Shown here: in pieces, positions 1-64,000 of the stretch
How positions within the stretch are numbered: position 1 is the stretch's first letter
Layout: every line of letters begins with the position of its first letter
Assembly (NCBI GenBank): GCA_011033025.1
Contig: WFMF01000129.1
Location: 124,001-188,000 of the forward strand
Reading direction: 5' to 3'
Length of the DNA stretch: 64,000 nucleotides
Source of the DNA: Beroe forskalii
Taxonomy: Eukaryota; Ctenophora; Nuda; Beroida; Beroidae
Position numbers and translations under genes: made by a program
The notes under the pieces: generated by a model
What the model was told of the DNA's origin: nothing
The model's input: only the letters and a program-made list of their open reading frames with translations
Databases searched by the model: none

Positions 1-959
1 ACTCTCCAGTCCCCCAGGTGTCACACTCCATTCCCCCAGGTGTCACTCCATTCCCCAGGTGTTACACTCCATTCCCCAGGTGTTACACTCCATTCCCCCA
101 GGTGTTACACTCCATTCCCCCAGGTGTCACACTCCATTCCCCCAGGTGTCACACTCCATTCCCCCAGGTGTTACACTCCATTCCCCCAGGTGTTACACTC
201 CATTCCCCCAGGTGTCACACTCCATTCCCCCAGGTGTTACACTCCATTCCCCCAGGTGTCACACTCCATTTCTCCAGGTGTCACACTCCATTTCTCCAGG
301 CGTTACACTCCATTCCCCCAGGTGTTACACTCCATTCCCCCAGGTGTCACACTCCATTCCCCCAGGGGTCACACTCCATTCCCCCAGGTGTTACACTCCA
401 TTCCCCCAGGTGTTACACTCCATTCCCCCAGGTGTCACACTCCATTTCTCCAGGTGTCACACTCCATTTCTCCAGGTGGTACACTCCATTCCCCCAGGTG
501 TCACACTCCATTTCTCCAGGCGTTACACTCCATTCCCCCAGGTGTTACACTCCAGTCCCCCAGGTGTCACACTCCATTCCCCCAGGTGTTACACTCCATT
601 CCCCCAGGTGTTACACTCCATTCCCTCAGGTGTTACACTCCATTCCCCCAGGTGTCACACTCCATTCCCCCAGGTGTCACACTCCATTTCCCCAGGTGTT
701 ACACTCCATTCCCCCAGGTGTTACACTCTATTCCCCCAGGTGTCACACTCCATTCCCCCAGGTGTTACACTCCATTCCCCCAGGTGTCACACTCCATTCC
801 CCCAGGTGTTACACTCCATTTCTCCAGGTGTCACACTCCATTTCTCCAGGCGTTACACTCCATTCCCCCAGGTGTTACACTCCATTCCCCCAGGTGTTAC
901 ACTCCATTCCCCCAGGTGTCACACTCCATTCCCCCAGGTGTTACACTCCATTCCCCCAG
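1..959. repeat. 22-bp minisatellite carrying a 3' splice-site motif
   Basis: A head-to-tail array of a 22-bp unit, cccccaggtgtYacactcca plus tt, with roughly 43 copies. Copies differ by single substitutions (tcac/ttac, cccc/tctc, ggtg/ggcg). The window opens inside it, so its full length is unknown. Every unit has a pyrimidine run followed by AG and then GTGT, the layout of a 3' splice site. The last unit merges into the real acceptor of the NHL exon at 959/960. All three forward frames are open because the unit lacks stops; this is composition, not a gene. Confidence 0.93.
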
Positions 960-1109
960 GTGTTCGACTCGGCTGACAACTTCGTGTCTCGTTACGGCTC
1001 CCACGGACAAGGGGTTGGAGAGTTCGATAAGCCCTGTGGAATCACTGTCGACTTCGGGGGTCGTGTGTTTGTGAGTGATAGCTTCAACCACCGTCTCCAC
1101 ATCTTCTGA
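960..1109 (+). CDS. Terminal exon of an NHL-repeat protein (5' part outside the window)
   Basis: The exon starts after a C-rich tract and AG at 958-959 and runs in frame for 49 codons to TGA at 1107-1109. The peptide begins VFDSADNFVSRYGSHGQG and continues with GEFDKPCGITVD and a final VFVSDSFNHRLHIF. The pattern G-x-G-x-F-x-x-P-x-G-I-x-V-D ... V-x-D-x-x-N-H-R is the signature of an NHL beta-propeller blade, as in TRIM-NHL and related proteins. VFDSADNF would be the outer strand of the preceding blade. NHL propellers bind protein or RNA; which applies here cannot be told from one blade. The upstream exons lie beyond a minisatellite of at least 959 bp. Confidence 0.8.
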   Translation: MFDSADNFVSRYGSHGQGVGEFDKPCGITVDFGGRVFVSDSFNHRLHIF

Positions 1110-1346
1110 GGAGAGATCGCTCAACTAATCTTATCAGAGATAGAAACAGGGATGTGTTTATCATATCACGATCTTCAAATCTTCATGTTTTGGGATCAGG
1201 AATTCCTCAACGGAATGCGGATTTCTCATTGACATTGTGGAATTGGATATTATCAACTGTACAAACAACTGGAATGACTTGAATGGGTTATTTGGTTGTC
1301 CGATGATCAATTGGTCTACTTCGAGAGAATATAAATGTATTAATAT

Positions 1347-1537
1347 TACCTTAGTACAAGAAATTAAGTAAGCAGAAAATTAAGCACTCAGGCCGCAAAA
1401 AATGCTTAATTTGGTGTAACGTCAAAAATTGATATGATAAATAAAAAGCAAAATAGCTATGAAAAATGCTCAATTTGGTGTTGCCTAATAATGTGCGTTC
1501 TTAATTTTCGGAGTTCTTAATTTCATGTACTAAGGTA
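1347..1537. mobile_element. MITE-like inverted-repeat element (about 190 bp)
   Basis: The ends are inverted copies of TACCTTAGTACA followed by WGAAATTAAG, about 22 bp with one mismatch. Between them are further short AAATTAAG and TGCTYAATTTGGTGT repeats. No coding capacity. The right size and symmetry for a non-autonomous DNA transposon, but I could not define a target-site duplication. A similar TACCTTAGATTTAGCG end lies near 1678 without a visible partner. Confidence 0.55.
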
Positions 1538-2141
1538 TTCTTTTTGTATTTGTATACGTTAGAACCGTAGCAATATTTAATAAACTTAGAAATGACATTG
1601 ACAGTACCTACTGTACTTATCTTAAAAAGTAGTATAATGAGTTTCAGTAGTATAATGATTTTCAGTTAATAATATATTACCTTAGATTTAGCGAATATTG
1701 TACAGATAAGGGGGGAGCTCGCTAATGTCGCACAAATTGTTAGTACCTAAATTTGCGCGGCTTTAACGAGCAATCTACACACATATGGGGAAAGTATACT
1801 TTTGACCTGTAGAAGTTTTACAATAAATCCATATACGAATTTACGCAACTCATGACAATGGTTTAATTGTAATAATAATATGCGATTACATGTCGAAGTG
1901 GTGACCGTATACCACAACTCACACGGTCGAGGAGACAGCCGAGACTGTGTATCACTATCAGCATGTTGGACAATGGCCGAGGCATGCCGAGTTCACCATC
2001 GAAGGTATTCGCTCACAGCTGAGATCATGGAACCGGATTATACCCCGACCGGAAACAGTATTATTTCCTTATCTGTTTTCCTTCTTTTCTAGGGAATCCA
2101 ACGATTTCAATTAATATATTTTGGATGGCTGCTTTAGATTA

Positions 2142-2299
2142 TTACAGGGGCGTGTCGAACTCATATGTGCGCGGCTTTTCCATGCGCGGCGTAGTCGTGC
2201 GCCCGGCTCGCTGCCTGTTAATTACAGGCAGCAAGCCGTGCATTGAAAAGCCGCGCATTGAAAAGCCGCGCATATATCAGTTCGACACGCCACCGTAAT
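2142..2299. mobile_element. Fold-back MITE with long terminal inverted repeats
   Basis: An almost complete palindrome of about 158 bp. The left arm reads ttacaggggcgtgtcgaact and the right arm ends agttcgacacgccaccgtaa. The pairing continues through tgcgcggctttt and gctgcctgt to a small loop of aattaac near 2220. The GC-rich arms contrast with the A+T-rich surroundings. It has no ORF. The family is unknown, and the target-site duplication is unclear because the ends themselves read TTAC/GTAA. Confidence 0.65.
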
Positions 2300-2531
2300 T
2301 AATAAAAAAAGTTTAATGTTTAAGTATTCAATTTTGTTAAAGTATTCAATTTTGTACATAATCATATGATTTGACATTTAAAGTTTCATTCGATACGATG
2401 ATGCATGAAAATTTTGCCAGATATTCTAAGGCTTGATTGTGATAATATTATATTTATTTGAACATTTGCACATACGGATGTATTTTAATTTATCACAAAT
2501 TGAATTTCGCGCAACGTTTCCCGAGTGTGGC

Positions 2532-3160
2532 TTCCTAAGCCCGCATAGGTGTGTGTACGCGCCGCGCGCTTCCCTACGGGACACTGGAGAAGCGCGCCGC
2601 GCGAGTCACACAGGGATATACGTGTTTAGCTTCCTAAGCCCGCATAGGTGTGTGTACGCGCCGCGCGCTTCCCTACGCGCTTCCCTGTGCTGGGGAAGCG
2701 CGCCGCGCGAGCCACACAGGGATATACGTGTTTAGCAAGTGTTTAGCAAGAGTGTTGCGCGAGCTAGAGATGGGATTCCTAAGCCCGCATAGGTGTGTGT
2801 ACGGGCCGCGCGCTTCCCTGTTCCATATTCTGAGGAAGCGCGACGATAACAGGGGTAAATATGTGTTTAGCAAGGGATGGAAGAATCAGAAATCCATCAA
2901 TAAAACTCATATTTTCATGTAACCATGTGATTTTTGAATAGCAATAACAATTGTTTGTCTGTTTGTTAACTTCATTTGATAATGATAAACATGAACCTAA
3001 TAGTTAATTGCGAAACGTTGTCTGCCCGAGTCGGGGCGCGCGCTGGGGGCCAGCCAGGCAACACCTGGTAAATAGTTAATTTGCCACTGTCAGTTGCTAA
3101 ACACGTATATCCCTGTAGGGAAGCGCGCGGCGCGTACACACACCTATGCGGGCTTAGGAA
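2532..3160. repeat. Four copies of a GC-rich hairpin element
   Basis: Copies at about 2532-2630, 2631-2736 and 2776-2872 run in the same direction and one at about 3096-3160 is inverted. Each begins ttcctaagcccgcatagg, contains facing GC-rich arms (cgcgccgcgcgcttccc and gggaagcgcgccgcgcg) and ends gatatacgtgtttagc. Copies 1 and 2 abut exactly. The inverted copy is shorter and lacks one arm. This is a local cluster of one palindromic element. Apparent ORFs across it are chance. Confidence 0.7.
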
Positions 3161-3619
3161 CACTGTCAGACAAAACGCAGCGGATCGGCTTGTTATGTCA
3201 TTGACAGTCATTGTCAGTGGTTGAGAAATTGAGAATTAACGGGTGGCGAGACAATTCTCTGTCTCCCGAACCAGCGCCCTATTCTGCGCGTGTGCGCGCC
3301 GTTGTTCTTCTCAGAATATTGAGCCGTAGGCCGCGCGCGCGTAAGCATCTGGTTATTTGAACGTTAAAATAAAAGTATGGATATCTCCCCGTCGACACGT
3401 ATGTAAGGTAAATTTTAAGTGTTAGAACACTTGTTAACATAATATTCACAATACATATCTTTGAAATCTGTTATTCAACCACTCAAACTCGCTTAAAATT
3501 TAACAATTCATTTGATCAAAGCTTCTGCATGCCCTTACTATATAAATTTTCGATTGTTATATTGTTTAATTCTTTTAGTTGTTTCTGGTATGTATTATTA
3601 CATACCACATGTATGTATT

Positions 3620-3682
3620 TGCCCTAACCAGCGCCCTGGTTTCGCGCACGGAGTGCGCGGCGCGGCACCCCTGGTTAGGGGA
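3620..3682. mobile_element. 63-bp palindromic insertion flanked by 11-bp direct repeats
   Basis: The ends pair as gccctaaccag and ctggttaggg. The insertion is flanked on both sides by atgtatgtatt (3609-3619 and 3683-3693), which looks like an 11-bp target-site duplication. The interior is GC-rich with cgcgcac and gtgcgcg arms. The same ccctaaccag end occurs at about 37863. Confidence 0.5.
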
Positions 3683-4090
3683 ATGTATGTATTATTACAT
3701 ATTAGGTTTTTGAACCTCAACCAATAACCTTTTACTTGTTTATATTATCAAGGGTTGCATTTTCCATATAATTGTTTTTTAAATCAGAATTTGGCCCTTT
3801 TTCTTATCGCATTTATTCCTGCAATTAGAGGGTGACAGTTGCTAGTTTTTATGTGACACACTATGTTTACTTAGAAGTTGTTTAATAATCCATTCAATGG
3901 TGTATTCTTGAAACTGGCAGTAAAGCTTATGGTGTAATGTGTAAAGTAGTTCTGGATTGAGTTTTTTTTTTGCAATTTAATAGTGTTTCACCATGAGGTC
4001 TCCTCAGCCAATGCTATAAACAGTCAAATTCAACATATGCAAGATGGCTATATTTGCACCAGACATATTTAGAATAAGTTTGTATGGGTA

Positions 4091-4513
4091 ATGGGCTTCC
4101 TGATCTCTAGAAGAGTTCAACTACCAAGCAATTGGAACAGCTATGATAACCAAAGTTCTTTACATCATGAAGTTGCTATCATTGCAATATGGTGAGTAAC
4201 TTAACTATAAACAACAACCTTAACCATGAACTTTATTTATCATTCCATGTAATCTTAATTGTAGAACAGATATGCTTTATTGTGAAAGTCGTGTAATGAT
4301 ATCTATATTTTTGAGATAATAATAATTATATCAATAATAACCATTTCATGATGTGAGTTTGAAGGAAGTTAATGTATTTAATTCTTTCAATTATACATAA
4401 GATACTGTTTTCTTAAAGATTGAAACATTTTGAAGCTCCAAGCTTCTAAGTATTGTTTTCAGGTATGCCTACGTGAAGAGGCTCGATGGTATATGTATTT
4501 ATGCTGTCTAGAT

Positions 4514-4593
<80 letters not shown>

Positions 4594-7500
4594 CAGGTAT
4601 TTAGTGTGCGCATGGTTGTTTATGACATTTCCCTTTTCATCAATTGATTGGGTTATGGTTCCCAAGGATGTTACACTGATGTGGAGTGCAACCATTCAGC
4701 AACAAGATATGGTTGGTGCTGGCTTTGCATTTGAAGCTATTGACTTCTTGATTCCTTTGGCTAGTCATGTATATCTAGGTGAGAAACATAGCTAATGATA
4801 ATTATTGCATACTAGCATTTGACAGCAAGATTCATGGAAATAATCAATCATATACCTCTATGAAGTCCATGCCAGGAAATGACTAATTAACTGAACCAAA
4901 ATTGAAATACCAGTTAATAAAACAATAAAATGTTAATAAAACAATAAAATGTTATATTTTACACCAGTTAACTAGGCATTTCCGGCCAACCAAATATTCT
5001 GATTTTTCAATTAACCATTTTGGGCAACTAACCAAGCCTAAACAGAAATGCCAGTTAACTTGGTGTTTTTAGCCAACCAAAACTGAAACTGAAACCACAT
5101 TTATTGAGAAATGTAACTCAGGGGCGGCTCGTGGAGGTGGCTGGAATGGGGGCTTGGGTACCGAGGTTCGAGGGACTCAGGGGGTTTGGGGGGCAGGCCC
5201 CCCAACTGCCGGAGGCCTACGCCGTAGGCGGACCCGACGATTTTCTTCTTCAATTGTGCAATGAAAATGGTCTAAAATTGTCAAATTTATCCAAAAGTAA
5301 GCGAATTTTCGACGCTAAAATCTCGATTTTAAGGATATCACATCGACATTTTATCACACTGTACTGTAAATCATATTTCGAAATTGACGGACCTGAATAA
5401 ATATTAACAATATTATGTACTCACGTGCTGCTAAGTGGTTTTGTGCTCTTGTATGGTCTTTATGAAGGTGTGATGATGAAGATGGAGGTGTGATGAAGAT
5501 TGACAAACAAAATCGAAAATGATATTGAAATGCATGATCTGAAGATTAACATGCCGATCGACTTTAAATCAACTAATTTTGCGAAAGTTTCATCGTTTTA
5601 TCCTCAGAAAACGGAAATATAGTTCGTGAATTCAATCTTTAAGTTTTAGAAAATAACGTTCATATGCCGATAGTTAAATGCCTACAAGGGAAAGAGTGAC
5701 GTAATTCAAGCAGACGCAAGAGAAATGGCGCTAATCGCAGAGTTCTACCAGAATTTTCGTCGAAAGTTTCCCGCCAAACCATGGGTGTACGCTCGCACCC
5801 ATCTATTGTAAAATTACACTACGCACCCAGATTTGACGAGCCGCTAAGAGATCATTGCAACTTACACGTAAAATCCCTGATTTTGGGTGTGCGCGTTACA
5901 CCCATATAATAGCGCTCGATTTTCGAGCAAGAATAAATCGAATTTAATGCGCGGCTTTTTTTTTAATGATTTGGTATTCTCCGCGAGTGTGCGCCGAGCG
6001 CGTGACTATGGAAGAAAGAAAAAAATAGATTTTTTTTTTTATTTTTTTTTTCTTATTTTCTTCTTATCTGCTTTGGGTGTATCTCAACACCCATACACCC
6101 ATACGAGCCGCCCCTGATGTAACTTTACTAATAATGGGAATCATAAATTTCATATGACTTGAAAGAATTGAACCATTCAAATTATGGTACTGTAATGTGC
6201 TAGTAAACACAAAATTATTTGTTTTATAAGCTGTTGTAAATTGCTTGCTTGCTTAGATTTGTGTGCCTGAATATGTACATTTAATAGGCTGGGTTAATGA
6301 AAAGATGCTGAATCCCTTTAGAGCAGAAGATAGTGCATTTCATGATCTGAAGCCTGAAGATCAACATGTTCTTCGAACCATTTATAATCAGGTTATGTAG
6401 TGAAATAAAGAGATTGTAAATATTAAGCTTCCAGCCTAGTGACCGACCCTGTATTTCACTATAATGAATAAATCTGTGTTTTAAGTTTTAATATTTTTAT
6501 CTCACAGGGTTTGGAGATGAGATCATATGGTGACCAAATTTTAATGCTGCAGTTTCAGCCCACATTTTATGAGAAATTCTTGAATGACTACAGCAACTTT
6601 AAAAACTACAAATACAAGATAGGTAAGTTGTGTCAACAATCTGACTGATGAGGCAATGCTCAGATACTTTTTGATAAATTCTGATTTTCCTCAATTTTGT
6701 AACAAAATGAGGAGCAGCTAGCTCTTACAGATTGAAGTGTTTAGTAGATATTAGGGTCTCTTGCTGTTTTGTTCTGATTTTTCTGTTTTAGTCTGTTATG
6801 AAAACAAGACAACAGAATACTAGTATCTCTCCTAGTATATTGGGAATGTTTGCATACAAATCAATTCCTAACATGCTACCCATCCAGCCAATTAGAGGAC
6901 ACAATTGTTGCAGGAAGGTGCATGTTTGAAACTACATCTGTCCCACAAGGATGGGTGTCCATGATAAACTCTAATGTTGATGAGGTATGGGTACCCAGCA
7001 AGTTTCAGAAGGTCGTATTTCTCCGGGAAGGTGTGAAAATACCCATTGTTGTTATAAAGGTTAGTTAATTTGTGACATATAACTGGCAGTTTTTTGATTG
7101 AACATTTAATCAATGTCAGATTATCAGCATATTTTTGTTAGAATGTTAGAAGAAGCTAGAAAGTGACTTTGTAAGGAGTATGCTATAAGGTTTTGTTTCT
7201 ATTTCGTTTCTATTCTATTACTTTCTTGGAAATTCAGCAAGTATTGAAAAAGATCTTACTTTGTGGTAACTGGTTGTATAGATTGCATTTGGCAATGACG
7301 TGAGGCATGAAAAATCTATAACTGTAACTGCTCTCAGGAGGGATTTGATCCAGATGTTTACAATCGTAACAATACGACTGTTGATAAAAAGAAGTTCTTT
7401 GGTGATTGTGCACAAGACTTCGTCTTCATTGCATCCTCTAAATGGGAAGACAGAAAAGGTAAATATTTGGTGTTATTTTATTTTTTGGCTTGATGCTATT

Positions 7501-9270
7501 GATAATTTCGATGATAATGTATCTTCTAAATAATCCTTCTGAATATACTAATTACCCACCAAGTTAAAAGTCTGCATCTGAATTAGTTTTATTGATTGTT
7601 TACCAAATGAATCTATCTGTTCAGGGTGGGATATTCTCCTTGAAGCTTTTGCAGAGGAATTCACAGGAATGGAACATGTTTGCTTGGCTATCAGGTCAAC
7701 TGGTCTAAATGATCAGATCTACAAAATTCATAACCCCAACCACGCTAAAATAATCAAAGTGGAGAGACTTTCCAATGATGGTATAAATTTAAATGTTCTT
7801 CTGGAAAACTTATGATTTATTTAAACTTCTTCATAATAAAATACATCTCTCAATTTTCGACAGCAGGAACCTTGTTTAAACAGTAATCCCTAATTAAGGA
7901 GCAATTCATCAATAATATATCATAAGTACCCTGCAATGATCGTTAAACCATTCTCTCTCCAGATTACCCCTCTTTCTACGCGAGTGCTGACGCCTTTGTC
8001 CTCGCCTCTCACGGAGAGGGATGGGGCAGGACGGCTATGGAAGCGATGGCAGTGGGGCTGCCTGTCATAGCAACTCATTGGAGTGGTCTGTCTGAGTTCC
8101 TGTCTCCTGATTACTCAATCCCTGTCAATGTGACGGATGTAGAGCCTGCATTCCCTAATGAACCTGGTAGTTTAGGTCAGTTACCATTGCTTTATTTGGT
8201 GGGCATATCGTCCAGTTTCCCAAAAAGTTTAATATCAAAAGCCTATTGTGGCAATTTTTTCCGTTCACATTGTGAAAATGAATCATTGAGTTTCGTCTTG
8301 AAATCGATGGAGCGAGCAATGGAATGTAATCTGACGAGTTGGCTCCAGTAATAATAATGCTCGATAATTTCCCACATTGTGGAAAATATTATCTGGATTC
8401 CACTTAATCCAGCACATAATTTCTAATACCTGAAATTTGACACCAACAGCGTAATCATATTAACATTCCAGAGGCTTGTCTCTATCTGTGCCCTATTTCG
8501 CCCAAATTGCGACTTTTTCCATTTTTTACTGTGCCACTCTGTGTCTGGCTGAACTAGGTCATTGTGTGTCCACAGAGCCTCATTAATGTGATTTGCAAAT
8601 CATGATCTTTTAAGGGTAACTCCCGCGGGTTTGACTATTTTTAACCCAGGGGATTGATTTTTGATTATGCTGAAGTGGCAGGATGAAAGATGAACTAACA
8701 ATAACCATAACTTGTGAACCAGGTGGAGGGGATGTTAATCTGAAAGTCCACAAATGGGCTCGTGTAGACAAGTACGCTGTTAGGGGGGCTATGAGATGGC
8801 TCTTCAACAACCAGCAAGCAGCCCGGCAGTTAGGTTAGTTCTACCTGGAGTCGCCCTGCCTTCGGACCTTGCTTTTTGGAATTTTCAAAAAACCACTTTG
8901 TTAAGCAATGTCTTGAAATTATGTTTCAGATATCTCTTTTGAAGTTTTGAGAGGGTTTACATTTTGACAATTTTTTGGACAATTGGACTGTATGTTCACG
9001 AAGATGTACAGTAATAAATTATCACTTCGGAGTTGCGCTACAGAACTTATAGGAGAACTATTTGTAAATATGTAACGGCTCATAAAATTATACATCTTTA
9101 TTAAATTAAACCCTCCCCCAGGCCGTAAAGCTGAGGATTTTGTTCACGGCCACTTCACCCGGGACCACATCGCTGAGGACATCCACAGGAGACTGCTGCA
9201 GATCTACCACACCCACTTCAGAGACAGAGACCTCTCTCACGCTAAAAACTTACACTTGCTCTACAGTTAA
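4091..9270 (+). CDS. GT4-type (glycosyltransferase family 1-like) enzyme, up to 11 exons
   Basis: Predicted exons: 4091-4191, 4463-4488, 4605-4778, 6288-6391, 6508-6622, 6896-7059, 7338-7458, 7625-7780, 7963-8175, 8723-8833 and 9122-9270. All junctions keep one frame and give about 477 residues. The product should move a sugar from a nucleotide-sugar donor. The N-terminal Rossmann half ends with VDEVWVPSKF; the C-terminal half has the strand FVFIASSKWEDRKGWDILL and the donor-binding motif HGEGWGRTAMEAMAVGLP followed by VIATHWSG, hallmarks of the GT-B fold, GT4 class. The C-terminus is LSHAKNLHLLYS. No signal peptide is obvious, and the substrate cannot be predicted. The three 5' exons are phase-compatible but weak (a (TAA)n tract abuts the third acceptor), so the start is uncertain. 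Exons from 6288 on are firm. The last coding segment is expanded into a downstream tandem array. Confidence 0.85.
4515..4593. repeat. (TAA)n microsatellite
   Basis: About 26 uninterrupted TAA triplets in a glycosyltransferase intron, ending 11 bp before the proposed acceptor at 4604. They create a long poly-isoleucine frame on both strands that is not a gene. Confidence 0.95.
5119..6116. mobile_element. Non-autonomous hAT-type DNA transposon (998 bp) in an intron
   Basis: The element starts CAGGGGCGGCTCGT and ends with its exact inverse, ACGAGCCGCCCCTG. It is flanked by perfect 8-bp direct repeats atgtaact at 5111-5118 and 6117-6124. An 8-bp target duplication with CAGGG...CCCTG ends is typical of the hAT superfamily. 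The interior has a G-rich left part, repeated gggtgt/acaccc segments and T-rich runs, with no transposase ORF, so it would need enzyme in trans. It sits in the glycosyltransferase intron between 4778 and 6288. The clean duplication and near-perfect ends suggest a fairly recent insertion. Confidence 0.88.
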
Positions 9271-12200
9271 CTTGCAGATCTTTCACACCCACTTCAGAGA
9301 CAGAGACCTCTCTCACGCTAAACACTTACACTTGCTCTACAGTTAACTTGCAGATCTACCACACCCACTTCAGAGACAGAGACCTCTCTCACGCTAAACA
9401 CTTACACTTGCTCTACAGTTAACTTGCAGATCTACCACACCCACTTCAGAGACAGAGACCTCTCTCACGCTAAACACTTACACTTGCTCTACAGTTAACT
9501 AGTGCAGATCTACCACACCCACTTCAGAGACAGAGACTCCTCTCACGCTAAACACTTACACTTGCTCTACAGTTAACTTGCAGATCTACCACACCCACTT
9601 CAGAGACAGAGACCTCTCACGCTAAACACTTACACTTGCTCTACAGTTAACTTGCAGATCTACCACACCCACTTCAGAGACAGAGACCTCTCACGCTAAA
9701 CACTTACACTTGCTCTACAGTTAACTTGCAGATCTACCACACCCACTTCAGAGACAGAGACCTCTCTCACGCTAAACACTTACACTTGCTCTACAGTTAA
9801 CTTGCAGATCTAACACACCCACTTCAGAGACAGAGACCTCTCTCACGCTAAACACTTACACTTGCTCTACAGTTAACTTGCAGATCTACCACACCCACTT
9901 CAGAGACAGAGACCTCTCTCACGCTAAACACTTACACTTGCTCTACAGTTAACTTGCAGATCTACCACACCCACTTCAGAGACAGAGACCTCTCTCACGC
10001 TAAACACTTACACACACTTGCTCTACAGTTAACTTGCAGATCTACCACACCCACTTCAGAGACAGAGACCTCTCACGCTAAACACTTACACTTGCTCTAC
10101 AGTTAACTTGCAGATCTACCACACCACTTCAGAGACAGAGACCTCTCACGCTAAACACTTACACTTGCTCTACAGTTAACTAGTGCAGATCTACCACACC
10201 CACTTCAGAGACAGAGACCTCTCTCACGCTAAACACTTACACTTGCTCTACAGTTAACTTGCAGATCTACCACACCCACTTCAGAGACAGAGACCTCTCT
10301 CACGCTAAACACTTACACTTGCTCTACAGTTAACTTGCAGATCTACCACACCCACTTCAGAGACACAGAGACCTCTCTCACGCTAAACACTAACACTTGC
10401 TCTACAGTTAACTTGCAGATCTACCACACCCACTTCAGAGACAGAGACCTCTCTCACGCTAAACACTTACACTTGCTCTACAGTTAACTAGCAGATCTAC
10501 CACACCCACTTCAGAGACAGAGACCTCTCTCTCACGCTAAACACTTACACTTGCTCTCTACAGTTAACTAGCAGATCTACCACACCCACTTCAGAGACAG
10601 AGACCTCTCGCTAAACACTTACACTTGCTCTACAGTTAACTTGCAGATCTACCACCCACTTCGAGACAGAGACCTCTCTCACGCTAAACACTTACACTTG
10701 CTCTACAGTTAACTTGCAGATCTACCACACCCACTTCAGAGACAGAGACCTCTCTCTCACGCTAAACACTTACACTTGCTCTACAGTTAACTTGCAGATC
10801 TACCACCCACTCTTCAGAGACAGAGACCTCTCACGCTAAACACTTACACTTGCTTCCACAGTTAACTTGCAGATCTACCACACCCACTTCAGAGACAGAG
10901 ACCTCTCTCACGCTAAACACTTACACTTGCTCTACAGTTAACTTGCAGATCTACCACACCCACTCCAGAGACAGAGACCTCTCTCACTTGCTCTACAGTT
11001 AACTTGCAGACCTACCACACCCACTTCTCTCACGCTAAACACTTACACTTGCTCTACAGTTAACTTGCAGATACCTACCACCTACTTCAGAGACAGAGAC
11101 CTCTCTCACGCTAAACACTTACACTTGCTCTACAGTTAACTTGCAGATCTACCACACCCACTTCAGAGACAGAGACCTCTCACGCTAAACACCGCAGTTA
11201 ACTTGCAGATCTACCACACCCACTTCAGAGACAGAGACCTCTCTCACGCTAAACACTTACACTTGCTCTACAGTTAACTTGCAGATCTACCACACCCACT
11301 TCAGAGACAGAGACCTCTCTCACGCTAAACACTTACACTTGCTCTACAGTTAACTTGCAGATCTACCACACACCCACTTCAGAGACAGAGACCTCTCTCA
11401 CGCTAAACACTTACACTTGCTCTACAGTTAACTCGCAGATCTACCACACCCACTTCAGAGACAGAGACCTCTCACGCTAAACACTTACACTTGCTCTACA
11501 GTTAACTTGCAGATCTACCACACCCACTTCAGAGACAGAGACCTCTCTCACGCTAAACACTTACACTTGCTGTACAGTTAACTTGCAGACCTACCACACC
11601 CACTTCAGAGACAGAGACCTCTCTCACGCTAAACACTTACACTTGCTCTACAGTTAACTTGCAGATCTACCACACCCACTTCAGAGACAGAGACCTCTCT
11701 CACGCTAAATTTACACTTGCTCTACAGTTAACTTGCAGATCTACCACCAGACAGAGACCTCTCACGCTAAACACTTACACTTACCTACAGTTAACTTGCA
11801 GATCTACCACACTTAGAGACAGAGACCTCTCACGCTAAACACTTACACTTGCTCTACAGTTAACTGTACACCCACTTCAGAGACAGAGACCCTCTCACGC
11901 TAAACACTTACACTTGTTATACAGTTAACACAGATCTACCATACCCACTTCAGAGACAGAGACCTCTCTCACGCTAAACACTTACACTTGCTCTACAGTT
12001 AACTTGCAGATCTACCACACCCACTTCAGAGACAGAGACCTCTCTCTCAAACACAACACTTACACTTGCTCTACAGTTAACTCAGATCTACCACCCACTT
12101 CAGAGACAGAGACCTCTCACGCTAAACACTTACACTTGCTCTACAGTTAACTTGCAGATCTACCACACCCACTTCAGAGACAGAGACCTCTCACGCTAAA

Positions 12201-12539
12201 CACTTACACTTGCTCTACAGTTAACTTGCAGATCTACCACACCCACTTCAGAGACAGAGACCTCTCACGCTAAACACTTACACTTGCTCTACAGTTAACT
12301 TGCAGATCTACCACACCCACTTCAGAGACAGAGACCTCTCACGCTAAACACTTACACTTGCTCTACAGTTAACTTGCAGATCTACCACACCCACTTCAGA
12401 GACAGAGACCTCTCTCACGCTAAACACTTACACTTGCTCTACAGTTAACTTGCAGATCTACCACACCCACTTCAGAGACAGAGACCTCTCTCACGCTAAA
12501 CACTTACACTTGCTCTACAGTTAACTAGTGCAGATCTAC
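9197..12539. repeat. About 45-copy, 76-bp tandem array of the glycosyltransferase terminal exon
   Basis: The unit runs from tgcagatctaccacacccac to the end of ctctacagttaac and corresponds to codons LQIYHTHFRDRDLSHAK-LHLLYS-stop of the preceding gene. Unit 1 is the real coding sequence (stop at 9268-9270, codon AAC where later copies have CAC). Later units are 74-76 bp, mainly varying in the number of CT repeats in gacctctctcac. More damaged copies cluster at 10980-11940. The joint shares TGCAGATCT: exon ctgcTGCAGATCT and downstream aacttGCAGATCT. Every copy keeps the TAA, so transcribed units lie in the 3' UTR. Confidence 0.93.
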
Positions 12540-14247
12540 TGGGTGAGGGATAGTCCGCAGGACGGGAACCCAACTAGTTCATTTAATGCATTTCTTTGTC
12601 ATATGCCTAATATATATGTCATAGAATTGTAAACTTCATTTATTCTTTTATTGCTGTTCATTGATGTGTTTCGTTTGCTGTACATATTTATTAAAATTTA
12701 TTTTATATTGAATTGGGTTTGTTTTGAGAAACAATTTTTTTGACACAATAGCTGTTTTGTTAATGTTAGTTTTGTGCTATTTATTTATTTTAAGTTCGTG
12801 ATTCGTCATGAAAGACTAGCCAATAGATAAAATATTTTGTTGAAATTTGTTCATCCTTATTCCTGGGTTTCGCAATCTTTGAAGCCACTGATAAATTGTT
12901 GAAGATAGTTATCATAATTCTTTATTTAGTTAGTTGGGTGCAAATTAGACTTGTTAGGTAGCTTTTTTAATAACTGATAATATTGGGAATTTGATTCGTC
13001 CGAAAGTTGCATGTATTATTTTATTGCTGTTGTAATTGTTATTGCAAATCTGAAATTGTTCATCGAGACTAATTTTAACAATTCTGATTTTTGAATAACT
13101 TGACGAAAAATTAAATTCGAGACAAAATTAATTCATCTAAAAAAGGTATTTTATGTTGCAAATTATTGACCTAATAAGCCAACACTTAGCTAATACGAAT
13201 GATAATTTGATTTAAATCGCACGTAATCTTGTCAAAGGGCAGTACAACATTACATCACTGCCCCGGGACGGCACTATTACATCACTCCCACACACGGCGT
13301 GTACTAGCTGATTAGACTGTGGTATTGTATACTGCTTAGCGATGTTACTTCATTACGGAGTTTAAATAAGTCTATCAAATAGACTCATATCCGCTCATAT
13401 GACATCGCACGGTTATGTAATTTATAACTCGAAAGCTGATCATCGTTTATCAAACGACAGTCGAATTTTCTGGAAAATTATATGTTCTGTAGTGAACTGA
13501 TAAAAGTTGTAACTTTTTGATTTTTTGACCCATTATCTTTCTCCTAGGGTATAGCATATTGAATGTAACTTCACTCTCAAGATGACGTAGTATGGAGGTC
13601 TCCAACCAGGGCATAACATGATGGTTTGTGCTGTTAGTTGTTACAATTTAAAGAATTCACTTACTGTATGTTTTTTATTCCCTTATGGCCACCCATGAGG
13701 CAGTTTTTTAATTAGACTCAATTCATACCCTATTCTTCTTACCTTCTCGTTTAAAACCCCAGTGCTGTTCACTATTGCCTTTGCAGTCTCAAATACTCGT
13801 GCACGCTCACAAATTCTCATGGAAGTAAGGCGACCTGGAGGTTTAAAAGGCTACACTAACAGTGATAAACACAGCGTATTGAATAGATCATTACGAAATG
13901 AGCTGTTAATAATGCCCTAACCATTCTCTCTGCAATTATAGTCACACAGGCCAGTATCGGATGACGCTGCTAAAATAAATCGTACATTTTCAAGGAGAGA
14001 CTATTACCTTATTACGTGTGATTGTGTGTACAGTAGAAGAGCTTATTACGTGGCCCCCTACACCGTGATCAATTTACGACGTGTAATATATTACATGCGT
14101 AACATTTGAAGGACTTGTAGAATAGGGCCAGGTGTCATTCACATATATCAGTTTGGGATCAAATTCTTAATCTTGGCACTAAACGTGTAACAATCTTGAG
14201 ATACATGTTCCTGTTGTTTTTTATTGACGAAACAAAAACTACTTCAG
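12540..14247. other. A+T-rich intergenic stretch, no gene seen
   Basis: After the array the sequence turns unique (gggtgagggatagtccgcagg) and then A+T-rich, as expected for a 3' UTR and intergenic DNA. I found no exon with a supported frame. The 5' exon or exons and promoter of the next gene must lie here or further upstream, but I cannot place them. Confidence 0.5.
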
Positions 14248-17200
14248 GAAATTGAGCCTGTTCTAGAAGCACCAGATACCACTAAGAGTACCTTGAAGCC
14301 AACTGTTTTCAAGAAGCCCAAGCTAAAAGCAGCCGTTGCCGAGGAAGTAGACGTTACGGAGACATCCTCAACAGAGCCTGAAACTGAAGATGTCGTGAAG
14401 GAGGAGGTGAAGAAGGTTGCTTCGATCTACTCCTACAGGTAGAAACCCTGGATATTATGTTTGTTTCCTCAAAATAGGCGTTATTGAAATTTGAATATTC
14501 CATCCAACCAAGCGAATCTGACATAACAAATTGGTATAGATTCAAAGTTTCAGGCTCGCATAACAAGAATTATCATTCCAGGAACGAAGACAATGTCCTC
14601 ATTAAGAACAGACCAGGGAAGAGGTTTGTCACGTTCAGTGAAGAGCCGGTCAAAGTGGGGATTGCTGCCCCACGGACATTCACCAGGAACTACATCAAGT
14701 CCAACCACAAGAAGAAGAAGGATATCACCTCGGAAGGACTCTACATGCTAATGAAGAATCCAGAGGTTTTGCAGCGCCTCGATAATGCTGAGGACGCCCC
14801 TAAGCCAGCCGTTAAGCCTGCAGATCAGTCGACCCCTGACTCAGATCTCGGAATCAAAGTCAACTCCCACGACCAAGTGAAAATCCGGTATTTCAAGGCT
14901 CCGACGGCTGGGAGCTTCGCTCCTGCAGCCTCTGTCAAAGAGGGAAGTGATGGGGAGAGTGTTTCCAGTGGGGACAGCAGTGAGGAGAATGTATACGTTG
15001 TGGGGCAGTCCGAACACGACGAGGAGTGTCTCAACATTCTCAGTAATGGACTCGATGAGGACGACGATGAGAGTGAAAAGTTCTTCCAGAATTCCACGCC
15101 ACTCAAGGAAACAAACATTGACGAAGTTATTTACTGTGCAAAAATGACCGAAGTTATTGAGAACAACTCTCCCAAGAAGTTCAAAGAAACGAGTTTGATC
15201 GAAACGCCTCCTGCTCCCAACGCAGCAGAATCTGAAGAATCCGAGGAGTCGTCTCTTGGTTCGGTTGACAGTGGAATTCATGAAGCTGGAACGGATCACG
15301 ATAGCCCAGTTGACGAAGTTCCGCCCGTTCTTCTCCCGAAGCCTGCTCTTCCTCCAAAGCCCAGCGTTGCTCCCAAACCAAGCCCAGCTCCCAAACCAGC
15401 TCCGGCTCCTAAACCAACAGTTGCTGTTGCTCCATTGCCTGCCATTCCTCCCCGACAACCAGCTGCCCCAGTACCTCCGACGTCGTCTAAGCCAACAGTT
15501 GCTGAACCTAGTAGCTTGAAACCTGCCCCTTCACCACCTAAAGCAACTGTGGTTCCAGACAATGCCGGTGAGGAGTCTGGGGAGTCGGAATCTGAGTCCG
15601 AAATCAGTGAAACTGAGAGTGAAGAAAGTGAATCGTGTAGTGACGACAGCAGTGATGACCGACCACCGTCACCTGAGGGCCATGAAATGACGTATCTGCA
15701 GTATGATGAGGAACCAATGCTGCCTAAGTATAAAAGAGAGGTTCGGTCTGAGAAAAAGCAGGAAACTGTTTCGGTCAAGCAGGTTCATCTCAGTATAGCA
15801 CCTGAAAAAATCCCCAGGGCAGCTTCACCTTCTTTCAGACAATCACTGACAGAAAATAAGCCTCCTGAAATCCCCAGAACATCTCTCGAAAATTTCTTCA
15901 GCCCCGTTTCCCCTGCAGAAGTTGAGTCTGATGCGAGCTCGGATTTGTCTTCAGCAAGATCAGATCACGTCGATGGCCCAGCCAAAGCAGCTAATGAAGA
16001 AGCATTGCGTGCCAAGGAATTAGAGAGACAAAGGCAAGTCCTACAAAAGCAAGAGGAACTTAAAGCCCAGCAGCACCTTCAGAGACAGCTTGAGCTCAGG
16101 AGACAGCAGCAAGTACAGATCGAAATAGAACGAAAACAGTTAGAAGAGCTCCAGAGGCACAGAGAGCTACAACGTATCCAAGAGATGCAGCGACAAGAAC
16201 TCATGAAAATACAACAAGAAGAAAGGAAACGTGAACTTGAACTGGAGAAACAAAAAATGCAACAGTTGGAGGAGAAGAGGCAAAGGGAACTTGCAGAGCA
16301 ACTGGAAAGGGAGAGGCAGGCTGAAAATGAGAAAAAGCTTCGGTTAGAGAGACAGGCGAAGGAAGAGGAAAGAAAAAGGCAAGAAATTTTAGCTAAAGAA
16401 GAGGAAAAGAGCAGGCAAATGGAACTTCTACGACAAATTGAAATAGAGAAGCAAAAACAGCTTGAAGCTCAACGAAAACACCAGGAACAGCAGAAGAGTG
16501 CCAGAGTTGCCCAGCTGCATTCCGATATCGATGATATCGACAGTTTGCTGGAAGGTCTCATGGAGATGGACCCCCTGATCCACCAGCAGAGTCAGCAACA
16601 GAAGCTCAAACAACTCGGTTGGTTATTCACCTCTCCTATCATCTTTATCTTATTTATTGTATGCAGAACCTGACAATTAGAACTTTAGTACCTATGACAA
16701 TGGATTTCGTTTTTATTTAATAAGCACCTTCAATCTTCACTTTTCAGCCAAGTTTAACTTGAGTGGGCTTTGAAGTTCGCCAATACTTTGTACCTCACAC
16801 CTCCTCACCTCGATTCCCTTTCAGAGGCTGAGATATGGGAGAGCAAGCAGCGGGAGGCGACCCAGCGACGCCAGCTGGAAATAGAACAAGCCCGAGTGGC
16901 ACACGAAGAACGAGCCCGAACCGAGCAAGCAAGACGTGAAGCCGAGCGCCAGGCTGCTGACGAGGAGAAGAACAGAAAGGAAGCCGAATTGGAGGCAATC
17001 CGTGAGCGGAAGAGAAGAATGAGGGAGATGACTTTGGACGATGTGCTGAAGCTCCAGAAGAGCAAGCCTAAGGGGTCCTCACCTACACCCTCCTGTCAGA
17101 TCTGAAACTGTGACTGGTGTCAGGAGGAGTTCCAATGAGTCCCTCAACAGTCTTACTGCAAGTATGTGGGTTAAATGTCATGAAAACTTTATTTTGTTTC

Positions 17201-20200
17201 TTTATAACTACATCTCTGGAAAAGGTGGCATGTTCATAGAAACAAGGTAGGATAATCACTGGATAAGGTGGCCTGTTCATAGGAACAAGGTAGGATAATC
17301 GTGGAGCTATAAATAGCTCCAGGAGTCACCCCCCATGTGTGTTGGAGGCTGAGAGCTGTTGTTCATTAACGTGTGCTCCTGTGTCTCTGGGACCATGCAT
17401 ATCATGTTACCTTGCGGGGGCAGTGTGTAGGTTGTGTCAGGTTGATATGATTGGTGTATGAAGATGAATAGTATTGTTACACACCGCTCCTTTGACAGGC
17501 AGGGAGACAGGGAGACAGCCGTGTCCGGTGTCATGTACAGTGTAACACAGTGTACTTTATACAGGGAGGCACAGTGTACTTTATATACATTATACAATGT
17601 ACAATGTACCTTGTATACATTGTACAATACGTGACAGTAAAGTGTAAACTCCCTTCATTGGGGGTGTAAATGGTCATTGTTCATGCGATATAAATAATTA
17701 TCAACGTATTCTGATAACTTATTAAATATGTAACTATGCCGCCATCTGATAGCCCACTGTATGCTTATAGACAACACCCTGGTGATATGAAATATTCTGC
17801 TAATTCATTCCTGCAGCGGACACTGCATATAGGCATTTCAACGCAGCGCGGATTGTATGTCAACTTCAGGCAATGTTCCATGTAAACATGGAGCCTTTAA
17901 TTCAATAATACCCCTAACTCGATATGCACCAGTTCTTCCTAGGTGTAACAGGTGTAGTTATATATGCATTTAAAGGCTACGCACGATACACGACAGGTTG
18001 TTGGGAGATGGAAGTTATGTCATTATCATGGTTTAGAGTGGTGAAGTTGTGATCTGAAGATGATTTATATAGTGTTTGTGGTGTGCTCCTTCAAATTAAA
18101 CTAATTCTATTTATAGCACGGTGATAGATTTAAGGGCATACCATGTTTTGTTGTTTAATATTCACATGAAGACTCTTCTTATCCTTGATGGTGCGCAGTG
18201 CAATGTCATTCCCCACAATTTGAAGACCTGAACTGTCTTAACTTACGCTAAAGTGTTACATGATGCAATGTTACAATGTTACGTGGTGCAATGTGGATGT
18301 GAGTTTTGTGTGGTTTCTCTCTACCACTGGACATTATGATACCTACAGTAAGGAAGTCCAGTAGGGATAATTACCATTTAGATTATACTCTGCCCCTCGT
18401 TATTAGACCTGTTCTAGACATGAGCTCTCATGGGCTATAACCCGACCTCGGGTCACTACTACTTCTTATACAGGGTGACCCTTTCCGCTGACTCGGGTCA
18501 CTGTTACTTCCTATACACAGGGTGACTCTTTACTCTGACCCGGTATAGTGGATTAAAGGAATTAGACCTGTTTTAGACAGGAGCTCTCAGGGGCTGTAGC
18601 CCGACCTCGGGTCACTGTTACTTCCTATACAGGGTGAATCTTTACGCTGACCCGGGTCACTGTTACTTCCTGTATTCAGGGTGACCCTTTACGCTGACCC
18701 GGTATAGTGGATTGCAGGAAATTATGTAATACTTGCAGAATAATGTGATGTGGAGGATGTTTTAACACCTCAGGAATTACGGAATACGGTCCATGCGGAT
18801 TTAATCTGTCGTCTAACTTCAGAATTACACGTCCAGAGTTCAGCGTTATGATGTACAGTGAAATTTCTCAGTTTAAAAGTACTAGCTCATTCCGTGCCTT
18901 TGTATTGACAGAAAAGTAGATAATTATGATATGACGCTTTCAGATGATCTGTTGATTCTTATGCACCCTGAAATAAACCTACCTCGCCATTCGCTTTCGA
19001 GTGCTGGTTTTTTAATAAATCTCGGTAAAATTGAATCCAGGTGATCAGTAAAACTTATGGTTGAGTAAGATAGCACTACTGACTGTGTACCTCACACGTA
19101 TCTCTCAAGGGATTTACTGTGTGACAAGGTGATGACATGTATTGAGTGGGAAGATGTGACGACACCAGTCTAGTAACAGAAATAGTGCACTATCGTCTTT
19201 TGAATTCTATTGTTTGGATTCTATAAGTATTCTAGAAATTTGCTAGGTATTTCATAGTATCCCTAGGAATGTAACTCTAAGCTTCTAAGGATCAAGGGGT
19301 CTTAGAACACTCCACAAAGCTCCACCATTTAATGAAAATGGCAGTTTTTCTTTCAATAGCTGTAAGAAAAGCCTGGTATTTGGTAATTGGTATCCAATGC
19401 ACACGTATCATGGTGTAGAACCCAACACTGAATATCGTATATATTTTGTAGTGTAGACTGTACTTTGATGATTCCTAATGATCGTAATGATTCTATTTCT
19501 AGTTCACTTAACATCCTAACTTTTTGAGTACTCTGTGAGTACAGTAAGTGTTTACTGTGTGTACTATCACATTATATAATGTGATTTTAATGGGATTCCT
19601 AGTGTCATTTTCCAGCTTCGAACTTCAGCAGTTCAGCTTTTGTTCTAAATCTAGAAATCAAGTGCACAGATGATTGGCTGAAGTTACTAACGTCATTATC
19701 ATGCTTAAGAATGCCGAATTGATGTAGTTGGACTTCATTTTTCTATACACGGGATATCCCTGGATGCGCTAAAAATATTAATTGTCAAGTTTTGTACTAT
19801 TTGGACTTTGATCCTTTGATCCCAAATTTTTAATTGCACTATTAAAGTATTAAGGGGGGGGGGGGCGGGTAAATCTGGGACCCGAACAAATTTATAAAAT
19901 TGTAGTACATGATCCTTTGATTAATTGTTGATTGTAGTAGCAATGCACAATGGCCAATGACAAATGATTTCTATCACATATATACACTACGTCTACGTGT
20001 GTGGCGTGTACACTACATTACATAATGTATACTAGACGAATGTATGGTGATATACCATACATTTCTACTTGCACACTGACAGCAATCACATATACCTGAT
20101 ATCTTGAATATAGCGGGGGAGATTCGGGTACTAAGTTGCAGACACAGGGCCGGTGGGTGGGTCTATTTTTCCCTCGAATGTCGTTTAGTACCTGGGTACT

Positions 20201-23200
20201 AAAATACGTGGTCATCAGCTGGAATTTGAAAAATCAGTTGGTACCTTGGTACTAAAATACGTCGATATCTACTGATTTCGTAGAATTAGAGTATGAAATA
20301 TTTACTTTTCCCCGTAAACTGCGGGAAATTCATCTCCAAAATTTAATTTTCTGCCTGATCACACATTAATTAGATAATGCGATACATTTTGGAGCCACAT
20401 AACATGCACCCACATTCCAATATTTTTTCTGCGTTAGCACAAATGCGTTAGAATGAGCGGGAACAGCAACTTCGCGATTGCTAAATCCGACGCTTATTAA
20501 TGACTGACTGAGCTACCTAGCCACCAAACATTCTGTAAACATTTAGCAATTTTGTTTGGTTTTAATCACTTGTACAATGAACATATTCTGTAATATCTCA
20601 CTCTTAAGTAATATCTCACTAAGAATACCTATTACCTAGTGCCTTCGTATGGCGAGTGCTCACATGAATTGAAACTTACATTTTCAATGTGTCATAACTT
20701 TTGAGATGTGCAAGCTAGAGAGATGGTCACAACCCACAAAACTTCGAACATGGTGTAGTCACCCATAAATCCTGTGTGGGTTTAGGACGTGGGTACTTTA
20801 CCAACACACCTAAGTGTTATAAATGGTTATGAAACCTTGATAAAGATCCAAAAGTTTCGAGTGGAATCATTAAAATGGCGATTTTAGGGCAATTCTTAGC
20901 TAGTCACGTGACCATATTAAGCATTTAAGTTCTCGTCCCCTTAGCCGAAATGGAAAATTTGACTTCATCAGGTCGCAAATTAATTTTTATATATTTTGAC
21001 CAAAACGATGGTAGTATCTTAAGTTAATATGTAAACGTTAAAAACGCATTTTATTAATTATCATGATCATGTGATCTAAGTCACGCGATCAAAATCAGAA
21101 ATTTTGATTCTACGCTTTTGGCTTGGGCCAAATCAAAGTTTTCGGATACTGTTAGGGTTTTCATAGCTATAAAACAAGCTGGAATACGCTCTATTTCGAA
21201 AGATTGTAGGCAAAGATAAAGAATCACCTCCAACTTCACTTGGAAAAAGCATGACGTGCTAAAATATCATATGACTGGTTCAACCATGAAACTTCAGTTT
21301 TGTTCTCAAAAACTGCTACCAGAGTCATTTTTAGAACCAGATTACAGATGAAGCAACAAAAACATTCCACCATCATGATTATCTCAAAAAACGACAATAA
21401 TCGACGCACCCAAATGTAGGGGCTAGGGCTTTATAAAAAAATATAGGGATGAAGGGAATGAAATGGAGGGGAGAGCTTGGGTCAATTGGTTATGAGTAAG
21501 CCTTCACTGGACAAAATAAATCCAAAATACCGAAGAGCATAAAAATTGCTTATAGCTGTTTTCCCACAAGGTTATTTTGCAGGGCAGTGGGCACGAATTT
21601 CAACTTTGCCTGGCACAAAATAAATGAGGAGTTCAGTTGTATGATGATTGGGAAACTATTGTAAAATTGTAATGTGCCTATGTCAATATCAAATACTCAA
21701 ATAGCACTTTTTCAAATTCCTTTGTACTACCAGTGTCTGGAATTAAATTTTCTATTCTGGAACTGCTCCAAAAACTTAGATTTAGGGTGGGTGTCTTAAT
21801 CTTTTATGCCAAAACCACTTAGTACCCAGGTACCAAAATACAGGTGGGTGGTGTCAACTCAAAAAAAGGCCAAAATGCAGGATCGTCGGCCCTGTGTCTG
21901 CAACTTAGTACCTGAATCTCCCCCGAATATAGCCGAATATAGTTCATGTACATTACTATGATCTCTCTCCACTAATGCCGTGTACATCAAATCATGGTCT
22001 ATATTCAGCAAAGGCAAACACTTCACGTGTGGAAGATATCTGAGGATGTGATCACTAGACGTCTCTGAGGATCCATTGTAGGATTCTGGGAAACAGTGCT
22101 ACCATAGACAGGACTTCCGAGAGTTTCTGAGAAGTAGGGATCAAGGGACTATCTCGTCTGCTCTCAAATTTAGCTTGCCATTGAGCCATTGGCATAACTT
22201 GTGTATAACGCCAGTATTCATGGAACTGTCAACTGCATATAGACTGGTCTGTTAGATGCGAGCCTGAAGAAGGTTATTTTTGGCTGGTATAACGGGCTGC
22301 AAATATTCATTTTCACGGTAAAGGATTAATGTAACCTATTTCAGGTCTGGATAAAGTGAACAATGGAACTCTGCGAGGTCAGACCAGTAATCAGATGATT
22401 GCCCCCATATCTCTGATACACGAGATAATCAACCCTCAAACGCAGGTTTCTGGTGTTGGTAGTTGAAACTTGTGTAATCATGTTATATGCAATGTTTTAT
22501 TTGGAAGCAAGCCCTGTACGATTATCTTACAATGAAAACTTACAATTGAAGTGCGATTAGTCGAATTATCAAACCTATGTTCAAGCAGAATCCTCACATC
22601 CACTAATTGGACTCCATATATCAAACACGACGTTAACCCTTGAATTTCAGGAGACCTCAGGCAGTACATCAGTCCCCCCTGAAACCTCGCGTCAACTCCC
22701 TGTTATAGTGGACAACGAACTGGTAGCCTCGCCCAAGCAGCCCCGCCGAGCTCCAGTCACCATAGAGAGGGATGGACCTGTGGACTTTCAGTGCCATTAA
22801 AACCAAGCTGGAACACACGCTGCCCATGGCTCAGCCAGCCAAGATGGGGGAGTATGGCAAGCCTCCTAACTCCTTGGTGGAACCGTACATTGTGCAGGCC
22901 AAGATAGAGACACTGGGTAGAGCCCCAACTACTACACAGCCACAGTACAATACACAGTACAGTGCTCAGCCACAGTACAGTGCTCAGCCACAGTACAGTG
23001 CTCAGCCACAGTACAGTGCTCAGCCACCTACACAGTACAGTACACAGCCACAGTATAATGCACAGCCACAGTACAATACACAGTACAGTGCTCAACCTTC
23101 TACACAGTACAGTACACAGCCTTCTACACTGTACAGTACACCGCAACAACTCAGTGTTCAGCCTCCTAAAACAAGCCCGATGTCTCCTAATACAGCACGG

Positions 23201-23212
23201 GCGAGTCGATAG
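14248..23212 (+). CDS. Large acidic/proline-rich scaffold protein with long coiled coil
   Basis: Predicted exons: 14248-14438, 14582-16617, 16825-17161, 22345-22445 and 22651-23212; the 5' start is not found. In order: an acidic segment, a basic segment (NHKKKKDITSEGLYMLM), acid/serine stretches, a proline block of PKP/PPKPxxAPKP repeats resembling SH3 ligands, and about 220 residues rich in E, R, Q and K that form a coiled coil. It is interrupted by DIDDIDSLLEGLMEMD, which resembles a paxillin-type LD motif, and continues for about 90 residues in exon 3. Exon 5 has YSAQPQ repeats. I do not recognise the family; a cytoskeletal or adhesion adaptor is an inference. Two single-base disruptions break the frame: near 17050-17100 and in the TTT at 22786-22788. 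In each, removing one homopolymer base restores a frame that matches the phases of the flanking exons, so either assembly error or pseudogene decay is possible. Exon 5 has no convincing donor. Confidence 0.65.
16618..16824 (+). other. Intron of the scaffold gene
   Basis: The donor after CAACTCG at 16617 (gttggt) and the acceptor tttcag at 16824 join codon G|AG, linking the two halves of the coiled coil (KLKQL to EAEIWESKQRE). If unspliced, a stop follows at 16671-16673. Confidence 0.7.
18405..18720. repeat. Tandem duplication of about 160 bp with inner repeats
   Basis: Two copies, each starting near tagacctgttytagacakga and ending ggtatagtggatt. Each copy contains two smaller units built on cgggtcactgttacttccta, tacagggtgac and ctttacgctgac. 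Confidence 0.75.
20115..21924. mobile_element. Mutator-like non-autonomous element, 1.8 kb
   Basis: The ends are inverted repeats reading GGGGGAGATTCRGGTACTAA and continuing GTTGCAGACACAGGGCCG, with one mismatch over about 38 bp. Both sides carry the 9-bp direct repeat gaatatagc (20106-20114 and 21925-21933). Long inverted repeats with a 9-bp target duplication fit Mutator-like elements. Subterminal copies of TTAGTACCTGGGTACTAAAA and ggtaccttggtactaaaat lie near both ends and could be transposase-binding sites. There is no transposase ORF. It lies inside the scaffold-gene intron. Confidence 0.8.
22930..23150 (+). repeat. In-frame coding repeat (YSAQPQ)
   Basis: An 18-bp unit, cagccacagtacagtgct and variants, repeats inside scaffold exon 5 and encodes YSAQPQ, YNTQ and YSTQPS. 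It is low-complexity Q/Y/P sequence. The repeat is imperfect and stays in frame. Confidence 0.85.
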
Positions 23213-24165
23213 TGAATTTTGGAGATTGGTTTCAGTCCAAAAATTGACTCCAAAAATTGACTCCAAAAATTGACTCCAAAACCAGAAATTGTTTTTGCGT
23301 GTAGAATTAGGAAACTGATCAAGAAATTAGTTGACTGAAAATTGTAAAAACTAAGAAACTTCTAAACTCGATGCTATTGAATAGTGCCGACTTGTTCTAG
23401 TGACTAAAATCTTTGATCTGGTTCCTGGGGTAGAAACTGAAAACACCTACAGACTCGAAACTTCCAGTTCATGCAATGGGGAGGCGACACTCCGTGTACT
23501 TAGTGTTTCAGTATCTGCCCAAGGTCAGATCAAAGTTTTTGGTCACCACCCAGCACTATTCAAATGCGCCGAGTATATTCTGGAATTTCGAACTTGTAAA
23601 TTACAGCATGATGTCATATTACGTCAATACTTTCATTACATGACATGTTGCATTGTTAACTTATGACATGTACATGTACTGGATCCACCACTGAACTACT
23701 CTCAAATTTGATGAGATGCATAACAATCTCATTACACTGCGCACATGTGTGTTTGTGCTACAGTTGTTGTTACACGATACTCTTCTCCGAAAATACTCCC
23801 GGGTGGGACAAATACGGCAAAATTAACTTGCGGTACTAGCAAAATTTTGAGGTTTCGAGATGGAAATTATTTTTCAGTGTTTTTGTTTGCGCGCGCCGCG
23901 CGAACATTTATTTTAAATACCATGCTGATTGAATTGATATATCTCCAATTGAATCGCCCTTTTCTTTTACAAAAAGGCAAATAAGAGGGTTAAAAATGGA
24001 CGTGGCTTGGAGGATTTGTGTATACTAACTGCTTACTGTTAACTGTGAAAAGTGTCCGGAAAATGGTTTTGGTGCAAAAACGTCGTAATTGTTATATAAG
24101 CAGTACCCTGAAATACCTCTTTAAAAACTGATTAAGTTGACTGCTGGCACAACACATGAAATGAT
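23213..24165. other. Non-coding interval between the two proline-rich coding segments
   Basis: It opens with three or four copies of a 16-bp caaaaattgactc unit (23235-23283). The rest is A+T-rich with one GC-rich patch (gcgcgcgccgcgcg, near 23890). No exon was recognised, although an unseen connecting exon could explain how 14248-23212 joins 24253-25441. Confidence 0.5.
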
Positions 24166-25441
24166 ATGGCCTCAGGGCTGGCACAAGTCGAAATCCAGGG
24201 TGTCATGAAACAGAGCAACATTAACCTAAGTAAAATGACTCATCTCTTGCAGGCAAAGAAGCAAGAAGAGCAGTGGCTGGATATAGACGACTTGTTGGCT
24301 GATGTGCAGTCGATGGTACAGCAGCCCGCCATCCCACCCCGCGTCACCACCCCCTCCACCCACCCCACTCCCCCTCCTAGGTCTGCCAACACCTCCTCCT
24401 CCAGCTACACAGAGGACCCACTCCAACCCCCTCGAGTCCCCGGGAGGTACGCCTCCCCCACTCCACCCCTCCCCACTCGCACTGTCTCCAGCGTGTCCTC
24501 CACTCCGCCCGTGAGTCCCACCAGTCGCCCCCTCGTGTCCCCTCCAGCCCTGCCCCCTCGCACTCCCCCACTCTATGAGCACTCAGTGAGTAGTGGCAGC
24601 AGCTACGAGAGGTACGGGGACTCCCACCGGTCTGCCTTCTCCAACCCTAACCCCCACGAGGGAACGCTGAGGAAGAAGAGTAGTATTGAGGAGCTGAACA
24701 GGAGGACGGAGGAGCTCAGTCTGCACAGGAACACGGTAAGAGAGGGAAGATATTAAGAATATAGCTGCTCTTCTTATGAAGCTCATCATTGAACTGGCAT
24801 TGCTCCTATGTTCCGTTGCTACTTGGCCCCTTTAGAACTAGGTAATTACCTGAAGATTACCCCTCGGAATGTCCCCATTCTATTACTCCCTCTTTAACTC
24901 CAACTGTCCTCTGTTTCAGTCTCTGAGCAGCTCCACTCGGTCATCTGGTGGCGGTATTTACCCCCTCTCTCCTCAGCCGCAAGGTAATGTTTCTTAAAAT
25001 AATGTAGTTGAAGGTCTTCACATTGATAATGATAATAATTTGTCGTTAATTTATCCGTTACTAGCAGGACCGTTGGGCCTGCTGGATAATAGTAGTGATG
25101 TATTTTCTAAATTCCCCTGGATTTAGTTCCTGGTGTTTGTTGTATTTTCTCAAACGTTGCATTCCGCAGCATCTACCTCGCCTACCAACGTGAACGTAGC
25201 GTTCTACCAGCCCCAGAAGATGTACCAAAGGAGCGCACAGGTCGACACCTCGCCCTACAGTCCCCAACCCCCTGCCCCGCCTCCTGTTGACGAGGGTCCG
25301 CTTTATGCCAGTATCCCCGCGCAGTATAACAACGGACCGCCCCTCAGTCCGCCGCCCAGGAACTCTCCCCCTCCCCCGCCACTCCCCCGCAGACAAGCTC
25401 CGGATAGGATCCAGAACAGTCGCCACCACACTGTCGTGTAA
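24166..25441 (+). CDS. Proline-rich adaptor-like protein (separate gene or 3' end of the scaffold gene)
   Basis: Exons: 24166 (or 24253)-24735, 24920-24983 and 25170-25441; phases agree and the stop is TAA at 25439-25441. ATG at 24166 opens a continuous frame, but there is also a good acceptor (cttgcag) at 24252 in frame, so the first 29 residues may be intron. LDIDDLLADVQSMVQQ resembles an LD motif and matches DIDDIDSLLEGL of the upstream gene, hinting that both belong to one protein. Next comes a proline-rich region with PPLPTRT and PPALPPRTPP (SH3-ligand type), a basic segment (LRKKSSIEELNRRTEEL), and a C-terminus with SPPPPPLPRRQAP, a candidate SH3, WW or EVH1 ligand. It has no transmembrane segment or enzyme motif. 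The function is inferred only from composition. Confidence 0.7.
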
Positions 25442-25458
25442 CACTGACTTTGCACGTG

Positions 25459-25731
25459 CTGTCACATGTGACATGGTGACACCTGTGACACCATGTTGTC
25501 ACATGTGCCACCATGGTGGACAGGGTGACACCATGGTATCACAGGTGACACTATGGTGTCACATGCATAGTTGACACCGTGTTGTCACAGGTGACACCAT
25601 GCTGTCACCAGTGACACCATGTTGTAACAGGTGACACCATGTTGTCATAGGTGACACCTTGTTGTAACAGTGACACCATGTTGTCATAGGTGACACCTTT
25701 GACTCCATTACATGCGTTGTCACATGTGGCA
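25459..25731. repeat. Palindromic minisatellite just after a stop codon
   Basis: About 14 degenerate units of 18-20 bp, gtgacaccatgntgtcac plus ag or at, starting 18 bp after the TAA of the preceding gene. Each unit is an imperfect inverted repeat (GTGACA...TGTCAC), so the array can form many small hairpins. It would lie in the 3' UTR. Confidence 0.85.
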
Positions 25732-27486
25732 AGGCAAGACGTTTGAGTGAACTGCGCGCAAAGCTTACTTTAATACTTGTTATACGTATACGTTGCTCTT
25801 TATTTAAAGTCGTTTCTCAAGTCCATTTCATACCTACTTACCTACATCACACCATGAATTCAATGGATATTGGCTTGAATGGAATGCATTGTCCATGTTC
25901 AGATTTACTGATTAAGTATTAAAAACTTGTCCTTAACTTAACCTGTGATCAATAAGGATTGTATTTAATAATATTGCATTCAATGAAATGCACAGATCGA
26001 TTGATCGTCAGCAGTCTGTACGTATAGCCTTTAATTCAATGGCTTCATATAAGGAGCAATATATCAATTCCATTTGATGGTTTGCACATAAGCACCAATT
26101 GTAATTTATAATGACACTTTTATCAAAACTTTATGTTTAGGTTTTATTATCCACGTTTAATCCATGGATTTTTTGTTCATGAACATTGGAACATTCAATT
26201 TCATTTTGTGGACCATTTCCTCAAATCCCTCTTCCTACGGGGTCTTAGGAAATTAATACGGGGTCTTTAGGAAATTGATACTAAAACATGTTACCGCAAC
26301 AGATGGCACACACTATTAATAGTGTATAATTATACTTGAGAACTGTTTTCTCAGCGTTTATTAATTTAAAGTAGCTATGGAATACCTTTCACTTTCGATA
26401 ACCCATGCATCACTCGTACAATGTGTTTTAAGCTGCTGCCATTTAATGATATCATTCAAATATATTGAATTGAATTACTTTATTATATATAGTTTTAGCT
26501 TTTTATGTTGAACAAATTTACCTCGTTTATCCCAAATGTTGTAAAAGCTTGTGATGTAATTATTAAACAAGATGCATGTTTTATCAGAACTTAATAAATT
26601 CGTACTGATTGCTGAGTACCTTACATCATTCAGAAGGTTAGGGTTATGGTTAGGATACAAAAAGATTGAGGTTTCGGTCTGTGAAGTAACTCCGCCAGAA
26701 TTATATGGGACACTTATCCAAAATCGTTTTTGTCCTTAAGGCTTTAAGGGCCGGTTTTAAATAAAGGCCAATAAGGTAAAGTAAGTTCAACTACTGCATC
26801 AACATACTGTACGTATGTCATGAAGATATAATTACGGCAGCTGACTGTAATCTACAATTTCATCCCTAGGCTGCCCCCAAATAGTCGGCAATGTGAAGTG
26901 CAGCCACGATGAAGTTTCCAAATAGTCAATTATTGAAGTCAACCGCCTACTATTGCCTGCGAGCCCCTTAACTGCATACAGGTGTTGCGATTGCAGGGTA
27001 CTGGTGGTCATTAGCAGGCCTTCATTGGAAAGGAACCCTGTATTGTTACTAAAACTATTACATGTATTGAGTATTCCGTCCTGTGTTTAGTGTGTTTTTA
27101 GTAGTGTTACAAACGTTACCACATTACTGTTACTCAAACAATACGTATTGTACATTTGTTGTTCGAACAATATATTGATCTTATACTACACACAACGCTT
27201 GGTTTGAAATAGACAACAAAAGATCTACACTAGATAACAAATAGCAATTGTCATTTTAAACGACATGATACCAGTTGACACCTCAGCCAGATGGTCAAAT
27301 TTCCCTTGCACAGTCGAACTTTTAGCCTCGGAATTTTTATGCAGCGACCTTTGTTTCAGATTGAGCCGATAATTCTAAAATTCCAATCCTTCTTTGATCT
27401 TTCAGTTTAAAAATTAAGTTAACTATTTCATCATCATGTGACTAATTTTTAATATTTCATTTTTAATCCTTATTCCATCGAGTAAG
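25732..27486. other. A+T-rich intergenic stretch
   Basis: I see no coding exon. A 23-bp duplication (acggggtctt-aggaaattra) is at 26238-26280. A degenerate ggttagggttatggttagg tract at 26637 is followed by cgtttttgtccttaagg and aataaggta (26725-26785), which recur at 48853-48900. Confidence 0.5.
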
Positions 27487-29126
27487 ACTGAGAAGGAGGA
27501 GACTCGAGCAAAGCTGTCGAGTGAAGAGGGTCAAGGGACAGGCGAGGAGAGGGTTCCCCAGCAGGTAGCCTGGCAGGAGGCTGGTGTGGGGGAGTCCTCC
27601 GGAGCTTGGCAGGAGACTGGTGTGGGGGAGTCCTCCGGAAATGAGATCGAGAGATGGAGTGGTGATCGTGCAGGGCTTGGTAAGTGCAGTGGAAGTGAGA
27701 CATGCCATCGCATGTCATTTGCAGTCACGACGAATCTCTGCATGAAAATTCACATGACAAACAGACCCTTTCATTTTTCGTTATTTTAAATGAAGTTACA
27801 ATGTATGATTGAAAAAATTTCATGATTTTAATTTCACATATACCGCAGATTTCCAGCAAGAAATCAAAAAGCCCGGTACTCTTGCACCAGAGACGATTAC
27901 TGGATATCCATCACAGATACCTGAATCACGTGCAGTTGTAATTTCAAAAGCACAAGAAGATCAAGAAGAAGAAGAATCAGATGAGGAAGAATACGAGGAT
28001 TCTCTCTGCGAGTGCTTTCTGGTCGAAGTCTTCTGGTCGGTGTGGTTTGCGGAGTTTTGCGCGCGCACCTTCGATATCCACCTGACGCGGGTCTCGAAGA
28101 AGGGCACCCCTGCACAGGGCAGGAAGAGACCGGCCAGAGAGGGGCACTTCGTGAAGTGGCTGAGGAGGATGGGGGAACTTTCGCGCAAGAAGAGGAAGAA
28201 ACTGGGGAAGGAGTGTAGAAGACTCAGTGTGTGGACCTATCAGGTACTGTGAGGGTAGATGTAGTTGTGTGCTAGTGAGAGGGTAGTCGTTGTAGTGGTG
28301 TGGTAGTGAGAGGGTAGTTGTAGTGGTGTGGGAGTGAGAAGGTAGTCGTAGTTGTGGTGTGTTAGTGAGAGGGTAGTCGTTGTAGTGGTGTGGTAGTGAG
28401 AGGGTAGTCGTAGTGGTGGTGTGGTAGTGAGAGGGTAGTTGTAGTGGTGGTGTGGTAATGAGAGGGTAGTTGTAGTGGTGGTGATGTGATAGTGAGAGGG
28501 TAGTCGTAATGGTGGTGTGGTAGTGAGAGGATAGTTGTAGTGGTGGTGTGGTACTGAGACGGTAGTCGTAGTGGTGGTGTGGTAGTGAGAGGCTAGTCGT
28601 AGCGGTGGTGTGGTAGTGAGAAGGTAGTCGTGGTGATGTGGTAGTGAGAGGGTAGTCGTAGTGGTGGTGTGGTAGTTAGAGGGTAGTGGTTGTGGTAGTG
28701 AGAGGGTAGTTTAAGCTGTTTTGGTGTGTAAAATGGTGAGGAGTGCCGAGTGATTCACCTGCCGCATTCCTATTGGGGGGGGAGGATGAGTGTGTAAATT
28801 GTAAATTAAAATTGAGGATTGAGGACACCAATAAAACAAATACGATATGATATTCAAATAATCCATCACAAACTTTTCTACTCGCAACTACAAGTATTAT
28901 CTCCACTTTGAATATTTGGATAGTCTATGTCCATCCATTCCTCTAATCTAAACCTTTAATTCGGCAGGATCCCCGTATCAAGGAGATGGAGATGGAGCTA
29001 GAAAGTCTCAGACAACAGGTAGCTCAACAGCAGAGTGTCCCACTGTCCCAAACACCAGTCAGAGGAGTGGAACAGGTCCCTCTGACGAACTTCAGAGCTA
29101 GCAATCCAAGGACTTCAGTGCTGTAA
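27487..29126 (+). CDS. Unrecognised acidic/basic protein with C-terminal coiled coil (5' end missing)
   Basis: Exons: 27487-27679 (weak acceptor), 27849-28243 and 28968-29126; phases agree. Exon 1 contains a 12-residue duplication, WQEAGVGESSGA / WQETGVGESSGN, from a 36-bp tandem repeat. Exon 2 runs from an acidic block (EDQEEEESDEEEYED) through a cysteine- and aromatic-rich part (CECFLVEVFWSVWFAEFCAR) to a basic block (LRRMGELSRKKRKKLGKE). Exon 3 is a short heptad-like helix (RIKEMEMELESLRQQVAQQQ) and ends NPRTSVL-stop. The stop codon overlaps a perfect donor (CT|gtaagt at 29122), so further exons are possible. I do not know the family. Confidence 0.55.
28244..28710. repeat. GT-rich minisatellite starting at a splice donor
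   Basis: About 16 degenerate units of 27-31 bp, gtggtgtggtagtgagaggg plus tagtcgta, begin immediately after exon 27849-28243. The donor gtactgtgagggtag already resembles the unit. The array fills most of the first 470 bp of the intron. Confidence 0.85.
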
Positions 29127-29631
29127 GTCTATTGTCGATATTGTACGACGTACGTTGATACTACAGACAGGAAGTGGTCGAATCAAGCCGAGACAAACGA
29201 AAAAAAGCAAAACAGACCGAAACTACCTCAAACCAACCCTAACCATAACCCGGGTTGATTCGCTTGTTTTGGTTGATTCGCTTGTTTTGGGTTGTTTCGC
29301 TTGTTTCGGCTAGTTCCTGCTTGTATTATTGACGCTATTTGATGATGATTCTACAACTATTCTATAGAATAAAAAAGCACACAATCCAATAAAAATAGTC
29401 TACATAATACTCATGGCGACCTAACTATCTAACACTGGTATTATTGGGTACAAATCATTCGAGTTTCTGAGTCTATTTGAGTATCTGAGAGCACGAGTAA
29501 CTCTGGCTCGGTACGTTGCGCACTCCTCCAATACACGATACACATATGTGCGGCCCTGTGTTGCCTTATCACGGCTTTCATTGGATAAGAGAAATCTCCC
29601 AATCAGAAGTCTCTCTGTGTTCAGAAGTCTC

Positions 29632-32600
29632 TCAATTCGGTGGGGTCACAACTCGTGTGGCGATGAAGCCGTTGTAGGACACTGGCATGCTGGCTGTGTG
29701 CTTCTTGAATGCTTTCTCCTGGAGGTTATGGCGTTTTGTTAATACTTAATCTAAAAACATTTTGATAATAATCGAGGATGAATAGTCATTGAATACTGAG
29801 TTATTAATTTGGAAGAAACGCGACTTGAGTTGCTTCTCTTCGAAATATAATACTCTGTTGCATCAAGACCCAGTAAGATTGTGGGCACATTTGACATTTT
29901 CTTACCGGTTTACATTTTACCGGCTGCCTCCACTTTTTGATACCTTAAAACTCTAAAAGAACCACTTACTGAAGAGTTTTTCCTGACGGCAGTCAGTGAT
30001 ATCTGTCTCTCGGCTGACTTGAGTGCTGCCCGTGTTTCCCGGAGAGTCCGTGCCTCCATGGCCGCTAGTTCGGAGGGCGAGGGGAGGGGTGTCGTGGAGT
30101 CGTCGTCATTGGACGAGATCTCCGGGATGAACTTCTTCTTCTGAAACACTGTCAGTGTAACGCTGTGCTATACACTGGTCAAAGTGTGAAATGAACCCGG
30201 TTTCAACGGTTAATCCCCCCTCCCCACGTTTTGGAATTTTGGAGAAAAAGGACAAGATGTGACTCCACGATTACGAAAATTTAAAGCATACATAAGCTCC
30301 ATTTTCCAAGTATTCGTGCTCCATTTCACGCATTTGAAGAGCATTGGAGCCATGGTGCCTTGTGGCTCTCTCACTCTGTCACCTGGGATTTGTCCTGGTA
30401 GAAAGGGTTGAGGGGTTTTAACCGCTCCTCCACCGACCAGTTGGGACCCGGGAGAGAGGAGACGCTAGACTTGGATATCCTGGTGTCGCCGTCCAGTGAG
30501 TCTATGGCGAGATCAGCTGCACTCTGAAAATTGTAAGGGTTAGGAGACAAGTTTTTGTAGAGCTCTTAAGTGAGAACTGTGTTGTTATTCATTTTAATGA
30601 AAGGTAGGAAGTAGGTACAGCAATCCACATAGAGACCAAGGAAAGCGACTCGAATAGTAGAGTTGAAGATCATGCAATACCCAGCACTAACACTAATACG
30701 ATTCAAGATTTAGAAATATCTTGCACGGAAGTAGCGGAGATCTTGTCGGCACTTAATCAATCTAAATCGATGGGACCAGACGAGATTCATCCCAAGCTGC
30801 TTAAAAACCTGAGCAAAGATGTTAATTTTGTTCAATCGGTTACAGCCCTGTTTCAAAAATGCTACGACGCTGGTGAATTGCCCAAGGTATGGAAAACTGC
30901 ATGTGTGACGGCATTACATAAGAAAGGATGCAAGAGTGATGTTAAGAATTATCGTCCAATCAGCTTAACATGTGTACTCTCCAAAGTGTTTGAAAAAGTT
31001 ATTAGGAATCATGTTCTGATTATATTCACCTCTGATAAGCAAGAGCCAGCATGGATTCATACCAGGCAAGTCATGTTTATCTAATTTATTAGATGCAATG
31101 GATAAAGTACATGAAATTAAAGATAGTGGTTCCAATGTAGACATTATGTATCTCGATTTTATGAAAGCCTTTTGACTCTGTACCACATGGTAAGCTGGTG
31201 AAGAAACTTCACAAATATGGCATAGTTGGGAAGACAGCGAATGTTATTAAAGACTTTCTCTCAAACAGAAGTTTCAATGTTCGAGTAGGCGACTGTCTAT
31301 CAAATTTGTTCAGTGTCTCGTCAGGTGTACCTCAAGGATCAGTTCTTGGACCGCTGCTTTTTATCATTTATATTAATGATCTTCCAGAAAGCATTAGTAA
31401 AAGCTACGTGTCTCTGTTTGCTGACGATCTAAAACTAGTTGTTGCAGCCGACCGCTTTGATGAATCACAGCGAGACCTAAATTCTCTGTTTGAGTGGCAG
31501 AAGAAATGGCAGCTCACGTTCAATGTTGCAGATGACAAATGTAAAGTACTTCACATTGGTAAAAAGAACCCGATGAATCAGTACAAACTTGGTGATGCTG
31601 TCCTCCCTCAAGTAACCTCTGAGAAGGACCTTGGAATCTTAGTTGACAGTACGCTTGATTGGAAAGGTTGCATAGATGCAAATATCAAAAAAGCAAAGCA
31701 AACGGTGGGTTGGGTTTCAAGGAATGTCATATCTCGCTCCATACCGGTGATGATGAATGTTTATAAAACACTAATAAGACCACATCTCGAGTATTGCGTT
31801 CAGGTTTGGGCACCAAAAGCAAGACATGGGAACTGGAATACGATATTAAAGCTGGAATCAGTTCAACGGCAGTTCACAAGAATGATAGACAATGTCGGTA
31901 TATTACCATATCGTGACCGATTAGATGAATTGAAGTTGACCACTCTACTTGAAAGGAGAATGAGAGGTGATCTAATTGAAACATTCAAAATAACATCACC
32001 TCGCGACATTGTGTCTTATGGTAAACAACTATACAATGTATCACGGAGCGGTATGAAACTGAAATATACCAACAGGAATGGACATTTAGATGGTGATTTT
32101 CTGCCGAACAGAGTCCTTGCGTATTGGAATAAGATTCCAGGTGAAGTGAAAAGTGCTGACACAGTGAATACATTCAAGGCTAGGCTGGCAGCGTATAGGG
32201 AGAAAAATCACGACCAACCGGGCAACTATTGGGAATTATCTGAAGAGATATTCAAAAGACTTAATGATGAAAATCGTGGGGATTTTATTGATTTCTTAGT
32301 GGCTAATCCAGATGTTGCAAAGCGCCGTAAAATCAATATCATTAATGCTCAATAAGCTACTACTCAATCACTTGCCACTATTGATCCTCAAGATTAATTC
32401 CTGATTAGTGCTCATCGTCAATAATGAATGTTAATGAAATAATTACTTCATTGTACAGTGTTGAAAGTAAATGGGTCTAGGGATAACGATTTTTGATATT
32501 AGAGTTTCCGGATGGAAAAATTTTATTATTATTATTATTACATGTCTACAAACAGTAAAGAGTACCGGATAACTTGAGATTTAACTTACTTATTTTGTTG

Positions 32601-32735
32601 ACGTGAATGTAGGTTTTTGAAGAAAAAAAAACAAAAGAAACAACAACAAAGCAACACCTGTATCTTCTCGTAGACGACCTCTGGATCCCCAGCTTTGAAC
32701 CTCTTGATGAGAGTATCCACATATGCACCCGACAT
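29632..32735 (-). CDS. Complete small protein of 158 residues, four exons, unrecognised
   Basis: On the minus strand: exon 1 32735-32658 (ATG, MSGAYVDTLIKRFKAGDPEV), exon 2 30523-30383 (SAADLAIDSLDGDTR...), exon 3 30140-29970 (KKKFIPEISSNDDDSTTPLP...) and exon 4 29718-29632 (EKAFKKHTASMPVSYNGFIA, stop TGA). All junctions are phase 0 with good GT-AG signals (gtaagt after exon 3; ttttcag before exon 2). Exon 2 contains PNWSVEERLKPLNPFY; exon 3 is predicted helical with LAAMEARTLRETRAALKSAE. No signal peptide, membrane segment or known domain is seen. The consistent phase, clean ends and absence of frame breaks make it a real gene. Intron 1 carries an antisense LINE. It is tail to tail with the gene at 27487-29126. 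Confidence 0.75.
30640..32541 (+). mobile_element. 5'-truncated, inactivated CR1/L2-like LINE
   Basis: It encodes the reverse transcriptase of a non-LTR retrotransposon: KNYRPISLT, then SSGVPQGSVLGPLLFIIYIN, then the catalytic LFADDLKLV, then thumb-region sequence (IRPHLEYCVQVWAP). The C-terminal frame (31198-32352) is intact for 385 codons. Upstream the frame breaks at about 31050 and again in the TTTT at about 31172 (a stop after MKAF), so this copy is dead. The endonuclease domain is missing, as in a typical 5' truncation. The element ends in a (TTA)n tail at 32522-32541, common for this group. It lies antisense in intron 1 of the minus-strand small gene. The left edge is approximate. Confidence 0.9.
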
Positions 32736-34165
32736 AGCTGTAGGAGGAAGTTCCTGTTACTTCAGAAGAAGTTCCTGATTTCAACATCCCGCAATGGTAT
32801 ATTAGGATTACCCAATGACAGCTGCAATAAGAAGGAGCAATGCCTTTTGGTCTTATGTTGTGCTTTTTCGAAAAGATAGTTCTCACTTCTCCCCAAGTAT
32901 CTCAGTTATCTCGATTATATCATGGCAGTGATGGAAAACGATTGACTGAGGACCCGGTCTCGGCTTTTGCCGGGGACTCTGCCTCGGCCTCGGTAACAAA
33001 ATCAATGGTGTTGGAAGTGTATGGTAAAATTAAATTTTTAAATGAATACAGCTGTCCAACTCATGAAAAAAAAGCGTAAACTAAAAGTGGAACCATAAAA
33101 TTGAAAATGGGCGATTAAATAAGCAATGGGAAGCAAACTGTGTACTGTGTAGGTCACGCACTCCATGAGTTTTTGTATCGCGTGTATACTCCAAGCACTA
33201 CACAAAGGAGCTAAGGTTGCCATGTCAACATTACGTCATAATTCACAATAATTATAGCTTTTTGTAGTACGAAGACCCCTGTGATAGATAAAACTCTCTA
33301 GGTTCAGGGAGGTAAAAGTGTGCTAGGTTGGTTTTAAACGCAGGATATCAGAGAATAAGCTCCACAAAAAACGCAGAACTTCGATATTCATCATCCCATA
33401 ACTCCATAAGTCGGGGATGTCGCGTACTTTGATCCTTGAACCGGAATAGGGATGATCATTTCCTACTTGATACACAGTGGATCACATCCGGGCAAGGACC
33501 GAGTAATGGATAAATGCTTGCATAAACCATCTAATGATGCTGAATGCCTGTCTTATTAGGAAAAACGCTATTCTAGAACATTGTAGAAAGTGAGATCAAT
33601 ATGCTCAGAATTTACAATAACAACTGAACAATCGTCATTAATTTTTGATAGTGACGAAACAGACGATCTTAAATGATTCGTTTCAAGTTTATCCCTTAAT
33701 CCTGGAACACTTCAACGATTAATATTCACGATGTAGGAAAGGAAAACTGAGGGTTGCCAAAAGTCGAACGACTGACCATGCTATTGTAAACGAACTATTT
33801 CGATGAACGTAAATAATGGATTCAAAAATATTGAATTTGTGGCAAGCAACAAACCAAAACAATGTGACTGTTTTAACAAGACTCGTTCCTTGAAATATTG
33901 GATAATCTGCATATGATTAATAAGCAGTGTTAACAGGTGCTTTTTAACACTATCATAAGACACTAGTCGGTTTATAAAAACCAAAATTTCGATTACCATA
34001 TCGAGGAATAAGTACATATCTTACTCATAACTTATCGTGTATGAAAAATATCTACTCAGTACTCATTGTATTAAAATCATATATAATTCCTGCTTAACTT
34101 ATAATTTGATGATAAACTGCCAGTTGCAGTAAGGAATTGCTTGCGATATTCCAATTGATGGTGCG
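32736..34165. other. Upstream region of the minus-strand small gene, no further gene seen
   Basis: A+T-rich unique sequence; it should hold the promoter of the 29632-32735 gene, but I see no convincing core element. No exon with a supported frame was found. Confidence 0.45.
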
Positions 34166-34172
34166 TATAAAA
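34166..34172 (+). promoter_or_regulatory. Possible TATA box
   Basis: TATAAAA about 150 bp upstream of the ATG at 34318, the start of a doubtful small gene. Matches of this length occur by chance in A+T-rich DNA, so it is only suggestive. Confidence 0.2.
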
Positions 34173-34317
34173 GTGATACAATACGCATCTCATACTGCGA
34201 CACAAAGTGCTAAATCGAGTGTTAAACTCTTTGCTTCTCAGGCTCCAGAACGTACGCAGCGATATGTCTGAGAAAGAAGAGACGAAGTGAGATCATCGTC
34301 GTGCCTCCTCAAACTTA

Positions 34318-35035
34318 ATGGCTACCACGGCCCAGATAGCAGACTTGTTCCGAACTAATGTTACAACGCATAACAATTTCCGAACTAGTTTTACGCCGCG
34401 TAACATGTTCCGAACTAGTGTTACGCCGTGTAACATGTTCCAAACTAGTGTTACGCCGCGTAACGGTAATGCATGTTCCGAACTAGTTTACGCCGCGTAA
34501 CATGTTCCGAACTATTTTACGCCACGTAACATGTTCCGAAATAGTGTTACGCCTCGTAACATGTTCCGAACTAGTGTTACGCCGCGTAACGGTAATGCAT
34601 GTTCCGAACTTGTTTACGCCGCGTAACATGTTCCGAACTATTTTACGCCACGTAACATGTTCCGACCTAATGTTACGCCGCATAACAAGTTCCGAACTAG
34701 TGTTACGCCGCGTAATATGTTCCAAACTAGTTTTACGCCGCGTATAAATCTGATCCATTGTTACGAAGTAGTGTTACGCCGCGTAACATGTTCCCAACAA
34801 GTTGACGCCGCGTTACATGTTCGGGTTCCGAACTAATGTTACACTGCATAACACATAGGCGACCGTGAAGGTGGAATTAGGCCCATTTCAAGCGAAGGGA
34901 CAGCGCATCAGCGTTCAACCCACACCTGCTCCTCCCTTGGACAGAGAGATGCTCCCATCACTCATAGTACAGATGTTGTGCATTGAACGGGCTCAACAAA
35001 TGGCAGGAGTTCGCATTACTTGCGTATCATACTAG
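34318..35035 (+). CDS. Doubtful two-exon gene around a 30-bp array (72 residues)
   Basis: Exon 2 (34859-35035) looks coding: acceptor cacatag, then ATVKVELGPFQAKGQR, VQPTPAPPLDREMLPSLIVQ and MLCIERAQQMAGVRITCVSY-stop, 58 residues in phase 0. A candidate exon 1 is 34318-34359 (MATTAQIADLFRTN), phase 0, but its donor (AAT|gttaca) is weak. If right, the whole intron is the tandem array, whose unit contains the end of exon 1 (ttccgaactaat|gttac). Alternatively exon 2 belongs to another start, or neither is real. I do not recognise the family. Confidence 0.3.
34343..34858. repeat. 30-bp minisatellite with dyad symmetry
   Basis: About 17 units of gttacgccgcgtaac plus atgttccgaactagt. The first half is nearly self-complementary (GTTACG..CGTAAC), and the second contains ACATGT and ACTAGT. 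Two longer variants carry an inserted ggtaatgc (near 34465 and 34586), which shows that a multi-unit block was duplicated. Confidence 0.85.
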
Positions 35036-36225
35036 CTGCTTAAACAATGTGCCCGATAGCAGGCACATCCTAAAGTACTATTGTGCTCAACGCTAACTCT
35101 CTTTTACATTCTATTCAATACTGCCAATTAATGAATAATGACAGCATGAATAGGATTCCCCGCGCTATTGCTCATGTTAATGCTAACATTTTTGGTAGAC
35201 AAATTGCCGATATTGCTGCCACGCTCATTTAAACTATTCATGAGTTAAATTTTAAAGACATCGATTTAGTGATTACGTAGTGATTCTTAAATTTCATTGG
35301 TTACAGCTGATTGATGCTTTATAGTCAGTTAAATCGGTTAGATTAATCTTTATTGGCAGATAAAGCCGTTGAATTAATTTGTTTGTATAGTGTCCTGGAC
35401 CCCTCGCCCTTTGCTCCAATGAAATCAACGATCTAATTCTAATCATTATCGACTGACCAAAGTATACGTTTTTCTGAATATTACACACAAGATGGAGTTA
35501 CAAATAGCAGAAACAATTCAACTGCAGAATGAAAATGAGTTCTTTTCAAGTCCAAGCCGTGCTTCATTTTCTTGCTTATACACGTGAACTTTTAACCTTG
35601 ATTATCATTTCTATTGTAAATGACGTAGGTATATATCGTTAAATAATTTCTGATTTCTTAAATTTTCAGTCTTTTCTCAATTATATACGTACACGTGTAC
35701 TTACCAAGTGAGCACTGCTCACAGCTCACTATGTGAACTGAGCAGAGTATTCTGATCCATGGTCATCGTTTTACGTTGTGTAAAAGCGCATCACGTACAT
35801 TCGTCACGTGGCTTTTTAGTTTTACAATTTCTTTGAAACTGTTTTTAAACAAAATTTGTACCTCACTTTTAACAACTCGCACTTGAAGAATGGATATTTG
35901 TAATTGAAAATGTCGGGTATTTTGATTTTTCAGGCGACTATTTGGTGTAGTGTAGTAAAAGCTTTACCAAGTACTATTATTAAATCTTAAGCAACTAAAT
36001 GCTTTAAAGTTTAAAATGCACATGATTTTTAAACTTATCAGTAATCACTATCAGTGTCAGGGATTTTTTTCCTCCGTGTGAAATATATGATAGAATATTA
36101 TGGTATTTGTTTCAGTATTATGGTATTGAGTACAAATGTTATTGGTGTGATAGTTCAAGTTTTCAACAATTTTTTCATCATTTCTTCGTTAATAATGAAA
36201 ATTGCGCAAGCTTTATTTGAAAGAG
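35036..36225. other. A+T-rich stretch, no gene seen
   Basis: Unique A+T-rich sequence without a supported exon. A short inverted cluster gtgagcactgctcacagctcac is at 35708-35729. Confidence 0.45.
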
Positions 36226-37850
36226 TGCACGTGTTTTCCAGCGTGGAAGTACGCGTGCTTTCTCGTGAGAAAGTAGCGTGTTTTCATGTGAGAAAGTACG
36301 CGTGTTTTCATGTGAGAAAGTACGCGTGTTGTCTTGTGAGAAAGTACGCGTGTTTACTTGTGAGGAAGTACGCGTGTTTTCCTGTGAGAAAGTACGCGTG
36401 TTTCCTTGTGAAAAAGTACGCGTGCTTCCTTGTAAGGAATTACGCGTGCTTTCTTGTGAGAAAGTACGCGTCTTTTCTTGCGAGAAAGTACGCGTCATTT
36501 CTTGCAAGAAAGAACGTGTGCATTCTTGTGAAAAAGTACGCGTGCATTCTTGTGAAAAAGTACGCGTGCTTTCTTGCGAGAAAGTACGCGTCTTTTCTTG
36601 CAAGAAAGTACGCGTATGTTCTTGTGAGAAAGTACGCGTGTTTCCTTGTGAAAAAGTACGCGTGCTTCCTTGTAAGGAATTACGCGTGCTTTCTTGTGAG
36701 AAAGTACGCTTGCTTTCTTGTGAGGAAGTACGCTTGCTTTCTTGTGAGGAAGTACGCGTCTTTTCTCGCGAGAAAGTACGCGTCTTTTCTCGCGAGAAAG
36801 TACGCGTCTTTTCTCGCGAGAAAGTACGCGTCATTTCTTGCAAAAAAGTACGTGTGCATTCTTGTGAGAAAGTACGCGTGCTTTCTTGCGAGAAAGTACG
36901 CGTCTTTTCTTGCAAGAAAGTACGCGTATGTTCTTGTGAGAAAGTACGCGTATGTTCCTGTGAGAAAGTACGCGTGCTTTCTTGTGAGGAGGTACGCGTG
37001 TTTTCTTGTGAGAAAGTACGCGTGTTTCCTTGTGAGAAAGTACGCGTGTTTCCTTGTGAAAAAGTACGCGTGCTTCCTTGTAAGGAATTACGCGTGCTTT
37101 CTTGTGAGAAAGTACGCTTGCTTTCTTGTGAGGAAGTATGCGTCTTTTCTCGCGAGAAAGTACGCGTCATTTCTTGCAAAAAAGTACGTGTGCATTCTTG
37201 TGAGAAAGTACGCGTGCATTCTTGTGAGGAAGTACGCGTGCTTTCTTGCGAGAAAGTACGCGTCTTTTCTTGCAAGAAAGTACGCGTGCGTTCTTGTGAG
37301 AAACTGCGCGTGCTTTCTTGCGAGAAGGTACGCATCTTTTCTTGCGAGAAGGTACGCATCTTTTCTTGCGAGAAGGTACGCATCTTTTCTTGCGAAAAAG
37401 GACGCGTCTTTTCTTCCGAGAAAGACCGCGTGCTTTCTTGTGAGAAAGTCCGCGTTTTTTCCAGTGAGAAAGACCGCGTGCTTTTTTGAGAAATGAGAAA
37501 GACCGCGTGCTTTCTTGTGAGGAAGTACACATGTTTTCTTGTGAGAAAGTACGCGTGCTTTTTTGTGAGGAAGTACGCGTGCATTCTTGTGAGAAAGTAC
37601 GCGTGCTTTAGTTTCTTGTGAGAAAGTACGCGTGCTTTCTTGTGAGAAAGTGCGCGTGCTTTCTTGTGAGGAAGTACGCTAGCTTTCTTGTAAGAAAGTA
37701 CGCGTGCTTTCGTGTGTGGAAGTACGCGTGCTTTCATGTGAGGAAGTACACGAGTTTCCTCGTGAAAAAGTACGCCTGCTTTCTTGTAAAAAAATTGCGC
37801 GTGCTTTCTCATGCGTACTTTCTGACCAGAGCGCTTTCTGGTAAGAAAGC
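36226..37850. repeat. 24-bp palindromic satellite (ACGCGT-centred), first array
   Basis: About 67 units of gtgagaaagtacgcgtgctttctt. Within the unit, AGAAAGYACGCGTRCTTTCT is self-complementary around ACGCGT. Higher-order order is visible: the variant cgtgcttccttgtaaggaat occurs at 36421, 36661 and 37069, spacings of 240 and 408 bp, exact multiples of 24. Because 24 is a multiple of 3 and the unit lacks stops in several frames, long overlapping ORFs appear on both strands (up to 574 codons). They encode only 8-residue repeats and I do not treat them as genes. Confidence 0.92.
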
Positions 37851-38984
37851 GCTCGCGCGCTACCCCTAACCAGTGGCGTCGTGAAAAGCTTGAATTGCAC
37901 ATGCTTTACTCTAGGGGGGTCACATGAAAAATCGACTTGGACAAATCCCCACGAAAATGGTACCAAAATGATCGGCACAATGAGTACTTTCAAATGAACT
38001 AAGTTTTGTTGGTCTTTGAGACAATTTGAGGGAGTTATAGGCTGCACGTGGTCAAGGAGCCGCGCTCAAAATAAGCAACGCCGAAAATTTGCTTCAAATT
38101 ACGGATATCAATCGGCATCACAAAACTCGCGATTGAAAAATAAATCATCCCTCAAATTACAAGATAAAACATGGAAATGAAAGCTCGATAATTCCTCTAA
38201 CATTCCTCGAAACTTTCAGGGCAATACATTGTGTGGAAGAAAAGTTATCAATCTCCAAAGTCAACCGGTCAAAATTTGGTCGTATTTTGTTCATAACTCG
38301 GCTCAGGATAGACGTAGAACAAATCTGAAAACACTGTTAAATAGCGCAAGCGCCCCGTGCATTCCCACGGCGCGCAATTCTAAATGTTGAAGCGTAGCAC
38401 GTGCGCGCTGATTAATTTCGTTGTTTGGGTATATTTTGTCAGTTTCGCGTGTCGCAGTGAGAAAATGGGTTTTGTCAAATTTCTATCTTCCCATTTCTCA
38501 TCGAATCATCATGAAACTTTCAGGAAAGTTGAAAAACATAATAAACAGCTTTCCTGACTAATTTTTTTCTGAAAATCGAATCATGAGACGAGATATGAGC
38601 ATTTGTGTACACAAATTTTTTGAAAAACAAATTCTATAAATTGCATCATTTTGTCCAACTTCCGTGAGGAGCAAAATTTCCAGACAAAATTAGTCAGGAA
38701 ACTCTTTTTATGTCTTCTACGGCATATATCCAAATTTCAGACAGAACCCATTTATACCTTTTGAGTTATGACACTTTTAATGCGAAAAAATGTGTTACAC
38801 TTTTTATCGTAATTTCGTGCTAGTACTTTGTGCGCAAGTACGCGATTGTGACACCCCTATTTACTCCATGTTACGGAGCCTTATTTTGCGCGAACAAACA
38901 GGGACACGTAACATGTGGTAACACATGCTGCACCGCGCACTCTGTGTGGGAAACCAGGGTCCTGAATAGGGCAACCCGCGCGTT
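37851..38984. other. Spacer between the two 24-bp satellites
   Basis: Starts ctacccctaaccagtggcgt, which looks like a transposon end, but I could not find its partner. It has no coding exon. Several aaacttcatga and ttttgtca stretches suggest old dispersed repeats. Confidence 0.4.
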
Positions 38985-39722
38985 TTCTGGTATGGTGAGA
39001 AAGCTCGCGTGCTTTCTGGCGAGAAACTCCGCGCGCTTTCCAGTGAGAATTGAAAAAGCCCGCACACTTACCATAGTGAGAAAGCGAACAAAGAAAGTCC
39101 GCATGCTCACCACTTTCCAGTGAAAAATTGAAATCCCGCGTGCTATCCAGTGAGGAAGTTTGCGTGCTTCCAAGTGAAAAAGTTCGCATACTAATTTTGT
39201 GTGCTTTCCTCTGAGAAAGCCTGTGTGCTTTCTTCTGAAAAAGACCGGCGTGCTTAGCGTTCCTCTGAGGATCAGGAAGCCCCGAGCCCGCGTGCTTTCC
39301 TCTGAGAAAGCCCTCACTGAGAATGCCCGCGTGCTTTCTTCTGAGAAACTAGAAGTAGAAAGCCCCCGTGCTTTCTTGTGAGAAAGTCCGCGTGTTTTCC
39401 AGTGAGAAAACCCGCGTGTTTTTCCAGTGAGAAAGCCCGCGTGCTTTCCAGTGAGAAAGCCCGCGTGTTTTTCCAGTCAAAAAGCCCGCGTGCTTTCCAG
39501 TGAGCAAACCCGCGTGTTGTACTCTGAGAAAGCCCGCGTGCTTTCCAGTAAGAAAGCCCGCGTTCTTTCCAGTAAGAAAGCCCGCGTGCTTTCCCAGTGA
39601 GAAAGCCCGCGTGCTTTCCAGTGAGAAAGCCCGCGTGCTTTCCAGTGAGAAAGCCCGCGTGCTTTTCCTGTAAGAAAGCCCGCGTGCTTTCCAATGAGAA
39701 AGCCCGCGTGCTTTCCTGTGAG
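38985..39722. repeat. 24-bp palindromic satellite, second diverged array
   Basis: About 28 units of gtgagaaagcccgcgtgctttcca, more regular after 39360 and degenerate before. It differs from the first array mainly in the centre (CCGCGT for ACGCGT) and in ccagtgag for cttgtgag. The two arrays clearly share an ancestor but have been homogenised separately. Confidence 0.9.
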
Positions 39723-39865
39723 AGACATGTCCAGTCCCCATGATGTTCAAAATCACTGGTCTGTTTTTGATGACATTGACAGGCTGAATTCAGCATTGTT
39801 AGTAAGGTATGCGATATACATACCGATAGATTGTGATTGAAGAGAGATGCCTCATTTTAATTGAT

Positions 39866-39918
39866 AACAGTTTGGGTTGCTTATAATAGTTATCTCGAGA
39901 TAAGCAACCCGAACTGTT
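39866..39918. repeat. 53-bp inverted repeat
   Basis: aacagtttgggttgcttat pairs with ataagcaacccgaactgtt around a short atagttatctcgag centre. A perfect or near-perfect hairpin about 300 bp upstream of the tetraspanin start. Probably a tiny MITE; a regulatory role is not excluded. Confidence 0.6.
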
Positions 39919-40222
39919 TTCCGATGAGTTTACTTCTCATGCATGAAACATGAGCTGGGTATAAGAGCTGGTTGTATAACGAATGTAAAACAGATTCTTG
40001 ATACCTAATCTGACCTAGTTCACCTGCAACATTTTAACTTTTAAATGTAAATCATCTCTTGTTTCTTATCCCTGTTTCATATAAAAAAGTTCATAACATG
40101 TCAATTGCAGATGCACATCAATATCATTTTACACTGCAGTTGTTTTCTTAGTTTCTGTTGATATTTCCTCGCAGCTGAATTTGACCACTCGAAGAATCTA
40201 CCCGAAAGAGTGAAGCCCAACG

Positions 40223-41861
40223 ATGGAACATTGGAGGAAATGCTCAATGACTTTGTTATCGATTGCCAACATCTTCACCATCACCAGTGGTTTGGCGCTA
40301 GTTGGTACAGGGATACTGCTTCTCATCAGAGGCCATTTCATCTTCCCAGAAATTACTAAGCACAGGTAAAAATAAAATGAAGTTCGATTGAAGACCAAAA
40401 CCCAGCAATTTAATTCGTCACGAACACGTACTCATAAAAAGAAGCGCTATATTCGCTAAAGAAAGGTACTTCTCTATGAATGATCCCTTTCATATAATTT
40501 TCAGTGACAGCCTGACAGCAACATGCGGAGTTCTGGTTACCATGGGAATGTTGCTTGCGAGTTTCGGGGGATTTGGTTGCTACGCAACCCTCACAGGCAA
40601 ATACCTCAACTGCTACTTCTCAATGGTGTTTACTGTGGCGGTACTCGAGAGTTTTACTGTTGTCGCAGGTATGGTAGTGGTAGATGGCAAATTGCATCTT
40701 GTGTTACAATTACTAGTTACTAATTAAATTTCAGACTTTTTGAACCCCATCTGGCATTCCAGATAACTCAAACTTAACTGGAAGGGTCAGGTCAATTGCT
40801 CTGTGCAGACGTAGACCAAATGGACAAAAATTTTCCAAAGGCTCACAGTCTGGCCAAGTACAACATACCCTAAAACGCTCCACTCAAAACAGGAGGGTAC
40901 AAACAGGACTACATCTCGGAGAAGCTGGAGGGCTACGTGGAGACTCTGTTTGGACACTACAACAATGGGACAGCTAGAGATTGGCAGAGGTCCATAGTCT
41001 CACTCGTTCAGAGTTCCTTCAAGTGCTGCGGGTAGGTAAAATGTTCCAAATGTTAATGCTACATTTCATGAAGGAGATGTTCAATGCAGCAGTTAGCACC
41101 TTCTTTTTGGGCTCGATGAGTCCATTGCCATATCAAAATCCCCACTCATTACCATAAACTTAAAGTGATTTGATTCAGCAATTCTAATGTTATTCCCTTT
41201 TCTACTCCTCAGTCTTGATGACTCCACCTGGAAGCTGTGGTACGACTACTTACCAGCCTCCTGCTGTTCCATCACAACACCAGACCCTGAAACCTCTGAC
41301 CAGGTGATCTGCACACCAAACCACCCCTCCCTACACACGGCTTCCTGTAGCCCCCCACTCTCCCACTTCCTCAACATCACCACTTGGGGCATCATTGGAG
41401 CCTTCCTCGGCTTCCTGCTCCTCAACTTAGTCCTCATGGCAGCAGCAAGGATGCTGAGACGGTCCTTGAGCCACGAACCAGAGTTCGTATACACGGACGT
41501 TGTGCAGAACAGTAACCAACAGATCTCGAGAAGGGACATGTCAAAAATAAAGGTTGCTAGGTTGTCAGATGTTGCTAGGGTGTCGGATGTTGCTATGGAG
41601 TCAGGATTTGCTCGGGTGTCAGGATATCTGATGCTTCCAGGGTGTCTTATATTGCTAGAAGATCTACAGCTGGTTCTATTCACCCGGGGAGTCCGCCCTA
41701 CAATTCTACTTGGCTGTGATCAGTCCTTCAACCCTCCAACCAAAGATCTCAAACAGCAGAAAGATGGTCAGAGAGATAAAAAACATGAAGATAATGCAAC
41801 TGGTAAAGAAGATCATGGGAATAATAAGAAAGTAAGATTAAGACTAAGGATCATGGAATGA
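40223..41861 (+). CDS. Tetraspanin, complete, four exons
   Basis: Exons: 40223-40365, 40505-40668, 40893-41031 and 41213-41861, all in phase, 364 residues. An in-frame TGA at 40211-40213 precedes the ATG, which fixes the start. Four hydrophobic segments are seen: TM1 near LLSIANIFTITSGLALVGTG, TM2 in VLVTMGMLLASFGGFGCY, TM3 in FSMVFTVAVLESFTVVAG, and TM4 in WGIIGAFLGFLLLNLVLMAA. The large extracellular loop has the diagnostic CCG (split by the last intron) and PASCC, plus two more cysteines (VICTPN, TASC) and N-glycosylation sites (NGT, NIT). Tetraspanins organise membrane microdomains by pairing with partner proteins. The C-terminal tail is unusually long (about 140 residues) and includes a short internal duplication (VARLSDVARVSD) and a K-rich end. 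Confidence 0.93.
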
Positions 41862-42745
41862 AAAGTAAGATGCAAAGAAGAGCTTGGAGTCGAGTTCATT
41901 GTGGAAAGGAAAATGTTTTAACATTCTCAATGAGATAATGAACCTTATTTTTCTATGTTTGCTGGTAATAAAAATGAGTTTTTACGATTTAAAAAAGTAT
42001 ATTTCGCTTATTAATTTGTTGTAACTAAAATTCGATTTGAATTTAATTATTTAATTCAAAAATCGAATTTAATTAAAATCATGGCCAGTGAATCAGCTCG
42101 CACCTAAAGACAATGACATTTATTATCTACAACAACATAAGATTAAGAACCTGAACTCGAAGTGTTGATACAACATATTGGTATATTTGACTGAAAAAAG
42201 GGATCAAACATAGGAACATCTCACATATGAAATTATTGAAACACGTAACTGCTCTGATACGTTATGGTAGGTAATAATTCAATTTACACGTAAATTGCAA
42301 TACAAATAACAGGTAAATTATAACATTAATTAGCAACAAATACCAAGAAAATAATATGAAGATAGTAATTATTAATTAACATTAAATACTCAAATACCAA
42401 GAGAATAATATTAAGATAGTATTTTTAAAATATTTACTTTTCACATCAAGGCTTACTATCCTGCAAAAGGTGAATTGTGACTTCTCAACTCAGCGGCGAC
42501 GTAAGCTTTAACAGTAGCTTTCAGCTTTATAAGATCCCGAAATATGCATGACAGTGACCAATCAGCGCGCAAGTTTCCAACAATCTGTCCTTCCATACAA
42601 ATGAAATCAATTTGACCCTGTCTGTAAGTATAACTGTTCTATTTCGTTGAGATGGAATCTCGAATCTGGTTTTATGTGAATCCGATCAGTCAATTGACAT
42701 TTCATCTGAACAGTTTAAGTTAAAATAACAGCTTACTCGGTACCC
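41862..42745. other. Convergent intergenic region
   Basis: Lies between the 3' ends of the tetraspanin (+) and the GPCR (-). An AATAAA at about 41967 is a candidate tetraspanin poly(A) signal. The rest is A+T-rich without exons. Confidence 0.5.
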
Positions 42746-45700
42746 TCAGGAAACAGGGCTATTTTTGTAGCGCCTCATTTTGAAAGGCGGACTGTAGAAT
42801 ATCCTAGCAACGTCCCCGGCACTGGACCGACTACAAGGTCCCTCACTCACCGTGACACCGGTGAAACTCCTGTTTCTCAGGCTGTTCATTGCCACCAGCT
42901 TGTTGCTGTGTTTCCGTTTGGAGGAAGGTTTGAAGAGGGAGGCTGCCCTTATCTTGCAGTTGAGTTGCTCCCGCTGTCTGTTGAGAGCACAGAACTGTAG
43001 GAGGGTACTGATGGCAGGGTAGAGGGTCGGGATCAGGAACTTCATCTGGAGGTATAGCAGGGTGATATAGGAAGTGTTTAGGAGTTGGATGGGTTTTCAT
43101 TTACTCAATCAATATAACACGAGAAGTAAGTTCATCATAATATGTCAGTCAATGATCGTCAATCAAATTCAGACGGTTGGTCAGTTCACAGTCGACTGAA
43201 TGAATGAACTGATAGATTGGTTGAAATTTGAAAACAGTCTAAGAACAAGACCTACTCATACTGACAAACTAATTTATAAACCGAGTAACCGACACTCTTT
43301 TACCCACTATCCAGAACTTACAGTGAATAGGATGATGAATAGCTTGGCAGGGCAGTTGCTGATGACTGATATGTTGCTGACCTCCTCCAAACTGTTCAGG
43401 GAGAAGAATACCAGGGTTGGAATGTAGCAGCTGAGGAGGAAAGAGGAGTTTCATGTGAGAATATTGACATGGTTTTGATATAAATACGAGTTAGATTGTA
43501 AAAACGGTTTAGAATGTAAATTTTGTGCTCTCCAAAATAAACTCTAACCAAACTCTAATGACCATACTTCGCGAGCATTTTGAGGAAGGTTTATTTTCAT
43601 TTATTTGGTGAAAGATTTTCCGGACAATGGACATATCAATTATCACAATACAACATTTTGTCTCGTAATTTTTCAACTGTAAGCAAAGCTGGTAAGGCTT
43701 AGATTTGGGGTCAGATTTGGGGCCAGGACAAGAAAATGGATTATCCTGTGCTGAAATGTCCTGAGATGAAATTTCTTATGCCGACATTCTACAACCGAAA
43801 TTAAAACTTAATGTAGTTTAATTTCAGTGCAACATTCAAAGAGCTTGTCACTAAATCTTCTGACACTTAATCAATTTCATTAATTAATTAAGCGATTGAG
43901 CGGATGAAACTTCCAAATTTTGGATCTTAGTAAAATTTCACATTAAAACATTGACTTCTGCTAGCATCTAGTTATATGGAACGACGGTTACATATACGAT
44001 CATCAGAAATTATGATCAAGGAGAGTAAAGAAAAAGTTTAGAATATTTTTCTCAAGAGATTTAAGTTTAAACGATATAACTGATACGAGAGAGTTGTAAT
44101 CAGAAGCTGTCATAAATCTTGTGATTATTGTCGTCAGCTGCTATATTTCACACACCCACGAAGATGCAAAGAGAATTAAACTGGAAGGAAGTAACTTTCA
44201 CAGGTTGGCTAGAGGAAAATCTTATATTTTTTATTATCACAATATTTCAATGTTGAACAGGAACACGAGTATTTACCCTGGTTAAGTTGGAACTTTCAAA
44301 TTCAAGCAGTAACTTTAACAGGATTTAACCTGTTGAAATTTAAAGATAAAGCTTGTGTTACAGAAACAAAAGACGTAGTCTCACATGAGGAAGAAAGATG
44401 TGAGGAGGACGATCATGAAGGTAGTTTTGGTGTAAGTCCGGCGACCGGGCAGAACTGTGGGGTTTTTGTAGGACTTAGCGAGTTCCCTGATGACGTACCT
44501 GAAATCATGTGTACTGTCAGGGATACTGTTAAGCTGGATTTGTGCTAACCTAGGTTGAATAAGAGACCAAGATACAGTGAAACTTTTGTACTGAGTTTTG
44601 ATCCTGAAATTGCAAAAAGAAGACTGTAACCCTTACCCCAGAGGCACTAAATTCGGCAACTCACGTGTTTGAAATAGTGGTGAGTACGGCACCGTAAGAA
44701 CTCACGTGTTTGAAATAGTGGTGAGGACGGCACCGTAAGAACTCACGTGTTTGAAATAGTGGTGAGTACGGCACCGTTAGAACTCACGTGTTTGAAATAG
44801 TGGTGAGGACGGCACCGTAAGAACTCACGTGTTGGAAATAGTGGTGAGGACGGCACCGTAAGAACTCACGTGTTTGAAATAGTGGTGAGGACGGCACCGC
44901 ACAGGATGGGAATAACGTCCAGAGGGAAGACAATGAACTTGTAGGTGTACTGGTCAGGAGGACAGAAGGGGACGGAGTAAGTGAAGAAGGACTGGAGCAC
45001 CCACCTGGGATGAGGAAGACTATGAACTTGTATGTGTACTACGGTGAGGGTATTGGACATTGGTCATACCACCTGGGCAGATGAATTACTGCGGGACATT
45101 GGACATTCCCGGGAGTCTCTCTCGGACTCAAAGTCAGGAGTGCCCCAGGAGTACCCCAGGAGTCCTCCGGGGAGTACCCCAGGAGTCCTACGGGGTACCC
45201 CAGGTCCACGGGGTACCCCAGGAGTCCTGGGGAGTACCCCAGGGTACTCCCCCCGTGTCTATGTACCCCATTGTAATTTGTAGGTCCTCAGGGAGTACCC
45301 CCGGAAGTTCAATAAATAGTGGTGGGGTGTAGAACTATCCGGTTTCAACTTCTGTCTCTGACATTGTAATTTTTCATTAAGTAATCGGGTGCAATAAATA
45401 ATCCGGGGTGTAGAACTATCCGGTTTCAACTTCTGTCTCTGACACGTAATAATTTCATTAAGATGCTGTGTTTCCCTAAAAGCTTGTTTATGACAGGTTT
45501 CAGACAGGTTTCACACAGATTCTATCTTCTTTTTGGAAAGTATTTTACGGGTGTCCGCCTGTCCAGAGGCCTTCGTTAGTCGGCCCATCAAGACGACCTG
45601 AGATTATCTGAGATCATCTAAATATCCAATTTCATTGATGGTTGCATGCTAGAGTTACCAACTGACAAATTTTAATATTATTATGTTTAATGGGAATTTG

Positions 45701-46770
45701 GAAGGCGGAAATCCAAAAATGGCAAATTTCATTTCATGAGAACCGAAACCATGAATCAAGTCTCTTAGAAATCGACAGAGTCTTCTAAATGTCAAGAATA
45801 GTGCGTCAAGAATAAAATGCAGGAATAAAATGAAGCTTATATAGGAGTTGACATACTGGCAATGGAAGAAGTATCTGACAGCGAGCCACAGCGCCCCGAA
45901 GAGCCAGCACATCCCGGACAGGACCCCCGTCATGAGTTTGGAGGAGCGTTGCAAGCTGTACCTCAGGGGTCTGGCAATGCTCCAAGCTCGGATGGTACTG
46001 AGAGTTGTCACCAGCATGATGGTACACAGGTACCCAAACCACCAAACATGACCTGAAGCAGGGGGTTAAATCGGTTCATATTCTTCAAAGAATAGGGTCA
46101 TTGATGGGCGTGGCGGAAAGATGGATCTGGATTTGTGCAGGCAGGGTTATCTTAATATTTAGCCAACTATACAACTGATAACTGTGACTGTTAGAGTACA
46201 AATTCCAATCATTGACTCGGACTGACTGACACAACTAACCTATCGCCAGTTCGAAGTAGTACTGAGAGGAGTTGCTGTCCATTCTGTCAATGAATTGTCT
46301 GCCTCGCAGCAGGTAGACACCACCGTAGACAGAAGTGAACCCGACCAACACCCCGACCACTGATAACTGCAGGGTAAGTCAGTAGAAGGGGGTTTGGCGC
46401 TATCCTCCGCTCCGAACCCCGCCGCAGACTTTCAATGTCAGCCGTCGAAAAATTTTTGCGGATTCCGAGCGGTTCTGCGCGAAGTCTGAGTGGAGTCCGC
46501 GCCGGGGGATTTCAATAACTGAATTTTAGAATCATGACTGCAGTGTGTTTGAATATTTAATAATCAAGCGAAGTTCACCTCGACGAACATGAAAGCAGAG
46601 GCTCTGTGGGGAGCATCCCTGTAGTAGGCAAGACACACCACCCCGTTGCCCAGGATAGCCAGCGCCCCCGCAATAAGGTGGATAGATCCGATCACCAGGT
46701 CTGTAGCTTCACTCGGGTAGTACTCGGGAACCCCGTCACCGCGAACTCCGAGCTGTTTCCTGTTATCATC
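42746..46770 (-). CDS. Divergent rhodopsin-like (class A) GPCR, seven exons, N-terminus missing
   Basis: Minus-strand exons: 46770-46579, 46366-46240, 46052-45857, 45004-44870, 44498-44385, 43430-43322 and 43045-42746; every junction keeps frame, giving about 390 residues. Seven helices follow in order: TM1 with LGN (IAGALAILGNGVV), TM2 VVGVLVGFTSVYGGVYLL, TM3 ending TLSTIRAWSIARPLRY, TM4 with its Trp (SGMCWLFGALW), TM5 with Pro (FIVFPLDVIP), TM6 with CYIP in the CWxP position, and TM7 FLIPTLYPAIS. The DRY motif is reduced to IRA, the NPxxY Asn is absent, and no cysteine sits at the usual top of TM3. ECL1 has an NSS glycosylation site. The ligand is unknown. The last exon contains a perfect donor (ACG|gtgagt at 42850), so the true C-terminus may lie elsewhere. 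An upstream exon must supply the start. Confidence 0.82.
44660..44900. repeat. 41-bp array repeating the end and 5' splice site of GPCR exon 4
   Basis: Six units; on the minus strand each reads gccgtcctcaccactatttc, aaacac, then gtgagttcttacggt. The first unit in gene order is the real exon end (codons AVLTTISNT). The five others lie in the following intron, each with an intact AAACAC|gtgagt donor. Confidence 0.9.
45005..45073 (-). pseudogene. Decayed duplicate of part of GPCR exon 4
   Basis: Just upstream of exon 4 in gene direction, this segment repeats its middle: gaagactatgaacttgtatg versus exon gaagacaatgaacttgtagg on the plus strand, with codons YTYKFIVF in both. It also carries a second ctgcccag|GTGG acceptor like the real catcccag|GTGG. 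The frame is broken by a TAG and its downstream part is lost, so it is a relic rather than an alternative exon. Confidence 0.55.
45118..45310. repeat. GC-rich degenerate repeat in a GPCR intron
   Basis: About 8 units around ggagtaccccaggagtcctn and gggg, 20-25 bp each. Strongly GC-rich compared with its surroundings. ORFs on the plus strand here are artefacts. Confidence 0.8.
45325..45465. repeat. About 80-bp direct duplication
   Basis: ggggtgtagaactatccggt, ttcaacttctgtctctgaca and taat..ttcattaag occur twice, about 80 bp apart, in the GPCR intron between exons 3 and 4. Confidence 0.75.
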
Positions 46771-48697
46771 CTGCAGGGGTGGGCGAGGTTCAAGACTGTA
46801 CAGGTTTGTTCTGAATCAATCTGTCAAACAAACATTTGACACAATAATTGAGTCAATAAAGTTCGGTCAGGACGGAACCTATATTCGGCTTCAGTTCCTT
46901 GTTAGCTTTCCGTTCAGCAAGGACACATTCATTAGGCTAAAAACTGTGAAAAGCTAGGAAACAACTTGGGGAATGGAAACTTATTTCATTCTTTAACCAG
47001 TGAGAGGTAATTTAAAGTAGGGACAAGAGTTTTCAAAATGACATCACGAGTGTCGAATGGGGTGGGGGGGGGGGGGGGGTGCCGCTAGGCGCTATACAGA
47101 TAAAACCAATAAAAAGTTCTGAAACAATCTTCTGTGCGTCTGGCGTTTATAGACGCACAGCGAATTGAAATTCAAGGGCTCGACTGACGTATCCTTGACG
47201 CATCTGAATAGAACCGGCTTGGTCACGTGACCCAAAAGTTGAACTGAACAGGGCACAAACTGAGACACCTTCTCACCTACAGACTTGAGGCGTTCAGTAC
47301 ACGCAACAAGGTGGTGACGCTCTGTCGGGTTTAATATATATTTTTAGGAAGACTTTCAGTCTCCACTTTCAGAAAACGGTGGAATTCATAATTCGAAGGA
47401 TTCAACAAAATACTAAAGAACTCATTTCATGTCTCGGAAATATATTACGTTGATTCAGTATGAGTGACTTAAAAGTGACTGTAAGAGCGATTTCTCATAT
47501 TCAGCTCTTCATGGTATAACCAACTTCCTGGTAGCGATTCATGGCGTTCATAGTCACGTCTCAACGACCCTTTGTCAAGATCAGTAAAAGGGACAGTTAT
47601 AAAGTCAACCGGTTACAAAGAATGGCTCTGAGCGGTTGAGGTGTTTTGTCATTGACTTGCCGGGCAAGTATTGAAATGAACGACGATAATCACATAATTT
47701 TCGAAAGCTTCTGATTGGTCAGTTGGTGTATTGGTATCTTAATCTATCTCGGGATCGAAAGATCCTGGGGTTCGATTCACAGCCGTTCCCACTGAGCTAC
47801 GGGTGAAAGATATCCAGGTATCTCAAGCCTATGACTATGGCCACACGGTTCAATCAACCTAAGTCTATGCAGACCCCTCAAAATATGAGTAGAAACTGTA
47901 GAAGCATTCGGTATAAAGTACACAAGTCACAAAATATGTGTGATTATTAGACACATCAATAATTAAAACGTCACTACCCTATGATCTCAATGTCAATGAA
48001 TGATACCTAGCTACTGGCAAATGGATGAGGATGGACTGGCAACTGGATGTCAGATTTTGAAGATCTGATAAATACAAAATAATATCAAACAAAAATGTGC
48101 AGCCCTTATTTTCGTACGTGTGAGTAAAATGTGAACACTGATAATGGATAACATGGAGGACCTTAATGTGTAAAGTCTCACAGTATCTCAGAGCTCTATT
48201 GTGTGGAAAGTGCGGCTACCGAGGAGGGGGAACAATGCACCATCACACGGGAAATAAACGAGAATGAATTAGACCACTCCGAAATGTATTGAGAAAAATC
48301 GAGTAATCAGTTATACGTGATTGATTTTAAACAGCTCTTGAGTAATCAAAAAGTAGTTTTTGATCAAATTAGTGAATAAATTTCTTTAATCATCGCAGCA
48401 CGTCCAATAATTTAGTAACTTGAGAGCATTATAATCAAGTAAACAGTGAATGTTCCATTCTCCGAGGAATTATCTTATTGGCGTTTATTTAGCTGGCCTT
48501 TTCATCAACCGGCCCTATGGACAATAATCAAATCATTTTTGAACCATTTTAACCGGCCTCTTGGACAAAAATTTATTTCTATTGGTTGTCGGATCAAGGA
48601 TTAATGCTCTAAAATGACCATTCAAATTGCATCAAAAGGCCCAAATCCCAATCTAATATGATGATTTAGGTCATTATTGTGTAATGTAATGGCGTTG
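46771..48697. other. Upstream region of the GPCR, no exon resolved
   Basis: The missing first exon and promoter of the minus-strand GPCR should lie here or further up, but I could not place them. A poly-G run is at 47060-47079. Confidence 0.45.
47708..47790. repeat. tRNA-like degenerate sequence, possible SINE head
   Basis: Contains ggtcagttggtgtattggta, like a tRNA D-arm, and ggggttcgattc, like a B box, about 45 bp apart. The opposite strand has cccgtagctcagtggg, an A-box-like match. Stems do not pair well enough for a functional tRNA. Most likely a tRNA-derived SINE remnant. Confidence 0.3.
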
Positions 48698-48840
48698 AGG
48701 AACGGACATTTCATCTCACGACACTTCATCTCAGACACTTTATCTCGCAATATGTCAGCTCTATGCAAGGTAAGGGTCTGGGTTAGAGTTAGGGTTTGGG
48801 TTAGGGTTATGGTTAGGGTCAGGACAGGGAGATGAAGTGG
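48698..48840. mobile_element. MITE with internal telomere-like repeats, copy 1
   Basis: Starts gaacggacatttcatctcac, then a core of degenerate GGGTTA/GGGTTAGGG repeats, then ggtcaggacagggagatgaa, where it breaks off without the second terminal repeat. Confidence 0.6.
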
Positions 48841-49242
48841 ACAAAAATCTCCAAGTCGTTTTTGTCCTTAAGGGCCAGTTTAAAAAGGACAATAAGGTAC
48901 ACCAGCCAACTTGAGAAGCTGCGATACCAACTATTTAAATTTCTGGTCACTCTACAAGAACAAAGAAAGTTTGCGAGACATTTATAGGCTGAGGCATAAG
49001 ATAAGAACGTGAAAAGTTGGAAATGCATAGTTTCCCGTCGACACTATGTGAGTATACAGAAAGTTCCGGCTAGTCTCCCATATATCTCGAGAGCATCCAT
49101 TATCTATTTATCTATGACAATGACGTCACTCGAAAAATATAGTTAGGCGCAACTAGCACTTTAAGGGTTAGAGTCGCGCGACTTGGATATTTGGGAATGA
49201 TTCTCATAACTCGAAATCGGGAAGTCACCATGGCCCCAAGAG

Positions 49243-49383
49243 GGGGAACGGACATTTTATCTCACGATACCTCATCTCAGGATCTGGGTTATGCTTAGGG
49301 TTAGGGTTAGGGTTATGTTAGGGTCAGGACAGGGAGAAGAAGTGTCCAGAGATGAAATGTCGTGAGATGAGATGTCGCCCAAC
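49243..49383. mobile_element. MITE with internal telomere-like repeats, copy 2 (complete)
   Basis: Ends are imperfect inverted repeats (ggggaacggacattttatct and agatgagatgtcgcccaac). The core is ttagggttagggttagggtt, then ggtcaggacaggga. Flanked by 9-bp direct repeats ccccaagag at 49234-49242 and 49384-49392, which look like a target-site duplication. Confidence 0.72.
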
Positions 49384-50107
49384 CCCCAAGAGTACGTTCG
49401 CTTTGAACTTGAAAATGAAATTTCCTACAATCCCTCACTTAAATATCGAGACCGATTCTCCACACGTACTTTCCCGGAATCAGACTTCCGAGTCAAGAAA
49501 CTTTCTAGTTAATGCTTTAATGCGTGAAAATATTCAAATATGATTTGAATAGTTGAATATTTGCGTGCATTTTCCATAGTTTGCATGCATTGTATTGACT
49601 GTTTCGGATTGGTTGGTGAGTTTAACTTTTTGAGATTTGGTAAATAGCTTCCAAGTGGAAGCCGTCTCATATTATCATTACTTCAGCATCAGAAGGGGAG
49701 GGGTTTTCAAATACTGACGCAGGAGGGAGGGCTTTAGTGACGTCAGCAAAAAATTCCAGATTTTCACCCTGAATTGAAATTACATGTACCTAACCTGCTT
49801 TTGAGCTATTTCTTCCTTATTTCCTTGGAACTGTTAAAAGCTTAAAAGGTACAAAACGAAAGACCGAAAATGCACCTTTTTAGATATTCTCTTATTAAGG
49901 ATTTCGCAAGAAAGCGGTAGGGACTAGGGAGGTTGACCAATGAGTAATGACAACAGATGATGACAGAGGGGAGGGAGGGGGTCCCAAAATGGTCATAGAG
50001 ATGGTGACGCAATATGTAATGGCTTCCAATATGAGTAACAAAGTAACGACAGACGAGGCTGTAATTTGCATCTCAGACTGAGGGTACTGGGAAAGGCAGT
50101 GAGTCGG

Positions 50108-50268
50108 GTGGGCGACATCTCATCTCACGACATTTAATCTCAGGACACTTCGTCTCCCTGTCCTGACATTAACCATAACCTTAACCCTGACCCAAACCCA
50201 GACCCTTACCTTTGCGTAGAGCCGACATATTGCGAGATAAAGTGTCGTGAGATGAAATGTCCGTTCCC
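50108..50268. mobile_element. MITE with internal telomere-like repeats, copy 3 (inverted)
   Basis: The same element in reverse: gggcgacatctcatctcacg, then cctgtcctgacattaaccat, cctaaccctgac-like core and gatgaaatgtccgttcccc. Both terminal repeats are present. Confidence 0.65.
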
Positions 50269-52492
50269 CAGTAAGCCTAATGCGTGATGCATCGAACATA
50301 AAACCCTTGGGAATCTGAAGGCAGAGCCCCCAGAATGTTTTGGGTAGTTTTAGTTCCTTTGAGCAATAAAAATGAACAAAAAGAACATGTAATAGATGAT
50401 AATTTGCACGAAGAAGATAAAGATAATTTTGAAAAAAATTCACTGAAAATGTAGCCCCCAACGACGTTGCCCTTCAAGTTTCAAATGGCATTTGCTAATC
50501 CTCTTCAGTTGATTGCGCGTCTTTGGATGACTAGTGAAATCAAGGAATGACAGGTTACCATCTGCCATCTGGCCAAAGCGGTTTAATCATGTCTCAAAAT
50601 ACACGATTTACCGACCAAACTCTGATGATCGAATAATTATTAATTGTCCTGTTAACCGGTAAATGCTGCCGCAATAACTGAATAACATAATATTATTTGG
50701 TTCAAATTTCACAAAAAGTGTTTTGGTGCAAAGTGTTTTGTTTTCGATCGCACAATGTCGCCCTCCTTGATTACGATGTCTGGTCCGGGTGGAATTCTGC
50801 ACTTTTCAATTCGATTTGAATGACCAACTCACAATTATAATACGATAATCACAATGTGCATGGTAAGCCTAGGGCTAGAACCAATACAGTGTATTCATTT
50901 TACCGTTCCAAGTGTATACAAAGGTTTTACAAAGTTATCGAAATGAAAACATTTAACACAAATGACTTAATGAGATTATAAAACCGGGATCAGGCCTCCT
51001 AATATAACAAGGTTACAGATACACGGTATATTGGTTCAGGGTGCTACATTACCCCTTAGAATGCCACACCTGGACTGGCGGCTCTACTTCGTGACGTCAT
51101 TACCAGGGCTCAGGAGGGTGAACTAATGAGGTAGCACCGCCTACTCACAGCGGGGGTGGATTATAGAGGGGTGCCGGATGATTCCCGTGATCGAATTAGC
51201 CCTGCAGTCTGCAACAGCTACGCCCTAAAAGGGCATTGTGTGTAGTGTTTCATTGTGCAGAGTTTTTGCGCAGCATGAGTTGTAAGGCTTTGAAAACCTA
51301 GATCTAGGCTTTGTGTAATAGTCGGAGGGTTTAACTTTAGGATGTAGGACCATAACGGTTTACTATTTATTTATTGACACATACTCATTCCTTATTTAGT
51401 GACACAAAAGTGTTCTGTTTCGCTTTTTGTTAACAAACAATGGTAATTAGATATTTATTAAGCAGTCCGTTTCATTTGGTGGGTGGATGCTATTAAATTT
51501 TAGAAATTCATAAATTCGTGCTTGATTTTGATTCGAGGTTGACAGATGACAATTAAAATTTAAACTTCTTCCTACTTCCTACGACCTTCTGAGCTGCTAT
51601 ACTTGTAGTGTCTCCATAAGTTTTGCGATGATCTCTTCGACATTCTGTTATTGCAAATGGTGTCATTCCGGTCCATGCATCCCTTAACAAGCAACCTTTT
51701 TACCCCTCTTAGCCACACCTTTTAAGTTTCTAGCAATCCAATTAAGCCCTGTTTGCTCCCTCATTTTGCTATTAACATTGTACTACTTTTCGTCACGTTT
51801 CACTCCTACTCGCTTCCTTTCAACGCCTGTTTGCTACCTAAAGTCCTGTAATTTTTCTGGCTACACTACTAGTTTTATTCATGAAGTGTGTCCTATTCTA
51901 GCATAAATACAGTATAAAAAACTCCAAAATTTTTGATAAATATTGTAGTGCAATAAATTATTCAATAATAATAACTTGGAAAATTTCTTTGAAAAACCCA
52001 TGTCCAATGTTACGGCACGCGTTGTAGATTTTTGTAAATAATTTCTAGTAGGTGAATTAAAATGCTCCGACTGTATATTATTGACCGCCGTCCGCCAGTC
52101 TTTACTAACTTCAGATTTGTATTTCTAACTGAGAAAATTCTTTAAATTTAAATTGATTAGTTGATGCCGGGATTGTCATATAACCTAATTTTACGGTATA
52201 CCATCAAACCATACCATCAAAAGGTACGGAGCAAAAACAACAACACTGGTAAAGTTCTTAAATACCATCTCAAATGTCGTCAGAAGGACATGAAAATAAT
52301 TATAGGCTATGATAACTAGAGCCATATATTTGAGCGTGTGCGCGTGCGTGTCTCTTGGTGCGTTGGTTGCTGCACTTGTACGGTATATTTACCAATATAC
52401 GTCGTATAATTAGCAGGTGTGTACGCCTAATTCTGAAATCCACTGAGGAATATGTGAATATACCACTCGGCAGGAGGAATATATCCTGTGTA

Positions 52493-52516
52493 CTGTCTGT
52501 CTGTCTGTCTGTCTGT
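52493..52516. repeat. (CTGT)n microsatellite
   Basis: Six uninterrupted ctgt units. Confidence 0.9.
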
Positions 52517-55375
52517 AATCGCTGTCTGCTGTCTGCAGAGGGAGTGACTGCTGGATATCCTGCACACGATATACCTTACCAGACAGATTTGTGAGAGTAC
52601 TATTCTAGGGATCGGAAATTAGGAGGTTCAAAAAGATGGGGATTTTTAAATATTATCCATGCTATCGTGTCATTATGACGTCATAAATTGAAATTTCGCG
52701 GGGTGCGTAAAATCCCCAAATTTCGTTCCACGTATATCCCGTAAGGTATTTCGTAATTTTTGCAACATATGCCCTGTAATTTGAGTGATACAAATTGTGT
52801 CTGGTAAGGTTTATATTTATGCTGATATCTTATATACTTTTTGTTGCTGTGCTGTATTTAAAACGTTCTATTTTCTTGTTTTGAATAGGATCTGGCTACT
52901 ATATATTCATCACTGATCCCAAAATTGGGGGAAATTTCTGAAAATTTATAGTTGCCATTTTTTCAAGACTTTCGTGAATTTTGCCAGGCCCAACGGGCCT
53001 GCTTTTCGTTATTTTAAAATCGCATTTTCTGTTTCTTTTTACGTCACGCCCCAAGGCAACGTGCGCGCAGAGGACAAAGTCCACGTGCAGATTAAAAGCG
53101 CGCGTGTTCATTTCTGTTTAAACTTTAATGCTGTTTTCATGTCGTTGCTGATAACTTTAGATCTTATTGGAATTTATTTATGTGGTAAAAAGTATTCAAT
53201 CAATTTGAGTAGTTGAAATCAGCAAAGGAGGTGCTGCGTAGTAGAACCGAGTGAGCTGTGTATTTGCAGCCCAACCGGTCTGCTTGTATACGTATAATGT
53301 ATTTCAATCAGGAAGGAAAGCCTCGAAAAGAAGTAAAATAAATCAAGCCGTCCAGAATGATGCTTCAAAAACTAAGTAAGTGCCCGACAACAAGAGGATA
53401 AAGCTTTCATAAATGGAATCCTTAAAGTTTTGAAAAACAAATTTTATTTATAGGTTTGAAACCTGAAAAGAACCCAGACATAACCTATTACATTACCTAA
53501 TGTATTACCTATTCCATAACCTATTTAGGTAATAGGCAGACTGTAAAAGACGTTAAATGCATGACTTAAGAAATATGCGACATTTCTGTAATGGTATAGA
53601 GGCTACTTTTAACTTATGTTATGTCAAAATCTGCGAAAATACAATAATTAACGGGATGAAAACATGAACAATGGGGAAAAGTGCACGGGAATATCGATTG
53701 CGCATGCTTTCATATCTGTTGGATGCTGTTTTTGAGTACGTTGCTCCGGAACCTTTGATCCGATTGAAATTTTCTGATGCGGTAAAAGGCATTCAATTTG
53801 ACGTGGATTATTTAAAATTTAGTGTTTAAAACTTTAGGTGTTCAAAATTTAAGGTGCTTTTTGTTACAAAAATCTGAGCACTTGCGGCCGTTTTAACCTT
53901 TGCGGCCGTTTTAATCGTTGTGTTCTTTCTCATATCAAAGGTTTTAGAGTAAAGAACGACAAAACTGCCGCGGACCAACACAACCAAATACTTTTTGATT
54001 TTGGTAAAAATAAGCTCATAAAGTATGAGCGTTTCGGTTTTAAAGCTTATGAAATTTAACACTGGCACGCGGAGCTTTAAGATTAACTACTAAACTATAA
54101 TAAGAACAGTAACTATAATAAGGAAATCAAGTAAATTTATTGATTTGTAAAATATTAGCGACAATTTCAGGGATTGCGTCAAAGGGTTAATGGAATAACA
54201 GGCTTAAACAGGAATTCAATTTAACAGTTGAGATGGTTCAGCGTGACAACCTTAACTTGACAACCTATTAACACTTCAATTTGTTTGTCAACTACTCGGC
54301 AAGGGGGGGGGGGGTTGATCGGCATATTTTTTTGCTTTTTTTGCTTCTTTGTACTTTTTCAAAAAGTACCTGCTAAATCAACAAAAAACCAAAACAAAAT
54401 CATTCACATTTTTTCGTTATAATTGAGGCAATAAATGGTAATACACCGTTTTAAATGATTGCGTTCATGAAAAAGAGACCAGAACTGTAATGAATGAAGC
54501 CTGTTTTGAACGAAAGGCGCACATATTTGACATTTGGAGGAAGGTCAAGTGTCAACACTTATATTTTCCCTTTTTGTTTTTTTCAAAACATAAAGTGCTC
54601 ACCCCTCAATATATTTTTGAAACACGATTTTTTGATAGGAGTTGAACTAAATAATATGTAGTATTTGATTTAAAAAAAAAAAAAACAAAAAACAACAAGG
54701 CTCTTACTCTCCCGTGCCAAATAGAGGGGGGGTCGAAATACGCGTCCTTCATTATAAGTGGATGAGCAAACTCTCTGCAAACAGGTGGGTCTTAAATTAA
54801 ACGGGTAGTTAAACATTCATCCCCAAATCACATGATTTGAATAAAAACTAGAAAATAAATTTATTTGATAAAGGAGCACTTGATAATCTATAAAGGCGTC
54901 CAATCCGGACGAAGGTCGTCAGACCCGATTGGAGGGAAATACTGTTTTATGGCTCGCTCTTGGCTGAAGCCTGAAGAAAAAACTAGAATCCCGATATAGG
55001 CGGGGTATAATGCAGAAGTCAGAAAAAGCAAGACTTAGCCAAATAGGGTCGGGTGATAATAAAATTGACTAACACATGGATGATCGTGTGTGTCAAACTC
55101 GGCTGACGCCTCGTGTGATAATTTTCGATAACACATTCGTTAGTTAATTGCTCCCAGACCCCTGCTGTTAAACCATCTATAACTTCCATTAAGATTATTA
55201 ATCAAAACTGTCTTTCATTTTAAATTGACAATAATATGAAAGTGATCCTGAGTCTAACTCACTTCAGAAAATCTGGCTTATTGGGCTTCTGCAAAAATAC
55301 AAATAACTATGCTGCCCCCCCCCCCCCCGGCAATAATAGGACTTTAAATTAATAACATAATATTTCCCATCTAGA

Positions 55376-55915
55376 ACTTACTCTTCAGATTTCCCATGGC
55401 GCTTTCTAGAAGTCAGTAGAACTAAAGAGTTATCGGAGCATTTAATAACCAATCGCCAGGCGTATCAAGTGAATATTCGAACTTCTGATCATCCTAAAAG
55501 GTCTCAACGATTTTCCATGTCACAAAAAGCTTAAATACTCTGAATAAACTTTATAAAATTTACTGCACAGATTTCCCATGGCTTTTTCTAGAAATGCAGT
55601 AGAACTAAAGAGTTATCGGAGCATTTTAATAACCAATCGTCAGGCGTATCAAGTGAATATTCGAACTTCTGATCATCCTAAAAGGTCCCAACGATTTTCC
55701 ACGACACAAAAAAAGCTTAAATACTCTGAATAAACATTATAAAATTTACTCCACAGATTTCCCGTTTTTCTAGAAATGCAGTAGAACTACGGAGTTATCG
55801 GAGCATTTTAATAACCAATCGTCAGGCGTATCAAGTGAATATTTGAACTCTTGATCATCCTAAGAGGTCCCAACGATTTTCCACGACACAAAAAAAGCTT
55901 AAACGTTCGGAATAT
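55376..55915. repeat. Three tandem copies of a 182-bp unit
   Basis: Each copy begins near cagatttcccatggcktttt and includes ttatcggagcattttaataa, caggcgtatcaagtgaatat and aacgattttccacgacacaa. Copies start near 55388, 55569 and 55754 and are over 90% alike by eye. The third is slightly shortened at its start. Confidence 0.88.
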
Positions 55916-56252
55916 ATTTCGTGGCTGTTCAGTGGTTAGCATATATTAAATACAGGGTAGCCGGTAGGTTATGAAGTAACTTAACCACTATGATAGCTAC
56001 GAGTTACATGGTGTGAAAAGTTTCAATCCTACTATTTGAAATGAAGTGGATAACGTAATGGAAATTCATAATCCTGTTGATTTAGGAGAATTGGCTTCCA
56101 AAATCTACTATAATTCAGTAATGTTTTAACTTCAATTTTAACTTCAATGTTTTAACTCCAACTAAACGACGTTGCACACCGAAAGCCACAAAATGTGTCA
56201 CATTACGTAATGTTTCAAATCTACTAATTGAGTAATGTTACAATTCTTTCAG

Positions 56253-59200
56253 TGGTATCCGCAGCGATTTACACGGTCCTCACACAACTTGTACAAGCCG
56301 AGAAGTCATGCTTTGACTTGGACATCTCCGAGCTCTGTGCCAAGGTAAGAAAATAATAATCAAAAAGCTTGATTAAAAACTTTTACCTAAAAATTCTTTT
56401 TATAGCTGATGATAAGGCAATCAAAGGACAAATTAAAAACTGAAAAATTAGTGAAAAAGGAGTAGAGAATAATGGAATTATTGGATAGTAGGATCCGAGC
56501 TCCAAGGTCATTTGTATATTTCCATGCACCCAAAAAGAAATCCAAAACTAAACACTGATAAGTAACTTGACCATTTGGACGGATGGAACCCGGGAGTATC
56601 ATGGAAGAAGCTGCACATATTTCAACAAATGAAAAGCCAGACAACAAGTCATAACCGGCGCTGTTTACTATCTCATATCATACTTGACAGTTAACGCTCT
56701 CTTATAGTGTACTAGGTCTACACCAAAAATATAGGAACTATGGGATAATAAGAAATTTACAATATCCGACACTATACCTTGTCTATTTCTAATTGAAACG
56801 GAATAGCACCACACCAATAGCAGCCCATCATTATCCTGTCATCAGTTGATGCAAAACCAGGCTTTCCAACCAATACACTGTTGACGGTTAGCACTGTTAT
56901 TTGACAGATCTACTCGTAAAACCGTGTCTTATTAAAAACACCAATACAGCAATACAGCAATAAACTGATCCCAATCTTAGTCAAACCCTCCTTTCATCCC
57001 TTGTTCCTTCTTTACACCCCTCATGAAACGCTACTCACGCCGAAACTACCCATTCCAAACAAGTTGTTTGATACAACCCTAATTTCTAATTCCGATTCTT
57101 GGTGCGTAAAGACTAGGGAGCAAGAATGCTTCTACCCATTCCAAACAACCCTAATTCCGATTCTTGGTGCGTAAAGAGCAAGAATTCTTCTAGATGAGTG
57201 TTGCTGGTAGAGAAAAAGTTTGAACTCATCACTGATTTGGTTCGGTATATTGCACTTGCAGCAACAATATAATGTCCATCTCAAGGCGTGAAAGTCATTG
57301 AGAGATTGAAATAGTGCATTTCTTCGCGTATCGGTATACCTACAGGGGGGGGGGGAGTGGACACCTTTAGTTCGACCGTCAGTTACCTGTAACTATAATA
57401 GACATCGCCATCTACTTTAAAGTATCTGTAACGGAGACATTTCGAACTGCAGTGTGCGCGTCTTTTGTTTGCGCTGCGTACAGCCATGTTATTTACAATA
57501 CCCATCGCTTTAATGCGAGGAATAACCACATTTATCTGCAGAGAGCAGAGTGCTCGAGGAATAACCCCACTTATCTGCAGAGAGCAGAGTGCTCGGAGCA
57601 GATAGTGGACTACGACTCATTATGTCGGGCCTACCGCAGGAGGGGTGGAAGTACAGTTGAGACGATAGAGCGAGACAGACAAATAGTATCTTATCTCGGT
57701 AAGTGATCACGTAGTATCATTATTCCATATATGGTTTAATCTGGGAGATTGAAAACTAACTTAGTAGATGAAGCGCTGTATGTTCAGGGTCATAGTAACA
57801 TATACATCAGAATTAAATAAAAGAAAATTAAAAAAAGAAAAAAAACGAACACCAATTCATCATCAGCAAGGGAAAGAGACGGCATACAAAACTAAAAAAG
57901 AAGAGTTAAAATACAATTTTCACAAACCGCCCGTCTAATTAAGAACACGTCTACTTGACGTGCTGGTGCAGGCTATCCTAACAATATCTAGGAGGATAAG
58001 ATTGTGCGAAGCACTTGACAACCGATATGACGTCATCATCAGGTCTTGAAGTACCTTGTTAATGACGTCATCATCAGGTCTTGAAGTAGATTGTTAATGA
58101 CGTATTGGTCGTAGAGCTGCTCATTTCGCCTGGATGTCGGAACAACTCATGATGTACGTAGGCGCGTTGGAATACATATCACCCGCACACGGGTGATTTA
58201 AGGTTCTAGGTCATTTGGCCTAACTGAACATTTGGCTTAACGCCTAAAACTCAAACAATTTTAAATTTATCTCTCTCCCCTGACCCAAACCAGTATTAGA
58301 TTTAATGTCCAGTTAGGCTAAATGACCAAATACCGTGATTTAACACCGTAGGAAGTGTCGTGTGCGCATAGCCGTGACATAAGCACTATTAATCGGCATT
58401 CGGCATGGGTACCAACAAATTAAGTAGGTATCATGTAAGAAGAACAAAGGGAAAACTCAAGATTATGGAAAACAAGACACACAGAGTAGGTGCAGGACGA
58501 GACGATAAACACGGACACACATGATATAATTTGTACGTATCAAGTAACAATTTAAGAGGCAGTTTCAATGTAACTGAACAAGCGTTGAGTGTTGAAGGAA
58601 GATATCTGCAGTTACAATAGTATGGCCGAGAGGATACTTTTATTTAGAAAAACGAATGGAGTACTGAAAGTCGAATCACGCTTAAAACGGGAACCTGTTT
58701 TTGAGTGTAACGTTTTGATGGTTTCAGGCATGTTTTAAAATAACATATTTTCAGCAGGATCAAATAGCGGTACAGCTTCTGCAAACACTTCCTGTATCCG
58801 TCCCGAATTCTTTGGAATTGACTCGAATAACTCAAATAGTCAAATCAAGTTTTAAAATTAAAAAAACCTGTTATAAGTAAAGGATAAGCACGATGAAAAG
58901 CGATTCGATGCTGGTTCGAAAGGAGGAATTATGACATAATAAAATATGTAAATACAGTGAAATGCAACGCTAAGAGTTCATAACCCCTTCTGTTTCTGAA
59001 ACCATTGTCTGAGGAAGCATACCCATGCATATATATGCGAGATAACTGCTGGGTACCTCATGGGGCTTTTCTAATGCCGTGGTAAGGGTGGCGGAAGAAA
59101 CTCAAAGAACATGAATGTAATAAATAAATGAGCTATAATTATTTAGACTTGATTCTTTGATTGTTCAGGAGGATTTTAAAAGTATGTTGCTGAGTTATTA

Positions 59201-60766
59201 ACCCACACTTGTCTTGAGCATTCTTTGAGTATAACAAGCAGAAAGTGTTACTTCATACGCCGCTCCGCCCCCATGACAGCTCAGCCACCAAGCCAACCAA
59301 GCCTAAAATTACACCACTCACTTCCTACTTTTCAACAGTATAATCTATCCATTTGAGGGAAAGTTGAGAGAAGCACGAGGCAATAGTGAACCAAGACATA
59401 TTAAGACAAAGCTATTAACTATTAAGACAAAGGTATAATTTGCTCAACATATTCCAGTACTCTTGTGGAAAACAAAAAGACCGGGAATTCATCACTGATC
59501 GTTATTCGGAACTAAACTTCTGAGTCTGAAACAATCGATCGTTAAGTAGAGCTGATATTATGAACATCCTAATATCTTCTAAAGAGACATACTCTAAAGC
59601 AAAAGTATTTAAAGTTACACCAGGCAATCATGAAGTGAGGTACTTATCTATGGTCGTATGCAAGTAATTTATTACCAATTTCATTGACCAAGACCAACAG
59701 CCGACCAGAGAAGAAATTTGCTAGTGACAACCGTATTTTATCAATATACCACAGCACAGAAGTGCTGCAATATAATCAACCATAATGGAAATTGTAAATA
59801 TATTTTAGTCGGTTAAAAATATAGTTGGAATTTATATTATAGTCGTAAAATGTAAGTCACAGAAGCCGGTCTAGACATATGCTCGGCATAAATTATAGTC
59901 AACATAAGGTACATATATATCATGCTCACCAGCCAACTTATGCTAGTGTCATACTCGAAAGAATGGAATATATATGCACAAGAATTCACAATATTGGATT
60001 CCAAGAAAATGGATCGAGACAACATAAGAGTTTTTGGCGGGTATGGTCATTATTGCAGGTAATTAAAGCAGCCCATTCTTTGATCAACGGCGTAGTTCTG
60101 GCAATAAAGTTATAAAGATGGAAATATTCCCCAAGTAATGTACTCCCCCCTCAAACCACCTGCCATCTCAGATGCGAGTGTTCCTAAGATCCTGCATTTG
60201 ACGGCTAACCAGACAGTAGCTCCCGGAGAAGAGTTCAGGATAGAATGCATTGCGGAGGGCGCCCCTTCACCCCACGTGGAGATAACTTATCAGGAGGAGG
60301 CTGACACTTCGTCGGTAATTATCACGTAAATTGGTATCTATTTTAATCTCAAAACGACAGTGCAGAGTGCTGTTATTTGACCAGTTCATATCTGTGTAAT
60401 GTGTTACAATCAGGTAGGATATGACATTTGTTGTCATTATCCGAATTAATGATGACAAACCGCTAATATTGACCGTGTGCAGCAACGTTTGACTTAACAT
60501 TCAAACATACAAACGGGATTCCACGGTTCTTGAAAAAACAGGCCGTGATTTTCAGGTCATCACACTGCAACATCCAGATCATCACATTGCCCCACCACCA
60601 CAGGTAGAAACTTCTAACTCGGTGGACATAGTAAGGAGCGTGATACAGAGCAACATGGTGCAGCCTTATGCAGTGTACGAGGACCAGGGCTGGTTCCGGT
60701 GTGTCGCTAAGAACTCCCAGGGCTACGTCTTCAGGGACACCTACCTCACTGTCGCATCAGCAAATG
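56253..60766 (+). CDS. Secreted or surface protein with an I-set Ig domain, four exons seen, partial
   Basis: Exons: 56253-56344, 57581-57698, 60172-60314 and 60556-60766; all phases agree. Exon 1 gives VSAAIYTVLTQLVQAEKSCF, whose hydrophobic part could be the end of a signal peptide. Exons 1-2 form a small cysteine-bearing module (SCFD...ELCAKRAECSEQ...LCRAY) followed by a basic RRRGGSTVETIERDR. Exons 3-4 encode one Ig domain: FRIECIAEGAPSPHVEITY with the first Cys and GAPSP turn, then EDQGWFRCVAKNSQGY with the second Cys and the D-x-G-x-x-x-C motif (Trp-Phe replacing the usual x-Tyr), ending TYLTVASANG. I-set domains mediate adhesion or receptor binding. The start and all exons beyond 60766 are outside what I can resolve; the following intron is a tandem array that leaves the window. 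Confidence 0.78.
57518..57595 (+). repeat. Two 39-bp copies spanning a 3' splice site
   Basis: aggaataaccncayttatctgcag|agagcagagtgctcg occurs twice in tandem. Each copy has intron end, AG and the first 15 bases of the exon. The inner copy supplies the acceptor at 57580. Using the outer one would add 13 residues, RAECSRNNPTYLQ, in frame and without a stop. Confidence 0.85.
57699..60171 (+). other. Intron of the Ig gene
   Basis: A+T-rich. It contains a 34-bp duplication carrying TGACGTCA (tgacgtcatcatcaggtctt, 58028-58100). No additional exon was recognised, though small cysteine-rich exons could be missed. Confidence 0.5.
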
Positions 60767-63700
60767 GTAAGCTGGGCAGGGAGGGGGCTGCTTAACCTAG
60801 CTCACCGTCGCATCAGCAAATGGTAACTGGGCAGGGACACCTACCTCACTGTCGCATCAGCAAATGGTAACTGGGCAGGGACACCTACCTCACAGTCGCA
60901 TCAGCAAATGGTAACTGGGCAGGGAGGGGGCTGCTTAACCTACCTCACTGTCGCATCAGCAAATGGTAACTGGGCAGGGAGGGGGCTGCTTAACCTACCT
61001 CACTGTCGCATCAGCAAATGGTAACTGTGCAGGGAGGGGCTGCTTAACCTACCTCACTGTCGCATCAGCAAATGGTAACTGGTAACATATGGGCAGGGAG
61101 GGGGCTGCTTAACCTACCTCACTGTCGCATCAGCAAATGGTAACTGGGCAGGGAGGGGCTGCTTAACCTACCTCACTGTCGCATCAGCAAATGGTAACTG
61201 GGCAGGGAGGGGGCTGCTTAACCTACCTCACTGTCGCATCAGCAAATGGTAACTGGGCAGGGAGGGGCTGCTTAACCTACCTCACTGTCGCATCAGCAAA
61301 TGGTAACTGGGCAGGGAGGGGCTGCTTAACCTACCTCACTGTCGCATCAGCAAATGGTAACTGGGCAGGGAGGGGGCTGCTTAACCTACCTCACTGTCGC
61401 ATCAGCAAATGGTAACTGGGCAGGGAGGGGGCTGCTTAACCTACCTCACTGTCGCATCAGCAAATGGTAACTGGGCAGGGAGGGGCTGCTTAACCTACCT
61501 CACTGTCGCATCAGCAAATGGTAACTGGGCAGGGAGGGGGCTGCTTAACCTACCTCACTGTCGCATCAGCAAATGGTAACTGGGCAGGGAGGGGGCTGCT
61601 TAACCTACCTCACTGTCGCATCAGCAAATGGTAACTGGGCAGGGAGGGGCTGCTTAACCTACCTCACTGTCGCATCAGCAAATGGTAACTGGGCAGGAGG
61701 GGCTGCTTAACCTACCTCACTGTCGCATCAGCAAATGGTAACTGGGCAGGAGGGGGCTGCTTAACCTACCTCACTGTCGCATCAGCAAATGGTAACTGGG
61801 CAGGGAGGGGCTGCTTAACCTACCTCACTGTCGCATCAGCAAATGGTAACTGGGCAGGGAGGGGGCTGCTTAACCTACCTCACTGTCGCATCAGCAAATG
61901 GTAACTGGGCAGGGAGGGGCTGCTTAACCTACCTCACTGTCGCATCAGCAAATGGTAACTGGGCAGGGAGGCTGCTTAACCTACCTCACTGTCGCATCAG
62001 CAAATGGTAACTGGGCAGGAGGTACAACCTACCTCACTGTCGCATCAGCAAATGGTAACTGGGCAGGGAGGGGCTGCTTAACCTACCTCACTGTCGCATC
62101 AGCAAATGGTAACTGGGCAGGGAGGGGCTGCTTAACCTACCTCACTGTCGCATCAGCAAATGGTAACTGTAACTGGGCAGGGAGGGGGCTGTTAACCTAC
62201 CTCACTGTCGCATCAGCAAATGGTAACTGGGCAGGGAGGGGGCTGCTTAACCTACCTCACTGTCGCATCAGCAAATGGTAACTGGGCAGGGGGTGCTGCT
62301 TAACCTACCTCACTGTCGCATCAGCAAATGGTAACTGGGCAGGGAGGGGACTGCTTAACCTACCTCACTGTCGCATCAGCAAATGTAGTAACTGGGCAGG
62401 AGGGGCTGCTTAACCTACCTCACTGTCGCATCAGCAAATGGTAACTGGGCAGGAGGGGGCTGCTTAACCTACCTCACTGTCGCATCAGCAAATGGTAACT
62501 GGGCAGGGAGGGGCTGTAACCTACCTCACTGTCGCATCAGCAAATGGTAACTGGGCGGGGAGGGGGCTGCTTAACCTACCTCACTGTCGCATCAGCAAAT
62601 GGTAACTGGGCAGGGAGGGGGCTGCTTAACCTACCTCACTGTCGCATCAGCAAATGGTAACTGGGCAGGGAGGGGGGCTACTTAACCTACCTCACTGTCG
62701 CATCAGCAAATGGTAACTGGGCAGGGAGGGGGCTGCTTAACCTACCTCACTGTCGCATCAGCAAATGGTAACTGGGCAGGAGGGGTACCTTAACCACCTC
62801 ACTGTCGCATCAGCAAATGGTAACTGGGCAGGGAGGGGCTGTAAACTGGGCACTTAACCTACCTCACTGTCGCATCAGCAAATGGTAACTGGGCAGGGAG
62901 GGGCTGCTTAACCTACCTCACTGTCGCATCAGCAAATGGTAACTGGGCAGGGGAGGGGCTGCTTAACTACCTCACTGTCCTCACTGTAACCTACCTCACT
63001 GTCATCAGCAAATGGTAACTGGGCAGGGAGGGGGCTGCTTAACCTACCTCACTGTCGCATCAGCAAATGGTAACTGGGCAGGGAGGAGGCTGCTTAACCT
63101 ACCTCACTGTCGCATCAGCAAATGGTAAATGGGCAGGGGGGCTGCTTAACCTAACTCACTGTTGCATCGGCAAATGGTAACTGGGCAGGGAGGCTGCTTA
63201 ACCTACCTCACTGTCGCATCAGCAAATGGTAACTGGGCAGGGAGGGGGCTGCTTAACACAAATGGTAACTGGGCAGGGAGGGCTGCTTAACCTACCTCAC
63301 TGTCGCATCAGCAAATGGTAACTCGCTTAACCTACCTCACTGTCGCATCAGCAAATGGTAACTGGGCAGGGAGGGGGCTGCTTAACCTACCTCACTGTCG
63401 CATCAGCAAATGGTAACTGGGCAGGGGGGCTGCTTAACCTACCTCACTGTCGCATCAGCAAATGGTAACTGGGCAGGGAGGGGGCTGCTTAACCTACCTC
63501 ACTGTCGCATCAGCAAATGGTAACTGGGCAGGGGAGGGGCTGCTTAACCCTCACTGTCGTCAGCAAATGGTAACTGGGCAGGGAGGGGCTGCTTAACCTA
63601 CCTCACTGTCGCATCAGCAAATGGTAACTGGGCAGGAGGGGCTGCTTAACCTACCTCACTGTCGCACATCAGCAAATGGTAACTCACTGGCAGCAAATGG

Positions 63701-64000
63701 TAACTGGGCAGGGGGGCTGCTTAACCTACCTCACTGTCGCATCAGCAAATGGTAACTGGGCAGGGAGGGGCTGCTTAACCTACCTCACTGTCGCATCAGC
63801 AAATGGTAACTGGGCAGGAGGGGGGACTTTCGGGCTGCTTAACCTACCTCACTGTCGCATCAGCAAATAATGGTAACTGTGGGCACTGGGGAGGGGGCGC
63901 TAACCTACCTCACTGTAACCTCAGCCTCAGGGGCTGTAACCTACCTCATCAGCAAATGGTAACTGGGCAGGGAGGGGCTGCTTAACCTACCTCACTGTCG
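60767..64000. repeat. 54-bp array (about 60 copies) of an Ig exon end with its 5' splice site
   Basis: Unit: acctacctcactgtcgcatc, agcaaatg|gtaactgggcag, ggaggggctgctta. Its first 28 bases are the last bases of the Ig exon (codons TYLTVASAN-G); the rest is the start of the intron. The real donor is gtaagc; nearly all copies have gtaact. Units are 54 or 55 bp by the number of Gs. The third and fourth units still read cagggacacctacc, as in the exon. Degenerate copies cluster at 62780-63330 and at the end. The array runs off the window. Confidence 0.95.

Follow-up and report, generated by a model that had tools for sequence, protein, structure and literature searches.

Minisatellites over exon edges

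The window, a 64,000-nucleotide stretch of one contig, carries minisatellites that repeat an exon edge with its processing signal in four genes: the acceptor of a TRIM-NHL gene, the coding end and stop codon of a glycosyltransferase gene, the donor of a rhodopsin-like receptor gene and the donor of an Ig-domain gene. A sequence-only reading had named five such duplications, four of which were confirmed by tandem-repeat finding (TRF) and by reading. The fifth, a 39-bp repeat of 2.1 copies holding CTGCAG|AGAGC (57516..57595, forward strand), is weak, and the exon at this repeat has no Pfam match.

The TRIM-NHL array consists of 22-bp units (GTTACACTCCATTCCCCCAGGT) at positions 1..964 on the forward strand, with 43.9 copies inside the window (4-964) and 60.9 in the full array (-374..964), which starts 375 bp upstream of the window (TRF). 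The units hold a polypyrimidine-CAG|GT segment that serves as 3' splice site for the final NHL exon (960..1109, forward strand), whose match to PF01436 reaches 19 bits, just below the cut-off of 20. RING exons lie ~4.4-3.6 kb before the window. The RING part, with the TRIM sequence joined across an array-filled intron, matches TRIM56 (2e-10), and we infer that the RING and NHL exons belong to one TRIM-NHL gene. A paralog at C169:85.6 kb carries the same exon behind a single acceptor, without an array, with 3-bp direct repeats (GTT) flanking the 22/24-bp seed. Since this paralog has the intron but not the array, the NHL intron must have existed before the array arose. In principle, the single copy could represent a collapsed array.

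In a glycosyltransferase gene of GT4 type, the last coding exon (9122..9270, forward strand), recognized by reading, translation and its counterpart in a paralog, ends in LHLLYS-stop. The exon itself has no Pfam match; an upstream exon matches PF00534 (2.8e-12). The 76-bp minisatellite (9197..12539, forward strand) has a unit composed of the stop codon and the 23 codons before it, plus two bases on each side. The paralog at C169:95.9 kb shares both exon and unit, and its array, followed by a 3' flank in which the start of the unit recurs imperfectly, differs in copy number (6.1 vs 44.0 by TRF, within one genome).

The receptor array lies on the reverse strand and comprises 5.9 copies of a 41-bp unit (44658..44899, TRF) with the exon end and donor CAAACAC|GTGAGTT, intact in 6/6 copies. 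The exon ending at the array was delimited by reading and translation (44870..45000, reverse strand, upper end approximate), and translation places additional exons around 45.9-46.05 kb and 46.57-46.81 kb. The joined exons match the rhodopsin-like receptor profile PF00001 at 0.0031, under the cut-off. TGCCG is common to both outer borders, and the junction contains extra bases (period 41 vs seed borders 33 apart, by our own count), indicating that a clean microhomology join is not universal among these duplications.

In the Ig-domain gene, an exon encoding the second half of the domain (60604..60766, forward strand, by reading) ends in ASANG before the donor GTAAGC at 60767 and, joined with the preceding exon, matches PF13927 (1.2e-8). 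A 54-55-bp minisatellite of exon end and donor occupies 60795..64000 on the forward strand and extends 1837 bases beyond the window end, totaling 91.7 units (TRF). Donors were located at 89 positions, 85 of them reading GTAACT.

Two further arrays on the forward strand, both delimited by TRF, had been described as beginning at a donor and just after a stop codon. They are indeed near such edges, yet neither contains one: the 31-bp intronic array (28267..28704) begins 23 bp past the donor at 28244, and the 20-bp array (25476..25697) lies in a 3'UTR, 35 bp downstream of the stop codon at 25439-25441. The accompanying remark that comparable arrays are scarce in the rest of the window is correct only when three arrays with 24-bp and 30-bp units (34346-34822, 36247-37809 and 39285-39723) are excluded as putatively palindromic, as in that reading.

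Arrays on other contigs and splice-site strength

Within a 244-kb sample, TRF counting (period at least 10, at least 3 copies, at least 60 bp) yielded 68 arrays covering 33.8 kb, ~14% of the sample, so arrays as such are common. Three clear exon-edge arrays were found on other contigs, in an SLC22-type transporter gene (gene-side exon matching MFS, 3.6e-19), an EGF exon and SNIP1, whose FHA exon has plant DDL as its best PDB match (2e-11), with human SNIP1 at 2.8e-10; three is a lower bound, as flanks were viewed by eye for 13 of the 32 arrays outside C169. The outer SNIP1 copies both start with the 7 bp CACCCGT, exactly 4 x 53 bp apart. Units that include an exon-intron boundary thus occur in the NHL, receptor and Ig genes of the window and in SLC22, EGF and SNIP1 elsewhere. 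Both edge types are involved, with acceptors in NHL, SLC22 and EGF, donors in the receptor, Ig and SNIP1, and units of 22-57 bp. Rfam gave 0 matches at the gathering threshold. The donor-like arrays L012 51-259 and L021 6775-7385 are among those that have no visible coding flank or belong to a dispersed family.

Splice sites were scored with matrices of approximate metazoan frequencies. For NHL, 54/56 other acceptors score at least as high as the gene-side acceptor, and in the receptor and SNIP1 arrays every copy scores equal; in the Ig array, 87/88 decoy donors score lower than the gene-side donor. Because the NHL, receptor and SNIP1 decoys score as well as the gene-side site, site strength fails to explain an exclusive use of the latter.

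Likeness to amphioxus mirages

The exon-edge minisatellites look like the kind already known as amphioxus "mirages" and resemble the usual expansion of repeats, which splicing is able to disregard. The statement in the sequence-only reading that no system of this form had been described is wrong, judging from reports on amphioxus (PMC3087553, PMC3902484) and human CBS (PMC2630376). Mirages are there presented as minisatellite-like tandem duplications over 5' and 3' exon-intron boundaries, with units of 10-160 bp, AG/GT signals in many copies and variable copy number, in Adh3, the globins BflGb6 and BflGb9, troponin C and PGBD5; regular splicing is reported to be undisturbed (PMC3087553, PMC3902484). 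Here too, the unit spans the exon-intron boundary with its splice signal, at both edge types. Unlike those mirages, the present arrays reach ~92 copies, include one stop-codon edge, come with an array-free paralog and are known from DNA alone. The cases seen in these two papers are all cephalochordate (PMC3087553, PMC3902484), whereas the present host probably is not. In its 216-Mb genome, homeodomain matches number 104, with no more than 4 sharing a contig by hand count, and there is no match to GFP-family profiles, although the controls likewise had no match. Set against the Hox cluster, GFP genes and genome size of amphioxus, these observations speak rather against an amphioxus host.

Human CBS provides a further precedent. 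It has a 31-bp VNTR, c.1444_1467+7(16_21), which by its name comprises 24 bases of exon and, with the donor among them, 7 of intron, and 844ins68, a duplicated intron-exon junction with normal mRNA (PMC2630376). That precedent concerns a single gene, whereas here many genes in one genome are affected. Duplicate splice signals are also supplied by intron gain through tandem duplication of AGGT segments, as in the Rogers model and the potato RdRp case (PMC4974935). Tandem duplication yields duplicate splice signals here as well, but the NHL intron, which the array-free paralog also possesses, predates its array, and at NHL no intron newly created between AGGT copies is evident.

In the literature consulted, minisatellites of this kind are reported from individual amphioxus genes and one human gene; they recur in another animal genome here. 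The NHL pair, the glycosyltransferase pair and SNIP1 are cases with an array-free relative, differing copy number or clear seed borders, making testable both intron gain through mirages and the choice by the spliceosome of one among dozens of near-equal sites.

Origin and persistence of the arrays

We consider it likely that these are mirage-type minisatellites, generated by microhomology-bounded tandem duplication, subject to copy-number drift and tolerated through the gene-side copy. A short segment lying by chance across an exon edge, with short direct repeats at its ends, would have undergone tandem duplication in a manner that, judging from the seed borders, may resemble replication slippage or microhomology-mediated repair. 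The array would then grow and shrink by slippage or unequal exchange, a process suggested by the 44 and 6 copies observed in paralogs. The gene-side splice site or stop would keep the original mRNA, the other copies falling into intron or 3'UTR, as far as genomic sequence can indicate, and edge-spanning arrays would be tolerated much as intronic ones. Given a genome rich in minisatellites, no exon-edge targeting is needed. In support, exons on the gene side show homology to known proteins (FHA, MFS, TRIM), and the earlier suggestion that selection tolerates arrays where one splice copy stays usable fits these observations. Besides the site scores, the possible collapse of an array in the NHL paralog and the extra bases at the receptor junction, two results count against drift and tolerance: an octamer excess over reversed controls, detailed below, and a strong enrichment in the window, where 7-8 of 12 arrays have coding-like sequence on exactly one side (8, 7 and 7 at three thresholds, vs 1.9, 1.7 and 1.4 expected).

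The octamer excess would be accommodated if exon edges were favoured, with R-loops or purine/pyrimidine asymmetry at transcribed splice sites, or selection for spliceable segments, making duplications start or persist there, an explanation we regard as rather unlikely. Among the 47 arrays outside the window, the same one-sided position test gave 9, 4 and 4 vs 5.6, 4.8 and 3.5 expected, no significant excess. Coding-like sequence was scored with a model whose training set, ~17.6 kb, came from the same sample. The final version of the test treats the window apart; an earlier one pooled all 59 arrays (17, 13, 11, 11, 11 and 9 at six thresholds vs 7.8, 7.2, 6.4, 5.6, 5.0 and 4.6 expected). A rotation test (15 vs 5.1, 0/400) was rejected as biased, since the masked arrays had interrupted coding segments and two exons had been entered manually. 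Also set aside was an edge test combining codon score and splice matrix, weak overall (11/59 arrays above the null 90th percentile vs 5.9 expected) and flat outside C169 (3/32, 3.2 expected); it ranks the known SNIP1 and Ig exons low.

Motif counts point more toward exon edges. All five splice-like octamers form more tandem pairs than their reversed controls (889/163, 476/259, 2022/133, 692/131 and 569/56), although big arrays dominate these counts. Per single occurrence, pairs amount to 14.7% vs 3.3% reversed for CAGGTAAG and 3.1% vs 0.8% for TTTCAGGA, a roughly fourfold excess for the two octamers with singles counted, where neutral seeding predicts ~1. Octamer loci and families were counted by hand among the first 100 places listed, one control octamer alone being listed by place. 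In 9/49 array families (2.5 expected) the donor score reaches the highest 5% obtained with random segments, and CAGGT ranks 4/512 among array-unit pentamers (6/512 outside the window). Against this, the acceptor score does so in only 4/49 families, other G-rich pentamers are enriched as much as CAGGT, several donor-like arrays have no visible coding flank or sit in a dispersed family, and eight donor octamers are tandem at 1 locus in the 244-kb sample vs 2 for their reversed forms. An AG|GT-specific advantage is unsupported, TTTCAGGA tandems nearly matching TTTCAGGT in frequency. With the position test outside the window and the octamer counts running in opposite directions, the proposal that some process initiates duplications at exon edges throughout the genome cannot be regarded as established. 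The broader claim, that arrays are over-represented at splice sites genome-wide, segments there being preferentially duplicated or kept, and that genes outside cephalochordates generally pass through a mirage stage as they evolve, is rather unlikely to hold; if it did, new introns and exon ends could arise from a lasting reserve of duplicated splice signals.

It is improbable that the arrays are in use, with alternative acceptors or donors adding repeat-coded peptide or tuning expression. The NHL array would suit such a role, as AG is intact in all 57 copies located by fuzzy search (of ~61), no frame contains a stop, and the first-to-last acceptor distance of 1314 is divisible by 3. A stop-free 22-mer is, however, by itself open in all frames; the NHL variants are few and common to several copies, so that the 57 are not independent; the paralog carries the exon without an array; and the Ig decoy donors score almost uniformly below the gene-side one. 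Least probable of all is an assembly artefact, for although tandem arrays are prone to mis-assembly, the units diverge (90-96% matches in the main rows), the two glycosyltransferase paralogs keep their different counts between unique flanks, and other contigs have the same kind of array.

Exon edges within tandem arrays

Several minisatellites in the window (C169:124001–188000 in a 216-Mb animal genome) carry an exon edge together with its splice or stop signal; they are real, and are further members of a kind already described in amphioxus as mirages, tandem repeats across exon-intron boundaries that include a splice signal. The sequence-only reading had named five such arrays, and TRF on the window and its neighbours bore out four of them, in the TRIM-NHL, glycosyltransferase (GT), rhodopsin-like GPCR (receptor) and Ig genes, and not a 39-bp repeat. 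The NHL array (window −374 to 964; 22 bp, ~61 copies) repeats a polypyrimidine-CAG|GT unit, the acceptor of the last exon, with the AG kept in all 57 copies found by fuzzy search (of ~61). The stretch between its first and last acceptors (window −354 to 960) is free of stops in all three frames; the distance of 1314 is divisible by 3, so use of the first acceptor would add 438 codons in frame. The GT unit (9197–12539; 76 bp × 44) runs from two bases before the final 23 codons to two bases after the stop codon. Exon ends with donors form the units of the receptor array (44658–44899, minus strand; 41 bp × 5.9), where CAC|GTGAGTT is intact in 6/6 donors, and of the Ig array (starting at 60795 and extending 1837 bases beyond the window; 54–55 bp, ~92 units), where GTAACT occurs in 85/89; the Ig donor in the copy adjoining the gene is GTAAGC and outscores 87 of the 88 other copies. 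At 57516, the 39-bp repeat is present in two copies, and no Pfam match was obtained for its exon. Arrays said to begin just after a stop codon and at a donor (25459 and 28244) correspond to arrays at 25476 in a 3′UTR and 28267 in an intron, both lacking an edge. With the 39-bp repeat weak and these two edgeless, exon edges are present in 4 of the window's 12 arrays of the tested size class (≥3 copies, ≥60 bp, period 12–100).

Twelve 10-kb stretches were fetched from seven other contigs, and among 13 arrays whose flanks were read by eye there, three were clear exon-edge arrays: an acceptor array in a transporter of SLC22 type by our reading (L015 3261–3879; 23 bp × 27; MFS 3.6e-19), an acceptor array of an EGF-like exon (L018 8135–8354; 57 bp × 3.9; EGF 0.058, under the cut-off) and a donor array of a SNIP1-type FHA exon (L020 9580–9795; 53 bp × 4.1; plant DDL 2e-11, human SNIP1 2.8e-10). 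Outside the window, at least 4 of 47 arrays are of this kind, the GT paralog included.

Such repeats are known as mirages in amphioxus (PMC3087553, which cites Canestro 2002), and occur there also in troponin C and PGBD5 (PMC3902484). In human CBS, the 31-bp VNTR c.1444_1467+7(16_21) covers, by its name, an exon end and donor, and 844ins68 duplicates an intron-exon junction with mRNA still normal (both PMC2630376). Intron gain through tandem duplication of AGGT segments is likewise already published (PMC4974935). No mirage report from another invertebrate phylum appeared among the matches listed in a literature search that covered few subscription papers.

Paralogs and array origin

The TRIM-NHL and GT genes lie within a duplicated block (C169:84002–96873 vs C169:122151–136947) with 79–97% identity in pieces over 100 bp, and the arrays differ between its copies. 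The NHL paralog (C169:85.4–85.9 kb) shares the intron and exon of the array-bearing gene and carries just one acceptor; GTT direct repeats 24 bp apart flank its seed, the single segment duplicated to start an array. Judged from sequence, this paralog is likely the ancestral state and not a collapsed array (24 vs 22 bp). The GT array has 6.1 units in the paralog vs 44, with the most frequent unit the same in the two genes; the array therefore probably predates the block duplication, its copy number changing since, with gene conversion as an alternative to this greater age. Short repeats also mark other borders: the outer SNIP1 copies share a 7-bp start (CACCCGT) exactly 4 × 53 bp apart, and the outer borders of the receptor array have 5 bp in common, though the receptor unit bears extra bases at the junction. 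The best explanation of the arrays is that they arose and expanded as ordinary minisatellites do, and that splicing tolerates them: a seed would be tandemly duplicated between short direct repeats and would then change copy number by slippage or unequal exchange.

A 19-bp CT-rich array (5711–6095 and 6143–6204 of L008, the stretch adjoining the window 5′; window −4289 to −3796) makes up nearly all of the TRIM-NHL RING intron, starting by our reading ~5 bases past the donor; when the RING exons are joined across the array, they match TRIM56 (2e-10).

Possible genome-wide preference for splice sites

Array positions were compared with random seeds in non-array DNA, scoring coding-like sequence on exactly one side (thresholds 10, 14 and 18). 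The 12 window arrays gave 8, 7 and 7 one-sided cases vs 1.9, 1.7 and 1.4 expected, several of them in-frame coding repeats or UTR/intron arrays rather than exon-edge units. For the 47 arrays outside the window the counts were 9, 4 and 4 (5.6, 4.8 and 3.5 expected), and for the 32 on other contigs 6, 3 and 2 (3.0, 2.5 and 2.1 expected). The excess in the window, which was the source of the hypothesis, was thus not replicated; the power of the test is low because its score overlooks true exons (SNIP1, EGF).

Tandem pairs of splice-like octamers were counted against the same octamer read backwards, in totals dominated by big arrays: 889 vs 163 for CAGGTAAG, 476 vs 259 for AAGGTAAG, 2022 vs 133 for CAGGTGAG, 692 vs 131 for TTTCAGGT and 569 vs 56 for TTTCAGGA. 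Single occurrences, counted for two octamers, differ less (6031/4967 and 18467/6974), so for these two the pairs per occurrence are ~fourfold above the reversed control. By hand on contigs C1 to C216, tandem CAGGTAAG occupied ~20 loci plus a dispersed 22-bp family at 10, vs 2 loci and one dispersed family for its reverse. In a 244-kb sample (the window, its neighbours and stretches of other contigs), donor scores reached the top 5% in 9 of 49 array families and acceptor scores in 4 of 49, against an expectation of 2.5 in each case; donor octamers in tandem occurred at one locus vs two reversed. CAGGT ranked 4th of 512 pentamers there, with other G-rich pentamers as high, and 6th of 512 outside the window. 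A genome-wide splice-site preference of arrays is thus suggestive but unproved, and the earlier proposal of a new genome-wide system finds no support in the position test and a hint in the motif counts.

Further repeats and matches

A 22-bp minisatellite family (AGTAGGTCAGGTAAGATTCGCC), which carries a strong donor-like motif, is dispersed over L012 (51–259), C14, C157, C175, C181, C187, C189 and C196. At C216:181841–182095, a 28-bp array (unit GTAAG...CTCCCAG) shows AG|GT with a polypyrimidine tract at every unit boundary, resembling a series of minute introns or of ratchet sites. Arrays of 18, 36 and 30 bp (window 22942–23141 and 41553–41625; L015 7652–7800; L017 3628–3888) are apparently in-frame coding repeats, as expected for units in multiples of three. 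The genome has 104 homeodomain matches, at most four on any one contig by hand count; a genome search gave no GFP-family match, a weak negative as the controls gave none either. Both results speak against amphioxus, an animal with a Hox cluster and GFP genes. One fetched stretch (L007 2003–4537, minus strand) is stop-free over 845 codons with eight saposin B type matches, and the window holds an open reverse transcriptase frame (31165–32355, plus strand; PF00078, 1e-18), which we read as a LINE-like element.
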